Source: Pseudomonadota bacterium
Lineage (GTDB): Bacteria > Pseudomonadota > Alphaproteobacteria > UBA1280 > RI-95
Reading direction: 5' to 3'
DNA: 64,000 nt
Assembly: GCA_016125375.1 (NCBI GenBank)
Contig: WGLU01000008.1
Location: 62,001-126,000 of the forward strand
Shown: positions 1-64,000 of the stretch, piece after piece
Position numbering within the stretch: position 1 is the first letter of the stretch
Layout: every line of letters begins with the position of its first letter
Notes under the pieces: generated by a model
The model's database searches: none
What the model was told of the DNA's origin: nothing
Seen by the model: the letters and a program-made list of their open reading frames with translations, nothing else
Made by a program: the position numbers and the translations under genes

Positions 1-880
1 CGACAGCCGCCGCCAGCGGGTTACCGCCAAAGGTGGAGCCATGGCTGCCCGGGTTGAACAGGTCCATGATATCCTTGCGGGCCACGAACGCGGACACCGG
101 CATCACGCCGCCGCCCAGTGCCTTGCCGAGGATCAGTCCGTCGGGACGGATACCCTCATGCTCGAAGGCAAACATTTTGCCCGTACGACCAAGACCGGAC
201 TGGATTTCGTCCAGAATCAGCAGCACATTGTGCTTTTTGCACAGCTCGGCGGCTTTTTTCAGCCAGCCGGCAGGCGGTACAACAATGCCGGCCTCGCCCT
301 GAATGGGCTCGACCAGGAACGCACAGGTATTCGGGGTGATGGCAGCTTCCAGCGCGGCGATATCGCCATAGGGAACTTCCACAAAACCCGGTGTAAAGGG
401 ACCGAAGTCAGCCTTGTAGTCCGCATCGGACGAGAAGCTGATGATGGTCGTGGTCCGGCCATGGAAGTTGCCGTGGGCGACGATGATTTCCGCCTTGTTC
501 TGCGGAATCTTCTTCATGCGGTAGCCCCAGCGGCGGGCCGCCTTGATGGCGGTTTCCACAGCTTCGGCGCCGGTGTTCATGGGCAGGGCAACGTCGAGCC
601 CGGTCATGTCGCACAGTTTCTCGAGGAAAGGTGCCAATGTATCCGTATAAAAGGCCCGCGAGCAGATGGCCAGCTTGCTGGCCTGGTCGGTCAGCGCCTT
701 GATAAGCCGCGGATGACCGTGGCCGTGGCTGACTGCCGAGTAGGCGGACATCATATCCAGATACTTGTTACCTGCGTCATCCCACAGCCATACCCCCTTG
801 CCGCGCGTCAGCACGACGGGCAGTGGCTTGTAGTTATGCGCACAAAAGGTGTTTTCCTTTTGGATGGTGCGGTTGGTCAT
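1..880 (-). CDS. rocD: Ornithine--oxo-acid aminotransferase, 3' end beyond the window
   Basis: PLP-dependent class III aminotransferase that moves the delta-amino group of ornithine to 2-oxoglutarate, giving glutamate semialdehyde. About 293 residues are visible before the left edge cuts the gene. Seen: an N-terminal substrate-entry region (SAYSAVSHGHGHP), the GAEAVETAIKAARRWG helix, HGNFHGRT, the LILDEIQSGLGRTG segment carrying the PLP-ring aspartate, and LGKALGGG with the Schiff-base lysine. The ATG at 880 is preceded by GGGAGGA at good spacing. The start lies inside the end of the arginase gene, so the two are probably translated from one mRNA and together convert arginine to glutamate semialdehyde. 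Family assignment is firm; ornithine as substrate is supported by the arginase neighbour. Confidence 0.95.
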   Translation of the reverse strand, partial: MTNRTIQKENTFCAHNYKPLPVVLTRGKGVWLWDDAGNKYLDMMSAYSAVSHGHGHPRLIKALTDQASKLAICSRAFYTDTLAPFLEKLCDMTGLDVALPMNTGAEAVETAIKAARRWGYRMKKIPQNKAEIIVAHGNFHGRTTTIISFSSDADYKADFGPFTPGFVEVPYGDIAALEAAITPNTCAFLVEPIQGEAGIVVPPAGWLKKAAELCKKHNVLLILDEIQSGLGRTGKMFAFEHEGIRPDGLILGKALGGGVMPVSAFVARKDIMDLFNPGSHGSTFGGNPLAAAV

Positions 881-1781
881 GACCAATCCTCCCGGTTTGT
901 TGAAAAAAAGAAAGGAGCAACTCCATGGCCAGCGTGGCGGTTTTGCCGCCTTTGTCGAGCGTGGGGTTGAACTCGGTGATTTCTATGGCTTTCAGGCGGT
1001 TGTCCACTGCCAATCCTTTCAGGCAGGGAGCCACCTCTTTAAAAGATAAACCGCCCGCGGCGGGGGAACCGACACCGGGCGCTTCTTGTGGGTCAAACGC
1101 GTCAAGATCAATACTGAGGCCGAAACCTACCGTGCCCGTTGTGACAATGTCAAGCGCATCCGCCCACACGGCGGCAAAACCACGTTTGCGCACGTCGTCC
1201 ATGTAGAACACGCGCACGCCCAGTTCGTTCAGCAACTTCTCCTCGCCCTTTTCGTAGGAGCGCATGCCGATCATAGCCATGTGCTGCGGACTGATCTTTG
1301 CCTTTTCGGACAGGATGTAACGCATCGCATCGGCGCCATGACCCAACAGGCTGGCAACCGGCATGCCGTGGTAGGCGCCGGATGGGCTGGTTTCAGGCAC
1401 GTGTGCATCCATATGGGCATCCACCCAGATAAGGCCGAAGTTACCTTCCGCCTTCAGTGTGGTCGTCACACCGCTCCATGTCCCCGTGGCAATGGCGTGG
1501 TCGCCACCCAGTACCAGTGGCAGTGCTCCCTTGTTCAGGGCGCCGGATACAGCCTGTGCCAAACGGCGGGCATGCTCGGTAACCAGTGGCAGTGCATCGG
1601 CCGGGGCAATCGCTGCCTCACCCTTGTTGGCATACACCATGGCGGTCAGCTCGGCATCTGCACCTGCGTCTTGCAGGGCATCTACAATTCCTTGTTCAAT
1701 CAGCCATTCCGGCCCTTGGGAAGTTTCACGGATCTGCGCACCCCAACCGGAGGCCGCACCAATAACGGAGACGGGTTTCAT
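834..1781 (-). CDS. rocF: Arginase
   Basis: Hydrolyses arginine to ornithine and urea using a binuclear manganese centre. The manganese ligands are visible as GGDHAIATG, the DAHMDAH segment and the SIDLDAFDP segment. About 315 residues, normal for the family. Start: ATG at 1781 with AAGAGAAG upstream; an in-frame ATG 15 bases earlier and longer in-frame extensions exist, but these read through the leader hairpin and have no homology. The 3' end overlaps rocD by 47 bases and encodes a C-terminal tail (about 20 residues) beyond the usual family end. A strong intrinsic-terminator-like hairpin lies 28 bases upstream of the start, suggesting regulated read-through. Confidence 0.94.
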   Translation of the reverse strand: MKPVSVIGAASGWGAQIRETSQGPEWLIEQGIVDALQDAGADAELTAMVYANKGEAAIAPADALPLVTEHARRLAQAVSGALNKGALPLVLGGDHAIATGTWSGVTTTLKAEGNFGLIWVDAHMDAHVPETSPSGAYHGMPVASLLGHGADAMRYILSEKAKISPQHMAMIGMRSYEKGEEKLLNELGVRVFYMDDVRKRGFAAVWADALDIVTTGTVGFGLSIDLDAFDPQEAPGVGSPAAGGLSFKEVAPCLKGLAVDNRLKAIEITEFNPTLDKGGKTATLAMELLLSFFQQTGRIGHDQPHHPKGKHLLCA

Positions 1782-1808
1782 GCACTTCTCTTGCATTGTT
1801 ACGGACAT

Positions 1809-1845
1809 AAAAAACCGGCTCAAGGGTAACGCCCGAGAGCCGGTT
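1809..1845 (-). terminator. Terminator-like hairpin in the arginase leader
   Basis: Perfect 9-bp stem (AACCGGCTC/GAGCCGGTT, 1837-1845 with 1813-1821) whose loop can extend with GGG/CCC, followed on the minus strand by six T. It sits 28 bases upstream of the rocF ATG and downstream of the terminator of the preceding gene, so it lies in the leader of rocF. This suggests an attenuator, but what it senses is unknown. Confidence 0.7.
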
Positions 1846-1909
1846 GTCCAAGCTTTTTCGCCCAGGTAGCTGAGCGTGTGCAGCATAAATCCATCTATAG
1901 TGACCAAGC

Positions 1910-1931
1910 AAAAAGCCGCCCTTAGGGCGGC
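1910..1931 (-). terminator. Intrinsic terminator after the small membrane protein gene
   Basis: GCCGCCC/GGGCGGC stem with a three-base loop, then five T on the minus strand, 20 bases past the stop of the gene ending at 1952. Confidence 0.85.
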
Positions 1932-1951
1932 CTTTCGCTGTTTTTTACGTA

Positions 1952-2329
1952 TTACACATGTTGGTGATTCATGACGGTGTTTGCCATCCAAAGGCCGAAC
2001 ACTGTCAACACGGCCGCTCCCAAAAAGAAGATAACACCCGATACAGCAGCAAGACTCTCGGTACTGCCGAAAGCAGCAGCGCTTGCCACATACGCGGCAC
2101 CGGAGACAGCCGTCAGAATAATGGCGATACAGGCCCTGCGCAAAGTTGACACAAGACGGCCAGCATAGAAAGTACAGGCCGAAACGATTAATGCACCCAT
2201 GGAGAGTACAAGAGCACCGAAGGCAATAGCAGATGCCATTTCCGGTACAAGGTCTCCAACCGGCTTCCCGCCTGCAACAACAAGTACAATGGCGGTGAAC
2301 ACCAGAATTTTGTTACATGTCTTAGACAT
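1952..2329 (-). CDS. Small polytopic membrane protein, unknown function
   Basis: 125 residues with about four hydrophobic segments (roughly residues 8-22, 32-52, 66-88 and 95-115), so an inner-membrane protein. No catalytic motif or recognisable family. The ATG at 2329 has only a weak ribosome binding site. It is transcribed alone, with its own terminator, and sits between trxA and the arginase genes without any obvious functional link. The coding call rests on length, hydrophobic pattern and the well-placed terminator. Confidence 0.65.
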   Translation of the reverse strand: MSKTCNKILVFTAIVLVVAGGKPVGDLVPEMASAIAFGALVLSMGALIVSACTFYAGRLVSTLRRACIAIILTAVSGAAYVASAAAFGSTESLAAVSGVIFFLGAAVLTVFGLWMANTVMNHQHV

Positions 2330-2432
2330 GAATCCATAGCCGTCGCGTTATTAGCGCGCACGGTTCCCGAAAGATGACTGGATAGGTATCGTAGACGATG
2401 CGAGATGAGTAGGTGGTAAAAAGGCAGGTGAT

Positions 2433-2460
2433 TTGATCTTTAAAAAGCTATTGGTATGAT
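2433..2460 (+). promoter_or_regulatory. Candidate plus-strand promoter in the 206-base gap before trxA
   Basis: TTGATC, 16 bases, TATGAT. No plus-strand gene follows; a hairpin terminator begins about 32 bases downstream. It could drive a very short RNA or be a chance match. Confidence 0.3.
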
Positions 2461-2491
2461 TGGTGCCTTTTTCAAGACTTTCATAAGGGAA

Positions 2492-2520
2492 GGCCACCCA
2501 AAAAAGGTGGCCTTTCGCTT
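2492..2520. terminator. Hairpin terminator between trxA and the small membrane gene
   Basis: GGCCACC/GGTGGCC stem (2492-2498 with 2506-2512). The better T-rich tail is on the plus strand (TTTCGCTTT), but its position 24 bases past the trxA stop suggests that it also ends trxA. Confidence 0.6.
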
Positions 2521-2535
2521 TACAAGCAAGGTCTG

Positions 2536-2859
2536 TTAAAGCACCGAGCTGACCCAGTCAGCAAGAGCAGACTTGGGCATGGCGCCTACTTTCTGGCTGA
2601 CCAGTTGGCCGCCTTTGAACACCATCAGGGTAGGAATGCCGCGCACGCCCAGTTTGCTCGGAGTTTCGGGGTTTTCGTCAATATTTACCTTGACGATTTT
2701 GACCTTGTCGCCAAAGTCTTTGGCCAGCTCTTCCAGGCTCGGCGCAATCATGCGGCACGGGCCGCACCATTCCGCCCAGAAGTCAACCAGCACAGGAACG
2801 TCCGAACCGACAACGTCGGCGTCGAACGAGGCATCGGTTACCGCATGAATTTTACCCAT
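2536..2859 (-). CDS. trxA: Thioredoxin
   Basis: Cytoplasmic disulfide reductant of 107 residues, typical for the family. The active site [13 protein letters not shown] lies near residue 30 and the cis-proline segment [12 protein letters not shown] near residue 75. Start: ATG at 2859 with GGAG at eight-base spacing; an in-frame upstream ATG at 2907 falls in the promoter -10 region and is unlikely. It follows addA on the same strand, the usual alphaproteobacterial neighbour, but has its own TTGACA promoter. Confidence 0.97.
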
Positions 2860-2902
2860 AACAGGACTCCTTTTACTCACATCGTTACATTCATATGCGC
2901 CC

Positions 2903-2932
2903 AGCATAGGGGCATTGGGTTCGGCTTGTCAA
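2903..2932 (-). promoter_or_regulatory. trxA promoter
   Basis: Minus-strand TTGACA, 18-base spacer, TATGCT, about 45 bases upstream of the trxA start. A strong sigma-70-type match, so trxA need not depend on addA transcription. Confidence 0.75.
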
Positions 2933-2947
2933 TTCAAGCCTTACCAC

Positions 2948-2970
2948 ATATTTCGACTTTATTGAAATAT
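2948..2970. repeat. AT-rich inverted repeat
   Basis: ATATTTC and GAAATAT arms with a nine-base spacer, between the addA stop and the trxA promoter. No T tract follows, so it looks more like a protein-binding site or chance than a terminator. Confidence 0.4.
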
Positions 2971-2973
2971 AAG

Positions 2974-5900
2974 TTACATGTCCACCCATTCCAAGCGGGG
3001 CGGGGTTGCTGCGGTCCATAAAATTGCGGTTTTTACCTTTTTTTGCGGCCACAACCTGTGTGCGGCGTCGCGGTAACCCGCCAACTGCCTTACATACGCA
3101 GCAGGCACGGCCTTAGGCACGCGCACATTGGTCTTATAATCGACAATCAGCACACCCTCGTCCCGCACCACCAGGCAGTCCGCCCGCAGGTTGTGGGCAG
3201 CACCGCCTGCCTCGGGGCGAATGACCATCTCCACCTCGGCACGGGCAGCTCCATCAAAAAGCTCGGGATAATCCCCCATCACCGCCATCACATCAGCAAC
3301 CAGTGCACTGCGTACAGCATCGTCCCAATCGGGTGCGGCGGCGGCAAGGAACATCACCGCCCTGTCTCGGTGCTCTGCCTGCGGATAGGCCGGCAGCACT
3401 TCCAGCATCCGGTGCACCAGCAGGCCGCGGCGGTAGGCATCCGCTCCCGTGCGGCTCAACAGCTCGGTCACTTTGTCGCTTTCTTCGGCGGCATTGGCAT
3501 CCGTCTGCCATGTATCGACAGCAGCTTCTTCCGGCGCGGGGGTGAACACCCAGTCGCCCAGTTCGGCGGCCTCATCGTCAAAAGCGGACGCGCTGAGCTT
3601 AGGCGCTTCATGCAGCAGCGTTGGTATATCCAGCACGCGCATCCCCTCATCCACACGCCACGGGTGGGCGATATCGGCTTCAGATGCCGCCAGAATATGG
3701 TTCAGCCAACAGTCATCCGCCTTGCCTTTAAAGGCATTGGTCGGCGCGCCGGTGATGATGAGCCTGTCCTGCGCGCGGGTGAGCGCCACATACAGCAGGC
3801 GCATCTCGTCCTTGAAAATCCGCTCTTTTTCCTCCTCGCGCAGAGCGCTGAGCAACGCCGGTGCCTTTTGGTTGGAAACCCCATACAAAAACAGGTCGTC
3901 CCCCTGCCCGCCCGGCTGTTCGCGCCAGACCAGCTTTTCGGTGGCGGTATTGCGGTAAAAAGGTGCAGTCGCTTCCGGCAGGATGACGATGGGCGCCTGC
4001 AATCCTTTTGACTTATGCACCGTCATCAGGCGCACGGCACCGCCTCCCGTGCTTTCCTTTTTCACCTTCATCTGGCCGCTTTCAAACCAGTGGAGGAATC
4101 CGGTCATGCTTGGCACGTGACTCTGTGCGTAAGCAAGCGTCTGGTCGAGGAAGGCATCCAGCGTTTCACTCACCGCCGCCCAGCTTGCCGCGTCGGTGGG
4201 GCTACCGTAGCGTGCCACAAAGCGGCTGCGCCCCTCGGTTGCCACCAGAGCAGCGGTAAACAGGCCGTGCGGAGCCAGAATATCCGCCTTTTCCAGCAGG
4301 TTTTTCAGCGTTTGCGCAATTGTGACGTAGGGCGCGTCGGTACAGTCGTACAGCACGCTCCACAGGCTGCCGCCGGCGGTGCGGCGTTTATGGAGGGCGT
4401 ATAGCTCGGCATCGGTCAGGGCGAACAGCGGGCTGCGCAGGGTGTGCGCAAGGTGCAGGTCGTCCGCGCTGTTGGCCATAAAATGCCCCAGCGCCAGCAG
4501 GTCGGCCACCACGGGGTCGTCGTTCAACAGCACTTCGTCCGCGCCTGTGTGCTTGATGCCGCGGGCATTGAGCGCGGCAATCAGCTCGCCCATGTGGGTA
4601 CGGCTGCGCATCAGCACCATGATGTCGCCATAGTCGGGCACCCGCCCTGTCGTGCCCAGTTTTGCGGTACCTGTGGTCATGGCCACAATGGCATCCGCCA
4701 CACGGGCGTACAGGGTGCTGGTGGCAGTGGGTTTGGGCGCGCCACGCACGGGCATGGGCCAACGGGGCAGGTCGTCTATTTTTGTGCGGGTGGTTTTTGC
4801 CTCGTCCTGCGGCTGCCAGATTTCCACCCGCCCGCCCGCCCCTACCTTGTGGGCATGGTGGCGTAGGTCGTCGGCCAGCTCATCCACCGCTGCACGGCGT
4901 TTGGGGTCGGCAAACACGCTGTCCACAAGGTGCAGTACCGCTTCACCAGAGCGGAAGGAGGTGTTGAGCTCGACCCGTTCCACCGTGTGGCCCACGGCAG
5001 GCGCGCGCAGTTCCATATGAGCGCGCATGGCGGCGAACACTGCCGGTTCCGCACCGCGAAAGCGGTAGATGGACTGCTTCATGTCGCCCACGGCAAAGTA
5101 GGTGCGCGGGCTATCGGCATGGGTACCGCTGCCGCTGTAAAAGTCTTCCATCAGGCTTTGCAGGATGCCCCATTGGTCGCTGTCGGTATCCTGCGCCTCG
5201 TCCAGCAGGATATGGCGGATACGCACATCCATTTTATAGCGCACCCATGCGGCCTGCCCGGCATCGGTGGTCAGCAGGGCGACGGTACGGTCGATAAGGT
5301 CGTCGAAATCGAGCGCGCTGCGGCTGTCTTTGAGCGCTTGATAGGTTTCGGCAATGGCGCTGCCCATACGCAGGTATGCCTCGGTCAGGCGGCACAGGCG
5401 CACGGCGTTGAGGGTATCCAGCACAGCCAAAATCCGCGCCTGTTCGTCCCCCAGAATCTCATCAATTCCGTCGCCGAAAATCTCTCTGGCCGGTTTATCG
5501 GCTACGGCTTTACGTGGCTCGTTGGTGGTGGTCAGGAATACGCGCAAATACATCGGCCACAAGGCTTTGCGCCCCGCCGCGTCCGCCGCCAGATAGGTGG
5601 CCAGACTCTCCGCCGCCTTGCGGGCGTTCACACCGCCGCGCGCCAACGCCTCTATGGTACCGCGCAGAGGCACATCACGGCTGTCATCCGGCGCCTGCGC
5701 GGCCGCAAGCACAGACGTTTCAGCCTCGGCATCCGGTACGTCCTCCAGCCCCAGTTCCGCGGCCATCACTTCCAGATAGGCATCCATACTGCCGTAGGGT
5801 GCCAGCAGGCGGGCAAACCGCCGCCGCGACCCCACGAACGACAAAAAAACCTCCCGCAGGCTTTGCTCGGCCATGGTGTCGGCCAGCAGTTCAAAGCACC

Positions 5901-6459
5901 ACAGCGGTGCACCCTCGCCTGCAATGGTGCGGTCGATGGTACGGGTGACGGCCTCCCACACTGTTTCGGCCTGCTGGCGGTCTTCCAGCAGGGTAAAGCC
6001 GGGGGCGATGCGCGCCTCCAGCGGGAACCGCGCCAGCAACGACTGGCAAAAACTGTGAATGGTGCTGATGTTGAGTCCGCCCGGCGTATCCAGCACGCCG
6101 ATGAACAGCCCGCGCGCGCGGGCAAGCTGGGCGGCATCGGGCACGCGGCCTGTGAGTTTGTGCAGTGTATCGGCAAGGGCAGCGTCATCCATCACCGCCC
6201 AGTTGCGCAGTTCCTCGTGCAGGCGGTTCTGCATTTCCGCCGCGGCGGCTTTGGTAAAGGTCAGCGCCAGCACTTCACCCGCGTGGGTGACCGCACCGCT
6301 GACCAGCAGTTGCAGGATGCGCCGCGTCAACACATAGGTCTTGCCCGTGCCCGCGCTGGCCGATACCCATACCGACGCCTGCGGCGCCAGCGCACGACTC
6401 TGCTGCTGCCCCGCCTGCGTGCCGATCTCGCGCCGCTTCTGATGAATTGCTACCGTCAT
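2974..6459 (-). CDS. addA: Double-strand break repair helicase-nuclease subunit AddA
   Basis: UvrD/Rep-type helicase with a C-terminal RecB-like nuclease; with AddB it resects double-strand breaks for RecA loading. Roughly 1161 residues from the chosen start. Seen: Walker A SASAGTGKT near residue 35, Walker B DEAQDTD, the QSIYRFRGAE helicase motif, the VHKSKGLQAPIV motif, the VALTRAQDRL motif, and the nuclease motif LIVDYKTN near the C terminus. Start: ATG at 6459 (MTVAIHQK) is preferred; upstream in-frame Met codons lack a ribosome site and overlap the leader of a divergent gene. In relatives addB normally runs straight into addA; here a plus-strand gene separates them. Confidence 0.96.
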   Translation of the reverse strand: MTVAIHQKRREIGTQAGQQQSRALAPQASVWVSASAGTGKTYVLTRRILQLLVSGAVTHAGEVLALTFTKAAAAEMQNRLHEELRNWAVMDDAALADTLHKLTGRVPDAAQLARARGLFIGVLDTPGGLNISTIHSFCQSLLARFPLEARIAPGFTLLEDRQQAETVWEAVTRTIDRTIAGEGAPLWCFELLADTMAEQSLREVFLSFVGSRRRFARLLAPYGSMDAYLEVMAAELGLEDVPDAEAETSVLAAAQAPDDSRDVPLRGTIEALARGGVNARKAAESLATYLAADAAGRKALWPMYLRVFLTTTNEPRKAVADKPAREIFGDGIDEILGDEQARILAVLDTLNAVRLCRLTEAYLRMGSAIAETYQALKDSRSALDFDDLIDRTVALLTTDAGQAAWVRYKMDVRIRHILLDEAQDTDSDQWGILQSLMEDFYSGSGTHADSPRTYFAVGDMKQSIYRFRGAEPAVFAAMRAHMELRAPAVGHTVERVELNTSFRSGEAVLHLVDSVFADPKRRAAVDELADDLRHHAHKVGAGGRVEIWQPQDEAKTTRTKIDDLPRWPMPVRGAPKPTATSTLYARVADAIVAMTTGTAKLGTTGRVPDYGDIMVLMRSRTHMGELIAALNARGIKHTGADEVLLNDDPVVADLLALGHFMANSADDLHLAHTLRSPLFALTDAELYALHKRRTAGGSLWSVLYDCTDAPYVTIAQTLKNLLEKADILAPHGLFTAALVATEGRSRFVARYGSPTDAASWAAVSETLDAFLDQTLAYAQSHVPSMTGFLHWFESGQMKVKKESTGGGAVRLMTVHKSKGLQAPIVILPEATAPFYRNTATEKLVWREQPGGQGDDLFLYGVSNQKAPALLSALREEEKERIFKDEMRLLYVALTRAQDRLIITGAPTNAFKGKADDCWLNHILAASEADIAHPWRVDEGMRVLDIPTLLHEAPKLSASAFDDEAAELGDWVFTPAPEEAAVDTWQTDANAAEESDKVTELLSRTGADAYRRGLLVHRMLEVLPAYPQAEHRDRAVMFLAAAAPDWDDAVRSALVADVMAVMGDYPELFDGAARAEVEMVIRPEAGGAAHNLRADCLVVRDEGVLIVDYKTNVRVPKAVPAAYVRQLAGYRDAAHRLWPQKKVKTAILWTAATPPRLEWVDM

Positions 6460-6596
6460 ACCTGTTTGTACCATGCCCGTTTGTCCTTGACCACACCCGC
6501 CCGACGCCGCATACTCGGCACCGTTTTTTGACCTCACCTTTTCCCTTGTCTACCCCTTTCTCTTTTATGTCCCATTCAGTAGGAAAGGATCACACC

Positions 6597-6881
6597 ATGC
6601 GTGGTGGCGGAACCTTGGGCCTCATCGGCCTGCTGCTATTCCTGTCCGTATTCGCCGTGTTCTTTGTCACGGCCATCTGGGCGGGCGTGGCCTTCTCCAA
6701 CTGGCTCGTGCCGTTGCTCATCAGCACCAACATGAGCGGTTTTCTGGCTACCCTTCTCGGCGTCATCGGCGGTTTCATCGTCGGCGGCACCGTCGGTCAG
6801 GTCTGCGCGAGCGTCTACGGCTTCATCCTGCAGCTGCTCGGCGTCGGTGTCGGCCTGAGCCTCTTCGGCCGTCGCCGTTAA
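6597..6881 (+). CDS. Small glycine-rich membrane protein between addA and addB, unknown function
   Basis: 94 residues with two long hydrophobic segments (about residues 5-38 and 45-85), ending GRRR, so an inner-membrane protein with a cytoplasmic tail. No known family. Start: ATG at 6597 after AGGAAAGG; the longer in-frame extension is the pyrimidine-rich leader translated by chance. It stands alone, opposite in direction to addA and addB, with its own terminator. Leader layout and GC-rich third positions match other isolated unknown genes in the window. Confidence 0.75.
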   Translation: MRGGGTLGLIGLLLFLSVFAVFFVTAIWAGVAFSNWLVPLLISTNMSGFLATLLGVIGGFIVGGTVGQVCASVYGFILQLLGVGVGLSLFGRRR

Positions 6882-6898
6882 GGCGTTTACGACTAAGT

Positions 6899-6929
6899 CC
6901 CCTGCGTTTGCAGGGGGCTTTTTGTTTTT
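6899..6929 (+). terminator. Intrinsic terminator of the small membrane gene
   Basis: CCCCTGC/GCAGGGG stem with a four-base loop, then a T-rich tail (CTTTTTGTTTTT), 18 bases after the stop at 6881. It abuts the addB stop. Confidence 0.85.
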
Positions 6930-9900
6930 CTAGGACTGCCATTCCTTAAAACGGCAGATACCCGCAAAGTCGCAGTAGGTGCACAGCCCTTCGGGCTTGA
7001 GGGGCGAGTTGCCCGCAGGCATGGCCTGCATGGGGTGTCGGTCATCGGTAAAATGGGCTTTGAGGCGCTTGAGGCCGTCCCGCGCCTCCGCCACCAGTTC
7101 CGGCACTTCGTCCACAGCAATGGAGGGACTGCTGACAAGGCCAAAACCCGTGCCGCTGCCAGCCAACTGCCAATATTCGGCACCGGCGGGTGTTTGCCCG
7201 GCGTCCTGCAACAGCAGCAGCTCCAGCGTCAATTGCGGCTCCAGCCCCTGACGCACATCCCCCTTGGACGGGATGCCACCGGTTTTATAGTCCATGACCA
7301 CCAGTCCTGCAGATGTATGGTCAATCCGGTCGGCACGGGCATACAGTTTGGTGGCTACGTCAAGCCGGCTGTCATGGCTAACCTCAAAATGCGCAGGGGT
7401 CCGCCCTGCGGCGGTATGCTCGGCCTGTACCTCCACAAACTCGGCCGCCATGCGTTTGAAGCGCGGCCACCAGACGGCACGGATGGTCGGGCTGGCCACA
7501 CGGGCGAAGGCAGCCTCCCCGATGGTCAGTAAATGTTCCTCGGCAGCGGCTTTATTGGCGTGGGTGACATCCTGCCCAAAGGGTGGCGGCAGACCGTCCT
7601 GCGGCTCAAAAAAGGCGTGCAGACACAAGTGCAGCAGCGTACCCCGCTCGGCGGCGTCCGGTGCCTCTTCAAAAGCGGGCAACGCCTCCAATCCCAATAT
7701 TTTACCGGCGTAGGTGCGATACGGGCATTGCATCAGGTCGCGCACGGTGGAGGCCGACCATGTGGGCGGCAGGTCGGCAACCTCGGGCATCACCTCGGCA
7801 GGCAGGGTCTTCGGCGGCAACGCGCTGCGGTGCAGACGGTCGATACTGCGGACCCAGTGGTTACCCTTCTCCAGCAGCTTGGCATAGGCCGTTACGTCCG
7901 CCGCCTGCAAACGGGCGTGCAGTTTGGCCCAGTAGCGCGACGGCACGGCCTCGGCACCATCCTCTTTCACCGCACGGGTGAGGTAGACCTCCGGCTGGCA
8001 GGCAAGGTGCAAAAAATCCTGCGCATTGAGGCCGATTTGCCCTTCAGGATCCGGCAGGCCGAGCTGGCTCAACATCTCGCGGTTGAGCCACGGGTCGGGC
8101 TTGGGCGTGCGCGGCCAGCCCCCTTCGTTACAGCCGCCGATGATGACCCTGTCCACCGCCTGCAGGCGAGATTCGGGCGAGCCCCAGATGAACAACCGCG
8201 GGTGTTGTTTATAACGCAGGCGCACCGCCGTGCGGTCGAACACCGTTTCCACCCAGCCGGCATAGTCGGGGGCTTTAAAGGTCAGGCCGTGACTGTCCGT
8301 CCGGCGCCAGTCGTCCAGCAGGGTGGCGAGGGCATCACCATCCGCCTCGCGCAGGAACATATCCCCGCCCGTGCCATCGGCACGCAAGGAAGCCGCTTTG
8401 GCGGCCTGCACATGGGCTTCCACCCAAACGCCCAAAGGGGCATCGCCACGCACGGCGTCCAGCGGCGCGCACACGCGTTTCAGCCCGTCCAGCGCCTCCA
8501 GCGCCAGGTCGGCCTGTGCCTGAATCCACGCATGGTTGGCGTTGGGTCTATCCATCTGTTCCTTGCGGGCTTCGTGCAGACGGCGGGTGAGGCCATCCAG
8601 CCCCGCAGCCGGGCGCGGTCCCCGCAATACGAGCATCTCCAGAGCGCCAGCTCGCTTGCGCCAGTCTTTTTTGGTCATGCCGAAGTGCGCAAAGGGGTGG
8701 CGGGTGAGCATGGCCACATCCAGCGGCCGGAACCGCCCGGCCACAACCTGCGCAAGCAGCGCAAAAAAGCCCCCCGCCGGGCATTGCCGCAACGGCACAC
8801 CGGCAGAGTCGTTCACATGCACACCCCAGCCGCGCAGACGGTCGGCCACGCGCTGCCCCAGCCCACGACTGGGTGTGACAAGGGCGCAGGTTTTGCCCGG
8901 CTCTTCCAGCACTTCGCGCATCAGGTGGGCAATGACATCGGCCTCGGTACGGATGTTGGGTGCCTCGACCAGATGCAGGCCGGATGTTGCGCCCACGGGC
9001 AGCGCCTCCCGCCATGTACCCACCCCTTGCGGCGGGCACAACGCCTGCTGCCACAGGGCGGCACGGGCAGGCGTGATGCCGATAACCTCTACCTGCTCAG
9101 GGGTGATACCAAGACTGTCCATCAGCCCAAAAGTAGCGGCATGGGGATGGCTGGCAGGCAAAGGCTGCCCGGCAAGGCGCAGGGTTTGCCCGTCCACCGA
9201 CGGCAATACCAGCGTACCTTTTTCCCCGGCCAGAATGCTTTGCAGCACCACACGGCCTGCGGGCGTGGTGTCAGCAAAACCGGCCGCGTAGGTGGGCTTA
9301 TCCACCCCCGTGCGGCGGTAAATATCTGCTTGAATATCCAACAGCTTACGCCGCTTGGCACTGGCGTCGGCCTTGCCATTTTCAGCAAGCCACGCGGGAT
9401 AAAACTCGAACACAATGCGCAGGAACAGCAGGTTCTGCTCCCAATGACTGGCCATATCCGGCGGAACCAGCGCGGTGAGTGCCTCGAACGGCACATCATA
9501 CTGCATCAGGCGGTCAAACAGCGCCGCGAGACTTTGGGTGCTATCCAACGCCTGAGATACGTTCATGCGGCTGTCCTTCGCCTGTACCTGACGCATCAGG
9601 TACAGCAAGCGAGCCAGCTCCGGCATGGTGGGGGTGGGATCGATCTCCTGCTCGAACATCAGGGGCTCACTCTCTCCCTCGCCCAAGCGCAACGCCCTCA
9701 GGCGCGGCATCACCAGCCCGTCGCCGGATGTCGTTACAAAAGCCTCCCGCAGGGCTTTGACAGCCCGCTGGGTGGGCAGCCACACGGTAACATCCGCCAG
9801 TGCCAGCGGGTTAGCGGGGTCGGTATGCTGCGTCAGAATATGCGCCGCCAGCACCTGCGCAAACGGCAGCCCCGGCGGCACCGCTAAAATACGGCCACGG

Positions 9901-9938
9901 ACTGGCAAAACAGGTTGTTCTGGCGTATGCTGGTGCAC
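6930..9938 (-). CDS. addB: Double-strand break repair protein AddB
   Basis: Partner of AddA: an inactivated helicase-like N-terminal half plus a C-terminal RecB-like nuclease with an iron-sulfur staple. About 1002 residues. Seen: an N-terminal Walker-like region (AVPPGLPFAQVLAAHIL), the nuclease motif VVMDYKTGG near residue 880, and the cysteine cluster CTYCDFAGICRF at the C terminus. Start: a GTG at 9938 has GGAAAGGA at eight-base spacing and begins just before the conserved region; the in-frame ATG at 9998 has no site and nearly touches the divergent gene at 10004. Confidence 0.93.
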   Translation of the reverse strand: MHQHTPEQPVLPVRGRILAVPPGLPFAQVLAAHILTQHTDPANPLALADVTVWLPTQRAVKALREAFVTTSGDGLVMPRLRALRLGEGESEPLMFEQEIDPTPTMPELARLLYLMRQVQAKDSRMNVSQALDSTQSLAALFDRLMQYDVPFEALTALVPPDMASHWEQNLLFLRIVFEFYPAWLAENGKADASAKRRKLLDIQADIYRRTGVDKPTYAAGFADTTPAGRVVLQSILAGEKGTLVLPSVDGQTLRLAGQPLPASHPHAATFGLMDSLGITPEQVEVIGITPARAALWQQALCPPQGVGTWREALPVGATSGLHLVEAPNIRTEADVIAHLMREVLEEPGKTCALVTPSRGLGQRVADRLRGWGVHVNDSAGVPLRQCPAGGFFALLAQVVAGRFRPLDVAMLTRHPFAHFGMTKKDWRKRAGALEMLVLRGPRPAAGLDGLTRRLHEARKEQMDRPNANHAWIQAQADLALEALDGLKRVCAPLDAVRGDAPLGVWVEAHVQAAKAASLRADGTGGDMFLREADGDALATLLDDWRRTDSHGLTFKAPDYAGWVETVFDRTAVRLRYKQHPRLFIWGSPESRLQAVDRVIIGGCNEGGWPRTPKPDPWLNREMLSQLGLPDPEGQIGLNAQDFLHLACQPEVYLTRAVKEDGAEAVPSRYWAKLHARLQAADVTAYAKLLEKGNHWVRSIDRLHRSALPPKTLPAEVMPEVADLPPTWSASTVRDLMQCPYRTYAGKILGLEALPAFEEAPDAAERGTLLHLCLHAFFEPQDGLPPPFGQDVTHANKAAAEEHLLTIGEAAFARVASPTIRAVWWPRFKRMAAEFVEVQAEHTAAGRTPAHFEVSHDSRLDVATKLYARADRIDHTSAGLVVMDYKTGGIPSKGDVRQGLEPQLTLELLLLQDAGQTPAGAEYWQLAGSGTGFGLVSSPSIAVDEVPELVAEARDGLKRLKAHFTDDRHPMQAMPAGNSPLKPEGLCTYCDFAGICRFKEWQS

Positions 9939-10003
9939 GTTAAAAATCCTTTCCCGACAAGGGTACACGCGCGAACTGACTTTGCCAAACGGAAGCACAT
10001 GCC

Positions 10004-10687
10004 ATGACCGATATCACCACCGCCACCAGCACCCTGACCGCCAGCGACGGCCACAGCTTTGGTATTTTTACCGCCACCCCCGCAAACCCCAAAGGCGCCC
10101 TTGTTGTGGTGCAGGAGATTTTTGGCCTGAACAGCCACATCCGCGATGTCGCAACCCGCTTTGCGCAAAACGGTTATGCCACCATTGCCCCTGCGCTGTT
10201 TGACCGCGCAAAACCGGGTGTTGAGCTGGACTACACGGGCGAGAGCGTTAAAAAGGGTATCGAACTGGCACACGCCACCGGCGGCTGGGTCAATAATCTG
10301 ATGGATATTCAGGCCTGTGTGGCCAAGATTAAACCCCACGGCAAAGTGGGCGTTGTGGGTTTCTGCTGGGGCGGCTCCCTTGCGTGGCTGAGCGCCTGCC
10401 GCCTGAGCGGTATCGACGCTGCCGTCGGCTATTACGGCGGACAGATTCACGGCTTTAAGGACGAGCATCCCAAAGTACCGTCGCTGCTGCATTTTGCGGG
10501 CCTGGACCAGCACATCTCCCAAACCGATGTGAAGGATATTCAGGCCGCACATCCAGAGGTACCTGTGTACATTTACCCAGATGCCGACCACGGCTTCAAC
10601 TGCGACCAGCGCCGCAGCTACCACGCCGAAAGCGCCAAGCTAGCCATGGAGCGCACACTGGCACATTTCGCCAAATATCTGGCCTAA
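10004..10687 (+). CDS. Dienelactone hydrolase family protein
   Basis: Alpha/beta-hydrolase of 227 residues, normal for the DLH family, probably cytoplasmic. Seen: the EIFGLN segment near residue 38, the nucleophile elbow GFCWGG with cysteine near residue 123, and the catalytic histidine in DADHGFNCD near residue 202; the catalytic aspartate would lie in the FAGLDQHI region. The true substrate cannot be read from sequence. Divergent from addB; its stop overlaps the stop of the convergent XRE gene. Confidence 0.9.
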   Translation: MTDITTATSTLTASDGHSFGIFTATPANPKGALVVVQEIFGLNSHIRDVATRFAQNGYATIAPALFDRAKPGVELDYTGESVKKGIELAHATGGWVNNLMDIQACVAKIKPHGKVGVVGFCWGGSLAWLSACRLSGIDAAVGYYGGQIHGFKDEHPKVPSLLHFAGLDQHISQTDVKDIQAAHPEVPVYIYPDADHGFNCDQRRSYHAESAKLAMERTLAHFAKYLA

Positions 10688-11064
10688 CGCCGTTCCCTGA
10701 CGGCTGACGACGCGCCCCCTGCCCAAGGGGGCGTTGTGCTGAGGTGGTGCAGGAACGTCATCACCGCCTGTTGTTTATCCTCGCCGCGGATGCGCTCCAG
10801 ATACACCGCTGCCCGTTCGGTAAAGGGCGCACCCGGGGCATCGTAGCAGAGAATGTTCACAATATGCGACGGTTCCACATGCAGGATACGGCACAGGGTC
10901 AGCAAGCGCTCTACGGACAGGGCGCTTTGCCCTTGCTCGTACTTCTGAATCTGCTGCCAACTCACAGCAGCGGCAACCCCCACCTCGCGCATGGACAGGT
11001 GCATTGCCTCGCGCCGCTCCCGTAACAGGCTACCCAAACGCACGTAAAATGTGGTATGACTCAT
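10684..11064 (-). CDS. XRE-family helix-turn-helix regulator
   Basis: 126-residue protein with a lambda-repressor-like HTH near residues 8-65; the recognition region is VAAAVSWQQIQKYEQGQSAL. A short C-terminal extension could dimerise. Start: ATG at 11064 with GGGAGA at seven-base spacing. It is divergent from a frameshifted S24 repressor-like gene across a 98-base gap with paired inverted ACTATATG motifs, an arrangement typical of an autoregulated repressor pair. Confidence 0.88.
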   Translation of the reverse strand: MSHTTFYVRLGSLLRERREAMHLSMREVGVAAAVSWQQIQKYEQGQSALSVERLLTLCRILHVEPSHIVNILCYDAPGAPFTERAAVYLERIRGEDKQQAVMTFLHHLSTTPPWAGGASSAVRERR

Positions 11065-11093
11065 GGCAATATCTCCCATAGGTTGTAATGATG

Positions 11094-11142
11094 ACTATAT
11101 GTTGCATATATGGGACATGCAAGCTAAAATACATCATATAGT
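11094..11142. promoter_or_regulatory. Paired inverted operator-like sites
   Basis: ACTATATGTTG at 11094-11104 and ACTATATGATG on the minus strand at 11132-11142, in the divergent gap between the XRE regulator and the S24 gene. One mismatch in eleven bases; likely half-sites for one of the flanking regulators (inference). Confidence 0.5.
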
Positions 11143-11162
11143 GAACATACGGAGAAATAACT

Positions 11163-11793
11163 GTGTCTGCTGCCGCACTCGGCCAACGTATCGCTCTCGC
11201 CTGCGATCATCTGGGCAGCCGCAACCACGCGGCCGAGGTGATGGGCATTTCCCGCGGGCAGTTGTTCCGGTACAATCAAGGGCGAAAGCCAGCCCACAGC
11301 CGACCCGCTGGCCAAACTGGCCATTGCCGCAGGTATTAACGGCCACTGGCTGATGACAGGACACGGCACTCCAACCGCCGACAGCGCCCCCACCCTGCCG
11401 CTTGTCGGCCTTGCCAAATGCGGCCTGCGCGACTGGTTTGCCCCTGCAACCGCCAACGCCCTGCGCACCGCCTGCCCGACCGACATGACCGACCCGGACG
11501 GCTTTGCCGTGATGGCCGTGGGCACCTCCATGCAGCCGGCAGGTATTCTGGAGGGGTTCTTATGCCTGTGCGCCCCCAACACCCCTGCGGTGGTGGACGA
11601 TGTGGTGTATGTGGAAGATGCGACAGGCGTAGCCAGTCTGAAACTGCTGAAGAAAGAAGATGCTGACTACGTCTGGCTGCAAGGCTGGCTGCCACCGGAC
11701 GACCTTGACCGCCAGAAGCCCTACATTGAACAGCGGCGCAAAACCATCATCCGCCGGATGGCGCCGGTAATTTACGTCAAACGCAAGGTTTAG
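11163..11793 (+). pseudogene. S24/LexA-type repressor with a frameshift between HTH and protease domains
   Basis: GTG at 11163 has GGAGA at seven-base spacing and opens an HTH-like reading frame (LGQRIALACDHLGSRN, MGISRGQLFRYNQG). That frame ends soon after 11283, while the next frame continues without a gap as ESQPTADPLAKLAIAAG into an S24 domain with GTSMQPAG (nucleophile serine) and SLKLLKK (general-base lysine). Removing one C near 11283 restores one protein of about 209 residues. So this is a broken phage-repressor-like gene, a sequencing error, or less likely a programmed shift. The separate protease half could start at the ATG at 11353 but has no good ribosome site. Confidence 0.75.
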
Positions 11794-11798
11794 CGGAT

Positions 11799-12548
11799 TT
11801 AGGCGGACAGGCGCTCGGCTTCCGCCGTAGGCGCTGTCGCGCGCTTTTGCAGCAGACGGGCGGCGGCTTCCATGCCTTCCGGCGTGCCCATATCCACCCA
11901 TGTGCCTTCGTACACCTGACCGAACAGGCGGCCCTTTTCCTGCGCGCGGCGGTAGCCTTCCACCAGCGGGAACGGTCCGTCGGGCAGGCCATCAAAAAAG
12001 CGTGGGTGCAGTATCTGAATCCCGGTATAAACGTAGGGCGCAGCGTCCTGATCGGGCTTGCGCAGGGTCAGGCGGCTTTCCCCGTCGATGAAAAAGTCGC
12101 CCCTGCCCTTGTGGGTGGTCGCGGCTTTCAGCGGCACAACCAGCAGGCAGGCATCCATGCGACGACCATCAAACTTTTTGAGCAGGTCCTGCAGGGCGGG
12201 GTGATTTTCCTCGTCCCAGATAACATCCCCGTTAATCGCCATAAAAGGCTTATCGCCCAGCAGTGGCAGGGCGTGCTTGATGCCGCCGCCCGTATCAAGG
12301 AGCATTTCCTCGCGGGTGTAGGTGACCGACAGACCAAGGGAGGATTCGGCAACAGCCTGCTCAATCTGATTGCCCAGATAGTGCAGGTTCATCACCACGT
12401 CTTTAACGCCGTGGGCATCCAGCAAACCCAACGTCCGCAACAACGGGCGTACGCCGGCAACCGGTACCAGCGGCTTGGGTGTATTGGCAGTCAGCTCCTT
12501 GAGGCGCGTCCCGCGGCCTGCGGCCAGAATCATCACTTTGGTCGTCAT
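11799..12548 (-). CDS. murU: MurU-type nucleotidyltransferase
   Basis: Sugar-phosphate nucleotidyltransferase, 249 residues. The N-terminal signature MILAAGRGTRLKELT and TPKPLVPVAG binds the nucleotide and metal; NGDVIWDEEN is the acceptor region. Next to an AmgK-type kinase it most likely makes UDP-N-acetylmuramate from MurNAc-1-phosphate in peptidoglycan recycling. Its start is four bases downstream of the stop of the tsaE-amgK gene, so the two are one operon. The same fold also makes GDP-mannose or other NDP-sugars; MurU is preferred because of the neighbour. Confidence 0.85.
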   Translation of the reverse strand: MTTKVMILAAGRGTRLKELTANTPKPLVPVAGVRPLLRTLGLLDAHGVKDVVMNLHYLGNQIEQAVAESSLGLSVTYTREEMLLDTGGGIKHALPLLGDKPFMAINGDVIWDEENHPALQDLLKKFDGRRMDACLLVVPLKAATTHKGRGDFFIDGESRLTLRKPDQDAAPYVYTGIQILHPRFFDGLPDGPFPLVEGYRRAQEKGRLFGQVYEGTWVDMGTPEGMEAAARLLQKRATAPTAEAERLSA

Positions 12549-12551
12549 CTC

Positions 12552-14009
12552 TCAGGCGGTCTCCAGTTCTGCCGGACCGTAACGGCCCAGAAATTCACGC
12601 ACGCTGGCACAGTCGGGGTGGGCCAGCAGCTCACTCAGGTGACCCCACAGGCGGGGCATGTAACGGCCATAGGCGGCTTTGCCGTCGCGGTGTTGCAGGC
12701 GGGTGAAAATCCCCGCAATCCGCATCAGGTTCTGCACGCCGGACAAGCGCAGGGCCGTCATAAAGGCCTCCATCGTCACGGCGCCGTCCAGACCCTCCAC
12801 ATAACGGCGGATGAGATGGCCACGCAAATCGGCGGGCACATCAAACCGCACATCATAAAGCAAGGATACCATATCGTAGGCAACCGTGCCTACGCGCGCG
12901 CCCTGAAAATCCAGTACGCCCATGCAGGCAAGGGTATCATCCAGCCCGTTTGGCAGAACCATCAGATTCTGGCAGTGATAGTCCCCCATAATCGTTGTTT
13001 TGGGGGTTTTATTGATTTTGGCAATCAGGGGCAACCACATGTCGCGCAGTTGCTGGCGCAGGGCAGGCTCGGTTGCGCCGCCATGCACAACGGGCAGGTA
13101 CCAGTCGGCATAGAGGCTGACCTCGTCCTGATACATCTGCGTGCTGAAAGCAGGCACATCGGCAGGCTTCTGTTTGGCGAGGTGGATAAGAATATCCACG
13201 GCCTTCTCGTATAAAGCGGTCATATTGTCGCCCCGCTTCATGGCCTCGAACATGGTGGTATCACCAAAATCTTCCAGCAGGGCATAACCTTTGACGGTAT
13301 CCGTGTGATAAACGGCAGGCGCATGGATGCCAACGCTGTTGAGATACGCGGAAACCTGCGCAAAAGGCACCACATCTTCCAGCGGCGGCGGTGCGTCCAT
13401 CAAAATGCGGCTGCCCTGCGACGTTTGAATGCGCCAATAGCTGCGGAAGGAGGCATCGGCGGCGACAATCGCCACATCGTCAATCGCCTCGCCCGTTGCG
13501 GCACGGGCATAGTCCAGGCGCCCCTCTGGCGTGACCGGGCGCGCCAGACTGCGCTCGGCAAAGGCGATGCGCTTTTCCCAGCCCTTACCGCTAAAGGTCA
13601 GGGTACGGGTGGTGTCATCCACAGCTTTAAAGCTGATATGCAATGTGTTTGCAGGCAGCACCTGCGGCGCCTTCTCCGGCCACTCCACCAGCGTGACCCC
13701 GTGGTTGAGGAAATCACCCAGATCGAGGGCGTCAATTTCCTGAGGGTCTTCCAAGCGGTACAGGTCCACATGGGCAGTGGGCAGGCGGGTGTCCATATAG
13801 GTCTGCACCAGCGTAAAGGTGGGGCTGGGGATGTGGGCCTCGCGGCAGCCCAGTGCGCGCAAGATGCTGCGGGCAAAAACGCTCTTGCCCATGCCCAAAT
13901 CACCGGACAGGGCAATCACGTCGCCAGCCACCAGATACGGTGCAAGCTGGGCAGCCATCTGCTGTGTGGCGGCCTCTGTGGTCAGGGTCTTGGTCAAAAT
14001 CATGTTCAT
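12552..14009 (-). CDS. Fused TsaE (tRNA t6A ATPase) and AmgK-type sugar kinase
   Basis: 485 residues with two domains. Residues about 1-145 are TsaE, the ATPase that supports threonylcarbamoyl-A37 tRNA modification: Walker A GDLGMGKSVFAR and the PSPTFTLVQTY motif. Residues about 160-485 form an aminoglycoside-phosphotransferase-like kinase with MGDYHCQNLM (catalytic aspartate, metal asparagine) and VLDFQGARVG (metal aspartate), matching AmgK, the anomeric MurNAc/GlcNAc kinase. Such fusions are known in Alphaproteobacteria. Start: ATG at 14009 or 14003, just before the conserved TsaE region; no strong ribosome site for either. The downstream murU supports the AmgK call. Confidence 0.9.
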   Translation of the reverse strand: MNMILTKTLTTEAATQQMAAQLAPYLVAGDVIALSGDLGMGKSVFARSILRALGCREAHIPSPTFTLVQTYMDTRLPTAHVDLYRLEDPQEIDALDLGDFLNHGVTLVEWPEKAPQVLPANTLHISFKAVDDTTRTLTFSGKGWEKRIAFAERSLARPVTPEGRLDYARAATGEAIDDVAIVAADASFRSYWRIQTSQGSRILMDAPPPLEDVVPFAQVSAYLNSVGIHAPAVYHTDTVKGYALLEDFGDTTMFEAMKRGDNMTALYEKAVDILIHLAKQKPADVPAFSTQMYQDEVSLYADWYLPVVHGGATEPALRQQLRDMWLPLIAKINKTPKTTIMGDYHCQNLMVLPNGLDDTLACMGVLDFQGARVGTVAYDMVSLLYDVRFDVPADLRGHLIRRYVEGLDGAVTMEAFMTALRLSGVQNLMRIAGIFTRLQHRDGKAAYGRYMPRLWGHLSELLAHPDCASVREFLGRYGPAELETA

Positions 14010-14037
14010 AGCGCCAAAGTTTAAGGAAACAGGCAAC

Positions 14038-14065
14038 TTTACACAAGCGCTTAAACGGGTAATAT
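14038..14065 (+). promoter_or_regulatory. Promoter of the ferredoxin-NADP reductase gene
   Basis: TTTACA, 16-base spacer, TAATAT, about 40 bases upstream of the start codon in the gap divergent from tsaE-amgK. Confidence 0.55.
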
Positions 14066-14106
14066 GGTCGCCGTACATAGCAATTGCAGCATAAGGACAC
14101 ATGCAC

Positions 14107-15111
14107 ATGACCCACTCGGTAGACGTTGCCATCATCGGTGCAGGCCCGGTCGGCCTGTTTACGGTTTTCGAGGCCGGATACTTGGGCTACAAGTGCGCCG
14201 TGCTCGACTCCCTGCCTGAAATCGGTGGCCAGTTGACTGCCCTGTATCCGGAAAAACCGATTTACGACATTCCGGGCTATCCCTCCATTCAGGCTGGCGA
14301 GCTAATTAACAAGCTGGCTGACCAAGCTGCCCCCTTTAACCCGGACTATGTACTGGGCGAACCCGTGAGCGGCGTGCGCAAGACCAATGAAGGGTTCGAA
14401 ATTACCGCAGGCCACCACAAACTGAATGCCAAAGTGGTCTGCATTGCCGGCGGCATGGGCGTGTTCACCCCCCGCAAGCCACCTCTAGCCAATCTGGAAG
14501 CTTTCGAGGCCCACAGCGTGCACTATGCTGTGCGCGACAAGGCGCGTTTTGCCGGCAAAACGCTTGTGATTGCTGGTGGTGGCGACTCTGCTGCCGACTG
14601 GACCGTCGAGCTGGCACCCATTGCCAAGCACATCCACCTCGTTCACCGCCGTGACGAGTTCCGCGCTGCCGAAGCTACCGTCAAACGCATTTACGAACTG
14701 GCAGAAGCAGGCAAAATCACCCTGCAAACACTCAGCCAGCTCAAAGCCATCGATGGCGATGCCGGGCACCTGAAAACCGTTACCCTCAACCACATGAACG
14801 ACGGTGACCGCACTGTTGAGGCCGATGACCTGCTGTGCTTCTTCGGACTGGCGCCCAGCCTTGGCCCCATTGCCGAGTGGGGCGTTGGCATTAGCGGTAA
14901 AAAGGTTTCCGTTCAGGCCGATACTATGCAGACAGCCGTTCCCGGCATTCTGGCCGTGGGCGACATTACCGACTATCCGGGCAAACTGGACCTTATCCTG
15001 ACCGGCTTTGCCGAGGCAGCCATTGCCGCAAAAACCGCACAGGGCATCATCAATCCGGATAAAAAGTTCAAACTGGTCTACTCCACCAGCCAAGGTATCA
15101 AAGGCATCTAA
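14107..15111 (+). CDS. Thioredoxin-reductase-like ferredoxin--NADP(+) reductase
   Basis: FAD- and NADPH-binding flavoprotein of about 334 residues. Seen: FAD motif IIGAGPVGLF at the N terminus, GGQLTALYPEKPIYD (flavin contact), NADP motif VIAGGGDSAADW near residue 155, and ILAVGDITDYPGK near the C terminus. There is no CxxC redox pair, so it is not a thioredoxin reductase; this matches the homodimeric FNR type. Two in-frame ATG codons are possible (14101, 14107); AAGGA is too close to the first (three bases) and at nine bases from the second, which I prefer. Confidence 0.9.
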   Translation: MTHSVDVAIIGAGPVGLFTVFEAGYLGYKCAVLDSLPEIGGQLTALYPEKPIYDIPGYPSIQAGELINKLADQAAPFNPDYVLGEPVSGVRKTNEGFEITAGHHKLNAKVVCIAGGMGVFTPRKPPLANLEAFEAHSVHYAVRDKARFAGKTLVIAGGGDSAADWTVELAPIAKHIHLVHRRDEFRAAEATVKRIYELAEAGKITLQTLSQLKAIDGDAGHLKTVTLNHMNDGDRTVEADDLLCFFGLAPSLGPIAEWGVGISGKKVSVQADTMQTAVPGILAVGDITDYPGKLDLILTGFAEAAIAAKTAQGIINPDKKFKLVYSTSQGIKGI

Positions 15112-15115
15112 CGCA

Positions 15116-15144
15116 AAAACCGCCCCCGAAGGGGCGGTTTTTTT
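15116..15144. terminator. Bidirectional terminator between two convergent genes
   Basis: CCGCCCC/GGGGCGG stem (15120-15126 with 15131-15137) flanked by A run on the left and T run on the right, so it works for the reductase gene on plus and the S1 protease gene on minus. Confidence 0.9.
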
Positions 15145-15152
15145 CATCGTCG

Positions 15153-15881
15153 TCAGCCTTTCGGCCGACGGACATCTCGCTTGTTATCCCCCAGCAGGTA
15201 CGGCACCATCTGGCGCAGCACCATGGCCGAGAGCATGTAGCTGTGGCTCGCGTACTCCTTGCCGGTTTCGCTCACCGCCGTCAGCATGCCGACCAGCAGG
15301 CCGTCCTTGTTGACGACAGGACTGCCGGAGTCGCCCATACGGCAGGGCAATGTGAGGGTGACAAACAGACCCTTGAGCTTCTCAAGGCCGATTTCCGTGT
15401 CCTTTTCCACACGTCCGCGGACCATACGGTCCTCGTCGTGCTGGTACATGAACACAAGCTCGCGACCTCCAGGCAGACCTGCCATGTCCGGCGCCGTGAC
15501 AGACTGGCTGTCCGCCAGCGTAATCACAGCCACATCCACCCTGGCGGACCAGACAACATCAGCCGCGGCAACCCACACACCGCCGATGCACACTTCCACG
15601 TGCTCGGGTACGGCAATATGGTCAAGGACATGGGCGTTGGTCACAAAGTGTGTGCCATCCCAAGCCCAAGCCTGTCCGGTGTAATAAATCTGCCCTTTCA
15701 GGTCATAGGCCCTGACGGCAAACGTAACACCGGCAACTTCGGGGGCGGTTTCCACCTCATCCGCAGAAGGCGCGGTGATAATGGGTTCGGGTTGTGGGCG
15801 TGACTTGCTGCGTGCATACAGCAATCCGGCCGTAAAGCCTGCCGCCGAAGCAGCGAGGGCGATGAGGACTTCCATGGGCAT
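15153..15881 (-). CDS. Membrane-anchored S1-type serine protease, copy 1
   Basis: About 242 residues. A hydrophobic N-terminal segment (residues about 4-22) acts as anchor or uncleaved signal. The chymotrypsin-fold triad is seen as TNAHVLD (His), VDVAVI (Asp) and MGDSGSPV (Ser), so it should be an active periplasmic protease. No PDZ domain, unlike DegP. Start: ATG at 15881 with GGAG at seven-base spacing. Preceded by its own promoter and pyrimidine-rich leader. It is a divergent paralogue of the next gene; the targets are unknown. Confidence 0.85.
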   Translation of the reverse strand: MPMEVLIALAASAAGFTAGLLYARSKSRPQPEPIITAPSADEVETAPEVAGVTFAVRAYDLKGQIYYTGQAWAWDGTHFVTNAHVLDHIAVPEHVEVCIGGVWVAAADVVWSARVDVAVITLADSQSVTAPDMAGLPGGRELVFMYQHDEDRMVRGRVEKDTEIGLEKLKGLFVTLTLPCRMGDSGSPVVNKDGLLVGMLTAVSETGKEYASHSYMLSAMVLRQMVPYLLGDNKRDVRRPKG

Positions 15882-15950
15882 AAAGGCGCTCCACGTGTCG
15901 GGAAGAGAAATCAAGAAACGGAAAAGGGATGAGGGTTGTATACACTCTGG

Positions 15951-15979
15951 ACTGTATAAAGGCTGCCGGGTTTTGACAA
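15951..15979 (-). promoter_or_regulatory. Promoter of S1 protease copy 1
   Basis: Minus-strand TTGTCA, 17-base spacer, TACAGT, about 70 bases upstream of the start. The identical -10 sequence and spacing recur upstream of two of the unknown genes near 32-34 kb. Confidence 0.6.
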
Positions 15980-15980
15980 C

Positions 15981-16006
15981 AAAAAACCGCTCCCCGAAGG
16001 GAGCGG
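15981..16006 (-). terminator. Intrinsic terminator of S1 protease copy 2
   Basis: CCGCTCCC/GGGAGCGG stem with four-base loop, then six T on the minus strand, 45 bases past the stop at 16051. It borders directly on the promoter of copy 1. Confidence 0.88.
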
Positions 16007-16050
16007 TACCGTTTGTATGGCCAAATGCCGTGTCCTTTGCCCTTGCGGAC

Positions 16051-16782
16051 CTAGTCTTCGGCAGCCGGCTGATAGTTGACGAGCGTCACCATGACCTGAC
16101 GCACCAGTTGCGCACCGAGCATATAACTGCCCGGGTCGGCACCTTGGGTTACGACGGCCGCACGGGTCACCAGACCCAGCACGTTGCCGCCAGCGTCAAA
16201 CACGGGACCGCCGGAATCACCCGAACGGCTCGGCAGCGACGTGGTTGCGAACTTCTCGCTTTCGATGGTCACCTCCGAAGCGGAGACGACCGCACCGGTC
16301 AGGACGCGCTTTTCGCTCGTGTTGTAGTAAAACACGGGTGTACCGACGGCAGGCATGCCGCGCATGCCTGCAATGGGTACGCCATGTGGCTTGCTGAACT
16401 CGATCAGGGCGACGTCGTGGCTGGTGGACCAGACGACCCGCGTGGCAGAAATCCACTTACCGTTGACCAGCACCTTGACGGCACTGGCGCTCGGCGTTTC
16501 TTTCACCACGTGGGCATTGGTCACGATGCGGGTTTCGTCCCACGCAACGCCGTGCCCGAGTTTGACCATAGTACTGTCTTTGATGCCGCCCTGTACCTGC
16601 ACCACGAAAGGACGAATGTCCACATTAGGCTTGGGTACCGCGGTATCTTTCTGGAGCGGGATGGTGATGGCCGGGGGAGCCCGGAACACCTCGGGCCTGA
16701 GGTACATAACCGTCGCCGCCCCACCAGAACCTGCAATCATGCCCCAAATAAGCCAGAGCAAACATAGACCGATGGCACGCAT
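16051..16782 (-). CDS. Membrane-anchored S1-type serine protease, copy 2
   Basis: 243 residues. An N-terminal hydrophobic segment (residues 4-27) is followed by a chymotrypsin-fold domain with TNAHVVK (His), SHDVALIEF (Asp) and RSGDSGGPV (Ser). It shares the layout of copy 1, including the VWSTS/VWSAR segment before the Asp and the C-terminal SYMLGAQLVRQ versus SYMLSAMVLRQ, which argues for tandem duplication followed by divergence. Start: ATG at 16782 with GGAGG at six-base spacing and a pyrimidine-rich leader. Substrate unknown. Confidence 0.85.
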   Translation of the reverse strand: MRAIGLCLLWLIWGMIAGSGGAATVMYLRPEVFRAPPAITIPLQKDTAVPKPNVDIRPFVVQVQGGIKDSTMVKLGHGVAWDETRIVTNAHVVKETPSASAVKVLVNGKWISATRVVWSTSHDVALIEFSKPHGVPIAGMRGMPAVGTPVFYYNTSEKRVLTGAVVSASEVTIESEKFATTSLPSRSGDSGGPVFDAGGNVLGLVTRAAVVTQGADPGSYMLGAQLVRQVMVTLVNYQPAAED

Positions 16783-16895
16783 ACGCAGCCTCCATCAGAA
16801 AGGGGGGGAAAGGGTAGAATACGCACAAAAGGAAGTGAAGATCACTCAGGAGTGTCTGCCGTAAGTTATGAGGCGACGGCGAACCGATTACAAGT

Positions 16896-17198
16896 TTATT
16901 CGTTCGGGTAACCGTCTACCGGTAAAGCCACATGGTAGGCCGTGGCGATATCCCCGTCCTGGCCGATTTCCGCTACCAGAATGCTCTCTTGCCGGGCCAG
17001 ATCGCGGATAGCGTCATCATCAAAGGGCCCGAGAGGCAACTGGTGGCCATCGGCAAACGTCAACACCAGTTGGTAGCCATCAAACCGACCATAAACTGCT
17101 CCGTCAGTCTGATGGTCCAGAACCGGCAGGGTCAGCATCAGGGCACCGCTGTCAGGGTCTTCAATCAGCTCAAAGTCGAAAACAGCTGTATGTGTCAT
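16896..17198 (-). CDS. Acidic small protein, unknown function
   Basis: 100 residues, acidic, predicted soluble, rich in beta-strand-like stretches (VYGRFDGYQLVLTFADG). No recognised family. Start: ATG at 17198, with GGAG 12 bases upstream; longer in-frame starts up to 17285 would add a hydrophobic segment but overlap the divergent gene at 17251. It is divergent from a zinc-metalloprotease-like lipoprotein gene across 52 bases, which may mean shared regulation. Coding status is moderately supported by the amino acid pattern only. Confidence 0.55.
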   Translation of the reverse strand: MTHTAVFDFELIEDPDSGALMLTLPVLDHQTDGAVYGRFDGYQLVLTFADGHQLPLGPFDDDAIRDLARQESILVAEIGQDGDIATAYHVALPVDGYPNE

Positions 17199-17250
17199 TA
17201 ATTTTTTGTTCTCCAGCCCATAAAAGAGTGCAATCCATACAAGAGGAAGC

Positions 17251-18930
17251 ATGCCCATAATGAGCGCCCGTGATGACGCCCGCAAGTTTTTACAAAAAAA
17301 TAAGCTGGACGCCCGTCTTTACCGCAACGGCAACGACCCCCGCCGGGACGGTCCCGCCCCGCTGACAAAAGTCACCGAGCGACCATTCTTCCGTGCCGCC
17401 CGTGCCGGCATCGTCGGCGTAGGTGCCGCACTCATGCTTTCTGCCTGCGGATACAATCCTTACCGCCTCGCTGCAACGACCGATGTACCGGAATACGGCA
17501 CCATGGTATCCCAAGGGGTATCGGCGGTTAAGGCGGTGGACCCTAAAATGAAAGTCGTCGTTTTTGACCTGTCAGGGCTCTACACACCACGCCCGCCGCA
17601 AGACGTGCTCAAGGAGGTGGAGAAGAAGCAAAAACTGGGTGAGCAGCCCATCGATAATGCCAAGCTCAAAGCCAAACTGGACGAGGTCGGCGCGCAGGGT
17701 AAACTCCAGATCAACGTACGGGACAAGGGCGCTGTTGCCCACACCCTCACATTCGAGCAGGCCCGGCCCGAGCTGGAAGTCTATGTACGCAACGCCAACG
17801 CTTCCAGTATCACCTTCGCTCTTGGTGACGCCCACGGGCACGAGGATAAAGTCTGTCTGGTCACCACGTACCGCCAAACTGCCTCGCCGGAAAGTTTTAT
17901 GGCGGAGTTCTCGCAGAATGCCCTGCCCTCCCTGCCCACTGTCAAGGCAGCCCCCTTGCAGAAGTATGTTGCTGAACATGAGTTTGGCCACTGCTTGGAT
18001 GAGGACCATCAAGGCCAGCGCGACCCGTTCGTTCTGAACCATAAAGAGGCCTTTGCCGACGCCTACGGGCTGATGCGCACCATACAGGAATACCCGAATG
18101 CGAACATTGTTCCCCTTATCCGGGACCTGCGCACCACAAACCTGCTTTCCCGTGCGGATGTCAACCACTTTAGCCCGCCTGCATTTTACGACAAGGTCAG
18201 CGAGGTCATCACCACCCTCAAACATCAGGGTCGTTTCCAAGACCTGAGCGCTGCCGACATGATAGAGATTGCCGATGCGCTGGCACACGGCAAGGCGAGC
18301 GAAAAGTTTGCCGACCTCAACCTCGAGCAGAAGACCCTGACGCAGGAAGAGTACGACGTTGTTAAAAAAGCTGCCGATACGGCAGTGGTGGTTGATTTCA
18401 ACCGCGACATCAAAACTGGTAAGATTGTCCTTGAAGGCGAAAATGCGGAACTGTTCGACAAGCTCGATGACGGCGCCAAATCTGTTGTAACCGCCTACAA
18501 TCAGGCCGTAGACAGGTTGGAAAGCAACAGCCTCGGCAAACAAATCAACTCACATGGCGAAGCAGTACGTCACTATAACGAGATGCTGGACGAAACACTG
18601 GCCATGCAGGGTACTGACCCCCACAAACATTTGGAAACCCTTGGCTTTCACCTGCGGCTAATCCAGCAACAGGTGCGGGAAGTGGAAGACGCTTCCTATA
18701 AAAACCCAAAACTCACGGACTACAAGGCCCGCACAGCTTACGTTAAGGACACGCTGACGCAGCCGGGCAACGACGGTCTGAGCCTGTCGGACAAGTGGGA
18801 TATCCTGCAACACAGGACCGAGCAAACCGTCGACTACATCAAGGAACACGAAGCCGTGCCGGCCAAACCGACTCCCGACCGTGACCATGGTCCGGTTGCC
18901 GGACATGACGACGGACATGGCCGCCTTTAG
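17251..18930 (+). CDS. Zinc-metalloprotease-like lipoprotein with unusual N-terminal extension
   Basis: 559 residues. Residues about 1-47 are basic and hydrophilic; a hydrophobic segment then ends in the lipobox LMLSAC with cysteine near residue 65, suggesting a lipoprotein. The motif HEFGHCLDEDH near residues 243-253 fits HExxHxxxxxH, as in metzincin-like zinc proteases, with aspartate where metzincins usually have glycine. The C-terminal 300 residues are largely helical and charged. Start: ATG at 17251 after AGAGGA (short spacing); the next Met at 17260 is also possible. No close family recognised. It ends in HGH-rich residues that might bind metal. Confidence 0.7.
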   Translation: MPIMSARDDARKFLQKNKLDARLYRNGNDPRRDGPAPLTKVTERPFFRAARAGIVGVGAALMLSACGYNPYRLAATTDVPEYGTMVSQGVSAVKAVDPKMKVVVFDLSGLYTPRPPQDVLKEVEKKQKLGEQPIDNAKLKAKLDEVGAQGKLQINVRDKGAVAHTLTFEQARPELEVYVRNANASSITFALGDAHGHEDKVCLVTTYRQTASPESFMAEFSQNALPSLPTVKAAPLQKYVAEHEFGHCLDEDHQGQRDPFVLNHKEAFADAYGLMRTIQEYPNANIVPLIRDLRTTNLLSRADVNHFSPPAFYDKVSEVITTLKHQGRFQDLSAADMIEIADALAHGKASEKFADLNLEQKTLTQEEYDVVKKAADTAVVVDFNRDIKTGKIVLEGENAELFDKLDDGAKSVVTAYNQAVDRLESNSLGKQINSHGEAVRHYNEMLDETLAMQGTDPHKHLETLGFHLRLIQQQVREVEDASYKNPKLTDYKARTAYVKDTLTQPGNDGLSLSDKWDILQHRTEQTVDYIKEHEAVPAKPTPDRDHGPVAGHDDGHGRL

Positions 18931-18932
18931 CC

Positions 18933-18961
18933 AAAAAGAAACCGCCCGGGAGGGCGGTTTC
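18933..18961. terminator. Bidirectional terminator between the lipoprotein gene and ahcY
   Basis: GAAACCGCCC/GGGCGGTTTC stem (18938-18947 with 18952-18961). A run of A precedes it, giving a T tract on minus for ahcY; the plus-strand tail is weaker. Confidence 0.85.
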
Positions 18962-18977
18962 TCGTTAGACGGTCTTC

Positions 18978-20273
18978 CTAGTAGCGGTAGTGGTCGGGCT
19001 TATAAGGACCTTCCACAGCGATACCCAGATATTTGGCTTGAGCAGTGCTGAGTTTTTCCAGCTTCACGCCAAGTTTACCCAAATGCAGACGGGCAACTTT
19101 CTCGTCCAGATGTTTGGGCAGAACGTACACGTCGTTCTTGTAGTTGGTGTGGTTGTCCCACAATTCCATCTGTGCCATCACCTGGTTGGTGAACGAGCAG
19201 CTCATGACGAACGCCGGGTGACCGGTTGCGCAGCCCAGATTCACCAGACGGCCTTCAGCCAGCAGGATGAGGCTCTTGTCGCCGGGCATGTGGATTTTAT
19301 CCACTTGGGGTTTGATGTTTTCCCATTTGTAATTGCGCAGCTTGTCGACTTGGATTTCGCTATCGAAGTGGCCGATATTACATACGATGGCCTGATCTTT
19401 CATCGCCATCATGTGCTCGATGGTCACCACGTCGATGTTGCCGGTAGCGGTCACAAAAATGTCACCAACAGCGGCGGCCTTGTCCATGGTGGTTACTTCG
19501 TAACCTTCCATCACGGCTTGCAGGGCGTTGATAGGATCGATTTCTGTTACCAGTACGCGGGAGCCTTGACCACGGAATGCCTGAGCGCAGCCTTTACCCA
19601 CGTCACCATAACCGCAGACAACGGCAATTTTGCCGGCCAGCATCACGTCGGTTGCACGCTTGATGCCGTCGGTCAGGGACTCGCGGCAGCCGTACAGGTT
19701 GTCGAACTTGGACTTGGTCACCGAGTCGTTGATGTTGATGGCCGGGCACTTGAGGCTGCCTTCCTTCGCCATCTGGTGCAGACGGTGTACACCTGTGGTG
19801 GTTTCTTCCGACAGACCTTTAACGTCTTTCAACAGTTCCGGGAACTTGTCGTGCATCATTTTGGTCAGATCACCGCCGTCGTCCAGAATCATGTTCGGGG
19901 TCCAGCCGCCGGCACCTTTGATGGTCTGTTCGATGCACCAGTCAAACTCCTGATCGTTCATGCCTTTCCAGGCGAACACAGGGATGCCTTTGGCGGCAAT
20001 CGCAGCAGCGGCAGCGTCAACGGTGGAGAAAATATTGCAGCTCGACCAGCGAACGGTAGCACCCAGAGCAATCAGGGTTTCAATCAGAACAGCGGTTTCC
20101 ACAGTCATGTGCAGGCAGCCGGCAATACGGGCGCCTTTGAGGGGCTTTTTGGCACCGAATTCTTCGCGCAGAGCCATCAGGCCCGGCATTTCCTTCTCGG
20201 CCATATCAATCTGTTTACGGCCCAGCTCGGCCAGCGAAATATCTTTAACTTTATAGTCGGTAAACGTTGCCAT
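18978..20273 (-). CDS. ahcY: Adenosylhomocysteinase
   Basis: NAD-dependent enzyme that splits S-adenosylhomocysteine to adenosine and homocysteine, keeping methylation reactions running. 431 residues, the bacterial long form. Seen: [11 protein letters not shown] near the start, the NAD-binding [20 protein letters not shown] near residue 220, [12 protein letters not shown], and the typical C-terminal PYKPDHYRY. Start: ATG at 20273 ([12 protein letters not shown]) with AGGAG 11 bases upstream; an in-frame extension to 20423 has no homology. Convergent with the lipoprotein gene and transcribed alone. I looked for an SAH riboswitch upstream and could not fit one. Confidence 0.97.
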
Positions 20274-20346
20274 AGGACGCGGCTCTCCTGCGCTTTGGTT
20301 TGTAACCGCCTCAAGATACGGGCATACCCGGGCTTTGTCCAGCCGC

Positions 20347-20379
20347 AAAAAAACACCCCCGCCATTGCTGGCAGGGGTG
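20347..20379 (-). terminator. Intrinsic terminator of the coiled-coil membrane gene
   Basis: 11-bp stem (20354-20364 with 20369-20379) with a GCAA loop on the minus strand, followed by seven T; ten bases past the stop at 20389. Confidence 0.92.
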
Positions 20380-20388
20380 CGTCGCTTG

Positions 20389-21243
20389 TTACTGGCCGTT
20401 GGGGCGCATGGCCTCCAGCGCATCCCGAACCTTGGGGTTGAGCTGGCCGAACGGCGTCACTTCGATTTGTGTGCCGGCGTTGCCGTTCCATCCGAGGAAG
20501 ATGAGCAGGTCGGCATCCCAGTCGACAATCTGGCGCACATTGTTGTCGCCGTTGATCTTGACCTGGCTCATGCCGGTGAACTGCTTACTGCCACGCTTGG
20601 CGAGGAGGTTTTCCTGCGCCTGCGGGTCCAGCTTCTCGAAGCCGTAGCAGAACCTGGACGACACGCCGGTGTAGCAGATGCGCTGCGTCTGCCAGACGAA
20701 GATGCGCTGCCAGCCGTTGAAGTCCAGAGCCTTCGAGAAATCCTGAACGGTCAGTGCCGCATCGACCTTGGACGGGTCGATGGTCGCCACCTGCGCCTTC
20801 AGGATCTCCTTACGGGCCTGCAGGTCGGTGATCTGAGCCTTCAGCTGTTCGGCATTGGCCACATCGGCAGCCAGCTGCGCCTTTTCGGTGGCCAGCGCTT
20901 CACGCTCGGCGGCCAACTTGTTGGACTCGGCCTGCAGGCGGATGCGGGCAGCTTCCACGTCGGCAATGCCGGCGGTGGCGAGCTGCTGCTTGAGCAGACC
21001 CAGCGTATCCTGACGCTCGGCGATGGTCTTGTCGAGCTGGCTGATGGCCAGTGCGCGCGCCTCGATGGCGGCCTGCAACTTGGCGGCCTTGTCGCCGCTG
21101 CTGTCGCTGCTCGCGATGCCGATGAAGGCAACCATGAACAGGCTGGCAGCCGCGCCGATGATGATGCCGCGCTGGGTGTCGGTCAGCTTCTTCCACAGGT
21201 CCGCAGCCTTGGCGGCTGCGGCTTTGAATTGGGTGTCACTCAT
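20389..21243 (-). CDS. Membrane-anchored coiled-coil protein, unknown function
   Basis: 284 residues. One membrane segment (about residues 26-44), then a long heptad-like, alanine/glutamate-rich helix (about 52-155) with [16 protein letters not shown], then a globular C-terminal domain of about 120 residues containing two cysteines ([14 protein letters not shown]) and the segment [20 protein letters not shown]. Topology suggests a periplasmic coiled coil. No family recognised. Start: ATG at 21243 with GGGAG nine bases upstream, and a pyrimidine-rich leader. Transcribed alone with its own terminator, between ahcY and rapZ. Confidence 0.82.
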
Positions 21244-21345
21244 GAGGAATATCTCCCACGGTGAGAGGACGAAAAGAGGATAGAGAAAACAAAAGGCAGG
21301 AGGAGATATAAATCACCTCGCCTTATTTAGGGACAATGCTGCCTT

Positions 21346-22200
21346 TTACAAGTCCCGGTGGTGGATTTGCACGTCAAAACCGTGGTCGGTATCCGTCAGG
21401 GCGCGGCCCATGAGTTCGGTCATCATCACGCTGCGGTGCTGACCGCCTGTACAACCAAAGGCGACTGTCATGTAGGTTTTACCACTGGCTGCAAACAATG
21501 GCAGTTGTGTGGCGACAAGCTCCCGCAGCTGCGTGAAGGCCTTCTCGAAGTTCTCGTCTTCCCGGATATAGGCCTGCACATCGGCTTCCTTTCCGGTTTT
21601 GGGGCGCAGGTCATCGTCCCAGTGCGGGTTGCGCAAAAAGCGCACATCAAAGACCATATCTGCCTCTTTCGGCAGGCCATGCTTGAACCCGAACGACATA
21701 AAGAACACCGCCATGCGGCCCTTGTTACCGGCCTCGAACTGGCGCTCCAGATACTTTTTCAGGTCACCCGGCTTAAAGCCGGATGTGTCAATCATACTGT
21801 CGGCATGCTGCTGGATAGGGGCAAGGAGCTGCCGCTCCAGTGCCAGACTTTCCCGCACAGGGCGGCTGGGCAGCAACGGGTGACGGCGGCGGGTTTCGTT
21901 AAAACGGCGGACCAGTACCTCCTCATCGGCCAGCAGGTACAAGATGTGACTACCCACACCCTTGAGGTTGGACAGGGCATCCAGCGCTGCTTCCACATGG
22001 GTCTTCAGGTCGCGGTTACGGGAGTCTACACCCAGTGCAAGGCGTTCAGGCAGGGCGGAAGTATCACTCAACATCGCAGGCAGCAACCGCAAAGGCATAT
22101 TGTCGATGCATTCGTAGCCCATATCCTCAAGGGTTTTGAGCGCCGTTGTCTTGCCTGCGCCGGAAAGGCCCGAAACCAGCAAAATTGTCTTTTTTGTCAT
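21346..22200 (-). CDS. rapZ: RapZ-type nucleotide-binding protein (RNase adapter / YvcJ family)
   Basis: P-loop NTPase-like protein of 284 residues. Seen: Walker A SGLSGAGKTTALKTLEDMGY at the N terminus, GVDSRNRD near residue 65, FMSFGFKHGLPKEADMVFDVRFL in the middle and AFGCTGGQHRSV near residue 250, all diagnostic. In enterics RapZ targets a small RNA controlling GlmS; in Alphaproteobacteria its partner is less clear. Start: ATG at 22200 (MTKKTILL); ribosome site weak. Normally near rpoN, hpf, ptsN or hprK; here three unrelated genes separate it from hpf and no ptsN or hprK is seen. Confidence 0.93.
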   Translation of the reverse strand: MTKKTILLVSGLSGAGKTTALKTLEDMGYECIDNMPLRLLPAMLSDTSALPERLALGVDSRNRDLKTHVEAALDALSNLKGVGSHILYLLADEEVLVRRFNETRRRHPLLPSRPVRESLALERQLLAPIQQHADSMIDTSGFKPGDLKKYLERQFEAGNKGRMAVFFMSFGFKHGLPKEADMVFDVRFLRNPHWDDDLRPKTGKEADVQAYIREDENFEKAFTQLRELVATQLPLFAASGKTYMTVAFGCTGGQHRSVMMTELMGRALTDTDHGFDVQIHHRDL

Positions 22201-22256
22201 AGATATAACCCACAGATATGCCACCTATGCCCACAGGGTAACACCTTTAACGGTAC

Positions 22257-22287
22257 AAAAAAAGACCCCGCTAAAAAGCGGGGTCTT
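22257..22287 (-). terminator. Intrinsic terminator of the multi-pass membrane gene
   Basis: AAGACCCCGCT/AGCGGGGTCTT 11-bp stem (22262-22272 with 22277-22287) and seven T on the minus strand, 17 bases past the stop at 22304. Confidence 0.92.
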
Positions 22288-22303
22288 GTCGCATGGGGGT
22301 GGG

Positions 22304-22843
22304 TCAGCTGTTGTCGCGGATGCGGCCGCTCTCGGCCTGCACGGCCAGGATGACGAACACCGCACCAAGGGCGATGACGCCCCAGATGGACGCGCCGACG
22401 AAGGTGGTCGTCAGCCCCAGCAGGAGCGACAGGCCGAAGGTCAGCACACCGGCCGAAACGGACAGGTCGAGCATGGCCATGTACAGCGGACGGTAGCTGT
22501 GGTAGTCGCTGCGCTGGACACCGTGGGTGATGGCGTTGACCGCCGCCCAGACGGCATAACCGCCCAGCACACCGAACACGCCGGCCGGCAGACCGGAGTC
22601 GACGATGCCGACCGTCAGGAAGAACGCGCTGAACAGCCACATCACCATCTGCGCGGTGAAGCGCAGCTGGAGCGTTTCGGTCACGCGCGACAGCACGGTG
22701 GCGACGCCCAGCGGGTTGAGCAGGGCGATGGTCCGGCCAACAGCGCCGGGGATGGCCTTGACGAAGGCGAGCGTCTTGTCCCGGATGATGTTGAGGTCAA
22801 ACGCCTCGTTCTCCGGCTTCTTGGGATTCGGATTCGTGCTCAT
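22304..22843 (-). CDS. Four-segment membrane protein, unknown function
   Basis: 179 residues. A hydrophilic N terminus rich in Asn, Pro and Lys is followed by about four membrane segments (roughly residues 62-78, 80-105, 118-148 and 150-170). No motif or family recognised. Start: ATG at 22843 with AAGGGA at seven-base spacing; the upstream in-frame extension is the pyrimidine-rich leader. Transcribed alone, divergent from the single-pass protein gene at 23023. The third-codon positions are visibly GC-rich compared with rapZ. Confidence 0.78.
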   Translation of the reverse strand: MSTNPNPKKPENEAFDLNIIRDKTLAFVKAIPGAVGRTIALLNPLGVATVLSRVTETLQLRFTAQMVMWLFSAFFLTVGIVDSGLPAGVFGVLGGYAVWAAVNAITHGVQRSDYHSYRPLYMAMLDLSVSAGVLTFGLSLLLGLTTTFVGASIWGVIALGAVFVILAVQAESGRIRDNS

Positions 22844-22938
22844 GAAACATTCCCTTATCGGGTGAGCAGACAAAAGAAAAAGTAGGTGATGGCAATCTGC
22901 CTCCTGTATATATCGTATACACACTTGAAGGCAAGGAC

Positions 22939-22967
22939 TTTGCGCCCCATAAAAAGCGTGCTAAGGT
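22939..22967 (+). promoter_or_regulatory. Promoter of the single-pass membrane protein gene
   Basis: TTTGCG, 17-base spacer, TAAGGT, about 55 bases upstream of the start at 23023. It is followed by a leader made almost only of C and T (about 22979-23003). Confidence 0.5.
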
Positions 22968-23022
22968 TCGCCTGCAGTACCTCTCCTTCTTTGCCTTTTC
23001 CTGTACCACGGAGACTTCTCCA

Positions 23023-23436
23023 ATGACCACCTTCTTGGCCCTGCTCTTTGTGGCCGCGTGGATCGCCCTGCTCGGCTGGCTGGCCTACAATGTGATGTCG
23101 CCCTACCGTGTGGTCTGCGCCCACGACGATCACGTGACCTTCCGTCACAAGACGAACGGCAACGTCACCTGCCAGATCATGACCGGCACCGGCACCATCA
23201 CCGATGTGGCCGTCAAGAGCATCCGCCCCGTCGGCCGCCACGGCAGCGTGCACTACCTGAGCCTGAAGCCGGCGTACATCACGCCCGTCAAGGCCGGCAG
23301 CTGCATCATCACCGTTCCCGACGGTGCCACGCTCAAGAGCGCGACCGTGTCCACGCTGTTCGGCGTGCACACGGGTCGGGTGAACTTCCTCTACGGGAAC
23401 GAGCTTCTCGTGGCGGAAATCAATCTGCCCGCCTGA
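23023..23436 (+). CDS. Single-pass membrane protein with small beta-rich domain, unknown function
   Basis: 137 residues: an N-terminal membrane segment (about residues 3-24), then a beta-rich domain of about 110 residues with repeated TGTGTITDV and VKAGSCIITVPDG patterns. Likely anchored in the inner membrane. No family recognised. Start: ATG at 23023, with GGAG 11 bases upstream. Stands alone with promoter, pyrimidine-rich leader and terminator. The coding strand is strongly GC-rich at third positions. Confidence 0.78.
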   Translation: MTTFLALLFVAAWIALLGWLAYNVMSPYRVVCAHDDHVTFRHKTNGNVTCQIMTGTGTITDVAVKSIRPVGRHGSVHYLSLKPAYITPVKAGSCIITVPDGATLKSATVSTLFGVHTGRVNFLYGNELLVAEINLPA

Positions 23437-23444
23437 ACAAACGT

Positions 23445-23474
23445 AAACTGCCCGCGTCAGCGGGCAGTTTTTTT
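23445..23474 (+). terminator. Intrinsic terminator after the single-pass protein gene
   Basis: AAACTGCCCGC/GCGGGCAGTTT stem with GTCA loop, then a T tract that runs up to the stop of the convergent DUF3137 gene. Confidence 0.9.
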
Positions 23475-24486
23475 ATGCGCTCTCAGCCGTTGTAGACTGG
23501 GGCCTGCCCAGCGCAGCCACCAGCTGCTCCAGCATGGCTGTCTTCTTGAGCAGTAACCGAATGTCCCCGGGCAGCAAGGCACTGCGGAACATGGTTGTCA
23601 CCTCGAACAGGTTATGCCGGACGGGAATCACCATGAACATCTCCTGTCCCCGGAAACTGAGCTTGATGCTGCTTTTTCCGAACAGATGCGCAACCTCCGT
23701 CAGGATACGGCGAGCCTCCGGCGTCAGCAATGCCCGCGCCTCGGCCTCGTCCTCGGCAAACACTTCGTATTGTTCCTCAAAGGCATCGTCATCAAAACGG
23801 ATGGTATCCATGCCCGGGAACTTGCCGTGGGTCCAATTGGCAAATCCGCGATCTGCCTTGACAAACACACGGTTGCCCAACTGCGCTGGCAGGGTCACCA
23901 GCACGGCAATAGCCCGGAATCCGAAGGTCAGGTCCACACTGCGGTCACCCAGCATGTGGATTTCCTCAAACGCGAGGGGAATACCGTTGAATGTTCCCTT
24001 AAATCCATCCTCTCCCGTCAGACCGATGGTAAAAGGCAAAACCCCGGATGCATGGGGACGCAGGAAAGTCAGGCGGCTGATGTAGCGGTTGGTCCATTTA
24101 ACATCCACCATGTTGAGCAGGTTCAACCCGTCCGGAAAATACTCCAGCCCCAAATGGCGGGCGACAACAGGGTAAACCTCACGCTTGTAGAAACACTGAT
24201 AGCGGAAAGCCGGCATAATAGCGACGGCCAGTCCGCTCAGGCCAACAATTGTCGCCAGCGGCATGGCGCCCACGCCCCACATCAGTTCAGCGCCCAGCAG
24301 CCAAGCCAGCACTACTACCGACGCAATACCAAGGCGCTTTTGCAGTTTGAACACCATCCGGCGGCGGGTGAGTTCAGCCTCTTTCAAAACGGGCAGAATT
24401 TCTTCGTCGAACACTTTGGCAAACCCGCGCTCATGGGGCTCGTTTTCGGTAAAACGGTACAGTTCCGTATCAATCGTATGGGCCAC
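23473..24486 (-). CDS. DUF3137-like membrane protein
   Basis: About 337 residues. Helical N terminus, two adjacent membrane segments (about residues 55-95), then a large soluble domain ending with the pattern typical of DUF3137 as I know it: FEEQYEVFAEDEAEARALLTP and later KLSFRGQEMFMVIPV. Function of the family is unknown. Start: a GTG at 24486 has AAGGA at seven-base spacing and is preferred over a TTG at 24516. It lies between rapZ and hpf but is not a conserved member of that block. Confidence 0.72.
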   Translation of the reverse strand: MAHTIDTELYRFTENEPHERGFAKVFDEEILPVLKEAELTRRRMVFKLQKRLGIASVVVLAWLLGAELMWGVGAMPLATIVGLSGLAVAIMPAFRYQCFYKREVYPVVARHLGLEYFPDGLNLLNMVDVKWTNRYISRLTFLRPHASGVLPFTIGLTGEDGFKGTFNGIPLAFEEIHMLGDRSVDLTFGFRAIAVLVTLPAQLGNRVFVKADRGFANWTHGKFPGMDTIRFDDDAFEEQYEVFAEDEAEARALLTPEARRILTEVAHLFGKSSIKLSFRGQEMFMVIPVRHNLFEVTTMFRSALLPGDIRLLLKKTAMLEQLVAALGRPQSTTAESA

Positions 24487-24545
24487 AGGGCAGTCCTTTT
24501 TATGTTCTTTCTTCAAAGACTAACAATAAACGAACACATCCCGCA

Positions 24546-24575
24546 AAAAGAAAAACCCCCGCAAGGTTGCGGGGG
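24546..24575 (-). terminator. Intrinsic terminator of hpf
   Basis: CCCCCGCAA/TTGCGGGGG stem (24556-24564 with 24567-24575) with a T-rich tail on minus, 18 bases past the hpf stop. Confidence 0.9.
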
Positions 24576-24593
24576 CTTTGTCTTTTTCAGCCT

Positions 24594-25205
24594 TTAAGCG
24601 CTTTTGGCAATGGGCTGGCGTTTGGGTTCAATCCACGCCACCTTGCCGTCGTCCTGACGGAAGACAACGTTAAAGTCGTGGGTTTGCGGATTCTGGAAGA
24701 TAAAGAAGCTCATATGCAGCAAGTCCATCTGCATCACAGCCTCGTCTACCGACAGTACCGGAATTTTACGCACGTCTTTATGCACAATCTTGGGCATGTA
24801 TTCGGCAAAAATATCTTCCGGCGCCTCTTCCAGCGACTCCTCTTCCACCACGTGGGTCACAGTCTGAATCTCGCGCAGCTGTTCCAGACGGGCAGAGGCC
24901 TCTTTACGGCGACGGCGGTGTTTTTGCAGACGCCCTTTATATTTGAGCAGCTGAACACCCAGCTTTTCCTGCGCCGCATCAATGGCGGCATACAGGTCAG
25001 CTCCCTCGGCATGGGCACGTACCACAATGCCGCTGGCGGTAGATGTTACCTCGGCAATATGGCGGTGACCCTCAATACTCAGGTTCACGGTAAAGTCCAC
25101 CACGTTGCTGAAGTACTTGTCTTGCAGCTCAGCCATTTTCTCGGTTGCGTAGTCGCGCAGGGCATCACCCACATCAATATGGATACCGGTCACTTTTACC
25201 TGCAT
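24594..25205 (-). CDS. hpf: Long-form ribosome hibernation promoting factor
   Basis: 203 residues, the long form: N-terminal ribosome-binding domain (about residues 1-100, MQVKVTGIHIDVGDALRDYA and the basic KHRRRRK at its end) plus a C-terminal dimerisation domain (about 140-200). It pairs 70S ribosomes into inactive 100S particles in starvation. Start: ATG at 25205 after AAGGAG. It follows rpoN on the same strand with a 35-base gap, the standard order, and is likely co-transcribed with it. Confidence 0.95.
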   Translation of the reverse strand: MQVKVTGIHIDVGDALRDYATEKMAELQDKYFSNVVDFTVNLSIEGHRHIAEVTSTASGIVVRAHAEGADLYAAIDAAQEKLGVQLLKYKGRLQKHRRRRKEASARLEQLREIQTVTHVVEEESLEEAPEDIFAEYMPKIVHKDVRKIPVLSVDEAVMQMDLLHMSFFIFQNPQTHDFNVVFRQDDGKVAWIEPKRQPIAKSA

Positions 25206-25240
25206 GGGAGGACTCCTTGTTTTTAAAGTGGCTCTTTTAC

Positions 25241-26677
25241 CTACAAACGAATACGGCGGCGGGCGGAGGAATCTATCCCCATTCCCTCGCGGTATTTTGC
25301 AACGGTGCGGCGGGCCACATCGACGCCTTCGTTGCGCAACAACTCGACCAATTTTTCGTCAGACAGGGGTTTGGTCTTATCCTCTGCCTCAATCAGGCGG
25401 CGGATGATTGCACGGACGCTCTCGCTCGCCACCTCTGTCTTGCCACCCGTCGTATTGATGGCGGATGAGAAGAAATACTTAAACTCGAACACACCCATAG
25501 GCGTTTGCATGTACTTACCCGTTGTCACGCGCGAGATGGTGGACTCGTGCATGCCAATAGCCTCGGCAACGGTTTTCAGCGTCATAGGTTGCAGACTTTC
25601 CACCCCGTACTCGAAAAAGTCGGCCTGGAATGCCAGAATCGCCCGCGCTGTTTTAAAAATGGTCTTGGCACGCTGCTCCAGGCTCTTCATCAGCCATTGG
25701 GCACGGCCTGCCTTCTCGTTCATAAACACTTTGTCTTTGCCTTTGGCGGCAGCGGCGGCATTGTCATAGCCCTTGTTCAGCAGAACGCGGGGCATGGCTT
25801 CGGCATTCAGTTCAACCTGCCACAGGCCGTCCGTATCTTTGTAAACAACGACGTCAGGAATCACCGCATCAGCAACCGAGCTGCCATATTGCAGGCCCGG
25901 CTTGGGGTTAAGGCTGGTGATAAATGCGCAAACGGCTTGCATATCCGCGCTGTCGCACTTGGCTTTACGGGCCAGGGCGGCAAAATCTTTACGGGCCAGC
26001 AGTTCCAGGTTGGCCATAACCACTTTGGCACGGTCGTCCAGCTTACCGGCGACCTCCATTTGCAGGCTCAGGCATTCTGCCAGCGAGCGTGCACCCACAC
26101 CCGTGGGATCAAACCCCTGAACCAGCGCAAGTGCCTCGTCCAGTTTCGCCCGGTCAACAGAGAGCTGTTGGCAGGTTTTATCCATATCGATGCTCAGGTA
26201 GCCGGCATCGTCAATCGCATCAATCAGGAAGTTGCCCAGAAAACGCATGACCGGGTCAAAGGTGCTCAGACCCAGCTGCTCGGTCAGGTGGTCACGGAGT
26301 GTTTTATCTGCCGTAGCCATGGCCTCCCAGGTGCTGCTGTCTTCCGCAGCGCTACTGGACTGGCCGGAGGCACCGTTACCGGTGTCATACATGCTGTCCC
26401 AGCCCACATCAAGTGCGGACAGGCCCTCCTCACCACTGTTGGACGACAGTGCGCTGGCACTGTCCATGTCATCCATGTGGTGAGCCTCGCCATCGGTATT
26501 GGCGCTCTCGGATGTGCCGTCTTCGGCGCTCAGGAAAGGGTTATCCAGCAGTTCGCTTTCCACAAAGGACTGCAGGTCAATGGCATTCATTTGCAGCAGC
26601 TTGATGGCCATCTGCAACTGGGGGGTCATCACCAGTTGCTGATTCATCCGAACGTCTAAACGTTGCTGAATCGCCAT
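25241..26677 (-). CDS. rpoN: RNA polymerase sigma-54 factor
   Basis: 478 residues. Region I (Q-rich, MAIQQRLDVRMNQQLVMTPQLQMA) binds activators; the acidic region II follows (about residues 55-110); core-binding and HTH segments (HESTISRVTTGKY) come next; the RpoN box ARRTVAKYREGMGI near residue 460 reads the -24 element. Sigma-54 needs enhancer-binding activators, none of which is in the window. Part of the lptC-lptA-lptB-rpoN-hpf block that is widely conserved in Proteobacteria. Confidence 0.97.
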   Translation of the reverse strand: MAIQQRLDVRMNQQLVMTPQLQMAIKLLQMNAIDLQSFVESELLDNPFLSAEDGTSESANTDGEAHHMDDMDSASALSSNSGEEGLSALDVGWDSMYDTGNGASGQSSSAAEDSSTWEAMATADKTLRDHLTEQLGLSTFDPVMRFLGNFLIDAIDDAGYLSIDMDKTCQQLSVDRAKLDEALALVQGFDPTGVGARSLAECLSLQMEVAGKLDDRAKVVMANLELLARKDFAALARKAKCDSADMQAVCAFITSLNPKPGLQYGSSVADAVIPDVVVYKDTDGLWQVELNAEAMPRVLLNKGYDNAAAAAKGKDKVFMNEKAGRAQWLMKSLEQRAKTIFKTARAILAFQADFFEYGVESLQPMTLKTVAEAIGMHESTISRVTTGKYMQTPMGVFEFKYFFSSAINTTGGKTEVASESVRAIIRRLIEAEDKTKPLSDEKLVELLRNEGVDVARRTVAKYREGMGIDSSARRRIRL

Positions 26678-26756
26678 TAATACTTACCGCTTTCTTGTTC
26701 TTGTTCCACGGGGGTATTTTATCATGCCGGACAGGTCGCGCCCAAGCAGAAGCCGA

Positions 26757-27518
26757 CTAGCCGAGACTGAACTCTTCACCCAGATAAACGCGGCGGACTT
26801 CATCGTTTGCCACAATCTCCTGCGGTGTGCCCTGCATAATCACGCGCCCCTCATAGATAATATAGGCACGGTCGACGAGGCTTAAAGTCTCCCGAACGTT
26901 GTGGTCGGTGATTAAAACGCCAATGCCGCGCTCCTTCAGGCCGTGGACAAGGCGACGGATATCGGCGATGGCAATCGGGTCAACGCCGGCAAAGGGTTCG
27001 TCCAACATCATATAAGCCGGACTTGCAGCCATGGCACGGGCAATTTCCACCCGGCGACGCTCCCCGCCGGACAGCGCCAGCGCAGGGGCGCCGCGCAGGC
27101 GGGTCAGGCCAAATTCGTCGAGCAGCTGTTGCAGACGTTCATGAATCACCGCTTCGGATTTTTCTGTCACTTCCAGCACGGCGCGAATGTTTTCTTCCAC
27201 GCTCAAGCCCCGGAAAATGGATGACTCCTGAGGCAAATACCCCAATCCCAGGCGCGCGCGGCGGTATACCGGCCATTGGGTCACATCTTGCCCGTCGATG
27301 GTAACCTCGCCCTTATCCGGCTGCTGCAGGCCCGCGACGGCATAAAAACACGTTGTTTTACCCGCCCCGTTGGGTCCGAGCAAGGCAACAACCTCGCCCC
27401 GTTGCAATTCCATCGACACATCCTGCAACACCACACGCCTGCGGAAGCTCTTCTGCAGGTTTTTAACCCGCAGGCCCGTGCGGGGTGTTTTGATGGTCGT
27501 GATAACGGGTTCAGTCAT
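26757..27518 (-). CDS. lptB: LPS export ABC transporter ATP-binding protein LptB
   Basis: 253 residues. Cytoplasmic ATPase that powers lipopolysaccharide extraction with LptF/LptG. Seen: Walker A LLGPNGAGKTTCFY, Q-loop LPQESS, signature ALSGGERRRVEIAR, Walker B MMLDEPFAGVD and the H-loop DHNVRET. Immediately downstream of lptA (three-base gap), so translationally linked. lptF/lptG are not in this window. Confidence 0.96.
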   Translation of the reverse strand: MTEPVITTIKTPRTGLRVKNLQKSFRRRVVLQDVSMELQRGEVVALLGPNGAGKTTCFYAVAGLQQPDKGEVTIDGQDVTQWPVYRRARLGLGYLPQESSIFRGLSVEENIRAVLEVTEKSEAVIHERLQQLLDEFGLTRLRGAPALALSGGERRRVEIARAMAASPAYMMLDEPFAGVDPIAIADIRRLVHGLKERGIGVLITDHNVRETLSLVDRAYIIYEGRVIMQGTPQEIVANDEVRRVYLGEEFSLG

Positions 27519-27521
27519 GTT

Positions 27522-28022
27522 CTATTTTTTGCTCGCTTTGGGCGTAAACTGGGCACGGACGCGCTGACTGCCGGATGACAACAAACTCACCTTCCCTGTG
27601 GTCAGATTAAACACAAGCTTGTCGCCTTTCAAGGTATTCCCGCCGCGAACCAGCACAACACCACCGTCCAGCACCACTTCGCTCTTCTCCACATCGTAGA
27701 CGGCCTGTTTGCCGGTGGCTGTATCTTTGGCGTAGACAACGGTCACCGCCTCACCATCGGCAACAATTTTACGCACGGCCTGTCCAACCTCGTTACCGCC
27801 GTCGGCAGCATAGTAAACGGTCAGCTTGTCCGCGGCCAGACGCAGATTCGCCTGTTCCACACGCACGTTACCGCTGAAGGTTGCTTCCTGCTTTTCCTGG
27901 TCCACTTCAAGCTTGTCCGCCTGCACGTCCACAGGTTTATCGCGTATGGACGGCCCCTTGACCTGCGCATGGGCAGTCTGTGCCACGCACATCATCAGTA
28001 CCATCAACAATATACGCCCCAT
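27522..28022 (-). CDS. lptA: Periplasmic LPS transport protein LptA
   Basis: 166 residues with a signal peptide ending near AQTAHAQ (about residue 20). The rest is an OstA-fold beta-jellyroll (VQADKLEVDQEKQEATFSGNVRVEQ, TLKGDKLVFNLTTGKVSL) that forms the periplasmic bridge carrying LPS. The start overlaps or nearly touches the lptC stop, so lptC, lptA and lptB form one operon. Confidence 0.92.
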   Translation of the reverse strand: MGRILLMVLMMCVAQTAHAQVKGPSIRDKPVDVQADKLEVDQEKQEATFSGNVRVEQANLRLAADKLTVYYAADGGNEVGQAVRKIVADGEAVTVVYAKDTATGKQAVYDVEKSEVVLDGGVVLVRGGNTLKGDKLVFNLTTGKVSLLSSGSQRVRAQFTPKASKK

Positions 28023-28023
28023 A

Positions 28024-28632
28024 TCAGCGGTCTCCTTTCGGGTAAATACGCGCCTTCACACCTCCATAAAGGTGCAGGATGCGGCCGTTTTTTTCCATAT
28101 CAAACTTCGGGGCCGACAGGTCGCCACGCGGGCCGCTCACCTGTACACCGCCCTCACCTGTTCCCGAACCGGTGGCAAGGTCGTAACGGATGGCTTCGGT
28201 CCGCACCACATAATCATATCCGGAAACGATGACACCATCACTGAGCGCCACCTTCTTGGCATCCGGCAGATATTGCCCCTGCCCGGCCTCGAACGCCAGA
28301 GGGCGGTTTTTGGCCAGTTCCGCCACGGCGCTGACAGCGACCAGACGAAAAGCCGGTGTTCCATCCACCGTGGTCTGCTCGGCCCGGCTGGCCTTCACTT
28401 CCCAGCGACGGTCATTGTTATCCTCGCCAAAAAAACGCGGGTTGGTCATCACGGTCGAGGCCACATCCTGTAACCCCGGACGGGCCACATTGCCAGATGC
28501 CTGAACAGATTCTGCGGGTTTATCAGCCATATCCACCATCTGGCGGCCGGGTCCGGACAAGGCAAACAGGGCCGCTGTCAACGCCAGCGCCCCCGCACCC
28601 AGCAGGATTTTGAGAAGTTTGACCCGGTTCAT
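28024..28632 (-). CDS. lptC: LPS export system protein LptC
   Basis: 202 residues with one N-terminal membrane segment (about residues 7-26) and a periplasmic beta-jellyroll domain. It passes LPS from LptBFG to LptA. Assignment rests on topology, size and its position directly between kdsD and lptA; the sequence of this family is poorly conserved. Confidence 0.88.
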   Translation of the reverse strand: MNRVKLLKILLGAGALALTAALFALSGPGRQMVDMADKPAESVQASGNVARPGLQDVASTVMTNPRFFGEDNNDRRWEVKASRAEQTTVDGTPAFRLVAVSAVAELAKNRPLAFEAGQGQYLPDAKKVALSDGVIVSGYDYVVRTEAIRYDLATGSGTGEGGVQVSGPRGDLSAPKFDMEKNGRILHLYGGVKARIYPKGDR

Positions 28633-28647
28633 CGGAAGCTAAAACGC

Positions 28648-29634
28648 TTAAATCACGCCCGCCTGCAGGCAGTGGTGGATATGCAGCACCCCTTGCGGAC
28701 GGTGCATCTCGTCGACCACAAAAAGAGCTGTGATTTTGCGGGCCTGCATCATCTGCACGGCAGAGGCTGCCAGCTGGTCACCCTGAATGGTAGACGGTGC
28801 TTTTGTCATGATCTCGCCTACAGTACGGCTCAACAGTTCGGGACTCATATGGCGGCGCAGGTCACCGTCGGTCACTATCCCTGCCAGCACGCCGCCCTTG
28901 TCGGCCACACCGACAAGACCCAGCCGTTTGGCGGTCATTTCCAGAATCGCCTCCTGCATGGTGGCGCTTTCGCTCACCAGCGGCAGGTCGTCGTTCTGGG
29001 CCATCAGGTCGGCCACGCGTGCCAGGCGGCTACCCAGACCGCCACCAGGGTGGAAACCGGCAAAGTCTTCCTTACGGAACCCGCGCAGGGTCATCAGCGC
29101 AACAGCCAGCGCATCGCCCAGTGCCAGTGTGGCCGTGGTGCTGGTCGTCGGTGCCAGATTCAGCGGGCAGGCTTCCTCGGTAACACCCGTGCTCAGGCAT
29201 ACATCCGCCGCACGGCCCAGAACAGAATCCGCCTTGCCGACGATGCAGACCAGCGGCACGGAAAACCGTTTGCAGTGGGCAATCATGTCGCCCAGCTCTT
29301 TGGTACCGCCGGAATGGCTGATGGCGAGCACGGCATCATCCGCCGTGACCATACCCAGGTCACCGTGACTGGCTTCGCCCGGGTGAACAAAGTAGGCAGG
29401 CGTGCCGGTGCTGGCCATGGTGGCAGCAATTTTGGCCCCGATGTGACCGCTTTTGCCCATCCCCGTCACAATCACGCGGCCCTTGCCTGTGACCGACATC
29501 AACAGGCTGACCGCCCGTTCAAAGGCGCCGTCCAGTTGTGATGCCAATGCGTTCAACGCGGCGGCTTCTTTTTCCAGTACATCCCGACCGCTGGCGATAA
29601 CGGCTTTGTCTTGCAGGGCAACCAAGGTAGTCAT
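28648..29634 (-). CDS. kdsD: Arabinose-5-phosphate isomerase
   Basis: 328 residues: an SIS sugar-isomerase domain (about 45-180; GMGKSGHIGAKIAATMASTGTPA, ISHSGGTKEL) followed by two CBS domains (about 210-328; GIVTDGDLRRH). Converts ribulose-5-phosphate to arabinose-5-phosphate, the first step to the Kdo sugar of LPS. Fifteen bases upstream of lptC, so Kdo synthesis and LPS transport are coupled in one operon, as in other Proteobacteria. Confidence 0.95.
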   Translation of the reverse strand: MTTLVALQDKAVIASGRDVLEKEAAALNALASQLDGAFERAVSLLMSVTGKGRVIVTGMGKSGHIGAKIAATMASTGTPAYFVHPGEASHGDLGMVTADDAVLAISHSGGTKELGDMIAHCKRFSVPLVCIVGKADSVLGRAADVCLSTGVTEEACPLNLAPTTSTTATLALGDALAVALMTLRGFRKEDFAGFHPGGGLGSRLARVADLMAQNDDLPLVSESATMQEAILEMTAKRLGLVGVADKGGVLAGIVTDGDLRRHMSPELLSRTVGEIMTKAPSTIQGDQLAASAVQMMQARKITALFVVDEMHRPQGVLHIHHCLQAGVI

Positions 29635-29652
29635 ATCGTTTCTCCGACCCGT

Positions 29653-30273
29653 TTAGTGGGCAAAAATATCCGTTTCTTCCCAACCGGCCTCGTCCAGCAG
29701 GGCGCGGTGCGGCAGGTAGGCAAAGGCGGCCTCGGCCATATGCAAACGGCCAACCGCATTCAGACGCTCAATCAGGATTGTGCGCAGCTGGTGCAGGTAC
29801 AGCACATCGCTGGCGGCGTATTTCTTCTGGTCCTCGCTCAGCGCAGGCGCTGCCCAGTACGAGGTCTGTTGCTGCTTATCCAAGTTCACACTCAGCAATT
29901 CGTTGCAAAGCTCCTTCAACCCGTGACGATCGGTGTAGGTCCGCACCAGTTTGCTGGCAATTTTGGTGCAGAATACCGGTGCCACGTCCACGCCTAGATG
30001 GTGATGGAGGATGGCAATGTCAAACCGCCCGAAGTGGAAAATCTTGGTGATGTTCTTATCGGCCAGCAGTTTTTTCAGATTCGGGGCCGACCAGTCGGTG
30101 CCGTCAAACTGCACCAGCCATGCATTCCCCTTGCCGTCACCAACCTGACAGACACACAAACGGTCGCGGCCAACCTTCAGGCCCAGCGTTTCGGTATCCA
30201 CAGCAACGGCACCGTCAAAACTCAGGCCAGCGGGCAGGTCGTTCAAAGAAACATGAATCGTCGGTTCGGACAT
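29653..30273 (-). CDS. rnd: Ribonuclease D, short form
   Basis: 206 residues, a lone DEDDy 3'-5' exonuclease domain without the HRDC domain of the enteric enzyme; this short form is usual in Alphaproteobacteria. Acidic residues seen in VDTETLGL, FGRFDIAIL and YAASDVLYL. Likely trims tRNA or other stable RNA 3' ends. Start: ATG at 30273 with GAGGGA upstream; the longer in-frame extension to 30351 runs into the terminator of the next gene. Confidence 0.92.
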   Translation of the reverse strand: MSEPTIHVSLNDLPAGLSFDGAVAVDTETLGLKVGRDRLCVCQVGDGKGNAWLVQFDGTDWSAPNLKKLLADKNITKIFHFGRFDIAILHHHLGVDVAPVFCTKIASKLVRTYTDRHGLKELCNELLSVNLDKQQQTSYWAAPALSEDQKKYAASDVLYLHQLRTILIERLNAVGRLHMAEAAFAYLPHRALLDEAGWEETDIFAH

Positions 30274-30349
30274 TTTTCCCTCGTACTTTATCGGCGCTCG
30301 GCGGCGTGTATAAACTTGCCCTACCATACGCCATTTTGATTTTTTGGGC

Positions 30350-30380
30350 AAAAAGAAAGCCCCGCAGATGCGGGGCTTTC
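30350..30380 (-). terminator. Intrinsic terminator of family gene A
   Basis: GAAAGCCCCGC/GCGGGGCTTTC 11-bp stem (30355-30365 with 30370-30380) then a T tract on minus; ten bases past the stop at 30391. Confidence 0.93.
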
Positions 30381-30390
30381 GGGTCGATTG

Positions 30391-31521
30391 TCAGGCGTGC
30401 TGCATTTCCATCTGCGGGCTGCTGACGAACAGCAGGGCGCGACGGCGGGCACGCTCGGCACCGGTGTCATCCTGCGACAGGACCGCGAAGGCCTGCAGGA
30501 TGGCGATGATGAGGCTGCGGTAGCTGGCGCGGGTTTCGGCGTCCGCCAGGGTCTTCTCGAACTTGCGGAAGGCCTTGGGGTCGAAATCGCTGACCTGCGT
30601 GTTGTCGCCGCCAACCACCAGGGTGGCGAAATCGAACAGCAGGCTGGCACGGCCACGTTCGCCGCCGACCTCCAGATGGATGACCGACTTGTTGCTCAGC
30701 GTCAGCGGCACCCACACGTAGTGGAGCTCGCGATTGGCCTCGTCCACGCCGGCGTACATCATCAGCGGCACGCGCGGGATACGGAACAGCGCTTCGACGT
30801 CGCTGGCGCGGATGTTCTCCGCCCCGACCGACTCGACACGGGCCAGCCAGCGGCTGACCAGCGAGGGCTTGAGGTCGTAACCGACCATCGTCAGCGCCTT
30901 GTCGATGAGCGACAGGAACTGCGGCAGGTCGGCCATCAGCTCGTCCGAGACCTTGCAGCTGCGCAGCGCGTTGCCGCGCATCTGCTCCATGGTCGCAGCC
31001 AGCACTTCGGCGTGCTGCGCGAAGATGGACAGGATCTGGGCCTGCGCCGCCTTGGCACTGGTCAGCGCCGCCACCGGGAAACCGGCGACCGCACGTTCCA
31101 GAATCAGGCGCATGCGCACGAACGGCTCGTCGAGGTAGGCCTCGGCCAGCGCCTCGAGGTTGAGGCTGACCTTGGCTTCGTCCGCCGAGTGCAGGCAGAA
31201 GCCGTGGCCGCGGAGCATGTAGCCTTCGTCCTCGAACACCATCAGGGACATGAAGCGCATGCCCATGACGTGGAGTTCGATGATGAGGCCGGTCACTTCG
31301 GTGCCCGCCTCGTTCGGCAGGACCTTGAGCTGCAGCTGCGTCACCTGCACCACGGGCGAGGTGAGCATCACCTGCTCGAAGGCCTGAATGTCCGACAGCG
31401 ACGCGAAGACCGGCAGGTCATTTGCGAACGCGCCCGGCTCCAGGCCGAATACCTGCTCCACCTGCTGCAGAAACACGGGCAGATGGCGCTTGAGGCCGCT
31501 GGAAAACGGCAAGTTTTGCAT
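30391..31521 (-). CDS. Unknown protein, member A of a three-gene tandem family
   Basis: 376 residues, predicted soluble and without signal peptide. Layout: helical N terminus (about 1-58), beta-rich segment (60-112), helical segment (115-215), second beta-rich segment (240-290), helical end (295-350) with ASYRSLIIAILQAFAV then a basic ERARRR. The same order recurs in the next two genes, and the two halves of each protein look alike, suggesting an internal duplication. No known family recognised. Start: ATG at 31521 with GGGAG upstream and pyrimidine-rich leader. Strong GC bias at third positions. Confidence 0.85.
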   Translation of the reverse strand: MQNLPFSSGLKRHLPVFLQQVEQVFGLEPGAFANDLPVFASLSDIQAFEQVMLTSPVVQVTQLQLKVLPNEAGTEVTGLIIELHVMGMRFMSLMVFEDEGYMLRGHGFCLHSADEAKVSLNLEALAEAYLDEPFVRMRLILERAVAGFPVAALTSAKAAQAQILSIFAQHAEVLAATMEQMRGNALRSCKVSDELMADLPQFLSLIDKALTMVGYDLKPSLVSRWLARVESVGAENIRASDVEALFRIPRVPLMMYAGVDEANRELHYVWVPLTLSNKSVIHLEVGGERGRASLLFDFATLVVGGDNTQVSDFDPKAFRKFEKTLADAETRASYRSLIIAILQAFAVLSQDDTGAERARRRALLFVSSPQMEMQHA

Positions 31522-31603
31522 CGGTTGTCTCCCTTTCGGAAAACCTTGCGGTAAGGGTAAAATGTAGGAAACGGGAAAAGAAGAACATAAGGTTCCATTG
31601 GGT

Positions 31604-31632
31604 GGTTTAGCACAGTTACCCTAGGGGTGCAA
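31604..31632 (-). promoter_or_regulatory. Candidate promoter of family gene A
   Basis: Minus-strand TTGCAC, 17-base spacer, TAAACC. The palindrome TTGTATACAA lies directly upstream at 31635-31646 and may be an operator. Confidence 0.45.
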
Positions 31633-31646
31633 GGGTTGTATACAAC

Positions 31647-31678
31647 AAAAAAGAAAGGAGCCTTTGCAGGCTCCTTTC
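31647..31678 (-). terminator. Intrinsic terminator of family gene B
   Basis: GAAAGGAGCCT/AGGCTCCTTTC stem (31653-31663 with 31668-31678) then six T on minus; 18 bases past the stop at 31696. Confidence 0.93.
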
Positions 31679-31695
31679 AGGGGTCGATTGACGTG

Positions 31696-32748
31696 CTAGA
31701 GCACTTCCATGTGGTTGCCCACAGTCAGGAAGAGCACCAGTGCGCGGCGGATGGCCTCGCACTTGTCCTTGCGCTTGGTCACCACCTCGATGGCGTTGAC
31801 CAGGCGGCAGGCCCGTTCGTACACGAACGCCCGCTCCTCCACATTCAGGGTTGCCGCCAGTTCGCCTGCCAACTCGGGCAGGAAAACAGCGTCTTCCTTG
31901 GTACTGAAGGTGGCGAAGCGCAGGTCGATGTCCAGCCGCTCGTCGGAGACGATAACGTCAAAGCTGACCGTCGCCGTGACCGGGATACGGAACACGATGC
32001 CGACAATCCGCTGCTGGCGGGACGACGTCCGGTAGATCGGCTGGAAGAACGCGCTCGTACCCTTGAGCACATCATCCAGATTCTTGCCTTTGGGCGTGCT
32101 GCTCAGCAGCCCCACATCGTGGCGCCATCGGCCGGCATAGCTGAGGTCGGTCTTGCCGTGGTAGCGGTCGAGCATATACAGCCCGGCCTCCATGGCGCCG
32201 ACCATCTGCGGCGAGAAGTCGTAGTCGTAGAAGTTGTCGAACTGCAGCGCGCGGATGATGCCTTTCCTGACCTTTTCCAGCTTGGCATCGCCCCCGGTGG
32301 GGAAGTTGCCCAGCGCCTGATACAGGAAAAGCTTCTGCTTGAAGCTGGCAGACGGCAGGTTGTTGACCGCCTCGTTCACCACACACTCGGCAGCGCCGAG
32401 CGATGACAGAACAAAGCCGGGACCGGCCAGAACCGTCTGGTTGCCAAAGAAGCGGATGTCCATCAGCGGCTCACCGTCGAGGATGAACGTGAAAGACGCG
32501 CCGGAGGCCAGATGCTTGTTCGGTCCGTTGCTGAACAGCGGTTTGATGCGATAGCTGAGCTTGCCGGGCATGCTGGTCTTGGCCAGAACGTTGACAACGT
32601 CCTGAAAATCTTCCAAGTCCTCCATGTCACGGGCAACATCCACCACATCTGCGGCAGGCACGTCAAAGACGGCGGCCAACAGATACAGGAACGGCTCCAT
32701 GTCGCGAATGAATGCCGTCGAAAGCGGCGTGTTGTCTTGTGTCGACAT
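31696..32748 (-). CDS. Unknown protein, member B of a three-gene tandem family
   Basis: 350 residues, predicted soluble. N-terminal helices (FLYLLAAVFDVPAADVVDVA) correspond to FLQQVEQVFGLEPGAFANDL of member A and FLTALTKELGGDEVALAAAI of member C. A beta segment (SFTFILDGEPLMDIRFFG) and helices follow, then a second beta/helical half ending EERAFVYERACRLVNAIEVV and KCEAIRRALVLFL. Identity to A and C is low by eye but the pattern and lengths agree. Start: ATG at 32748 with CTGGAGG upstream. Function unknown. Confidence 0.85.
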   Translation of the reverse strand: MSTQDNTPLSTAFIRDMEPFLYLLAAVFDVPAADVVDVARDMEDLEDFQDVVNVLAKTSMPGKLSYRIKPLFSNGPNKHLASGASFTFILDGEPLMDIRFFGNQTVLAGPGFVLSSLGAAECVVNEAVNNLPSASFKQKLFLYQALGNFPTGGDAKLEKVRKGIIRALQFDNFYDYDFSPQMVGAMEAGLYMLDRYHGKTDLSYAGRWRHDVGLLSSTPKGKNLDDVLKGTSAFFQPIYRTSSRQQRIVGIVFRIPVTATVSFDVIVSDERLDIDLRFATFSTKEDAVFLPELAGELAATLNVEERAFVYERACRLVNAIEVVTKRKDKCEAIRRALVLFLTVGNHMEVL

Positions 32749-32835
32749 AAGGGCGTTACCTCCAGAGAAAGAGGAACCATAAAAGAGATCGGGTGGGTGA
32801 AAAGTAGAAAGATACGTCCAGATAGACAGGGATTA

Positions 32836-32864
32836 ACTGTATGGTATTTATGCCGCCCCTTCAA
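32836..32864 (-). promoter_or_regulatory. Promoter of family gene B
   Basis: Minus-strand TTGAAG, 17-base spacer, TACAGT; the same -10 and spacing as the promoters of family gene C and S1 protease copy 1. Confidence 0.6.
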
Positions 32865-32884
32865 GCACATCGGCACGCGCATGC

Positions 32885-32916
32885 AAAAAAAAGAGGCACC
32901 GCATAAGCGGTGCCTC
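32885..32916 (-). terminator. Intrinsic terminator of family gene C
   Basis: GAGGCACCGC/GCGGTGCCTC stem (32893-32902 with 32907-32916) then eight T on minus; 14 bases past the stop at 32930. Confidence 0.93.
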
Positions 32917-32929
32917 CTCGTTTGTGGGG

Positions 32930-34102
32930 TTAGTCGTTGTCGTCATCCGTCGGCTTGAGCACGTCGAAGCCCGGGATGCTGAGCGTCTGGGCGATCTGCC
33001 GACGCGCCGCTTCGGCCTTGGCGTCACCGTTGGTGAACGCACCGAAGCCCTGCACCATGTGCAGGATGACGTCGATCATCGTCGCGCGGCGTTCGGCCGA
33101 CAAGCCTTCACGCTCGCCATGCAGCGCCATCAGCGCCGCACCGTTGACGAACGCGGCACTGCCGTGAACGTGGACCGAGAACTCCGGCGCCACCAGGCTG
33201 GCGTCGCCATCGAGCCCGAGGCCGATGAGGATGCTGCTGATCGCACGGCCGGCATCGTCGGTGAGCGACAGCTCCAGACCCAGACCGGCGACTTCGCCTT
33301 CCTTGGCGCGGATGGCCAGACGCAGACCGAACTTGCGCAGCGGCTCGATGATGGCCGCAACGTCCTTGCCGGTCAGGAACTTGCCCGCCGGCAGCGTCCG
33401 CAGGCGTGCCTGCAGGGTCGCTTCCAGGCCGGTGCCCTGCTTCAGGCCCATGGCGTCGTCGACGATGGAGAACAGCGCTTCGATGTTGTCCATGACCTTG
33501 CCGCTGATGGGATAGCCCATCGGGTCGACATAGCCGAGGTCGTTCAGCGCCTCGAGGCGCATCTTGTCCGCAGCCGAGCCCTTGGCAAAAGCCGGGGAGC
33601 GCAGCAGGTGGAACATGAACGCACGGACCGTTTCGGACAGGTTCTTGAGCTGGCCCATGGCACCGCTGTGGTACTCGGACTGGCTGTCGTCCTTGTCGTT
33701 CAGGCTGGTTCCCGGCGCGACCAGGTGCAGATCGTCGGTGGTGATGACCACGCGCGAGAAGATCTGGCGACCGATGCCCGGATCGGCGACGATGACGTCG
33801 ACGATGAGCAGCGTAACCTGATTCTTGCCCTGCAGCTGCATCACCTGAGGCGTCAGCCCCAGCGCGATGACCGGGATGGCCTTGCCGTCGTCGGTCTGGA
33901 TGTGGCGGCGAAAGATCGGCGCGGTGATGAGGGCGTTGTACACCGGCACCAGGTCGCGGTCGTCTTCCAGCTTGGCGATGGCCGCCGCAAGGGCGACTTC
34001 GTCACCGCCCAGCTCTTTGGTCAAGGCCGTCAGAAACGGCACCAGACGCGCCTTGAGGGCGGCCGCAATCGGGGTACGGGGGGTATCGTTGTCGTTGGAC
34101 AT
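32930..34102 (-). CDS. Unknown protein, member C of a three-gene tandem family
   Basis: 390 residues, predicted soluble. N-terminal helices, a beta segment (NQVTLLIVDVIVADPG), helices with LSETVRAFMFHLLRSPAF, a second beta segment (LGLELSLTDDAGRAISSILIG) and C-terminal helices with AERRATMIDVILHMVQGFGAF and AEAARRQIAQTL. The two helical segments resemble each other (SETVRAFMFHLL versus AERRATMIDVIL), supporting an internal repeat. Start: ATG at 34102 with GGAGG at nine-base spacing; the long in-frame extension is the pyrimidine-rich leader and tRNA region. Function unknown. Confidence 0.85.
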   Translation of the reverse strand: MSNDNDTPRTPIAAALKARLVPFLTALTKELGGDEVALAAAIAKLEDDRDLVPVYNALITAPIFRRHIQTDDGKAIPVIALGLTPQVMQLQGKNQVTLLIVDVIVADPGIGRQIFSRVVITTDDLHLVAPGTSLNDKDDSQSEYHSGAMGQLKNLSETVRAFMFHLLRSPAFAKGSAADKMRLEALNDLGYVDPMGYPISGKVMDNIEALFSIVDDAMGLKQGTGLEATLQARLRTLPAGKFLTGKDVAAIIEPLRKFGLRLAIRAKEGEVAGLGLELSLTDDAGRAISSILIGLGLDGDASLVAPEFSVHVHGSAAFVNGAALMALHGEREGLSAERRATMIDVILHMVQGFGAFTNGDAKAEAARRQIAQTLSIPGFDVLKPTDDDND

Positions 34103-34188
34103 AGGGTATGTCCTCCATGCAGAATGGAAAGAGAAAAAAGGGGGAAAAGAGAAAAGGAAAGATGCACCAAACAATAGGTGATACGCAC

Positions 34189-34217
34189 ACTGTAAAAGAG
34201 CCGCCCAGCCATTGCAA
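34189..34217 (-). promoter_or_regulatory. Promoter of family gene C
   Basis: Minus-strand TTGCAA, 17-base spacer, TACAGT, about 87 bases upstream of the start, followed by a leader of nearly pure C and T. Confidence 0.65.
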
Positions 34218-34237
34218 GCGAATAGCGTTTTTAGCGC

Positions 34238-34266
34238 TTGACACTGCCCGCCCGTCACCGTATAAA
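34238..34266 (+). promoter_or_regulatory. tRNA-Leu promoter
   Basis: TTGACA, 17-base spacer, TATAAA, a near-consensus sigma-70 promoter ending 14 bases before the tRNA. Confidence 0.85.
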
Positions 34267-34280
34267 CACTTCTGCTTTGA

Positions 34281-34367
34281 GCCCAGGTGGCGGAATTGGT
34301 AGACGCGCTAGCTTCAGGTGCTAGTTCTCGCAAGGGAGTGGAAGTTCGAGTCTTCTCTTGGGCACCA
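34281..34367 (+). tRNA. tRNA-Leu (anticodon CAG), CCA encoded
   Basis: 87 bases. Acceptor arms GCCCAGG and CTTGGGC pair; the anticodon stem CTAGC/GCTAG holds loop TTCAGGT, giving anticodon CAG for CUG codons; a long variable arm, as in leucine tRNAs, precedes the T loop TTCGAGT; CCA is encoded at the 3' end. Own promoter and terminator. Confidence 0.97.
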
Positions 34368-34376
34368 AAGCAAAAC

Positions 34377-34398
34377 ACCCCCGCAAGGGGGTTTTTTT
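34377..34398 (+). terminator. Intrinsic terminator of tRNA-Leu
   Basis: ACCCCC/GGGGGT stem with GCAA loop, then seven T. The following 160 bases to 34562 contain no gene that I can see, only the leader of the carbonic anhydrase gene. Confidence 0.88.
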
Positions 34399-34561
34399 GT
34401 GCCCTTCATTAAACATCCGACCAGACAAAAAAAATCCTCTCAGCCAGCAAGCTTTTCCGCCATATCCCCTGTCTTACCCATTGTGCGTGGTTTCTTTTGC
34501 GGACAACGTCCCTAAGTTAAATAAAAGGCCAACTTTGGATAAAAACAAAAGGATCTGACCT

Positions 34562-35323
34562 ATGTACCTGGCAAGAACTTTGGGCACTGCCTGCCTGTGT
34601 GCGCTTATCAGCGTGAACACCGTATGGGCAGAGGACCAACACGCAGCCCCTCACTGGGGGTACGACGGCGCAGGCGCTCCCGTTTACTGGGGTGACCTGG
34701 ATGAAAGTTTCAAAACATGCACAACCGGTAATGTACAGTCACCCGTTGATATACGGCCAAACAGCGAACAGGCAAACCTGTCACCGTTGACTTTGAACTA
34801 CAAAACCACAGGCATGCATATTCTCAATAACGGCCACACCGTCCAGCTGAACTATGACAAGGGCAGCACCATGCAGGTCGGGAATGATGTGTACGACCTC
34901 GTACAGCTGCACTTCCACACCCCCAGCGAAAACCTGATTGACGGCAAGCGCTTTCCGATGGAGATGCACCTCGTCCACAAACGCGGTGACGGTACACTGG
35001 GCGTACTGGGTGTTATGATTCAGGAAGGACGGGCAAACACAACAGCCACCCGCATCTGGGACAACATGCCCATGCAGCAACAGGCCGAAACCACCATCCC
35101 CGGGAGCGATTTTAACGTCCTTGACCTCATTCCCGGCGACCTGCACTACTACGGCTTTATGGGGTCGTTAACAACACCGCCCTGCACTGAAGGTGTGCAC
35201 TGGCATGTGCTGCAGACGCCCATTACCTTCTCGGCCGAGCAGATCGAGCAGTTCCGCAAGGCCTTTGCCATGAATGCCCGGCCGCCCCAGCACCTGAACG
35301 GACGCCCTGTAGCAACCGACTAG
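34562..35323 (+). CDS. Alpha-class carbonic anhydrase, exported
   Basis: 253 residues. Signal peptide of about 23 residues ending NTVWAE. Zinc ligands are seen as LHFHTPSEN (two His) and EMHLVHK (third His); also TGNVQSPVDI and SLTTPPCTEGVHWHV, all typical. It hydrates CO2 in the periplasm. Start: ATG at 34562 after AAGGATCTGACC. Size is normal for bacterial alpha-type enzymes. Stands alone between tRNA-Leu and the ABC exporter operon. Confidence 0.96.
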   Translation: MYLARTLGTACLCALISVNTVWAEDQHAAPHWGYDGAGAPVYWGDLDESFKTCTTGNVQSPVDIRPNSEQANLSPLTLNYKTTGMHILNNGHTVQLNYDKGSTMQVGNDVYDLVQLHFHTPSENLIDGKRFPMEMHLVHKRGDGTLGVLGVMIQEGRANTTATRIWDNMPMQQQAETTIPGSDFNVLDLIPGDLHYYGFMGSLTTPPCTEGVHWHVLQTPITFSAEQIEQFRKAFAMNARPPQHLNGRPVATD

Positions 35324-35337
35324 GGTAAAGGGCCAAG

Positions 35338-35366
35338 AAAAAGCGGGCACCCTGTGCCCGCTTTTT
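35338..35366. terminator. Bidirectional terminator between carbonic anhydrase and ABC exporter genes
   Basis: AAAAAGCGGGCAC/GTGCCCGCTTTTT 13-bp stem with three-base loop; A and T runs at both ends serve both strands. It touches the stop of the exporter gene. Confidence 0.93.
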
Positions 35367-37146
35367 ATGCGCTGGCCGCGTGTTTCTGGTATTCCTGCCA
35401 CAATCGGTAAAAGGCCCCGCGCTGGGCCAGCAGGTCATTCATACTGCCCTGCTCCAACACTTTGCCGTCAGCCATAAAATAGATTTCGTCAAACATATGC
35501 AGCAGGTGCAGACGGTGAATGGATGACACCACACACATATCCGGAAACGCCGCGAACAGGTTTTCGTAGATCTTAGCCTCGGTCAGGGCATCCACACTGC
35601 TGGTGGGCTCGTCCAGCAGCAGGAGCGAACTGTCCTTGGCCGCAAACACACCGCGCGCCAGCGCAAGACGCTGTTTCTGCCCGCCGGAAAGGTTGACGCC
35701 CTTCTCGCGGATATCCGTCTCCACCCCCTTGGGCAGGTCGGCAGCAACGGTATCAAAGCAGGCAATGCGCATGGCTTCGGCACGTTCTGTGTCCGTATGG
35801 GGCAGGCCGACGGTGATGTTGTAGGCAATTGTGTTTTCGAAAATCTCCGGTTCCTGCGGCACCAAAGTTGAGATGCCCATGAGCGGCAGGGCGCTGTCGA
35901 ACGCAACCCCGTCCACAGTCAGTTTTGCCGTCTCGCTTTCGTACAGCCCCCGCAGGATGGACATCAGCGTGCTCTTGCCCGCACCACTGTGGCCCACAAG
36001 GGCAATTTTACGTCCACGTTGAAGGAGCATGGTCACATCCTGCAACTGGTGTTCCCGCTGTTCCTTGTCCGCATACCGGAAGTTGATGTGACTGACCGTC
36101 GCCTGTTGCCAGTCGCGCAGCGTGGGCAGGTCCTGCGCACGGGTTTTATCCAGCGCCTGCCATGCCTGCAAAATGGGTTGTACGGCTTGCAGGTCGGTGT
36201 GGCCGCGCATCAGGTTCATGTACGCCATGGCGAAGGACGTGAGCGCGTAGTTAAGCTGCTTCATGTACTGGAACAGCGCCACAACCGTACCGGCCATGAC
36301 CAGCCCGTGACTGTCCACGCTGTACCAGATGTAACCGACAAGCGCGCAGACCTCGATAAGCGTAATAAACACCCACAGGCTGAACCATTTAATCTCGTTA
36401 AGCACATTTGCCTTATCGAACGGACCAAACAGGCTAAGCAGGCGCGTCACCAGCTCGTTATGGGTCAGCTGCTCCAGACGTAAAGTAATCACGGTGGAGA
36501 TGTTGCCCATGTAGTCGTAAAAGGCGGAGGAAAAGAGGTGCTCGCGTTCGTTTTCCGCATCGTAATAGGTCACCAGCTTGCGGTCGAACAGCGCCATAAC
36601 GCTGAACACCACCACTGCTGACAGCAGGACGGGAACCCCCACCACAGGCGCAATCAGCAACATGGCAACCACGGCGCCTGCAAAGCGGAATCCGATTTCC
36701 AGATACCAGAACTGGCTGCTGGAAAAATCGTACAGGGCGCGCGCGCCTTTGTTGATGCGGTTGATGATACTGCCGGAATGGTGGTCCTGATGCCACTGGA
36801 GCGGCAGGTCGGTCACTTTGGCATACAACTCGTCATAAAAGCGGCGGCGTATCTGGAAGGCGGTGCGGTTTTCGATAACGCGTGCCGGACCATGGAACGC
36901 CCAGAACCCCATCATCAGCAGGCCATAGATGGCCATCCAGTACAGGGCATCCATCAACATGGTCGGGCCGCCCTGTTGCAGGGTGTTCACGGTCTCGCCC
37001 ACGACCCACGGCTGCCATAACACAAATGTGTTTGCCGTTAAAAATGCCAGATAGGTACCCACCACATAAGGGCGGCGGCGGCCAGCGAAGTGCCAGACGG
37101 CCTGAAACATATAAAGCGCGTGAATGCGGGAGAACTTTTCCATCAA
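35365..37146 (-). CDS. ABC exporter (fused membrane and ATPase domains), third in the operon
   Basis: 593 residues: a six-helix membrane domain (about 20-320) and an ATPase domain (about 350-590). Seen: Walker A GHSGAGKST, signature NLSGGQKQRLALARG, Walker B SLLLLDEPTSSVD and an H-loop SSIHRLHLL. It differs from the two upstream exporters (HRLHLL in place of AHRLSTI), so it is the most diverged of the three. Four-base gap to the upstream gene. Substrate cannot be told; a heterodimer with a neighbour is possible. Confidence 0.9.
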   Translation of the reverse strand: MMEKFSRIHALYMFQAVWHFAGRRRPYVVGTYLAFLTANTFVLWQPWVVGETVNTLQQGGPTMLMDALYWMAIYGLLMMGFWAFHGPARVIENRTAFQIRRRFYDELYAKVTDLPLQWHQDHHSGSIINRINKGARALYDFSSSQFWYLEIGFRFAGAVVAMLLIAPVVGVPVLLSAVVVFSVMALFDRKLVTYYDAENEREHLFSSAFYDYMGNISTVITLRLEQLTHNELVTRLLSLFGPFDKANVLNEIKWFSLWVFITLIEVCALVGYIWYSVDSHGLVMAGTVVALFQYMKQLNYALTSFAMAYMNLMRGHTDLQAVQPILQAWQALDKTRAQDLPTLRDWQQATVSHINFRYADKEQREHQLQDVTMLLQRGRKIALVGHSGAGKSTLMSILRGLYESETAKLTVDGVAFDSALPLMGISTLVPQEPEIFENTIAYNITVGLPHTDTERAEAMRIACFDTVAADLPKGVETDIREKGVNLSGGQKQRLALARGVFAAKDSSLLLLDEPTSSVDALTEAKIYENLFAAFPDMCVVSSIHRLHLLHMFDEIYFMADGKVLEQGSMNDLLAQRGAFYRLWQEYQKHAASA

Positions 37147-37149
37147 CGC

Positions 37150-39000
37150 CTACTCCGGCAAAAAGCCGCCTGCCTGCATATTCCACAGGCGGGCATAAAG
37201 GCCACGGGGCTTTCTCAACAGCTCCTCATGGGTGCCATCTTCAATCACATCGCCATCCTCGAACACCAGAATACGGTCCATGTTGGCGATGGTGGACAGA
37301 CGGTGCGCAATCACCAGCACGGTGCGCCCGGCCATGGCCTGTGCCATGGCGTTCTGGATGTATTTCTCGGATTCGGAATCCAGCGCGCTTGTCGCCTCGT
37401 CCAGCACCAGCACGGGGGCACTTTTGAGCATGGCACGGGCAATGGCAATACGCTGACGCTGCCCGCCGGAGAGTTTAATACCCCGCTCGCCGACTAGCGC
37501 GTCATATCCTTCGGGAATCAGGCGGATGAACTCGTCGCAGAACGTCTGACGGGCAACCTCTTCTACCTCGTCATCGGTCGCGTCCACGCGCCCGTAGCGG
37601 ATGTTTTCTTTCAGCGACCGGTGGAACAGCATCGGGTCCTGCGGAATGGTGGAAATGCTTTCACGCAGACTTTCCTGCGTGACGCCGGCAATGTCCTGTC
37701 CGTCAATTTCAATCGCCCCGCCGTCCAGATCGTACAGGCGCAGCAGCAGATTGACGAACGTGCTTTTACCCGCACCTGAAGGACCAACAAGCCCGACCTT
37801 CTGTCCGGCCGGAATCGTCAGGTTAAGGTTCTTGAACACGGGGGTGCCGTCCCGATAGCAGAACGTCACGTCGCTAAAGACAATCTCGCCTTTGGTCACG
37901 GCCAGTTCTTTGGCACCGGGAGCATCGGTTACCGCGTGGGGACGTGTCAGCAGGTCAATGCCCTCGTTCGCTGTGCCCACCTGTTCGGCAATCTCCAGAA
38001 AGCGGGTGCTGAGCCCCTTGACCGATTCCGACAGCAACATCCCCAGTGTCATCACCATGGCAAAGTCACCGGCACCGATGGTCCCCGCCTGCCACAGTTG
38101 CAAGGCCATCACCACCAGCGCCACCATCAACACCAGCGAGGCGGCTTCCTGCAGAATACGGATATATTCCATGATGATGTACACCCTCTGGGCGGTATGC
38201 ACCTCCTGGTTCAGGTAGCGGGCCAGATAGTCGCGCTCGTAGTTCGCGCGGGAAAATGCCCGGATGTTGGCCATGTTGGTCACGGCGTCCACAATTTTGC
38301 CCGTCAGGGTACTGCGGGCGCGGGCGTAGGCCTCCACATCCCGGCGAGTGTAGGTAGACAGGATGTAGGATGCCACCACATAAACAACCGACCAGCCAAA
38401 TAGCATCAGCGTGAGCGTACCGTCCACATGGGACAGGAAAAAGAGCGCCATGCCGAGGCGGATCATCATCGGCATCAGGTCAAAGGAAAAGACCATGATG
38501 ATGTCGCCGACCTTGGTGGCAACCTCGTTGATTTTATGGGCCAGCGACCCGGCAAAGTTGCCCAGAAAGTATCCGTGTGCGTGCTGCTGCATATAGGCGA
38601 ACAGTTCGTCGCGCATATGGGCGCGCATGGGCGGGCGGGCATACATGAAAAAGATGCCTTCCAACCGCTTGCAGGCGATGTTGGCGGCAGAGATACCCAC
38701 AAATATCCAGAGCGGCGTTGCAAAGTGGGCGAGCATTCCCTCCAGCCCCGTTACCGTACCGGCAGGCATGCTGGCCGCGGCGTCCATAATACCCTTGATG
38801 GCATAGGGCACGGACATCGCCGTAACCGCGGACAAAATGCCGAACAACCACGTAACAGCAAAGGCGCGCCAGTGGCGACGCGACAGGAAGTACCAGATAA
38901 AGGGCAACAGCCTGTCCGGTAGTGTGCGCACCTGTGGTGCGGCGATACTCTGCCAGGACTTGCGCTTTGCTGATGGGGCGGTGGCCAGTTCTGCTGACAT
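37150..39000 (-). CDS. ABC exporter (fused membrane and ATPase domains), second in the operon
   Basis: 616 residues. Membrane domain about 30-340, ATPase domain about 370-610 with GPSGAGKST, LSGGQRQRIAIARAML, VLVLDEATSALDSESE and AHRLSTIANMD. Ends ARLWNMQAGGFLPE, exactly as in the upstream exporter. Most of the ATPase domain is close to that of the first gene, whereas the membrane domains have diverged, suggesting duplication plus gene conversion or selection. Four-base gap to the upstream gene. Confidence 0.92.
   Translation of the reverse strand: MSAELATAPSAKRKSWQSIAAPQVRTLPDRLLPFIWYFLSRRHWRAFAVTWLFGILSAVTAMSVPYAIKGIMDAAASMPAGTVTGLEGMLAHFATPLWIFVGISAANIACKRLEGIFFMYARPPMRAHMRDELFAYMQQHAHGYFLGNFAGSLAHKINEVATKVGDIIMVFSFDLMPMMIRLGMALFFLSHVDGTLTLMLFGWSVVYVVASYILSTYTRRDVEAYARARSTLTGKIVDAVTNMANIRAFSRANYERDYLARYLNQEVHTAQRVYIIMEYIRILQEAASLVLMVALVVMALQLWQAGTIGAGDFAMVMTLGMLLSESVKGLSTRFLEIAEQVGTANEGIDLLTRPHAVTDAPGAKELAVTKGEIVFSDVTFCYRDGTPVFKNLNLTIPAGQKVGLVGPSGAGKSTFVNLLLRLYDLDGGAIEIDGQDIAGVTQESLRESISTIPQDPMLFHRSLKENIRYGRVDATDDEVEEVARQTFCDEFIRLIPEGYDALVGERGIKLSGGQRQRIAIARAMLKSAPVLVLDEATSALDSESEKYIQNAMAQAMAGRTVLVIAHRLSTIANMDRILVFEDGDVIEDGTHEELLRKPRGLYARLWNMQAGGFLPE
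37151..37203. repeat. Direct repeat, copy 1, at the end of an ABC exporter gene
   Basis: 53 bases identical to 39005-39057 except one position; covers the final codons (AGGFLPE region) of both exporter genes. Confidence 0.9.
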
Positions 39001-39003
39001 GAA

Positions 39004-40845
39004 TTACTCCGGCAAAAAGCCGCCGGCCTGCATATTCCACAGGCGGGCATAAAGGCCGTTACGCTTGAGCAGTTCTTCGTGACTGCCGTCTTCGACAATG
39101 CGGCCTTGGTCAAACACAAGGATGCGGTCCATATTGGCGATGGTCGACAGACGGTGCGCAATCACCAGCACTGTGCGCTCTTTCATCAAATCGTCCAGAC
39201 TCTGCTGGATGTACCGTTCGGACTCGGAATCCAGCGACGATGTGGCCTCGTCCAGAACCAGAATCGGCGCGTCTTTGACCATGGCGCGGGCAATGGCGAT
39301 GCGCTGGCGCTGACCGCCGGAGAGCTTGACCCCCCGTTCGCCCACCAGCGCGTCATAGCCTTCCGGCACGTCCTGAATAAAGTCGTGGCAGTAGGCACGG
39401 CGGCTGGCTTCCAGCACCTCTTCATCCGTGGCATCCTCGCGCCCGTAGCGAATATTTTCTTTCAGGGTACGGTGGAACAGCATCGGGTCCTGCGGAATCA
39501 TGGCAATATTGGCACGCAGACTGTCCTGCCGGACATGGGCGATGTCCTGCCCGTCAATTTCAATCGCGCCGCCATTCAGGTCATGCAGGCGCAGCAGCAA
39601 GTTGACGAAGGTGCTCTTGCCCGCGCCACTATGCCCCACCAGCCCGATTTTCTGCCCACCTTCAATGGTGACGTTCAACCCGTCAAACACGGCAACACCG
39701 GCTTTGTGGGCAAAAGTCACATCTTTAAAAACAACGCGGCCGTTGGGCACTTTCAGAGCAGGCGCTGCGGGCACATCCACAATCTCGTGCGGACGGATGA
39801 TGATGCTCACCCCATCGTTGATGTTGCCCACGTATTCAAAAAACTCCAAAAAGCGGCGGCTCAGACCCCGTGCGTCATTCACCAGCGTGGTACACAGGCC
39901 GAACACGACCACGAACGCCCCCATGGAGATCTCGCCCGCGGCCCACAGGCGCATGGCGTACATCACCATCCCCACCAGCAAGGACGCAGCCGCAAGGAAC
40001 TGGAACCAGCGCATGATTTCCATAAACCAGAAGGTCTTGCGGGCTTTCATCACCTCCATTTGCAGGTAGTCCTTGAGGTACTCCCGCTCATAACGGCGGC
40101 GGCTGAACAGTTTGATGTTCATGATGTTGGTCACCGCATCGACAACCTTGCCGCTGACTAGACTGCGCGCCGCGGCAAAATCGCTGGCCAGAACCCGGCA
40201 GCGGCGCGCCAGCAGGAACGATACCGCCACATAGACCATCGTCCACATGGCCAGCACGGCGGCCAGCTCCGTATGGGCTTTGAACAGCAGGTACATGGAT
40301 ACGCTAAAGCTGACTGTCACAGGCCAAAAGTCGAACATCACCGTCCACAGGGCGTGGTTCACACTGGTGGCGACCTCGGTAATACGGTTGGCCAGCGACC
40401 CGGCAAACTGCCCCATAAAATAGCGGTGGGAGTGGTGTTGCAGATACGCAAACAGCCCCTCGCGCGTGCGGGCACGCAGGGCGGGGCCGATAATCACCAG
40501 AATACTGCCGCTGGTCCGCGAGCAGAGGATGAGCATCAGGTTGAGCAGGGCAAAGTGCACCAGCGGCGACCACATCACATCCAGCACGTTGGCAGAGGTG
40601 ATAGTGCCTTCAACAGCGCGCATACTGTCAACCAGACGGCCAACCGTTGCCGACATCAGCACAGGTGCTGCGGCCTGACCGGCTTCCAACAAAATCATCA
40701 CCGATAGACCAAGCCAGTAATACCGGATAAAATACAAACTGAACTTGAGCGGCTGGTTCGGCAATGGCGGCGCATCGGCGGCGCGCACCGAAACAGGCGC
40801 GGCACCTGCCGCAACGGAAACCGGGTTTTCAAGAACGTCGGACAT
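39004..40845 (-). CDS. ABC exporter (fused membrane and ATPase domains), first in the operon
   Basis: 613 residues from the ATG at 40845 (GGGGGA upstream). Hydrophilic N terminus, six-helix membrane domain (about 40-345), ATPase domain (about 375-610) with GHSGAGKST, LSGGQRQRIAIARAMV, ILVLDEATSSLDSESE and AHRLSTIANMD. First gene of a three-gene exporter operon ending at 35365. The family includes lipid A, lipid and peptide exporters; substrate not predictable from sequence. Confidence 0.92.
   Translation of the reverse strand: MSDVLENPVSVAAGAAPVSVRAADAPPLPNQPLKFSLYFIRYYWLGLSVMILLEAGQAAAPVLMSATVGRLVDSMRAVEGTITSANVLDVMWSPLVHFALLNLMLILCSRTSGSILVIIGPALRARTREGLFAYLQHHSHRYFMGQFAGSLANRITEVATSVNHALWTVMFDFWPVTVSFSVSMYLLFKAHTELAAVLAMWTMVYVAVSFLLARRCRVLASDFAAARSLVSGKVVDAVTNIMNIKLFSRRRYEREYLKDYLQMEVMKARKTFWFMEIMRWFQFLAAASLLVGMVMYAMRLWAAGEISMGAFVVVFGLCTTLVNDARGLSRRFLEFFEYVGNINDGVSIIIRPHEIVDVPAAPALKVPNGRVVFKDVTFAHKAGVAVFDGLNVTIEGGQKIGLVGHSGAGKSTFVNLLLRLHDLNGGAIEIDGQDIAHVRQDSLRANIAMIPQDPMLFHRTLKENIRYGREDATDEEVLEASRRAYCHDFIQDVPEGYDALVGERGVKLSGGQRQRIAIARAMVKDAPILVLDEATSSLDSESERYIQQSLDDLMKERTVLVIAHRLSTIANMDRILVFDQGRIVEDGSHEELLKRNGLYARLWNMQAGGFLPE
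39005..39057. repeat. Direct repeat, copy 2, at the end of an ABC exporter gene
   Basis: Partner of 37151-37203, one mismatch in 53 bases. Confidence 0.9.
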
Positions 40846-40913
40846 GGTTTTCCCCCGTGCAGGCAAGAGTTGAAATAAGCGGCGAAGGCGACCAGTCAAG
40901 AAACGGCGTGTGC

Positions 40914-41636
40914 ATGATTCGTGACGTGTCCCATATGCTAATAGGCTTTGCGGCCCACGGCAAGCGCGAGGATGGACAAAAAATGCTCAAACAGGCACGT
41001 ATAATTGCTCTGGCTCCCTATGACACGCCCCTGACACAGGACGACTGTGTCCTCCTGCGGGCCAGCCTGATTGAAAATGACGTCAACCTGCCGCAACACG
41101 CCCTGGAAAACCTGCACCGCCGCGTCCTGACGGCCTGCCGTCTGCACGGTGACGCCGCAGCCGATGCCTACCTTGGCATCCGCAGTCACTTCCGCACCAT
41201 TTTCGTCCCCGAACATGTGGACCGCGCCCTGAACAGTTATATCGACCTGTGCGAGGGTACTTTTACTCTGGAAGAGGTTGTCCGCGGAGCGGATATTCGT
41301 CTGCTGGCACCGTTGTTCACCTGCGGCATTACGGGTATGGGGCTGGCCCACCACTTGCTGCGCCACCCGGACGAACGGGTGCTGGGCAGCATCTTCGGCG
41401 ACCTGCACGGACGAATTTACTGGGGTAACTTTACCAGCCAGGAACGGCTGGATGCCCGGACCTGCCTGAGCGCCTTCCCGACCTGCGAAGTGGTTACGGA
41501 ACTCAAACAGGCGCTGGAGGCACGCAACCGTTCCTATGAGCTGAAATATCTGCTGGAGAGCATTCTCCAGCCGCAGCAAAGCGGGGCGACAGTCACCCCC
41601 CTATTTGTATGTCCGGTGCCAGATAAAGCAGAATAA
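40914..41636 (+). CDS. Unknown helical protein overlapping uppP
   Basis: 240 residues from the ATG at 40914. Mostly helical and soluble by eye, with no motif that I recognise. Start uncertain: the ATG at 40980 (MLKQARIIALAPY) has GAGGA about ten bases upstream and leaves out a less protein-like N terminus, so it may be the true start; a promoter-like TAATAG lies between. Divergent from the exporter operon. Its last 44 bases overlap the end of the convergent uppP gene. Confidence 0.65.
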   Translation: MIRDVSHMLIGFAAHGKREDGQKMLKQARIIALAPYDTPLTQDDCVLLRASLIENDVNLPQHALENLHRRVLTACRLHGDAAADAYLGIRSHFRTIFVPEHVDRALNSYIDLCEGTFTLEEVVRGADIRLLAPLFTCGITGMGLAHHLLRHPDERVLGSIFGDLHGRIYWGNFTSQERLDARTCLSAFPTCEVVTELKQALEARNRSYELKYLLESILQPQQSGATVTPLFVCPVPDKAE

Positions 41637-42417
41637 CACCCAACACCACGCGGTAGAGGACAAAGGGCCAAAAGCCCGTCTTGCCGATAAGCTTCATCAA
41701 CCCATGTATGGCCAGCATCGCCGCAAGGAATGAAATAGCCGCGCCGGAGAGCAAATCCCACAGCGCTGTATGCCAGTTGATCTCGGCATGGAACATATCA
41801 CCGGCCGAAGCACCGCCTACCAATACAATCACCGGAATTGCCATCAGCATGGAAAAGTAGGCCGATGTATCGCGGCTCAGACCCAGCAGCCGCCCCGCCG
41901 TCATGGTAATGCCCGAGCGCGAGGTGCCCGGAATCACCGCCAGCGCCTGCAACACACCAAACATCAACACGTGTTTGAGGCCGAACTTGGCAACCGGCAC
42001 ATCCGCACCCTCTGTCCGGCGGTCAGCCAGCCCCAGCAACAGACCAAAAATAAGCGACGTCAGGCCCAGCACAACAAAACTGCGACCCTGTGTTTCCACA
42101 AAGTCCTTCAGCAGGAGCCCGGCAATCCCTACAGGGATGGTAGCGACGGCCAGCAATTGTAACAGTCGGGCGTCTTCGGTCTTAAAACGGCCACGCACAT
42201 GGTCCAGCGCCCCCAGAATCATCCGCCACGTATCGGCACGGAAGTACCACATCACCGCACCCAGCGTCCCCAGATGCACGGCGATATCGAACACAATCCC
42301 CTGATCCGGCCAACCGGTCAGCAAAGGAACCAGCACCAAGTGGGCGCTGGAGGAAACAGGCAGGAACTCGGTAATCCCCTGAACAACGCCGAGGGTGACG
42401 ATTTCGAGCAAGGTCAT
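41593..42417 (-). CDS. uppP: Undecaprenyl-diphosphatase
   Basis: 274 residues, multi-pass membrane protein. Dephosphorylates undecaprenyl diphosphate to recycle the lipid carrier of cell-wall synthesis. Diagnostic motifs: GITEFLPVSSSAHLVL near the N terminus and PGTSRSGITMTAGRLLG near residue 165. Start: ATG at 42417 with AAGG ten bases upstream; a TTG two codons earlier is less likely. Confidence 0.96.
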   Translation of the reverse strand: MTLLEIVTLGVVQGITEFLPVSSSAHLVLVPLLTGWPDQGIVFDIAVHLGTLGAVMWYFRADTWRMILGALDHVRGRFKTEDARLLQLLAVATIPVGIAGLLLKDFVETQGRSFVVLGLTSLIFGLLLGLADRRTEGADVPVAKFGLKHVLMFGVLQALAVIPGTSRSGITMTAGRLLGLSRDTSAYFSMLMAIPVIVLVGGASAGDMFHAEINWHTALWDLLSGAAISFLAAMLAIHGLMKLIGKTGFWPFVLYRVVLGVILLYLAPDIQIGG

Positions 42418-42480
42418 GTGCAATGCACCTTATTGTTACGCTAAGGGCAGAGTTTACTGCACCGCCGCGACGGCTGCCAT

Positions 42481-42511
42481 AAAAAAACGCCACCCCCATA
42501 ACCGGGGGTGG
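42481..42511 (-). terminator. Intrinsic terminator of the lipoprotein gene
   Basis: GCCACCCCC/GGGGGTGGC stem (42488-42496 with 42503-42511) then six T on minus; ten bases past the stop at 42521. Confidence 0.92.
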
Positions 42512-42520
42512 CTGTATCGC

Positions 42521-43063
42521 TTACAGGGTGGGCTCACCCTTTTTGTCGGCTTTGATTTGCTGGCCGCTGCGCAGCACTTTGCCGTTCTTCCAGTCGTCCC
42601 AGTCGCCCGGGTTGACCGTCAGCCAGCGCACCGAGGTGGCGCCGTAGGTCATCCGCACTTCGACGAAGCGCTCGGAATAGCCGTCGTAGGTTTCCACCCA
42701 CACGTAGACCTTGTCCACGAAGGCGGTCTGGCCGGCGGGAATCAGATCCTGCGGTTTGTTGGTCGCCTGCTTGAGGCAGCCGGTGATGTCCTGGGTGGCG
42801 CCGTCCTTCTTCAGGGCGTCAATGTCCAGACCGGTGACGTCGCCGGAGTAGCGGCTCTTGGTGCGGCTCACGCCGTTGTCGATGTAGCTGATGTCCACGT
42901 ACCAGGCGCTGCTGTAGCGCAGCTTGGCCTTGGCGGCCACACCGACAGGTACGTATTCACAGACGGTCCGGTTCGGGCCGACGCCGTCGAGGTACATCTC
43001 CTGACAGGCCGAAAGCAGGAGCATGGCCGGCAAGAGCGCGAGAATGGCAAGGCGTTTGAACAT
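42521..43063 (-). CDS. Small lipoprotein, unknown function
   Basis: 180 residues. Signal peptide with lipobox LLLSACQE (cysteine near residue 20), so lipid-anchored; the residue after Cys is Gln, not Asp, which would favour the outer membrane by the Lol rule known in enterics. The mature part is about 160 residues with several aromatic beta-like stretches (KVYVWVETYDGYSERFVEVRMTYG). No known family. Start: ATG at 43063 with AAGGGA at eight-base spacing. Own promoter, leader and terminator. Confidence 0.82.
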   Translation of the reverse strand: MFKRLAILALLPAMLLLSACQEMYLDGVGPNRTVCEYVPVGVAAKAKLRYSSAWYVDISYIDNGVSRTKSRYSGDVTGLDIDALKKDGATQDITGCLKQATNKPQDLIPAGQTAFVDKVYVWVETYDGYSERFVEVRMTYGATSVRWLTVNPGDWDDWKNGKVLRSGQQIKADKKGEPTL

Positions 43064-43116
43064 GATGAGAATCCCTTCCAGGGGCAAAACGGGAAATAAA
43101 AGGTGGAGTCCCGGCA

Positions 43117-43145
43117 AACTTATGCTGTTGTATACAAAAAATCAA
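43117..43145 (-). promoter_or_regulatory. Candidate promoter of the lipoprotein gene
   Basis: Minus-strand TTGATT, 17-base spacer, TAAGTT. The spacer contains TTGTATACAA, a palindrome also found beside the promoter of family gene A. Confidence 0.5.
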
Positions 43146-43182
43146 GCCCCAAGAGCGCTGGTTTTTACCCGGACAGGAAGGT

Positions 43183-44217
43183 ATGCTCAGCACCATGACC
43201 AACGCACTGCGCTCAGACATTATCACCCATGGCCGTACCCTCGGCTTTGACGTGGTGCGCATCACACGACCGCAGGATTTTTCCGCCCGTTTAAAGGAAT
43301 GGCTGGCGCAAGGGTATCACGGCAGTATGGACTGGATGGCCCGTGATCCTGATGTGCGCGGCAACCCTTTGGCCATGTGGCCGGAAGTCAAATCCGTCAT
43401 CTCTGTCGGTTACAACTATGGTCCGGACAGTGATCCGATGGAAAAGCTGAAGGACAAAACCCGCGGCAATATTTCCGTCTACGCGCAAGGTGACGACTAC
43501 CACGACATCATCAAGAAAAAGCTAAAAGCCTATGGCAACTGGCTGGCCCGAACCTATGGCACCCAGCTCAAGGTATTTGTGGATACCGCACCGGTGATGG
43601 AAAAACCCTTTGCACAGGCCGCAGGCATCGGCTGGCAGGGCAAGCACACCAATCTGGTCAGCAAGGATTATGGCTCGTGGCTGTTTCTCGGCACCATCTA
43701 CCTGACAATGGAAATTGAACCGGATAGCCCTGAGGTTGACCACTGCGGCAGTTGCCGCCGCTGCCTGGACGTGTGCCCCACACAGGCATTCCCCCAACCC
43801 TATGTGCTGGATGCGCGAAAATGCATTTCCTACCTGACCATCGAGCACAAGGACGCCATTCCGGAAGAGCTGCGACCCAAACTCGGTAACCGCATCTACG
43901 GCTGCGACGACTGCCTGTCCGTCTGTCCATGGAACAAGTTTGCCCAGCAGACGCAGGAGCTTGCCTTTGCCCCGCGCGAATCCCTCCGTGGCCCCGAACT
44001 GGCCGCTCTTGCCCTGCTGGACGACGCTGCCTTCCGCGAAACCTTCCGCAAGTCACCCATCAAACGCATCGGCCGCAACCGTTTTGTACGCAACGTCCTT
44101 TACGCTATCGGCAACAGCGGCGACGCCACGCTGGCCCCCATTGCAGGCGGGCTTGTCACCGATCCGGACCCGGTGGTTGCCGACGCCGCCAGATGGGCCC
44201 TTAACCGCTTGAAATAG
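43183..44217 (+). CDS. queG: Epoxyqueuosine reductase
   Basis: 344 residues. Cobalamin- and iron-sulfur-dependent enzyme for the last step of queuosine tRNA modification. Seen: HGSMDWMARDPDVRGNP near residue 45, two ferredoxin-type clusters CGSCRRCLDVCPTQAF (about residue 188) and CDDCLSVCPWN (about 243), and a C-terminal HEAT-like repeat end (DPVVADAARWALNRL). Start: ATG at 43183 after AGGAAGG; a later ATG at 43195 is possible. Confidence 0.95.
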   Translation: MLSTMTNALRSDIITHGRTLGFDVVRITRPQDFSARLKEWLAQGYHGSMDWMARDPDVRGNPLAMWPEVKSVISVGYNYGPDSDPMEKLKDKTRGNISVYAQGDDYHDIIKKKLKAYGNWLARTYGTQLKVFVDTAPVMEKPFAQAAGIGWQGKHTNLVSKDYGSWLFLGTIYLTMEIEPDSPEVDHCGSCRRCLDVCPTQAFPQPYVLDARKCISYLTIEHKDAIPEELRPKLGNRIYGCDDCLSVCPWNKFAQQTQELAFAPRESLRGPELAALALLDDAAFRETFRKSPIKRIGRNRFVRNVLYAIGNSGDATLAPIAGGLVTDPDPVVADAARWALNRLK

Positions 44218-44297
44218 CGTTTTTCCACTCCCACATTATAACCATCAAGCCATCTTGGCTCCCGTTTCCCATCTTCCTCTCTCCAATGGAGCGCACT

Positions 44298-44630
44298 ATG
44301 CAAACCATCCGTAAAGTCTTGGGCTTCGTGCTCAAGTCCCTGTGGCGTCTGCTGTTGGTGGTCGGCATCATTGCCGCCATCGCCTACGTCGGCTACACCC
44401 TCTGGGACAACCGTCCGCGTGACTATGCGGAGCCCGAAATCAAGGGCAATGCCTTCGTCACCTGCCCGGCCAATGCGACCGATCTCGAACTGCGCGCCGG
44501 CTACAAGGTGCCCGTGGTCGAGAACCATCAGATCGTCGTCCAGTACCGTCTGCTCTACCGCGACGGGAATGGCGAGAACTGCATTCGCATCGTCGACCAG
44601 GCGACCTTCGAGAAGAAGGTCGGACACTAA
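44298..44630 (+). CDS. Small single-pass membrane protein, unknown function
   Basis: 110 residues. One membrane segment (about residues 14-36), then about 70 soluble residues with two cysteines (FVTCPAN, ENCIRIV) that could form a disulfide outside the cytoplasm. No family recognised. Start: ATG at 44298 with GGAG at six-base spacing; an in-frame ATG at 44286 overlaps that site. Preceded by a leader of mostly C and T and followed by its own terminator. Confidence 0.75.
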   Translation: MQTIRKVLGFVLKSLWRLLLVVGIIAAIAYVGYTLWDNRPRDYAEPEIKGNAFVTCPANATDLELRAGYKVPVVENHQIVVQYRLLYRDGNGENCIRIVDQATFEKKVGH

Positions 44631-44642
44631 CCTCCCAAGCGT

Positions 44643-44671
44643 GGGGCAGCCTTTATGGCTGCCCCTTTTTT
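44643..44671 (+). terminator. Intrinsic terminator of the small membrane protein gene
   Basis: GGGGCAGCC/GGCTGCCCC stem with a five-base loop, then seven T; 12 bases past the stop. Confidence 0.92.
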
Positions 44672-44718
44672 GTGTACACTGGCGCGGCAGATAAAAACGA
44701 TATACAAGGGACCCCGCC

Positions 44719-45492
44719 ATGCTGGTTTTACTTTCTCCCTCCAAACGTCTGGATGAAAAACCCACACTGCCGGACATGACACCAACCCAGCCCGCCCTGC
44801 TGGACAAAGCAACCGCCCTCGCCGGTATCATGAAGAAAAAGACCGCCGCCGACCTGAAAAAGCTCATGGGTGTGAGCGATGCCATCGCCACCCTCAACGT
44901 GCAGCGGTTCAAGGACTTCAAAACGCCGTTCACGCCGCAGAATGCGCTGCCTGCGCTTTTTCTGTTCAAGGGTGATGTGTACGACAACATGGATGTGCAC
45001 ACCTACAAAAAACCCGAGCTGGATTTTGCGCAGAAGCATGTGCGCATCCTGTCCGGCCTATACGGTGTGCTGCGCCCGATGGATTTGATGCAACCCTACC
45101 GTCTGGAAATGGGAACCACTCTGGAGACAAAAACCGCCAAGAACCTCTACGGCTACTGGGGCGATGCCATCACCGAACACCTGAATGCCGACCTGAATGC
45201 CAGCGGCGATGACACCGTTATCAACCTCGCCTCGACAGAGTACTTCTCTGCCGTCAAACCCACCCACCTGAACGGGCGGCTGCTCACCCTGCATTTCAAG
45301 CAGAACAAGGGTGGCAGCCTCAAAACCATTGGCCTGATGGCCAAACGTGCCCGCGGTATGATGTGCAACTACATCATCAAACACCACATCACCGACCCGG
45401 AAAAGCTGAAAGGGTTTACCGGTGGTGGGTATGTTTTCCGTCCGGAGCTGTCCGAAGCCGACAGCTGGGTTTTTACCCTGAATATGAAGTAG
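44719..45492 (+). CDS. yaaA: Peroxide stress protein YaaA
   Basis: 257 residues, normal for the UPF0246/DUF328 family. Typical motifs: LLSPSKRLD at the N terminus, LSGLYGVLRPMDLMQPYRLEMGT in the middle and INLASTEYF, KRARGMMCNYII toward the C terminus. In E. coli the protein lowers intracellular iron during peroxide stress and binds DNA. Start: ATG at 44719 after AAGGG. Transcribed alone with a strong terminator. Confidence 0.95.
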   Translation: MLVLLSPSKRLDEKPTLPDMTPTQPALLDKATALAGIMKKKTAADLKKLMGVSDAIATLNVQRFKDFKTPFTPQNALPALFLFKGDVYDNMDVHTYKKPELDFAQKHVRILSGLYGVLRPMDLMQPYRLEMGTTLETKTAKNLYGYWGDAITEHLNADLNASGDDTVINLASTEYFSAVKPTHLNGRLLTLHFKQNKGGSLKTIGLMAKRARGMMCNYIIKHHITDPEKLKGFTGGGYVFRPELSEADSWVFTLNMK

Positions 45493-45493
45493 C

Positions 45494-45523
45494 AAAAAAG
45501 CCCCCGCTGGTGCGGGGGCTTTT
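45494..45523. terminator. Bidirectional terminator between yaaA and the kinase-like gene
   Basis: AGCCCCCGC/GCGGGGGCT stem with TGGT loop, A run on the left and T run on the right; lies between two convergent stops. Confidence 0.92.
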
Positions 45524-45529
45524 CGTTTA

Positions 45530-46153
45530 TCAGCCGACGTAAGGGTCGGTCACAACCAGCCGGCCATCGGCCGGACGGTACATGATGTTGGCTGTCTGGG
45601 TATCCAGACCAAGAGATTTGGCATCCCTCAGGGCACGCACCTGTGCCACAACCTGCCGGATTTCCCTGATGGTCGCACTGTCAGGCTTTTTGTAGCCAAA
45701 CAGCATCTGGCTGAGGGACCACTGCGCGTTGAACAAATCTTCGCTACGGGTCGACTTGATGCTGACCAGCGGCTCCATCAATGTCAGATGGAAGCCCTTT
45801 GCCACATCGATCGTCCGGTGCAGGTAGATGCGCGGGTAATGCGGATTATCCGCATGTTCCATGGCCAGCCGCACGAAATGCGGGTAGCCCCTGTCGGTAC
45901 GGGTGAGTTTGCACACCACGCCGTCAACCAGATACACATCACTGAAGGCACCGCTGTCCAGATAGATACCGCCCTGAGCCTCAAGCGCCTGCCGAAGGGC
46001 AAGGAACGACGGCTCGTGCAGCGTCAAATGGACCAGTTGGTTGTATATATCCCGCGCTTTGGCGGGCAGTTCGGGTGACTGGAGCAAACTTTCCCCGCGC
46101 AGGCGCGCAAGGGCGTCCTGCTCCTGCAGGTGAAAGTACAGCGCTTCGCGCAT
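45530..46153 (-). CDS. Minimal protein-kinase-like protein
   Basis: 207 residues, about half the size of a normal aminoglycoside-phosphotransferase or protein kinase. Seen: a glycine-loop-like DSGAFSDVYLV near residue 70 with VVCKLTR providing a lysine, a hinge region (LTLMEPLVSI), and a catalytic-loop-like GLDTQTANIMYRP (Asp and Asn) followed by LVVTDPYVG, an equivalent of the DFG/metal-binding Asp, right at the C terminus. So key residues are kept but the C lobe is missing beyond the DFG equivalent. Start: ATG at 46153 with GGAG at six-base spacing. Substrate unknown. Confidence 0.72.
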   Translation of the reverse strand: MREALYFHLQEQDALARLRGESLLQSPELPAKARDIYNQLVHLTLHEPSFLALRQALEAQGGIYLDSGAFSDVYLVDGVVCKLTRTDRGYPHFVRLAMEHADNPHYPRIYLHRTIDVAKGFHLTLMEPLVSIKSTRSEDLFNAQWSLSQMLFGYKKPDSATIREIRQVVAQVRALRDAKSLGLDTQTANIMYRPADGRLVVTDPYVG

Positions 46154-46210
46154 GATGCACTCCATGAAAGGCAAACGGGAAGAGAAGATAACCATGTTAT
46201 CCGTTAGCAG

Positions 46211-46235
46211 AAATGGCGCCATACGGGCGCCATTT
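46211..46235 (-). terminator. Hairpin after the M16 peptidase gene
   Basis: AATGGCGCC/GGCGCCATT stem (46212-46220 with 46226-46234), 19 bases past the stop at 46254. The T tail is short, so termination may be partial. Confidence 0.65.
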
Positions 46236-46253
46236 CAAGGGTAATTGACTGTT

Positions 46254-47495
46254 TTATGCGGCAAAGTCGCGGACTGTTTTCTCATCCGCCGGACCCACCA
46301 CCGACAGGCTGGGCGTGCCACCTAACATCCGGCCCGCAGCACGTAGGAGGTCGGCCTTGCTCAGGCTGTCGAGCTTTTTCAACACCTCGGTAACCGGAAC
46401 GTGGCGGCCGTACAGCATCTGGTCGCGGGCAATCCGCCCCATGCGGCTGTCGGTCGATTCCATCGACATCATCAGGCTTGATTTCAACTGAGCGCGGGCA
46501 CGCGCCACGCTTTCATCGGTCAGGTCCTTGGTGCCCGTCAGCAGGGTCTCGCGCAGGACGGGTAGCATCTCGCTCAGGCGCTCGGGCGCTGTGCCTGCAT
46601 AAACACCAAACAGCCCTGTGTCGTAGCTGTTGGAAAGGTAACTGAACACACTGTAGGCAAGGCCGCGCTTCTCCCGCACTTCCTGGAACAGCGGGCTGGC
46701 CATACCGCCACCCATCAACATGGTCCACACGTGCGCGGCATAATAATCGGGGTCAAGGTAGGATACCCCTTCATAGGCCAGCGCCACGTGTACCTGCTCC
46801 AGCGGGCGGTGTTCGGTATGTACACCACCGGCATAACGGGCGGGCGCCATGCGGGTGACCTCACCTTTTGGCAGTTTGCCAAAGTGACGGGCCACCATTT
46901 CTACCAGCTTGACGTGGTCCACATTACCGGCAGCGGAAACAATCATGTTCGACGCGCTGTAGTGGGTGCCCATGTAGGTTTGCAAATCGCTTTTACGCAA
47001 GGCTTTGACGGTATCCACAGTCCCCAGGATAGAGCGCCCGATAGCTTGGGACGGGTAACAGACCTCCTGCAGGTGTTCAAACACCACATCGTCCGGCGTG
47101 TCCTTCATTTCGCCGATTTCCTGCAAAATTACATCCCGCTCGCGGGTGATTTCCTCCTCCGGGAAGGTGCTGTTCAGCAGAATGTCCCCCAGCATATCCA
47201 CGGCCAGCGGCAAATCATCCTTCAGGACCTTGATGTAATAGGTCGTCATCTCGCGGCCGGTAGCGGCGTTCATGTGGCCGCCCACGTCCTCGATTTCCGC
47301 CGCAATGGCCAGTGCGTCACGGCGGTGGGTTCCCTTAAAGGCCATATGCTCCAAAAAGTGGGATACGCCATTATTACGCGCATCCTCGGCACGGGCACCC
47401 GTACGCACATACACACCCACCGAGGCGGTTTCCACCGCGGGCATCACCTCGCTGACAATCAGCAGGCCGTTATCGAGTCTGGTTTCCTGATACAT
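46254..47495 (-). CDS. M16-family zinc peptidase (mitochondrial processing peptidase-like)
   Basis: 413 residues. Inverted zinc motif HFLEHMAFKG near residue 48 with the downstream EMTTYYIKV and glutamate of the REVILQE-like segment (ERDVILQEIGEMKD); the C-terminal half has the R/Y substrate pair region (REKRGLAYSVFSYLS). In Alphaproteobacteria this gene is usually next to thrC; here an ICMT-like gene sits between them. Start: ATG at 47495, sharing one base with the upstream stop. Likely acts on peptides in the cytoplasm or periplasm; natural targets unknown. Confidence 0.93.
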   Translation of the reverse strand: MYQETRLDNGLLIVSEVMPAVETASVGVYVRTGARAEDARNNGVSHFLEHMAFKGTHRRDALAIAAEIEDVGGHMNAATGREMTTYYIKVLKDDLPLAVDMLGDILLNSTFPEEEITRERDVILQEIGEMKDTPDDVVFEHLQEVCYPSQAIGRSILGTVDTVKALRKSDLQTYMGTHYSASNMIVSAAGNVDHVKLVEMVARHFGKLPKGEVTRMAPARYAGGVHTEHRPLEQVHVALAYEGVSYLDPDYYAAHVWTMLMGGGMASPLFQEVREKRGLAYSVFSYLSNSYDTGLFGVYAGTAPERLSEMLPVLRETLLTGTKDLTDESVARARAQLKSSLMMSMESTDSRMGRIARDQMLYGRHVPVTEVLKKLDSLSKADLLRAAGRMLGGTPSLSVVGPADEKTVRDFAA

Positions 47496-48814
47496 TATTT
47501 TCCGCTATATCCGGCAGGGGGTTGGTATCGCAGCCGCGGGAACAGGCGCCCCATAAAAGAGAACAGGCTGTGGTCATTCATATACAGGGCGTACTGAACG
47601 TAATCCCTGTCTGCCGACAGGTGACGCTCTTCGGTCCGTGCCCGCATAAAATACACAAAATTAACCAAAAGCAAAGCAAGACAGAACTTTACCGTCGCTG
47701 CCCAGCCCATATGCGGCACAAACGGTACCGACACCAGCCACCAGCTCAGGTTTTTGCTGACGTAGGCCGGGTGTTTAGTCAGACGGTACGGCCCGTTGGT
47801 AATAATGCCCCGGTGTGTCAGATTGGAGAAGCGTAACCCGAAGATAACCGTCGCCCACGCATACATCACCACACAGAACAGGATGAGTATGCCCCAGATC
47901 ATATACTGCGGGGTTCCTTCTGCCAGCCATACGTCCCATCTAAAGCCACCGCCCTGATAGGTTAGGTACGAGGTGTTAAATCCGCTCCAGATCGGTGGGT
48001 AGCACATCAGCGCCACACCCCAGCCGAGGAAGGTCGGCTCGGTCGAACGGATGTGACTGTCCAGCAGGCGGAAGGTCATCATGTACCCGAGTGCGCCGAA
48101 TACCACGTCCACCATGTAAATGGCGGCAACCAACAAAGGCTGCTTCTGGGCAAAGGTAGCCTGTACCCAGTCAAAGTTGACAACCAGCAGATAGCGCAGG
48201 CTGCCGTCGAGCGTAAAGACCACCATCAACGGCAGAAAGAAGCCTTTTACCAGCCAGCCCAGCACATGTTGCCGGATGATCTTGCCCTGCGCCAGCCGCG
48301 GGCGGCCCAGCACCCACATGCCCAGTTGCCAGTAGGCGTCGTAGGGGTTGGTCATACGGCTATCCACAAAAGCGATGTACGGCACAGCCAACGCCAGCGG
48401 GTATATCCCGTAGGCGAGGATAAGCATGTAAAACTTGCTGTAATACGGCGTGTTGTACTCCCCCAAAGCCCAGTAAAAGAACGCGGGTACAGCCAATGTG
48501 GCCGCAAGACCGATTGTTTTGACCATCGTCCGCTTCAGACTCCAGCGGGCAGGACGGTCCCAGTCCAGCCCTGTGCTGGGGCGGCGCCATGTTTTGAGGA
48601 AAATGGCTTCCAGTAGCACAATCGGTACGATGACCGAGCCGATAAGCAGGCAGAACCCCCGCAACAGTTGCGCATCGTCCGCAATCGCATAGCCGGCGTC
48701 ACTCATCGTCACGCCGTTGGTGCGTAGCCAGAACATCATCGCCACGCCGCACAATGCCCCGACAAGCGTTATCCAGACGCTGGTGGCGGATTTGGGCGGT
48801 TGTTTGGGGTTCAT
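47495..48814 (-). CDS. Isoprenylcysteine-methyltransferase-like multi-pass membrane protein
   Basis: 439 residues. About ten membrane segments. The C-terminal part (about residues 330-420) has the ICMT/PEMT pattern: NLTHRGIITNGPYRLTKHP, then RTEERHLSADRDYVQY with the paired glutamates, which binds S-adenosylmethionine. The long N-terminal membrane region (about 1-300) is not part of the usual ICMT core. Start: ATG at 48814, overlapping the thrC stop by four bases (ATGA), so translationally coupled. The substrate is unknown; candidates are lipids or small hydrophobic thiols. Confidence 0.82.
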   Translation of the reverse strand: MNPKQPPKSATSVWITLVGALCGVAMMFWLRTNGVTMSDAGYAIADDAQLLRGFCLLIGSVIVPIVLLEAIFLKTWRRPSTGLDWDRPARWSLKRTMVKTIGLAATLAVPAFFYWALGEYNTPYYSKFYMLILAYGIYPLALAVPYIAFVDSRMTNPYDAYWQLGMWVLGRPRLAQGKIIRQHVLGWLVKGFFLPLMVVFTLDGSLRYLLVVNFDWVQATFAQKQPLLVAAIYMVDVVFGALGYMMTFRLLDSHIRSTEPTFLGWGVALMCYPPIWSGFNTSYLTYQGGGFRWDVWLAEGTPQYMIWGILILFCVVMYAWATVIFGLRFSNLTHRGIITNGPYRLTKHPAYVSKNLSWWLVSVPFVPHMGWAATVKFCLALLLVNFVYFMRARTEERHLSADRDYVQYALYMNDHSLFSFMGRLFPRLRYQPPAGYSGK

Positions 48815-50211
48815 GCCGTTTTCCGTTTTTTGTCTGTCATGTAGGTCTTCAAAGCTGGCAGCCCTTTGGGCAGTTGGCCATATACCTCGTCCTTGTGCAT
48901 CAGGTCGGCCATATGGGGTGGCAGTTCGGGCACTTCGGCAGTTGCCTCTTTTACCGCGTCCGGGAACTTGGCCGGGTGCGCCGTTGCCAGCACCACAACG
49001 GGGCGGTTCTCCGGCCTGCGCCATGCGGCGTACACCCCAACGGCCGTGTGGGGGTCAATCAGGCGTCCCTGTTCGGCAAAACAGGCGGCAATCGCACTGC
49101 GTGTTTGTACCTCACCCACGGCCACGGCATCAAAATCCATACGAATGGCGGCCATTTCATCCTCGCTCAAGGCAGGCAGGGCACCGTCTTCGGCAAAAGC
49201 TGCCATCAGGCTTTTGAGGTGCCCCGCATCCCGCCCCGTCACATCGAACAGCAGCCGTTCAAAGTTACTGGCAACTTGAATATCCATGCTCGGGCTTTGG
49301 GTCGGGGTTACAAACTTGCGCGAGTAGTCCCCGCTTTTAAGGAAGCGCGCCAGAATATCGTTGCGGTTGGTGGCAATAATCAGCTTATCGAACGGCAGGC
49401 CGCATTTTTTGGCCACATAGCCCGCAAACACATCGCCAAAGTTGCCCGTCGGCACGCTAAAGCTGATGGCAGGCCGCAATTTCTCCGGCAGGCGTGACCA
49501 TGCGTAGGCGTAATAGACAATCTGTGGCAGCAGCCGTGCCCAGCTGATGGAGTTGACTGCCGTCAGGCCCATTTTTTTGCGGAAGGCCGCATCGTTAAAA
49601 GCTGCCTTGACCATGTCCTGACAGTCGTCGAACGTGCCCTCCACCGCGACGGGAAAAACATTCACCGCCCCCGTGGTCGTCATTTGCCGCTGTTGGACGG
49701 GGCTGACACGCCCTTTGGGAAAAAGGATGAAAATATCCAGCTGGCCGCGCCCTTTAAGGCCCTCGATTGCTGCCGAGCCTGTATCGCCGGAGGTTGCCCC
49801 CAGCACAGTCGCCTGTTGCCCGCGGCGGGCAAGGGCAACATCCAGCATCAGGCCGAGCATCTGCAAGGCTACATCCTTAAAAGCCAGTGTGGGGCCGTGG
49901 TACAGCTCCAGCAGCCACATGCCGGCTTCCAGCTTGCTCAGTGGCGTCACGTCGGCGCTATTGAACGTTTTGGCCGCTCGGGCTATGAGCTTTTGCAGCT
50001 CCTTGCGGGTCAGAAAATCCCCGACGAACGGCTCCATGACCAGCAGGGCGATTTCCTGCCACGACATCTCCGGCAGGCGGGCCAGCACGTCGGCGGTAAA
50101 AATATGTGGCCAAGCCGTCGGTACGTACAGGCCACCGTCCGGTGCAAGGCCGTCAAGCAACGCTGTTTCAAAGCTGACCGGGCCATGCCCGCGGGTGCTG
50201 ATATATTCCAT
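48811..50211 (-). CDS. thrC: Threonine synthase
   Basis: 466 residues, the long Gram-negative form. PLP-dependent conversion of phosphohomoserine to threonine. Seen: N-terminal YISTRGHGPVSFETALLDGLAPDGGLYVP, the PLP lysine in GPTLAFKDVALQMLG near residue 112, GATSGDTGSAAIEGLKG, and SVPTGNFGDVFAGYVAKK. First gene of the thrC, ICMT-like, M16 peptidase operon. Confidence 0.97.
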   Translation of the reverse strand: MEYISTRGHGPVSFETALLDGLAPDGGLYVPTAWPHIFTADVLARLPEMSWQEIALLVMEPFVGDFLTRKELQKLIARAAKTFNSADVTPLSKLEAGMWLLELYHGPTLAFKDVALQMLGLMLDVALARRGQQATVLGATSGDTGSAAIEGLKGRGQLDIFILFPKGRVSPVQQRQMTTTGAVNVFPVAVEGTFDDCQDMVKAAFNDAAFRKKMGLTAVNSISWARLLPQIVYYAYAWSRLPEKLRPAISFSVPTGNFGDVFAGYVAKKCGLPFDKLIIATNRNDILARFLKSGDYSRKFVTPTQSPSMDIQVASNFERLLFDVTGRDAGHLKSLMAAFAEDGALPALSEDEMAAIRMDFDAVAVGEVQTRSAIAACFAEQGRLIDPHTAVGVYAAWRRPENRPVVVLATAHPAKFPDAVKEATAEVPELPPHMADLMHKDEVYGQLPKGLPALKTYMTDKKRKTA

Positions 50212-50263
50212 CCCACAAGTTTACGGCACAGCCGCGCGCCGCCCAAGCACTTAAGATGATGAT

Positions 50264-50293
50264 TTGCCTCTGCCGCATAAACAGGGGTAAGAT
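50264..50293 (+). promoter_or_regulatory. Promoter of the EEP-family gene
   Basis: TTGCCT, 18-base spacer, TAAGAT, about 63 bases upstream of the start at 50357, followed by a C/T-rich leader (around 50305-50340). Confidence 0.55.
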
Positions 50294-50356
50294 GGCGCGT
50301 CTTTTAGGCGACACTTTTCTTCCTTTTCTGCGCTCTCCTCACATCAGGAGGCGGAA

Positions 50357-51124
50357 ATGCTACGCGTTCTGTCCTGGAACCTCTACCACTACAACAAAAA
50401 GCTCGGCACGGCAGTCAAAGCCGTCAAGCGTCTCAAACCCGACGTGGTGTGCCTCCAAGAGGTGCATCCGGATGCCTTCCCGATGCTCGAAGCACTGGAC
50501 GGCTACACCCTCCACAAAGCGCGGGATTTTCACGAGGACCATAACGGCATCCTCACTGAGCAGTCGTATCTGGTCATTCTCTCGCGCCTGCCCGTAAGCC
50601 GCCACCATGTGGTCAACCACGGCGAGGCGCCAAGCGACTCCATCGTCGGCTGGCTGACCAAGTGGGTCGAGTGCGTGGAAAGCCAGTCCGTCACCGTCCA
50701 GACGGACGAAGGACCGGTCACAGTGGTCAACTGCCACCTTTCCTGTGCTGTCAGCATGAAGCACCGTCAGGTCGAAATGGCCGAGGTCATGGCCGGGCAC
50801 GTGGGCGATTCGCAAAACCCTGTCGTTCTCTGCGGCGACTTCAATACGCTGGGCCGTCCGTGGACCAACCTGATTGCCGGCTGGGTGTTCGGCATCCGCT
50901 GGGCGGAACTGTTCGTCAATGAACAGGACCTCTTCGATGCCTTCTGCGCCCGCCACGGATTTGTACAGCTGTTCCAGCATGTGCTTACCCATCCGCTGAC
51001 GTTCGGCAATCTGGACCACATCCTGATCACGGCCAAGAACCTCCGCTGCGACTACCGTCGCATCGGCAGGCAACGCTACGGCAGCGACCACCGCATGCTG
51101 GTGGCCGACCTGACGCCGTTTTAA
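50357..51124 (+). CDS. Endonuclease/exonuclease/phosphatase (EEP) family protein
   Basis: 255 residues, a complete EEP domain. Catalytic motifs: LSWNLYH (metal Asn), CLQEV (metal Glu), VNCHLS, CGDFNT (Asp/Asn), GNLDHILI and SDHRMLVADL (general-base Asp-His). The fold includes nucleases, sphingomyelinase-like lipases and inositol phosphatases, so the substrate is open. No signal peptide, so cytoplasmic. Start: ATG at 50357 with AGGAGG at seven-base spacing. Lies alone between thrC and the oxidase cluster. Confidence 0.9.
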   Translation: MLRVLSWNLYHYNKKLGTAVKAVKRLKPDVVCLQEVHPDAFPMLEALDGYTLHKARDFHEDHNGILTEQSYLVILSRLPVSRHHVVNHGEAPSDSIVGWLTKWVECVESQSVTVQTDEGPVTVVNCHLSCAVSMKHRQVEMAEVMAGHVGDSQNPVVLCGDFNTLGRPWTNLIAGWVFGIRWAELFVNEQDLFDAFCARHGFVQLFQHVLTHPLTFGNLDHILITAKNLRCDYRRIGRQRYGSDHRMLVADLTPF

Positions 51125-51128
51125 CGAG

Positions 51129-51163
51129 AAAACCCGGTACTGTTTGTACCGGGTTTTGTTTTT
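51129..51163. terminator. Terminator between the EEP gene and the Nudix gene
   Basis: AAAACCCGGTAC/GTACCGGGTTTT 12-bp stem with a five-base loop and then T-rich sequence on plus; may also serve the convergent Nudix gene. Confidence 0.9.
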
Positions 51164-51669
51164 TAGGTCAGCATGTGGGTGACCGCATCAATAAACAGTT
51201 TGTGGTGCAGCCCTTCGCGCATGTGCAGGAACTGTGCAGGTGTGAACATCTTGGCCCCCGTCGACTCCAGGCTGTGCCGCAGTTCCTGCGGGTTGAGCAA
51301 TGGTGCCGTATAGAACACCTGATAGCTCTCCGGGAAGGGGTAATAATACTTTTCCGGCCTATCACCGTGGCAGACCATGTGATGGTAGCCTACCAGTGTC
51401 AGGTCGCCGACCTCGGCACCCGTTTCTTCAAATATCTCCCGCCGAGCGGCCTCCTCAGGCGTCTCGCCTCTCTCGATATGGCCACCGGGGATGGACCAGC
51501 CGCGCCCGTCGATATGGGCCAACAGAATCTGTCCATCAGCAATCGCGATGACAAAGGCAGTGGTAATGAGTGGTACTTCCGGCAGCGTGTCACTACGCAT
51601 GGTCGTGATGGTGTTGGGCTTGGGCAGCCACTCCACATCCGTACGGACGACCGTTTGTTCCATATCCAT
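51163..51669 (-). CDS. Nudix hydrolase
   Basis: 168 residues. Hydrolyses a nucleoside-diphosphate-linked compound. The Nudix box is complete: GGHIERGETPEEAARREIFEETGAEVG contains the G, E, RE and EExG positions (about residues 62-84). Start: ATG at 51669 with GGAGGG at six-base spacing; two codons later is a second ATG. It lies between the EEP gene and ctaE but is not usual for the oxidase cluster. Substrate not predictable. Confidence 0.92.
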   Translation of the reverse strand: MDMEQTVVRTDVEWLPKPNTITTMRSDTLPEVPLITTAFVIAIADGQILLAHIDGRGWSIPGGHIERGETPEEAARREIFEETGAEVGDLTLVGYHHMVCHGDRPEKYYYPFPESYQVFYTAPLLNPQELRHSLESTGAKMFTPAQFLHMREGLHHKLFIDAVTHMLT

Positions 51670-51686
51670 GTCTTTCCCTCCAAAAG

Positions 51687-51709
51687 CGTGACCCCGCCGA
51701 AGCGGGGCC
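51687..51709 (-). terminator. Hairpin terminator after ctaE
   Basis: GGCCCCGC/GCGGGGTC stem (one G-T pair, 51690-51697 with 51702-51709) ten bases past the ctaE stop; T content after it is modest. Confidence 0.65.
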
Positions 51710-51716
51710 AGGTTTC

Positions 51717-52532
51717 TTAGTGGTGACCGCCGTTCGGCAGCAGGTAGACGAACAGGTACAGACCAATCCATACTACGTCCACAAAGTGCCAGTACCAGGC
51801 GGTTGCTTCAAAGTAGAAGTGTTCCTTGGCGGAGAAGTCACCTTGCGACAGGCGCAGATGCAGTACCATCAACATGATGGAACCCACAAATACGTGGAAG
51901 CCGTGGAAACCTGTCAGCATGTAGAAGGTCGAGCCATACACGCCGTCATGCAAAGCAAAAGAGGCGTGATGGTATTCGTACATCTGGCAGGACAAGAAGA
52001 TGACACCCAGCAGATAGGTCAGGAAAATCATCTTGCGGGTACGGGAACGGTTACCTTCCTGCATGGCGTGGTGCGCCCATGTTACTGTCACACCAGAGGT
52101 GAGCAGCAGCAGGGTGTTGACCGTCGGCAGGTGCAGGGTCAGGGTTTCAATGTTTTCCGGCGGCCAAACGTTCATGCCGCTCAGGTAAAAGAAGGCGGCG
52201 AAGAAGGCGGCAAAGAACATCACTTCGGAGGCGATAAAGAACACCATACCGTAGCGGTTGGCCAGATCCAGCACAACCGGCACGCTGCCTTCTTTAAAGC
52301 CGCGGTGACGGGCTTCGTGCACCAGCAGGCGCCACCACTGGAACACGCAGAAAGCCAGCAGGGTGAAGCCCATGGCCATAATCAGGTGCGCGATGGAGGC
52401 CGACATGCCAAAGTCAGTCGGGTGCAGGGTGAACAGGAACCCGAAAGCCATGATACCGCCGCCGATGCAGCTCAGCGGTGCCCAGATGCTGGGGGCCGGG
52501 ATAAAAAAGTCGTGGTCGTGATGATGTGCCAT
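51717..52532 (-). CDS. ctaE: Cytochrome c oxidase subunit III
   Basis: 271 residues, seven membrane segments. Seen: the MGFTLLAFCVFQWWRLLVHEARH region, FIASEVMFFAAFFAAFFYLSG (glutamate that supports stable turnover), LLTSGVTVTWAHHAM, GFHGFHVFVGSIML and the C-terminal EATAWYWHFVDVVWIGLYLFVYLLPN. Part of the aa3-type oxidase. Last gene of the oxidase operon. Confidence 0.97.
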   Translation of the reverse strand: MAHHHDHDFFIPAPSIWAPLSCIGGGIMAFGFLFTLHPTDFGMSASIAHLIMAMGFTLLAFCVFQWWRLLVHEARHRGFKEGSVPVVLDLANRYGMVFFIASEVMFFAAFFAAFFYLSGMNVWPPENIETLTLHLPTVNTLLLLTSGVTVTWAHHAMQEGNRSRTRKMIFLTYLLGVIFLSCQMYEYHHASFALHDGVYGSTFYMLTGFHGFHVFVGSIMLMVLHLRLSQGDFSAKEHFYFEATAWYWHFVDVVWIGLYLFVYLLPNGGHH

Positions 52533-52544
52533 TGGTATGCCCTC

Positions 52545-52820
52545 TTACTCGGCTTGTTCGTACATCGGCAGTTTTTTGCCGCTGTAGCTGATCGGGTAGT
52601 CAGCGTTGAACTTTTTGAAAAATTCGGCGTGCGTACCGTTGGTTACCGTTAACCCGTGCATCACGCAAAAGAAGTACGTCACCGCCACACCGATAACAAC
52701 GGCTGTCGCCTTCATCAGCAGGTGGAAGGTTTGGTTGTACTCGGCCAGCAGGGCCGCTTTGTCGTAGTGCAGCTTAGGCTCTGCAGCAGATTTTTTAGCC
52801 GTTGTTTTGGTCGTTGCCAC
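52545..52820 (-). CDS. Small oxidase-associated single-pass membrane protein
   Basis: 91 residues: a lysine-rich N terminus, one membrane segment (about residues 36-56) preceded by HYDKAALLAEYNQTFHLLMKA. This resembles the small aa3-type subunit IV found in alphaproteobacterial oxidases, though I cannot confirm the family. Located between ctaD and ctaE with short gaps, so most likely an oxidase subunit or assembly factor. Confidence 0.75.
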   Translation of the reverse strand: MATTKTTAKKSAAEPKLHYDKAALLAEYNQTFHLLMKATAVVIGVAVTYFFCVMHGLTVTNGTHAEFFKKFNADYPISYSGKKLPMYEQAE

Positions 52821-52822
52821 GG

Positions 52823-52990
52823 TTAATGTCCCCTTAAGTAGAGTATACGCGTCACAAATGCTGAAGCCACCAACAGTGCAATAAGCACCGACAGCACCAT
52901 CAGCAGGTGACGGTTGGCCGAACGTGTCTCGTCAACACGCTCGGCCGCCGTCTTGGTGCCTTTCTGGGTCTCGTTACGGACGGACGACAT
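52823..52990 (-). CDS. 55-codon single-pass membrane protein in the oxidase operon
   Basis: Minus-strand reading frame from the ATG at 52990 with AGGAG ten bases upstream, ending TAA two bases before the next start. The product has a hydrophilic N terminus rich in K, T and E (about residues 1-28), then one membrane segment (HLLMVLSVLIALLVASAFV) and the tail TRILYLRGH. Exact fit between ctaD and the next gene, ribosome site and amphipathic layout support a real gene. Possibly a tiny oxidase subunit or assembly factor (inference). Confidence 0.78.
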   Translation of the reverse strand: MSSVRNETQKGTKTAAERVDETRSANRHLLMVLSVLIALLVASAFVTRILYLRGH

Positions 52991-53004
52991 GTGCGCCCAG
53001 CTCC

Positions 53005-54636
53005 TTACTTGACCACAGGGATTTTTTCAAAGTTATGCTCAGGCGGCGGGCTGGAAACCTGCCACTCAAGCGTATGGCCGCCCCACGGGTTGCTGCCGGC
53101 AAGCTTGCCGTGCTTGGCAGACCAGAAGGCGTTGATAATCAGCAGAATCTGTGTTGCGCCCAGGCCAAAGGCACCGATGGAGCACAGCAGGTTCAGGTCG
53201 CTGAATACCGGGTTATAGTCCGGAATACGGCGCGGCATGCCCATCAGCCCGAGGAAGTGCATCGGGAAGAAGGTCACGTTCATGAAGATGAACGTCAGCC
53301 AGAAGTGGACGCTGCCCATTTTTTCGCTCATCAGGCGGCCGAACATTTTCGGGAACCAGTAGTACACGCCAGCCATGATGCTCAGGAACGAACCGGCAAA
53401 GAATACGTAGTGAATGTGTGCCACAACGTAGTAGGTGTCGTGAATCTGGTAGTCAACCGGTGCGGCAGCGCAAACGATGCCGGACAGACCACCAATTGTG
53501 AACAGGCCCACAAAAGCGATGGCGAATTTCATGGAGGTGGTGAACTCGAGCACACCTTCCCACATGGTTGCCAGCCAGTTGAATACCTTGATACCTGTCG
53601 GTACACCAATCAGGAAGGTCATGGCCATGAACATCATCTGTGCACGGGGATCCATACCCACGGTGAACATGTGGTGCGCCCAGACCAGGCAACCCAGCAC
53701 GGCGATACCGATAATCGCCCACACCATGGTGATGTAGCCAAACAGCGGCTTGCGGGAGAAGGTGGCAATCACCTCGGAAATAATCCCGAAGCCCGGCAGA
53801 ATCATAATGTACACGGCAGGGTGCGAGTAGAACCAGAAGATGTGCTGGTACAGCACAGGGTCACCGCCACCGGCCATGTTAAAGAAGGAGGTACCGAAGT
53901 TACGGTCGGTCAGCAGCATGGTCACGGCACCGGCCAGTACAGGCGTTGCAATCAGCTGCAACCAGGCAGTTACCAGCATGGACCAGACGAACAACGGCAT
54001 TTTGAACAGGGTCATGCCAGGCGCGCGCATGTTCAGGGTGGTCACGATAAAGTTAATCGATCCCAGAATAGAGCTGGCACCAGCCAGGTGGATACCCAAA
54101 ATCCACATATCCATCCCCGGGCCCGGCGAGTAGGCAGCCGATGTCAGCGGGGGGTAGGAGGTCCAGCCGGCACCCGGTGCGCCGCCCGGTACAAAGAACG
54201 ACAGCAGCATCAGCAGGCCGGAGAACGGCAGAATCCAGAACGACCAGTTGTTCAGGCGCGGGAAGGCCATATCCGGGGAACCGATCATGATGGGCACAAA
54301 GAAGTTACCCAGGCCGATAAATGCCGGAATAATGGCAAAGAAAATCATGAACGTGGCATGCATCGCCGTCATCTGGTTGAAAAACTCGCCAGAGAAACTG
54401 AAGGTGAACGGGCCAACGCTGAACGGGTGGTTCAGCAGCTGGTAACCGGCTTCAGCCAGTTCAGCGCGGATGAACATCGCAAACAGACCGCCGATGATGA
54501 AAAAGTTCAGCGCCGTCAGCAGGTACATCTTGCCGATGTCTTTATGGTTGGTCGTGGTCAGATAGTACATGAACCCTTTTTTGGAGGGTGCATGGTCATG
54601 GTGACCGTGATTATCGGAGATTGCTTCTGCACTCAT
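53005..54636 (-). CDS. ctaD: Cytochrome c oxidase subunit I, YS-motif (A2-like) type
   Basis: 543 residues, twelve membrane segments with heme a, heme a3 and copper B. Histidines are seen in the MHATFMIFFA, HHMFTVGMDPR and AHIHYVFFAGS regions. The helix VI motif reads FYSHPAVYIMILPGFGIISEV (residues about 269-289) rather than GHPEVY, so the D-channel glutamate of A1 enzymes is absent and the Tyr-Ser pair of A2-type enzymes takes its place. Catalyses oxygen reduction with proton pumping. Starts a compact ctaD, small ORFs, ctaE operon downstream of ctaG. Confidence 0.97.
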   Translation of the reverse strand: MSAEAISDNHGHHDHAPSKKGFMYYLTTTNHKDIGKMYLLTALNFFIIGGLFAMFIRAELAEAGYQLLNHPFSVGPFTFSFSGEFFNQMTAMHATFMIFFAIIPAFIGLGNFFVPIMIGSPDMAFPRLNNWSFWILPFSGLLMLLSFFVPGGAPGAGWTSYPPLTSAAYSPGPGMDMWILGIHLAGASSILGSINFIVTTLNMRAPGMTLFKMPLFVWSMLVTAWLQLIATPVLAGAVTMLLTDRNFGTSFFNMAGGGDPVLYQHIFWFYSHPAVYIMILPGFGIISEVIATFSRKPLFGYITMVWAIIGIAVLGCLVWAHHMFTVGMDPRAQMMFMAMTFLIGVPTGIKVFNWLATMWEGVLEFTTSMKFAIAFVGLFTIGGLSGIVCAAAPVDYQIHDTYYVVAHIHYVFFAGSFLSIMAGVYYWFPKMFGRLMSEKMGSVHFWLTFIFMNVTFFPMHFLGLMGMPRRIPDYNPVFSDLNLLCSIGAFGLGATQILLIINAFWSAKHGKLAGSNPWGGHTLEWQVSSPPPEHNFEKIPVVK

Positions 54637-54724
54637 GATGTTCTCACACCTGTAGATATGATTTGAAAAAACCGTTTACGTTATAGCACTTCTTTTTGTG
54701 GTGATAAACCACTTTCACGCCGAC

Positions 54725-55273
54725 TCACCCTTCGTACCTGAACATGGTGTACTGGAAGGTGATGGTATGAATCCCTTTAGGCAGGTCCGGCTTGATAATA
54801 AAGCTGACCGGCAGGTTGACGGCCTCCCCCGCGGGGTAGGTATGGGCGTCAAAACAAAAACATTGTTCAAGATCAATATATTGCAGCACATCAACCACGT
54901 CATCGTCGCCTTGTCCCAACGCCTGGTGGACGGCAATACCTTCGATGGCCTTATCCGATGTGTTGCGGGCTGTGTAGGCGACCAGCGTCGGCTCGCCCAA
55001 GTGGAGTTTCAATGCGACGGTCTGGGGGGCAAATTCAAGCGGAAAATCTCGGTTCACAGTCCCCATAAAACGGACTGTAACCGTCCGGTCGGATATTGCC
55101 ACCGGCGCACCGGAAGGTGCACGGCGCAAATCAGTCCCCACCTGCGCAATCGGAATCCCGATAGCCTGACAAAACGATTTGTACAAAGGTACAAAAGCGT
55201 ATGCCAGCCCCAGCATGGCCAGCACAAGAACCGTTAGAATCACGCCAAGTCTGCTGTTACTGCGCTTTGCCAT
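54725..55273 (-). CDS. ctaG: Cytochrome c oxidase assembly protein CtaG (Cox11)
   Basis: 182 residues. One N-terminal membrane segment (about 9-30) and a periplasmic copper-binding domain with CFCFDAHTYPAGE near residue 135, which carries the copper cysteines. It supplies copper B to subunit I. Start nine bases downstream of the ctaB stop, so co-transcribed. Confidence 0.95.
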   Translation of the reverse strand: MAKRSNSRLGVILTVLVLAMLGLAYAFVPLYKSFCQAIGIPIAQVGTDLRRAPSGAPVAISDRTVTVRFMGTVNRDFPLEFAPQTVALKLHLGEPTLVAYTARNTSDKAIEGIAVHQALGQGDDDVVDVLQYIDLEQCFCFDAHTYPAGEAVNLPVSFIIKPDLPKGIHTITFQYTMFRYEG

Positions 55274-55282
55274 CGGGCCACC

Positions 55283-56212
55283 TCACAGGAATGTATCGGC
55301 CACCATGGCGGCAAACAACAGCGCCAGATAGCTCAACGAAAACTTGAATGCGTCCATGGCCAGCTCTGTGCCTTGGGTGCGCATCAAACGGACGCATTTG
55401 TAGAGCCAGACCAACCCCAGCACCACAGCACTGCAAAAGTAAATCGGCCCGAACGACGGGTGCAGCAAGGTCATCCACAAGGTCACAGGAATCAGCAACA
55501 ACATGTAATAGACAATCTGGATTTTGGTCTCGGTCTCGCCTTTGACCACGGGCAACATCGGTACACCTGCCTTGGTATAGTCTGTGTTTTTACGCAGCGC
55601 CAGCGCCCAGAAGTGCGGCGGCGTCCACAGGAAAATGATGGAGAACATCACCCACGGCACCCAGTCCGCTACGTTGTTCTGTACAGCCGCCCAACCCACC
55701 AGCGGCGGGAAGGCACCGGCAGCGCCCCCGATAACAATGTTCTGCACCGTCCGGCGTTTCAGCACAAAGGTGTACACCAGTACATAGAACAAATACCCGC
55801 TTAACGCCATGGCAGCGGTCCACAGGTTGACCATCAAGGCCAGATAGGCCGTTGAAACAACCCCGAGCGCAATGCCGTAAAACAAGACAAAACCGGGCTT
55901 CATGCGGCCCCCCGGCAGTGGCCGGTTGCGTGTGCGCATCATCACCGCGTCAATATCGCGGTCGTACCACATATTTACGGCGTTGGCGCCACCCGCCGAC
56001 AGGGCCAACCCCAGACAGGTATGGGCAATCAGTTGCCAGCTCAGCAAGTCCATATTGCCGTTGGTCGCCACCAGCATGGCGCACAGGCAGGTAATCACCA
56101 GCAGTACAATGATGCGCGGCTTGGTCAGCATGACCAAATCACGCCAGAACGCCCGCATTCTGGCGCGGGCGCGAGGTGTCTTACGCGTCTGCTCCGTCAT
56201 GCTCAATGCCAT
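55283..56212 (-). CDS. ctaB: Protoheme IX farnesyltransferase
   Basis: 309 residues, polytopic UbiA-superfamily enzyme that makes heme O from heme B. Motifs: NMWYDRDIDAVMMRTRNRPLPGG (first Asp motif) and KNTDYTKAGVPMLPVVKGE (second region). Start: ATG at 56212 with AAGG at six-base spacing, overlapping the heme A synthase stop by ten bases. Confidence 0.96.
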   Translation of the reverse strand: MALSMTEQTRKTPRARARMRAFWRDLVMLTKPRIIVLLVITCLCAMLVATNGNMDLLSWQLIAHTCLGLALSAGGANAVNMWYDRDIDAVMMRTRNRPLPGGRMKPGFVLFYGIALGVVSTAYLALMVNLWTAAMALSGYLFYVLVYTFVLKRRTVQNIVIGGAAGAFPPLVGWAAVQNNVADWVPWVMFSIIFLWTPPHFWALALRKNTDYTKAGVPMLPVVKGETETKIQIVYYMLLLIPVTLWMTLLHPSFGPIYFCSAVVLGLVWLYKCVRLMRTQGTELAMDAFKFSLSYLALLFAAMVADTFL

Positions 56213-57183
56213 GGAATACCTTTGGTGGACAGCTCTTTGGGCCCCATGTGGATCTTAGCGATACCTATCAATGTCATGGTATAAACCAGCATCCCCCAGG
56301 CGAGGTGGGTTACGCTCAGGATCTGATAGTAATCTGGATAGTTCTCAAAGCTGTAAAGCACAGCCACGCCAAAAGCAACCTGCCCCAGAACGAACATATG
56401 CACCAGACGGGCGGATTTGCGCACCTGCGGGTCCTCGCGTTTGGCAACAATCATCAACACAATGGTCCAGATGAACGTTGTCAGCGCCAGATAACGGTGC
56501 TTCATATGTAACAACTGCTGGAAGTCGCCCTTCGGCATCCAGCTGCCCTGACAGCTGAACAAACCGCCGCAGCTGCCCCCGGCATGGGCGGAAGAAACCA
56601 TCGCCCCCATAATCATGGTGCAATAGACCAACAACAGCATAATGTAGAAGGCTTTTTTGGCGCGTGCATTAACCTCGATACCGCGGCTGATCGGACGGCG
56701 GGAAGCCGTCATCATCAACCAGCTTACGGCAGAGAGCACCAGCACCGCATTACCCAAGTGCAGGGCCACGGTCCAGTGCAAATTGCTCATTTTAATTGTC
56801 AAACCACCCACAAGAACCTGCGAAATCAGGAACAACAAGGCAATGCCGGCCACCTTCCACAGGCGCGGGTGGACTTTACGCAGGAACAACGACCAGATAA
56901 ACGCCGCCAGAATCATCAGCCCCGTAATTTTGGCCAGCAGGCGGTGGCCCCACTCAAAGGCAACCTGCCACCACATATACGTATGGCCCTGGGAGATATA
57001 ACCACCTTCCGGCGCAGGGAACGGAATCAGCTGCCCGTAGCAGAACGGCCAGTCGGGGCAAGACATGCCGGAGTCGGTCACACGGGTCGCGGAACCGACA
57101 ACGATAAGAATAAAGGTAATGAGGGTGGTCAGTACTGCCCACCCTCTAAAAGCCACAAGGCGTTTGTCCGGAAAATCCGTCAT
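56203..57183 (-). CDS. ctaA: Heme A synthase (Cox15 type)
   Basis: 326 residues, eight membrane segments. Heme-ligand histidines lie in FEWGHRLLAKITG, VALHLGNAVL, MKHRYLALTT and VTHLAWGML. Cysteine pairs CPDWPFC and CGGLFSC match the form with periplasmic disulfides. Oxidises heme O to heme A. In the same operon as ctaC and ctaB. Confidence 0.95.
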   Translation of the reverse strand: MTDFPDKRLVAFRGWAVLTTLITFILIVVGSATRVTDSGMSCPDWPFCYGQLIPFPAPEGGYISQGHTYMWWQVAFEWGHRLLAKITGLMILAAFIWSLFLRKVHPRLWKVAGIALLFLISQVLVGGLTIKMSNLHWTVALHLGNAVLVLSAVSWLMMTASRRPISRGIEVNARAKKAFYIMLLLVYCTMIMGAMVSSAHAGGSCGGLFSCQGSWMPKGDFQQLLHMKHRYLALTTFIWTIVLMIVAKREDPQVRKSARLVHMFVLGQVAFGVAVLYSFENYPDYYQILSVTHLAWGMLVYTMTLIGIAKIHMGPKELSTKGIPWH

Positions 57184-57201
57184 CCTAAAAGCGCCGCCCG
57201 G

Positions 57202-58044
57202 TTACAGGGTCGTACCCATGACGGTGGCGATTTCAGCTGCCGGCATTGGCTGCAGGCCGCTTTCAACACGGCGTGTGTTCACCCATTTAACCCAGTCGGC
57301 CTTATCCAGTACTTTGACGTTGAAGAACATCTCACCGTGGGCGCCGCCGCACAGTTCGGCACACTGGCCGATGTAGTCGCCGGGGCGCTCGGCGTTAAAC
57401 CAGACGTGGTTCACACGGCCTGGAATAGCATCCACCTTTACGCCCATGGACGGTACAAAGAAGGCGTGCAGCACATCAACAGCGGTCACATCCATCTTGA
57501 TATTGGCACCAACCGGCACAACCAGATCCTTGACGTAGCGCTCTACGCCGGCGGAGGACAACTCGGCATGGGGCTTGTCAGCCTCAGCACCGGTAATGCC
57601 CAGATCCGGGTAGCGGAAATCCCAGTTGAACTGGTAGGCAATGGCCTCAACGGTCATACCCTTCTCAGGCATGCGTTTGAGGTAAAACAGGGCTTCGTAA
57701 GCCTTCCAGGTAATTGCCAGACAGATAATCACCGGAATAATGGTCCAGACGATTTCCAGCGGTGTGTTGTGAGAGAACTTTTTAGCCTTTTCAACGCCAC
57801 GCTTGCTGCTGCGGCGGAAACGGAAGATGGCATACAGCAGCACACCTTCAACCAGCAGACCAATCACAACCGTGATCCAGAAAATAAAGTCATAGGTTTC
57901 TGCAATCGTGGTGGCGACGGAGCTGTTCGGTGTCTGGAAGCCCAGCGGGTGGGCCAGACCGTCGAATTTCATTTCTGTGGCAATGGCAACTTGGGTAGCA
58001 GCCAGCATCAGCGCGGCCACAAGGCTAACGAATCGGGTGATCAT
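57202..58044 (-). CDS. ctaC: Cytochrome c oxidase subunit II
   Basis: 280 residues. Signal peptide (about 1-22), two membrane segments (about 50-72 and 95-115), then a periplasmic CuA domain: DVLHAFFVPSMGVKVDAIPG and the copper motif CAELCGGAHGEMFF near residue 235. No cytochrome c domain is fused. First gene of the oxidase operon; start ATG at 58044. Confidence 0.97.
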   Translation of the reverse strand: MITRFVSLVAALMLAATQVAIATEMKFDGLAHPLGFQTPNSSVATTIAETYDFIFWITVVIGLLVEGVLLYAIFRFRRSSKRGVEKAKKFSHNTPLEIVWTIIPVIICLAITWKAYEALFYLKRMPEKGMTVEAIAYQFNWDFRYPDLGITGAEADKPHAELSSAGVERYVKDLVVPVGANIKMDVTAVDVLHAFFVPSMGVKVDAIPGRVNHVWFNAERPGDYIGQCAELCGGAHGEMFFNVKVLDKADWVKWVNTRRVESGLQPMPAAEIATVMGTTL

Positions 58045-58162
58045 GGTCTCTTTCTCTCTCCAGCGAAATCAGGGCGGAAAAAATGTTAGCGTAACCATAA
58101 TCCATTCATGGACGATATGCCAGCCCATTTTCAAAGCAAAAAACCGGATAGTAATCTTACCC

Positions 58163-58191
58163 TTGGCGCGGGCGGTTCCGATGCGTATGAT
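58163..58191 (+). promoter_or_regulatory. tldD promoter
   Basis: TTGGCG, 17-base spacer, TATGAT, about 39 bases upstream of the tldD start in the gap divergent from ctaC. Confidence 0.7.
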
Positions 58192-58229
58192 TGGGTGAGT
58201 TTTTACCCCGCCACAAGAACCGGAACACC

Positions 58230-59660
58230 ATGAAAAACGACCCGCACGCCCTGTTTTTGACCCATTTGAATCTGAGCGCCACCCAGTTGGGCGGCCTTGT
58301 GAGCGATGCCCTGCACGGCGCCGACGACGGCGAGCTTTTCCTGGAATCCCGCCAGAGCGAACTGCTGGTGTTGGAAGACGGGCGTGTCAAAACATCTACC
58401 TACGCGAACGATCAGGGTTTTGGCCTGCGCCGCGTCGTCGGCGAGTTTGCCGGGCTCGTACACGGCAACCAGATGACGCCCTTTGCCCTTAAGGCCGCCG
58501 CCAAAGACCTGCGCGCCGTAGCCGAAGCCGACCGCAAGCATTTCTACACACCTGACCTGCCCGCCATCAAGGGGCTTTACCCGGCCCACAATCCACTGGG
58601 CGACCATGCACTGGGCGATAAAATTGCTCTGCTCTCGCAAATTGATGCCTATGTCCGCAAACAAAGCCCCGACGTCAAGCAGGTCATCGTATCCCTGCGG
58701 GGCGAGCACCAGAACGTGATGATTATCCGTGCGGACGGCCAATTACTGACCGACGTGCGCCCGCTGGTGCGCATGGATGTACAGGTGATTCTGGAAAAGA
58801 ACGGCAAGCGTGAGAGCGGCCATAACGGTTTTGGCAGCCGCGTCGACTATAAAGATATGTTCACCCCTACCCGCTGGCAGGCTGCTGCGGACGAGGCGCT
58901 GCGCATGGCCGGCGTCATGCTGGATGCCAAGCCCGCCCCTGCGGGCGAAATGCCTGTCATCATGAGTGCCGGATGGTCCGGCGTGCTGCTGCACGAGGCT
59001 GTAGGCCACGGATTGGAGGGTGACTTCAACCGTAAAGGCACATCTGCGTTTGCAGGTCTGCTGGGCCAGCAGGTTGCCGCCAAAGGCGTCACCGTCGTCG
59101 ATGACGGCTCGCTTGCCAACCGCCGCGGCTCTGTGACCATTGATGACGAAGGCACGCCCGGCCAATATACAGTTCTGATAGAGGACGGCATCCTGCGCGG
59201 CTACATGCAGGACCGCCTGAATGCCCGCCTGATGGGCATGGCGCCCACCGGCAACGGCCGCCGCGAATCCTATGCCCATGAACCCCTGCCCCGCATGACC
59301 AACACGTACATGCTCGGCGGGAATGACACACCCGAGGATATTATCAAGGACACCAAATACGGCCTGTATGCCAAAACCTTTGGCGGCGGACAGGTGGACA
59401 TCACCTCCGGCAGTTACGTTTTCAACGTGTCAGAGGCCTATCTGGTGGAAGACGGCAAAATCACAGCCCCTGTTAAAGGTGCCTCGCTTATCGGCAACGG
59501 GCCGGAATCCCTTAAATATGTAGACCGCATCGGCAACGATATGTCCCTCGACCCCGGCATCGGCACCTGTGGCAAGTCCGGTCAGGGTGTGCCTGTGGGC
59601 GTGGGCCAGCCAACACTGCGTTTGTCTGCGGGTGTAACTGTTGGCGGCACCGGCCAATAA
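58230..59660 (+). CDS. tldD: TldD metalloprotease
   Basis: 476 residues. Partner of TldE/PmbA in proteolysis of unfolded or modified peptides. The metal motif HEAVGHGLEGD lies near residue 255; also ESRQSELLVLEDGRVKTS at the N terminus and QVDITSGSYVFNVSEAYLV, GIGTCGKSGQGVPVGVGQPTLR near the end, where the cysteine ligand sits. Start: ATG at 58230; a longer in-frame start at 58191 overlaps the promoter. tldE is not in this window. Confidence 0.96.
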   Translation: MKNDPHALFLTHLNLSATQLGGLVSDALHGADDGELFLESRQSELLVLEDGRVKTSTYANDQGFGLRRVVGEFAGLVHGNQMTPFALKAAAKDLRAVAEADRKHFYTPDLPAIKGLYPAHNPLGDHALGDKIALLSQIDAYVRKQSPDVKQVIVSLRGEHQNVMIIRADGQLLTDVRPLVRMDVQVILEKNGKRESGHNGFGSRVDYKDMFTPTRWQAAADEALRMAGVMLDAKPAPAGEMPVIMSAGWSGVLLHEAVGHGLEGDFNRKGTSAFAGLLGQQVAAKGVTVVDDGSLANRRGSVTIDDEGTPGQYTVLIEDGILRGYMQDRLNARLMGMAPTGNGRRESYAHEPLPRMTNTYMLGGNDTPEDIIKDTKYGLYAKTFGGGQVDITSGSYVFNVSEAYLVEDGKITAPVKGASLIGNGPESLKYVDRIGNDMSLDPGIGTCGKSGQGVPVGVGQPTLRLSAGVTVGGTGQ

Positions 59661-59676
59661 AAATGCACGCCAAAGG

Positions 59677-59705
59677 TTGACGCAGCGCGGCGGGTCGCCT
59701 ATATC
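59677..59705 (+). promoter_or_regulatory. Promoter of the secreted small protein gene
   Basis: TTGACG, 17-base spacer, TATATC, about 34 bases before the start at 59739. Confidence 0.7.
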
Positions 59706-59738
59706 TCCCTCTAAGTTTGTTTGTGAAGGGATGTTCTG

Positions 59739-60158
59739 ATGTTGAAAGTTCTGTTGACCGCCTGCCTGACCCTGTCTGCAATTGCAGCACAGGCTGAAGA
59801 TGGCACCACCGTGGTTACCACCACGCCGCGCACGGTTACCTACAGCACCACCACCAGCACCTACACATCTCTGCCCAATGGTGGTTTCCACAGCCGCAAG
59901 ACTTTCGAAGAGCGTGCCAACAGCAGCACCCAGACCGTCACCACGTCGTCCAAGAGCACCTTTACCCGTGGCCGCGGCCGCCTGAACTGTAACGCCAACG
60001 GTTGTTTCCGCCGCACCGGCGCCTATGTTGTTGCCCCGTCCAACAGCTCCTACCGCGACACCTTTTCCGGTACCCTGCGCCCGAACAACCTGACCAGCAA
60101 CCCGGGCGTAAGCACTGTTCGCCTGCAACCGGTTACCTTGCAGGTCTTCAACCGCTAA
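59739..60158 (+). CDS. Secreted Thr/Ser-rich small protein, unknown function
   Basis: 139 residues. Signal peptide of about 19 residues ending AAQAE. The mature part is very rich in Thr and Ser (about residues 20-75), then basic (TRGRGRLNC) with two cysteines in LNCNANGCFRR, and a C-terminal beta-like tail. Probably periplasmic or exported; possible disulfide. No family recognised. Start: ATG at 59739 with AAGGGA upstream. Confidence 0.8.
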   Translation: MLKVLLTACLTLSAIAAQAEDGTTVVTTTPRTVTYSTTTSTYTSLPNGGFHSRKTFEERANSSTQTVTTSSKSTFTRGRGRLNCNANGCFRRTGAYVVAPSNSSYRDTFSGTLRPNNLTSNPGVSTVRLQPVTLQVFNR

Positions 60159-60177
60159 CGATTTAAGATTTCTCCAC

Positions 60178-60210
60178 AAAAAAGGGACGCTTGCGCGTCC
60201 CTTTCCTTTT
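60178..60210. terminator. Bidirectional terminator between convergent small genes
   Basis: AAAGGGACGC/GCGTCCCTTT stem with TTGC loop, A run on the left and T-rich tail on the right. Confidence 0.9.
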
Positions 60211-60223
60211 TCGCTTGATGGGG

Positions 60224-60745
60224 TCAGTCCGCGTCTTCGAGGCCAGCAGCAAAGGCATCCAGCGCGGCACGTTCCTGCTTATAGGCCACCAGCCATTCGC
60301 GGTAGTACTGCAAGTACACGACCGCCAGCCGTTCTGCGGCAGCCATCTGGTCCTTTCGGCCACCATTGATGGCGCGGTAAAGCGCTTCCACCACCATTTT
60401 CAGGCGGTCACGGGCAGCGGTGGCGATTTCGGTCTGCTGTTCGACCAGCCGGTACTGGCGAGCGAAACCCTTGGTCAGGTCAGCCGTCAGCTCGTCCGCA
60501 TCCATCAGCGCATTGGTCTGCGCATCCAGCACGGAGATTTTCTTGGCTTCGCCGCCTTTGGCGGTCAGCGCCCAATCCAGCAGTTCCTTGGCGGTTTCCA
60601 GCGCCAGACGGTCCAGCACGGTGGTATCGTCGGCATCCAGCGCATCAATGCAGGCAATGCGCAGACGCTCTTCCTGCTCGTTGGTCAGGATTTGCGGCTT
60701 GCTCACAAAAGCGAGCACCTGCCGCAGCGTGTTGAGGGTGGTCAT
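60224..60745 (-). CDS. Helical soluble protein, unknown function
   Basis: 173 residues, almost entirely helical, charged and alanine-rich, with no signal peptide. A segment near residues 105-150 (AARDRLKMVVEALYRAI, AAAERLAVVYLQYYREW) has a pattern similar to the C-terminal helices of the three tandem family proteins, but this may only reflect helical composition. Start: ATG at 60745, with a GGGA-type site upstream; preceded by a pyrimidine-rich leader and promoter that lies in the end of rsmE. Confidence 0.78.
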   Translation of the reverse strand: MTTLNTLRQVLAFVSKPQILTNEQEERLRIACIDALDADDTTVLDRLALETAKELLDWALTAKGGEAKKISVLDAQTNALMDADELTADLTKGFARQYRLVEQQTEIATAARDRLKMVVEALYRAINGGRKDQMAAAERLAVVYLQYYREWLVAYKQERAALDAFAAGLEDAD

Positions 60746-60802
60746 GGAGAATATCCCTGAAGTTCGGGAGAGGAAAAAGGTCCAAAAAAGCTTTACGGCG
60801 CC

Positions 60803-60831
60803 AGTGTATACAAACCTTGGTGGCCCGGCAA
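60803..60831 (-). promoter_or_regulatory. Promoter of the helical soluble protein gene
   Basis: Minus-strand TTGCCG, 17-base spacer, TACACT, adjacent to the rsmE stop at 60837; one base from the TACAGT -10 of other unknown genes. Confidence 0.6.
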
Positions 60832-60836
60832 GCTCC

Positions 60837-61550
60837 TCAGGCCATATGGTCAAAAAAACGGGCACAGGCAGCACATACGGCCGTGTCCACCCGCAGAATG
60901 TGGGGGCCCAACCCAGTGGCCGTGACTTTTTTATGGCCGCTCAAGAAAGCCTTCTCCGCGGGTGAAAATCCGCCCTCCGGCCCCACCAGCACACCATCTC
61001 CGGCTCTTGGGGTACCCACCCACTTACCGCCCGTGCTTTCATCGCACCAGAAAACATGTCCGGCGGCAGCATCGGCGGCCTTTTGTACCGGTATGACAGG
61101 CAACAGCTGTGGCACACTCAAGCGTTCACTCTGCTCGGCTGCCTCTACCAGCAGGGCCTCTACCCGCTCCGTATTGATTTTGTCCGCTACACAAAAGTCG
61201 GTTTTAACAGGCTGGATGTGGGTAACACCAAATTCTGTCGCCTGACGAAACACCCGGTCCATCGCATCCTTTTTGGTCATGGCAATATACAGCCACACAT
61301 CGCAGGCAGGCGGTTGCGAGCGGATTTGCTCACGCAGCAAAAGGTTTTTCGCATCATCGTCCTGTAGGGTGGCGGCAACAAGGCCGTCGCGGCCATTGAA
61401 CAAAGATATCACATCCCCCTCTTTAAAACGCAAAACGCGGCTGATTCGCCGTGCAAGGGCCTTGTCGGGATGAATCACCGTACCTACCTCTAGCGCGCCG
61501 CCGTAAAAGAGTTGTTTCAATGACTTGCTTTGTTTATGTTTTATGTTCAT
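60837..61550 (-). CDS. rsmE: 16S rRNA m3U1498 methyltransferase
   Basis: 237 residues. SPOUT-fold methyltransferase acting on U1498 of 16S rRNA. Seen: RISRVLRFKEGDVISLFNG near the N terminus, EFGVTHIQPVKTDFCV, and the SAM-binding knot VGPEGGFSPAEKAF followed by LGPHILRVDTA. Start: ATG at 61550, with no clear ribosome site; divergent from the UbiA-like gene with a 13-base gap. This pairing with ubiA is common in Alphaproteobacteria. Confidence 0.95.
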   Translation of the reverse strand: MNIKHKQSKSLKQLFYGGALEVGTVIHPDKALARRISRVLRFKEGDVISLFNGRDGLVAATLQDDDAKNLLLREQIRSQPPACDVWLYIAMTKKDAMDRVFRQATEFGVTHIQPVKTDFCVADKINTERVEALLVEAAEQSERLSVPQLLPVIPVQKAADAAAGHVFWCDESTGGKWVGTPRAGDGVLVGPEGGFSPAEKAFLSGHKKVTATGLGPHILRVDTAVCAACARFFDHMA

Positions 61551-61563
61551 AAGGGGCCCGGAC

Positions 61564-62454
61564 ATGAAATTGATGACGCTGTTGCAAAAGGTAAAAGAAA
61601 TTTCCTTCGCCGACAAGGTGCAGGCTGCAAAAGACGCAGTCCTCACACCTGCGGTCATGGACGTTTTGTACATGTTGCGCCTTAACCGCCCGGCAACGGC
61701 GCTCCTGATGGTCTGGCCGATGCTCTGGGGCTTTTACTCACCCGCCCATACCCACTGGGGACTGATGCCCCTCGTCGTGCTGATGGCCGTGACCATGCGC
61801 AGCGCTAGCTGCCTGTATATCGACCTTTACAACCCCGCCATCGAGGGCGAGAGCGACTGTAAGAACGCCCGCGCGCCTGTCCTCGCTTTTCTGGTGCTTA
61901 TGCTGGCCCTCAGCTTCCTGCTGGCATGGATAAATGGTCCGATTGTGATGTTCCTGGCCATTTGCTGGTTCATCATGGTGGCTGCCTACCCCTACCTGCA
62001 CCAACTCACATGGTACCCGCAAGCCTTTGCCGGGGTCATTTTTGGCGGCTGGTCCTGCCTGATGGGTCAGGGTGCCTCCGGCGGCCTGTCGGTTGAGCTG
62101 GTATTCCTGTTTCTGGCCGGCAGCTTCTGGGTTGCAGCGGTCGAGACCCTCAAGGCCGACATCAAACGCTCTCAGGACGCCGAAAAAGGTGTCAAATCCG
62201 TCGCCCTTGTCATGGGCACATGGCGGATTCCGTTTATGAGCAGCTGCCTCATCGCCACGTTAGTTCTGCTGGTGCTCACGGGTATTGTCATCAGCGCGGG
62301 CGGGCTGTTTTATGCAGCATTGATGGCTGCGCAGATGCTGCTGGGTACGGCGTATTACGGCATTCATCTGAACGAACACGCCGCCGCGCGGGCAACCTAT
62401 GGCCGTACGGCATTGGCAGGTGCCTTGGTGGTTCTGGCATTTATGCTTTCCTGA
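61564..62454 (+). CDS. UbiA-like prenyltransferase homologue with degraded active-site motifs
   Basis: 296 residues, about eight membrane segments. Position next to rsmE and segments such as RPATALLMVWPMLWG, YPQAFAGVIFGGW and GVKSVALVMG place it with 4-hydroxybenzoate polyprenyltransferase (ubiquinone synthesis). However, the first Asp motif, normally NDxxDRDxD, reads IDLYNPAIE, and the second, normally YDTxYAxQDxxDD, reads VETLKADIKRSQD, so most Mg-binding aspartates are absent. It may have a different role, or another UbiA exists elsewhere. Start: ATG at 61564 with AAGGGG at seven-base spacing. Confidence 0.8.
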   Translation: MKLMTLLQKVKEISFADKVQAAKDAVLTPAVMDVLYMLRLNRPATALLMVWPMLWGFYSPAHTHWGLMPLVVLMAVTMRSASCLYIDLYNPAIEGESDCKNARAPVLAFLVLMLALSFLLAWINGPIVMFLAICWFIMVAAYPYLHQLTWYPQAFAGVIFGGWSCLMGQGASGGLSVELVFLFLAGSFWVAAVETLKADIKRSQDAEKGVKSVALVMGTWRIPFMSSCLIATLVLLVLTGIVISAGGLFYAALMAAQMLLGTAYYGIHLNEHAAARATYGRTALAGALVVLAFMLS

Positions 62455-62457
62455 AGG

Positions 62458-62486
62458 TTGCCCGCCCTGCCGCCAATGCCTATACT
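62458..62486 (+). promoter_or_regulatory. Promoter of the kinase/ATPase gene
   Basis: TTGCCC, 17-base spacer, TATACT, about 36 bases upstream of the start at 62522. Confidence 0.65.
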
Positions 62487-62521
62487 GGCCGGATAAGAAT
62501 CCCGAGGAGATGCGCCTTATT

Positions 62522-64000
62522 ATGACACCTCATACCGATGCACTCGTGCGCGCCCTGTCGCAAGATAGTATCTACGCCGACGGCAAAACCCTGCCTGTCG
62601 AGCATATCGAGACCCACATCTCCCACGTTTTTCTGCGCGGTGACTGGGCCTACAAGCTCAAAAAACCGGTCAATTTCGGCTTTCTGGATTTTTCCACACT
62701 CGATGCCCGCAAACACTTCTGCGAAAAAGAGCTCGCCGCCAATGCCCGCTACGCACCTGAAATCTATGACAGTGTTGTGCCACTGACCTTCGACGGCACG
62801 GCCTACCATCTGGGTGGTAAGGGCGAGGTTGTGGACTATGTGGTGAAAATGAAAAAATTTGACCCTACTACCGTTTTTGATGCACTGCTGGCCAAAGGCA
62901 AACTGGACGAGCACATGCTCAGTGACCTGACCGACCGCGTGGTGCAGTTCCATGTTGGCGAACCGGTTGTCAAAGGCTTCTGGGCTTATGATGATGTACG
63001 CACCTTTGCGCTGGATAACGTCACCGTGCTGGAAGCAAACCCCGACATCATCCACGCCTCCGACGCCGCACGCCTGCGCGCCCTGACCGAGCAGGCCCTG
63101 CAAACCGTCAAACCGTTGATAGAACAGCGCCAAAAGACCCACGTCAAGGCGACGCACGGCGATCTTCACCTGCGCAACATCTGCCTGCTGGACGACGTGG
63201 CCATTCCCTTCGACGGTATTGAGTTCAATGACCACTTTGTGAATAACGACGTGTACGCCGACATCGCTTTCCTGATTATGGATCTCATCCAGCGCGGGCA
63301 CGAGGATCTGGCAACAGCCGTCCTGAACCGCTACCTCAAACGCGGGGATGACTTTGCAGGCCTGCCCCTGCTGAATTTGTACCTCAGCTACCGTGCCGGG
63401 GTCCGTGCCAAAGTCGCCTGCCTGCAACACGGCGGCGCCAGCGAGAACGAAAAACCCCGCCTCGCCGAAGAGGCCCGTAGCTATACAGCGGCGGCGACCC
63501 GCTTCCTGAACGGCCCCAGACAGAAGCGCCTGATTGCCATCGGCGGCCTGTCCGGCAGCGGCAAAAGCACATTGGGCAAGGAAATCGCGCATCATATCGG
63601 CGCCATTCACATTCGCTCCGATGCCGTGCGTAAGCACATCTTCGGCACACCGGTCTGGGAACGTGCCCCGCAGGAGGCCTATAGCGCGGAGATGACTGAA
63701 AAAACTTACAACGGCTTGCTAGAGCGCGCCGAACTGGCACTTGCCACCGGCCGGCCGGTTATCATCGACGCCGTCAGCGCCCGTGAAAGCGAACGCGATG
63801 CGTTGGAGAAATTCGCCCAGACCCACGGCCTTTCGTTCACCGGCATCTGGTGCCAGCTCCCGGCAGAGGAAGCCCGCAAACGCATTGCCGCGCGCCGGGG
63901 GGATATCTCCGACGCCACCGTCGACGTGTACGAAAAACAGATGCTTTATGATACAGGCCGCATCAACTGGCACCGTCTGGATACGCAGAACGGCATCCAG
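62522..64000 (+). CDS. Bifunctional phosphotransferase-like / AAA ATPase protein, 3' end beyond the window
   Basis: About 493 residues visible; the right edge cuts the gene. Residues about 1-330 form an aminoglycoside-phosphotransferase-like kinase: VFLRGDWAYKLKKPVNFGFLD (ATP-binding lysine), THGDLHLRNI (catalytic Asp, metal Asn) and FDGIEFND (metal Asp). Residues about 335 onward are a P-loop kinase domain: IGGLSGSGKSTLGKEIA, then IRSDAVRKH and VIIDAVSARESERDA. This two-domain family is common in Proteobacteria, but its substrate is unknown. Start: ATG at 62522 with GAGGAG 12 bases upstream; another ATG at 62510 sits too close to that site. Confidence 0.9.
   Translation, partial: MTPHTDALVRALSQDSIYADGKTLPVEHIETHISHVFLRGDWAYKLKKPVNFGFLDFSTLDARKHFCEKELAANARYAPEIYDSVVPLTFDGTAYHLGGKGEVVDYVVKMKKFDPTTVFDALLAKGKLDEHMLSDLTDRVVQFHVGEPVVKGFWAYDDVRTFALDNVTVLEANPDIIHASDAARLRALTEQALQTVKPLIEQRQKTHVKATHGDLHLRNICLLDDVAIPFDGIEFNDHFVNNDVYADIAFLIMDLIQRGHEDLATAVLNRYLKRGDDFAGLPLLNLYLSYRAGVRAKVACLQHGGASENEKPRLAEEARSYTAAATRFLNGPRQKRLIAIGGLSGSGKSTLGKEIAHHIGAIHIRSDAVRKHIFGTPVWERAPQEAYSAEMTEKTYNGLLERAELALATGRPVIIDAVSARESERDALEKFAQTHGLSFTGIWCQLPAEEARKRIAARRGDISDATVDVYEKQMLYDTGRINWHRLDTQNGIQ

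What the first reader, a model, noticed from the sequence alone, without database searches (positions are those of the whole stretch)
6480..60831. A dispersed set of self-contained single-gene units of unknown function
About fourteen genes (6597-6881, 15153-15881, 16051-16782, 20389-21243, 22304-22843, 23023-23436, 30391-31521, 31696-32748, 32930-34102, 42521-43063, 44298-44630, 45530-46153, 50357-51124, 60224-60745) share one layout: a leader rich in C and T, a GGAG-type ribosome site and, for most, a recognisable promoter upstream and a hairpin terminator 10-20 bases after the stop. Their products are mostly unrecognised: small membrane proteins, lipoproteins, tandem proteases, a mini-kinase, coiled coils. 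By eye their third-codon positions are more GC-rich than those of neighbouring housekeeping genes. The shared layout across unrelated proteins suggests a common regulon, a common origin, or cassette-like acquisition.
Basis: partly seen in the sequence, partly recalled or inferred. Interest (0 to 1): 0.72.

Follow-up and report, generated by a model that had tools for sequence, protein, structure and literature searches.

The report
Marked self-contained gene units, one lineage
In one poorly known group of alphaproteobacteria, about a tenth of the genes, mostly of unknown function, are built as stand-alone units that carry the same three sequence marks (a C/T-rich leader, a short motif after the stop codon and unusual codon use), which suggests a separate and so far undescribed gene-expression programme.

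Summary
The class is genome-wide: 79 of 746 sampled genes in this genome, 94 of 932 in UBA6503 and 15 of 168 in OFTM141, two relatives from another family of the same order. Members share a pyrimidine-rich unstructured leader at -55 to -18, a strong Shine-Dalgarno site, an intrinsic terminator (about 80% against about 20%) and shifted codon use (GC3 0.81 against 0.65; 0.62 against 0.47; no rise in OFTM141, 41% GC). Class membership is conserved between orthologues (odds ratio 67). The leader pattern is near background in 286 other alphaproteobacterial genomes. Ribosomal genes lack the marks and have opposite codon use. No alternative-sigma promoter, integron array or phage content was seen. 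Best reading: a lineage-specific post-transcriptional gene class or second expression programme, trans-factor unknown (confidence about 0.5). Main rival: a shared mobile gene pool.

The parts
6597..6881 (+). class gene, 94-aa membrane protein, GC3 0.84
6537..6566 (+). pyrimidine-rich leader of 6597 (93% Y)
6887..6892 (+). 3' motif-like TTACGA before the terminator
15153..15881 (-). class gene, Trypsin_2 protease with N-terminal anchor, GC3 0.71
15900..15935 (-). pyrimidine-rich leader of 15153 (89% Y)
16051..16782 (-). class gene, Trypsin_2 protease (34% identical to 15153), GC3 0.72; no 3' motif
16797..16821 (-). pyrimidine-rich leader of 16051 (92% Y)
20389..21243 (-). class gene, coiled-coil protein with a membrane segment, GC3 0.86
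21263..21306 (-). pyrimidine-rich leader of 20389 (91% Y)
20382..20388 (-). 3' motif CAAGCGA
22304..22843 (-). class gene, membrane protein, no Pfam, GC3 0.91; no 3' motif
22860..22886 (-). pyrimidine-rich leader of 22304 (85% Y)
23023..23436 (+). class gene, 137-aa membrane-anchored protein, GC3 0.91
22978..23002 (+). pyrimidine-rich leader of 23023 (92% Y)
23438..23444 (+). 3' motif CAAACGT
30391..31521 (-). class gene, member of the 30391/31696/32930 tandem family, GC3 0.90
31553..31585 (-). pyrimidine-rich leader of 30391 (88% Y)
30384..30390 (-). 3' motif CAATCGA
31696..32748 (-). class gene of the same tandem family, GC3 0.82; class orthologue in UBA6503
32764..32788 (-). pyrimidine-rich leader of 31696 (88% Y)
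31684..31690 (-). 3' motif CAATCGA
32930..34102 (-). class gene of the same tandem family, GC3 0.87; class orthologues in UBA6503 and OFTM141; confident two-repeat predicted fold without PDB match
34126..34162 (-). pyrimidine leader of 32930 (37 of 37 Y)
32918..32924 (-). 3' motif CAAACGA
42521..43063 (-). class gene, putative lipoprotein, GC3 0.87
43080..43103 (-). pyrimidine-rich leader of 42521 (88% Y)
42517..42523 (-). 3' motif TAAGCGA overlapping the stop codon
44298..44630 (+). class gene, small membrane protein, GC3 0.83
44259..44284 (+). pyrimidine-rich leader of 44298 (92% Y)
44636..44642 (+). 3' motif CAAGCGT
45530..46153 (-). class gene, 207-aa kinase-like protein, GC3 0.72; class orthologue in UBA6503, where the family forms a tandem array of four
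46166..46191 (-). pyrimidine-rich leader of 45530 (88% Y)
45523..45529 (-). 3' motif TAAACGA
50357..51124 (+). class gene, endonuclease/exonuclease/phosphatase-type protein, GC3 0.80; has a non-class paralogue in the same genome
50314..50340 (+). pyrimidine-rich leader of 50357 (93% Y)
51122..51127 (+). 3' motif TAACGA overlapping the stop codon
60224..60745 (-). class gene, unknown 173-aa protein, GC3 0.74
60766..60790 (-). pyrimidine-rich leader of 60224 (88% Y)
60211..60217 (-). 3' motif CAAGCGA

Best explanation
The genes belong to a lineage-specific expression class of about 10% of the genome. Each unit, occasionally a two- or three-gene operon, is transcribed on its own from a sigma-70-type promoter into an mRNA with a 50-70 nt unstructured pyrimidine-rich leader, a strong SD and, between stop codon and terminator, a short AACG-centred motif. 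The most likely mechanism is post-transcriptional. A pyrimidine-binding factor (ribosomal protein S1, or an unidentified RNA-binding protein or small RNA) acts on the leader to set initiation, and a second interaction at the 3' motif affects the mRNA's fate. The whole group is thereby switched together as a second expression programme, separate from the growth programme that ribosomal genes follow. Synonymous GC-ending codon choice on these transcripts evolved under that programme. Shown: the marks, their co-occurrence, their conservation across families and their restriction to this lineage. Inferred: that they act in RNA, that one trans-factor reads them, and the condition in which they are used.
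For: Leader, SD, terminator and codon use co-occur in three genomes of 57, 48 and 41% GC, except that GC3 is raised only in the first two. The 3' AACG motif was found separately and is enriched in all three genomes. Among genes below the leader threshold, high GC3 still predicts the 3' motif (12/26 against 37/282, p = 1e-4; 12/27 against 37/450, p = 2e-6). Class membership is conserved between reciprocal best hits: 8/14 against 4/204, odds ratio 67, p = 1e-8, at 23-50% protein identity. Genes of the same tandem family beside the same kind of ABC transporter carry the leaders in all three genomes. The leader is less folded than in other genes (-4.3 against -8.6 kcal/mol in G000; -1.7 against -5.8 in G005). 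Paralogue pairs inside one genome fall one in and one out of the class, with GC3 moving accordingly (for example M3 peptidase 0.77/0.91, Aas 0.62/0.85, stomatin 0.65/0.88, NfeD 0.61/0.92), so the mark follows the programme and not the protein family. Ribosomal genes lack the leader and have GC3 near 0.59. Codon preferences such as AAG and CAG cannot reflect isoacceptor choice, because only tRNA-Lys(UUU) and tRNA-Gln(UUG) were found among the 36 tRNA genes.
Against: No expression data. No trans-factor was identified: there is no RRM protein, and the cold-shock and S1-domain repertoires are ordinary. No gene-specific pairing between leader and 3' motif. GC3 is not raised in OFTM141. The 4-mer signature of class genes departs from the host genome in a way that a shared external source would also give. 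About a fifth of class genes lack a detected terminator and about 40-60% lack the exact AACG word.
Confidence: 0.5

Rival explanations
1. The units are a shared mobile or exchangeable gene pool: self-contained cassettes (promoter, leader, gene, motif, terminator) that move between lineage members, for example by transduction, conjugation or transformation, and keep a common sequence signature.
For: After removal of amino-acid and codon effects, the 4-mer signature of class genes correlates r = 0.64 between G000 and G005, above 0.49 for the other genes, and only 0.6 with their own genome (split-half 0.88-0.96). Few homologues in the sister genome (16/79 against 230/667). Class genes sit next to each other more often than chance (23 against 8 pairs; 27 against 9.4). 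In UBA6503 whole units are tandemly repeated with their own leader and terminator.
Against: Codon use and GC3 follow each host genome (0.81, 0.62, 0.31) and do not match a common donor. Orthologues remain at a conserved locus after divergence to 21-27% identity. The leader k-mers differ by lineage (CCGTTT against ATCTTC). PHROGs matches are scattered, with no phage structural module. No cassette array was seen: the units are dispersed. Non-class genes without a hit in the G005 sample have low GC3 (0.63).
Confidence: 0.25
2. These are simply strongly translated genes: a pyrimidine tract acting as an S1 translational enhancer, a strong SD and favoured codons, selected gene by gene, with no shared regulator.
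For: Strong SD, ATG starts, unstructured leader and good terminators. The pyrimidine tract lies directly upstream of the SD.
Against: Ribosomal protein, EF-G and rpoB/C genes lack the leader and differ in codon use, in the opposite direction. In UBA6503 and OFTM141 the class uses fewer of the C-ending codons that the other genes favour (TAC, AAC, CAC). This does not explain the 3' motif or the restriction to one lineage.
Confidence: 0.12
3. The class is a set of long-lived mRNAs: leaders nearly free of purines, few AU-rich cleavage sites and strong 3' hairpins protect against RNase E and exonucleases, for use in a dormant or non-growing state.
For: RNWUU density is 4.7 against 13.3 per kb in G000 and 14.4 against 21.8 in G005. 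TAA/TTA tetramers are depleted beyond codon effects in both. Terminators at about 80%.
Against: RNWUU is not avoided beyond what codon use explains (O/E 0.94 and 1.04), and the difference is reversed in OFTM141 (30.5 against 27.6).
Confidence: 0.08
4. No real class: short orphan genes at mutational equilibrium with incidental leaders.
For: Class genes are shorter (median 207 against 271 aa) and mostly lack Pfam domains.
Against: Intergenic GC is 0.50, far below the class GC3. Short non-class genes have GC3 0.62 and those without a hit in the G005 sample 0.63. Marks co-occur and are conserved.
Confidence: 0.03

Closest known systems
Pyrimidine- or U-rich translational enhancers upstream of the SD, bound by ribosomal protein S1 (recalled knowledge)
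   Same: An unstructured pyrimidine-rich tract just upstream of the SD.
   Different: Here it marks about a tenth of the genes as a conserved set, with a 3' motif, codon shift and autonomous units; ribosomal genes do not use it. S1 binding was not tested.
TAACTGA direct repeats of marine Beggiatoaceae (MacGregor 2015, PMC4679880)
   Same: A short motif near gene ends that marks a functionally mixed gene set and is read as a possible post-transcriptional network with S1, Csp or Csr as candidate binders.
   Different: Those are tandem heptamers just upstream of starts, spread over distant phyla; here a pyrimidine tract upstream and a single AACG-type motif downstream, in one order, with distinct codon use.
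Core versus accessory GC3 classes of Rhizobium leguminosarum (PMC1557990)
   Same: Two GC3 classes in an alphaproteobacterial genome that separate accessory from conserved genes.
   Different: There accessory genes have low GC3 and form islands; here GC3 is high in two genomes, units are largely dispersed and carry leader and 3' marks.
Integron gene cassettes
   Same: Compact single-gene units, mostly of unknown function, with a sequence mark after the stop codon.
   Different: Each unit has its own promoter-like region and terminator, the units are dispersed, and the hairpin is a terminator with a T-run; an integrase was not searched for.
Eukaryotic 5' TOP mRNAs (analogy only, recalled)
   Same: A pyrimidine leader marks a translational class.
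   Different: TOP mRNAs encode the translation machinery; here that machinery is excluded. No homology is implied.

Membership tests
S1-dependent pyrimidine enhancer leaders | Unstructured pyrimidine-rich tract upstream of the SD | tested here: met
   Positional profile in three genomes and folding energies in two
S1-dependent pyrimidine enhancer leaders | S1 binds the tract and raises translation | not testable with these tools
   Needs binding and reporter assays
Alternative sigma factor regulon | Shared promoter distinct from the housekeeping promoter | tested here: not met
   De novo promoter in G000 class genes is sigma-70-like; the strict consensus also occurs upstream of other genes. 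The G005 model was dominated by upstream terminators, so the test there is weak
Highly expressed genes under translational selection | Same codon preference as ribosomal protein genes | tested here: not met
   Opposite at most four-fold codons; GC3s 0.59 against 0.81
Integron cassette array | Clustered promoterless cassettes | tested here: not met
   Dispersed units with sigma-70-like promoters and terminators
Integron cassette array | attC site and IntI integrase | not tested
   No systematic attC or integrase search; by eye the hairpins end in T-runs without a GTTRRRY core
Horizontally acquired island genes | Composition foreign to the host | tested here: inconclusive
   4-mer signature differs but codon use tracks the host genome
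Horizontally acquired island genes | Recent arrival without orthologues at the same locus | tested here: inconclusive
   Conserved tandem family beside the ABC transporter but few homologues overall
TAACTGA repeat network | Tandem TAACTGA heptamers upstream of starts | tested here: not met
   The class has a single AACG-type motif downstream of the stop and no such repeat in the leaders shown

The most novel reading that the evidence does not exclude
A dedicated second gene-expression programme in a bacterium: a trans-acting system reads a 5' pyrimidine leader and a 3' AACG motif on about 200 mRNAs and has driven a distinct synonymous codon usage in them, including duplicate copies of housekeeping enzymes reserved for that programme.
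Probability: 0.3. Interest if true: 0.9.

Novelty: new variant of a known kind. Interest (0 to 1): 0.7.

Why it matters
If confirmed, one could predict from sequence alone which unknown genes of an uncultured lineage are expressed together, and codon use in one bacterial genome would split by expression programme in a direction opposite to the ribosomal genes and without isoacceptor tRNAs to explain it. The paralogue pairs, one in and one out of the class in the same genome, give ready-made matched comparisons for asking what shapes synonymous codon choice.

Tried and rejected
Ribosome-type codon optimisation: rejected. Alternative sigma promoter: not seen in G000; the same model on G005 locked onto upstream terminators and is uninformative there. 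RNase E motif avoidance: no effect beyond codon use. Gene-specific base pairing between leader and 3' motif: own pairs no better than swapped pairs (p = 0.76 and 0.63), although leader CCGTTT and 3' AAACG look complementary in G000. RRM protein as reader: absent. Expansion of cold-shock or S1-domain proteins: none. ATP/ADP translocase as a sign of intracellular life: no match, but the control also rang nowhere, so uninformative. Phage origin by PHROGs: scattered matches only. Protein search for 50357 in named genomes found nothing. Tree of class against non-class Aas copies: loci could not be fetched. Literature: nothing on UBA6503 and no description of this combination in the held library. 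A pyrimidine stretch near window 878-917 (-) is inside an upstream coding sequence before an ornithine-aminotransferase-like gene, not a class leader.
Full report
WHERE THIS IS. The window is positions 62001-126000 of contig C5 of a 1.98-Mb, nine-contig, 97.7% complete genome. Its order holds five other genomes among those searched. Two of them, from one other family, were identified by a named-genome scan as Proteobacteria bacterium UBA6503 (G005) and Alphaproteobacteria bacterium OFTM141 (G003). I sampled 803 kb of the own genome, the 994-kb contig of G005 and 186 kb of G003, and called genes with a codon-model script. The gene calls are my own and unreviewed.

All 14 listed ORFs exist as stated. 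A mechanical score, the best 24-nt pyrimidine fraction in -60..-8, picks exactly these 14 of 60 window genes at >=0.8. GC3 is 0.82 against 0.69 (p = 2e-6). Four of the 14 (15153, 16051, 45530, 60224) have ordinary GC3.

IT IS GENOME-WIDE. The class comprises 79 of 746 genes in G000, 94 of 932 in G005 and 15 of 168 in G003. GC3 of class against other isolated genes is 0.81/0.65 (p = 3e-29), 0.62/0.47 (p = 2e-39) and 0.31/0.34. In G000, 48 of 62 genes with GC3 >0.80 have the leader, and several of the other 14 are operon followers or just under the threshold. Neither being monocistronic with an SD (0.647), nor short (0.624), nor lacking a hit in the G005 sample (0.628) raises GC3 without the leader.

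ANATOMY. Class genes have a free upstream region (97-100% with >=60 nt) and usually a free downstream region (82-94% with >=40 nt). The leader is pyrimidine-rich from about -55 to -18, where other genes are A-rich, and it is less folded. Terminators follow about 80% of class genes and about 20% of the others. Promoters in G000 look like ordinary sigma-70 sites about 73 nt upstream of the ATG; strict matches are a minority (20/69).

A NEW MARK. Between stop codon and terminator the class carries a short motif. In G005 it is TAACGA: TAACG occurs in 72% of class genes with terminators against 8% of other genes with terminators, and TAACGA was found 48 times within 40 nt of class stops (94 class genes) against 23 times near the stops of the 740 genes with leader score below 0.7. 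In G000 it is (C/T)AANCG(A/T), with AAnCG(A/T) or AACG(A/T) in 64% against 14% (p = 5e-11). With one fixed word, AACG within 30 nt of the stop, p is 8e-9, 7e-19 and 3e-3 in the three genomes. Ten of the 14 window genes have a clear copy; 6597 and 15153 have only related sequences, and 16051 and 22304 have none. The motif also goes with high GC3 among genes below the leader threshold, so the marks define one class and not a chain of coincidences. The motif was found by looking at these same genes, so the G005 and G000 figures are not fully independent tests; the G003 figure uses the same fixed word but rests on only 15 class genes.

CONSERVATION AND SPREAD. Of reciprocal best hits between G000 and G005, 8 of 14 class genes have a class orthologue against 4 of 204 others (odds ratio 67, p = 1e-8), and they are more diverged (median 33% against 47% identity). 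The tandem family at 30391-34102 has counterparts beside an ABC transporter of the same family in G005 and G003, with leaders. A pattern of 14 pyrimidines, GGAG and ATG matches 54, 132 and 86 times in G000, G005 and G003, but at most 21 times in the other 286 alphaproteobacterial genomes and once in G001 of the same order. A stricter pattern over 199 genomes drawn from the phylum shows no comparable genome.

WHAT THE PROTEINS ARE. Mostly unknown, short and often membrane-anchored. Known domains are peripheral: several peptidases, a potassium-channel/TrkA protein, Aas, stomatin and NfeD, EAL, queuosine salvage and others. Several class genes are second copies of a non-class gene in the same genome, with GC3 shifted upward. 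In UBA6503 several class families form tandem arrays, mostly with a separate leader and terminator for each gene. The 32930 family folds with confidence (pLDDT 86.7) into a two-repeat structure with no PDB or viral match at E <= 0.001. 45530 is a small kinase-like protein: glycine-rich loop, D-x4-N and TDP motifs, and a moderate-confidence model (pLDDT 74.8) matching protein kinases at E about 1e-4.

CODON USE. The shift is toward GC-ending codons across amino acids, including AAG and CAG, although the only Lys and Gln tRNAs found among 36 tRNA genes are UUU and UUG. It is opposite to the ribosomal genes. It exceeds intergenic GC (0.50), so mutation alone is an unlikely cause. The shift is alike in G000 and G005 (r = 0.71) but absent in G003. 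In the codon-independent 4-mer signature, class genes of G000 resemble those of G005 (0.64) as much as their own genome (0.61); common selection or a common source would both do this.

INTERPRETATION. I favour a lineage-specific post-transcriptional class or second expression programme (0.5). A mobile gene pool is the main rival (0.25). No reader protein was found among the families I tried, and nothing here shows expression. Calling it a regulon therefore remains an inference from conserved marks.

Noticed in passing
window 35365-40845 (-): Three ABC transporter genes in tandem near the class trio. The copies at 37150 and 39004 are 62-65% identical to a UBA6503 transporter; the copy at 35365 is only 27% identical and clearly divergent.
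   Followed up: partly
window 30391-34102 (-): A tandem family with a confidently predicted duplicated alpha/beta fold that has no match in PDB or BFVD at E <= 0.001.
   Followed up: partly
window 45530-46153 (-) and L191:12108-15096: A minimal kinase-like family (about 200 aa, no Pfam match), in four tandem copies in UBA6503, each with its own class leader.
   Followed up: partly
G000, G005 and G003 coding sequences: GATC is strongly under-represented in non-class genes of all three genomes (O/E 0.34-0.39 after codon correction), and less so in class genes (0.53-0.57).
   Followed up: no
G005 non-class genes: Unusual preference for A-ending codons (CCA, TCA, CTA, CAA, AAA) with almost no CGG or TCC.
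   Followed up: no
G000 contigs C2 and C3, ends: Both contigs end in the same first bases of an EF-Tu-type gene, consistent with two tuf copies breaking the assembly.
   Followed up: no
G000 upstream regions, e.g. window 42521, 30391, 15153, 60224: The palindrome-like word TTGTATACAA or GTATAC recurs upstream of several class promoters.
   Followed up: no

Follow-up and report, generated by a model that had tools for sequence, protein, structure and literature searches.

A tandem array of three paralogous genes tied by a pyrimidine-rich leader to other genes of an uncharacterised alphaproteobacterial clade

Three genes on the minus strand of a 64,000-nucleotide stretch of alphaproteobacterial DNA, referred to here as the window, encode proteins A, B and C, which have no detectable relative, possibly adopt a new fold and are probably needed by their host. 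Profile comparisons indicate that they are homologous and form a tandem family derived from one ancestral gene. Each gene carries a pyrimidine-rich leader, a simple sequence tag which, in two genomes of this uncharacterised clade, is found on approximately 15% of the independent genes. This leader connects orphan genes with genes for peptidases and quality control, and provides a means of predicting joint action among unknown genes. The A/B/C family on its own is an orphan, and the leader class with its tandem arrays is the more surprising finding.

Gene array and homology of A, B and C

The genome of the window (G000) was compared with two genomes, G005 and G003, which represent a different family within the same small order of Alphaproteobacteria. 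In the window, the ORFs of C, B and A lie head to tail on the minus strand.

32930..34102, minus strand: gene C, 390 aa, transcribed first of the array (ORF, Shine-Dalgarno sequence, orthologues in G005 and G003)
31696..32748, minus strand: gene B, 350 aa (ORF, orthologues in G005 and G003)
30391..31521, minus strand: gene A, 376 aa (ORF, orthologues in G005 and G003)
29653..30276, minus strand: rnd (ribonuclease D-like), the neighbour downstream of the array, conserved in position in G005 and G003 with 62-68% identity
39004..40899, minus strand: ABC exporter, with its orthologue directly before C in G005 and G003; adjoins uppP (41593-42423)

The true start of gene C is the ATG at 34102, and not that of a longer ORF of 482 aa. 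Downstream of the array follow rnd, kdsD, lptC, lptB and rpoN. Upstream of C, a tRNA-Leu gene and an alpha-type (eukaryotic-type) carbonic anhydrase occupy the opposite strand. The carbonic anhydrase (34562-35320, plus strand) has a likely signal peptide; only in the window does it stand between array and ABC genes. Three ABC exporter genes stand in tandem at 35365-40899 (minus strand), and G005 and G003 have one each at the corresponding place.

An earlier note on this DNA had described A, B and C as three tandem paralogues, and this description is borne out by the ORFs and by profile-profile comparison of each protein with the others. As single sequences, the proteins match each other weakly in BLASTP (E 1e-4 to 0.03). 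Profiles were built for each from the orthologue trio of the three genomes, and C and B align with E 3e-10 over 332 columns, while the C-A (E 9e-7) and B-A (E 3e-6) alignments cover the N-terminal half. In single-profile searches, the C profile finds A with E 1e-11, and the A profile finds the C protein of G005 with E 1e-10 and B with E 5e-7. The paralogues rank right behind the orthologues in HMM searches of some thousands of ORFs. Similarity by chance was ruled out by the profile-profile scores and reversed controls. The similar N-terminal patterns quoted in that note do align with each other, and in the similar C-terminal helical end it saw, the last helix has an E-x-x-R-R motif common to the proteins, the most constant feature of the family. 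Over the nine sequences of A, B and C from three genomes, M1, one F and one R are the sole invariant residues.

Distribution and divergence

The order C-B-A is kept upstream of rnd in G005 (locus L005) and G003 (L006), with the same gene order and sizes. In both genomes the array lies between rnd and the ABC exporter that adjoins uppP. A, B and C evolve fast, as their orthologues are approximately 17-27% identical, compared with 55-69% for rnd, uppP, ABC, lptB, rpoN and hpf. Since three ordered copies have been kept through this deep divergence, the family is probably needed by these bacteria. In a tree of the nine sequences, each paralogue clusters with its counterparts from the other genomes (support 82-94), and the triplication therefore appears to predate the separation of the two families (f1 and f4), an age that the long branches of the tree leave not beyond doubt.

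Three of the six sampled genomes of the order, the three most complete, contain the array. It is absent from G002, where uppP adjoins rnd with neither ABC exporter nor array in between, and from the rnd neighbourhood of G001. In the latter genome, three rnd-like and two kdsD-like genes lie close together (L071, 2452-7437), apparently as repeated rnd/kdsD units whose later copies are more divergent.

Outside the three array genomes, no credible further copy turned up in a sample of more than 500 other genomes. Apart from the array genomes, the searches, which covered 385 genomes of the class and 399 of the phylum, returned chance-level fragments only. The C query found no match among contigs of named relatives, and none of the named alphaproteobacterial loci found with an RNase D query has the array. 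Weak matches in G083, G055, G094 and G507 (E 4e-4 to 8e-3 in a search of hundreds of genomes) were rejected as chance; these fragments are short, one with an internal stop and one within a frame of 13,628 residues.

Internal duplication and predicted structure

Each protein is likely a two-repeat protein that arose by internal duplication of a unit of approximately 180 residues.

33533..34102, minus strand: C repeat unit 1 (residues 1-190), helices, beta-sheet, helices (half comparisons, unit profile, model)
32933..33532, minus strand: C repeat unit 2 (residues 191-390), C2-A1 E 5e-5, C2-A2 E 4e-10 (model, sheet partly of low confidence)
32233..32748, minus strand: B repeat unit 1 (residues 1-172), B1-C1 E 1e-5, B1-A1 E 7e-7
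31699..32232, minus strand: B repeat unit 2 (residues 173-350), B2-C2 E 3e-6
30967..31521, minus strand: A repeat unit 1 (residues 1-185) (half comparisons, model)
30394..30966, minus strand: A repeat unit 2 (residues 186-376) (half comparisons, model); N-terminal helices lost in the G005 and G003 orthologues

The halves were compared as profiles alongside reversed-sequence controls. Between paralogues, corresponding halves match (C1-B1, B1-A1, C2-B2 and C2-A2). The sole significant cross match joins the second half of C to the first half of A (E 5e-5 over 139 columns, with reversed controls at E 0.04 or worse). Against 3,553 background ORFs, a profile of the first halves places two second halves on top, weakly (E 0.09 and 0.31). 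A profile of all 18 units recovers exactly six units in each array genome and no unit in the remaining three of the order's six genomes.

Structure prediction, which the earlier note had recommended, gave AlphaFold2 models of C (pLDDT 79, pTM 0.77) and A (pLDDT 78, pTM 0.70) in which both halves consist of helices, antiparallel strands and helices. The second sheet of the C model is poorly resolved, in part below pLDDT 50. The duplication is considered likely because of the C2-A1 sequence match and the same order of elements in the C and A models. These results agree in part with the earlier view that the two halves of each protein look alike. Evidence from sequence is weak but real, and within a single protein, half 1 and half 2 show no significant similarity (local E 0.007-0.5).

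Searches for known families and folds

That the family is unrecognised, as had been claimed, agrees with the searches of Pfam, NCBIfam, PHROGs, PADLOC, PDB sequences and PDB and viral folds, none of which gave a match. In Pfam and NCBIfam, the best values for the window proteins are E 0.03-0.13, far short of the cut-offs, and for the other orthologues E 0.016 or worse. The best PHROG (E 0.36) and PADLOC (E 0.03) values each concern one member and are not significant, and the best hmmsearch value against PDB chains is E 0.11. Foldseek returned no match at E 0.001 or better for the C and A models against the PDB, where the best values were E 0.21 (C) and E 0.11 (A) at TM-scores of about 0.1, nor for the C model against viral structures. 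There is no sliding clamp among PDB fold matches at this threshold, and a viral PCNA model appears in the C fold search only with E 0.56 and TM 0.10. Collections of phage, plasmid and viral contigs contain no relatives of A, B or C. A new fold is a possibility, judged from predicted models compared with PDB and viral structures.

Transcription units

Every gene of the array is followed by a terminator, and one candidate promoter stands out from shuffled sequences.

32890..32919, minus strand: intrinsic terminator after C, hairpin and T run
31653..31678, minus strand: intrinsic terminator after B, hairpin and T run
30355..30380, minus strand: intrinsic terminator after A, hairpin and T run
32836..32864, minus strand: candidate sigma-70-type promoter of B, TTGAAG-17-TACAGT, above shuffles (P 0.05)

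The terminators of C, B and A are strong, with 13, 11 and 11 uninterrupted pairs, respectively, followed by a T run, and terminators occur at nine of nine genes in the three genomes. Rfam matches to Leu_leader, RsmY and asX2 were rejected, as they lie on the terminator hairpin and far below the gathering score. Promoter-like hexamers are found at similar distances, 62-87 bases from the ATG, and mostly do not score above shuffles; with a promoter PWM, just two genes do, both of them B genes (G000 and G005), and the A and C candidates in the window do not. Of the earlier proposal that each gene has its own promoter, leader and terminator, the leader and terminator hold in all three genomes and the promoter is supported for B only, while those of A and C are plausible and not proven.

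Pyrimidine-rich leader class

A stretch rich in pyrimidines precedes each gene of the array.

34103..34166, minus strand: 5' leader of C, 24/24 pyrimidines in the best window, GGAGG
32749..32820, minus strand: 5' leader of B, pyrimidine-rich, 21/24
31522..31592, minus strand: 5' leader of A, pyrimidine-rich, 21/24

Across the nine genes in three genomes, the best 24 bases directly upstream of the Shine-Dalgarno sequence contain 20-24 pyrimidines. The leader class was defined by at least 21 pyrimidines in 24 bases directly upstream of the Shine-Dalgarno sequence, together with an own upstream region of at least 60 bases. C, B and A of the window belong to it with 24, 21 and 21, as do the G005 genes with 23, 23 and 24; in G003, C has 23, while B and A, with 20 each, fall just under the cut-off.

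A simple, rough gene caller was used to scan sampled stretches of G000 (580 kb in total) and G005 (479 kb). The class comprises 82 of the 551 genes with an own upstream region (approximately 15%) and none of the 375 genes close behind another gene, and the distribution of pyrimidine counts shows a second hump at 20-24. It is missing from the other genomes of the order (G002 0/45, G001 0/18 and G004 0/19, together 0/82), and occurs in 1/199 genes at named alphaproteobacterial loci, 0/35 of the Pelagibacter type and 4/65 in G003. Since the class is essentially missing from the other sampled genomes, the leader accompanies the array-bearing genomes in this small sample.

The 82 leader proteins match 38 Pfam families in all, with 13 matches to peptidase families: Trypsin_2 six times, prolyl oligopeptidase twice and M3, M17, M41, M48 and M50 once each; nucleases and DnaJ are also present. 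For the 82 control genes the number of families is 123, of which the 25 listed belong mostly to core metabolism; by BLAST, the controls include at least two peptidases. The peptidase enrichment is an average over the class, and C-B-A may not share it.

Protein S1 binds pyrimidine-rich 5' UTRs (PMC4288201), and the C-B-A leaders are likewise pyrimidine-rich just upstream of the start region. Unlike UTRs of the S1 type (PMC4288201), the present leader, seen in sequence only, tags a distinct set of single-gene units in a few related genomes, with essentially no occurrence in sampled relatives. A literature search whose coverage left out most subscription journals gave no description of such a leader class.

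Tandem paralogue arrays with leaders

With a leader cut-off of 20 of 24, an adjacent paralogue was found for 24 of 108 leader genes and for 16 of 443 others with an own upstream region (P 5e-9). C-B-A is one of many leader-bearing tandem arrays, though an old one. Since leader genes often form such arrays, the separate transcription units of C, B and A can be explained without separate regulation.

Other arrays were observed in G005: three kinase-like genes (L123, 3807-7413), five DnaJ-like or membrane genes (L127, 10915-15088), four kinase-like genes (L128, 12105-15096) and three membrane proteins (L137, 3116-5643). They consist of lineage-specific paralogues, most members of which have an own pyrimidine leader.

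Proposed explanation and alternatives

Our preferred explanation, which we hold tentatively and at somewhat less than even confidence, is that A, B and C form a lineage-specific family of soluble cytoplasmic proteins, encoded by a triplicated cassette, jointly expressed and acting as non-enzymatic partner subunits of one complex. The data support a unit of approximately 180 residues (helices, antiparallel sheet, helices) that would occur twice per protein, and this unit may have been duplicated inside the gene. The data also support a tandem copying of the whole cassette of leader, gene and terminator, which would have produced three copies before the f1/f4 split, with the same type of pyrimidine-rich leader apparently retained by all of them. 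The shared leader could then cause joint expression, either through ribosome loading via S1 or through a common regulator. The proteins would be non-enzymatic partner subunits of one hetero-oligomer and might serve as an adaptor or scaffold in an expression programme with many peptidases and protein-quality-control genes. A cytoplasmic location is suggested by the lack of an export signal or membrane segment in sequence or model. Although catalytic residues are hard to see in a family present in three sequenced genomes, we infer an absence of catalysis from the near lack of invariant residues over nine sequences. The hetero-oligomer and the adaptor or scaffold role are a guess from paralogy, co-conservation and the few conserved polar residues. 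The most extended version, in which C-B-A is a hetero-oligomer of new fold within a clade-specific, post-transcriptional, peptidase-enriched regulon of pyrimidine leaders that grows by tandem cassette copying, is conceivable but doubtful.

The earlier note had concluded from separate promoters that A, B and C are made under different conditions or in different ratios. This conclusion is probably wrong, as far as the sequences tell, and three separately regulated promoters are an unlikely explanation of the array, even though leader and terminator are separate for every gene in each of the three genomes and the promoter-like hexamers differ among A, B and C. One kind of leader is common to all nine genes and shared with many single-gene units, which suggests joint rather than separate control. 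Separate units are, moreover, usual for tandem paralogues here (L123, L127, L128, L137) and require no special reason; copying a whole promoter-leader-gene-terminator cassette would leave them behind. It is equally improbable that the proteins belong to a known superfamily of enzymes or ligand-binding proteins and have diverged past recognition, with the missed match reflecting a limit of the tools. The shallow alignment of nine sequences would allow for this, as would models of mean pLDDT 78-79 whose folds were compared with PDB and viral structures, but Pfam, NCBIfam, PHROGs, PADLOC and PDB chains gave no sequence match, Foldseek gave none at E 0.001 or better (both models against the PDB; viral structures), and hardly any polar residue is invariant.

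A single envelope module made up of the array, the adjacent ABC exporter and envelope genes (uppP, lpt) is less probable still. The order uppP-ABC-C-B-A-rnd is kept in G000, G005 and G003, and the direct junction of uppP and rnd in G002, which lacks both ABC and array, fits such a module; however, joint gain or loss at one site can result from linkage only. Every gene has a separate leader and terminator, A, B and C lack membrane or export features in sequence and model, and the carbonic anhydrase, the tRNA gene and two further ABC genes intervene in the window. Orphan proteins and fast divergence would also be expected of genes from a phage or other mobile element, but this origin is very improbable given the lack of matches in phage, plasmid and viral contig collections and in PHROGs, and a position that has been stable through the split of two families.

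Under the preferred explanation of partner subunits, an analogy with the crenarchaeal sliding clamp may be drawn. PCNA1-PCNA2-PCNA3 is a heterotrimer of two-domain paralogues. A, B and C are likewise three paralogues, each probably with two similar domains, and might by analogy form a six-domain assembly. Unlike the PCNA heterotrimer, they have a helices-sheet-helices arrangement with no sliding-clamp match among solved structures, and are known from genes and models. The array also resembles orphan (taxonomically restricted) tandem families, being likewise limited to one small clade, fast-evolving, tandem and devoid of a known domain. It differs from these in the C-B-A order fixed across two families, the likely internal duplication and the clade-specific leader on all copies.

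Other leader-bearing genes

Leader-class genes of the window include those at 6597, 15881 (minus strand), 16782 (minus strand), 21243 (minus strand), 44298, 46153 (minus strand) and 50357, among others. Outside the window, members were found at L005, L072, L092-L097 and L098-L137, and the class is enriched in peptidases and orphans. The leader gene at 45530-46153 (minus strand) has no Pfam match and is akin to the kinase-like array of L128 (E 1e-8 to 6e-5). At 15153-16782 (minus strand), two tandem trypsin-like peptidases, 34% identical, each have an own pyrimidine leader; relatives of this pair occur at L105 and L119.
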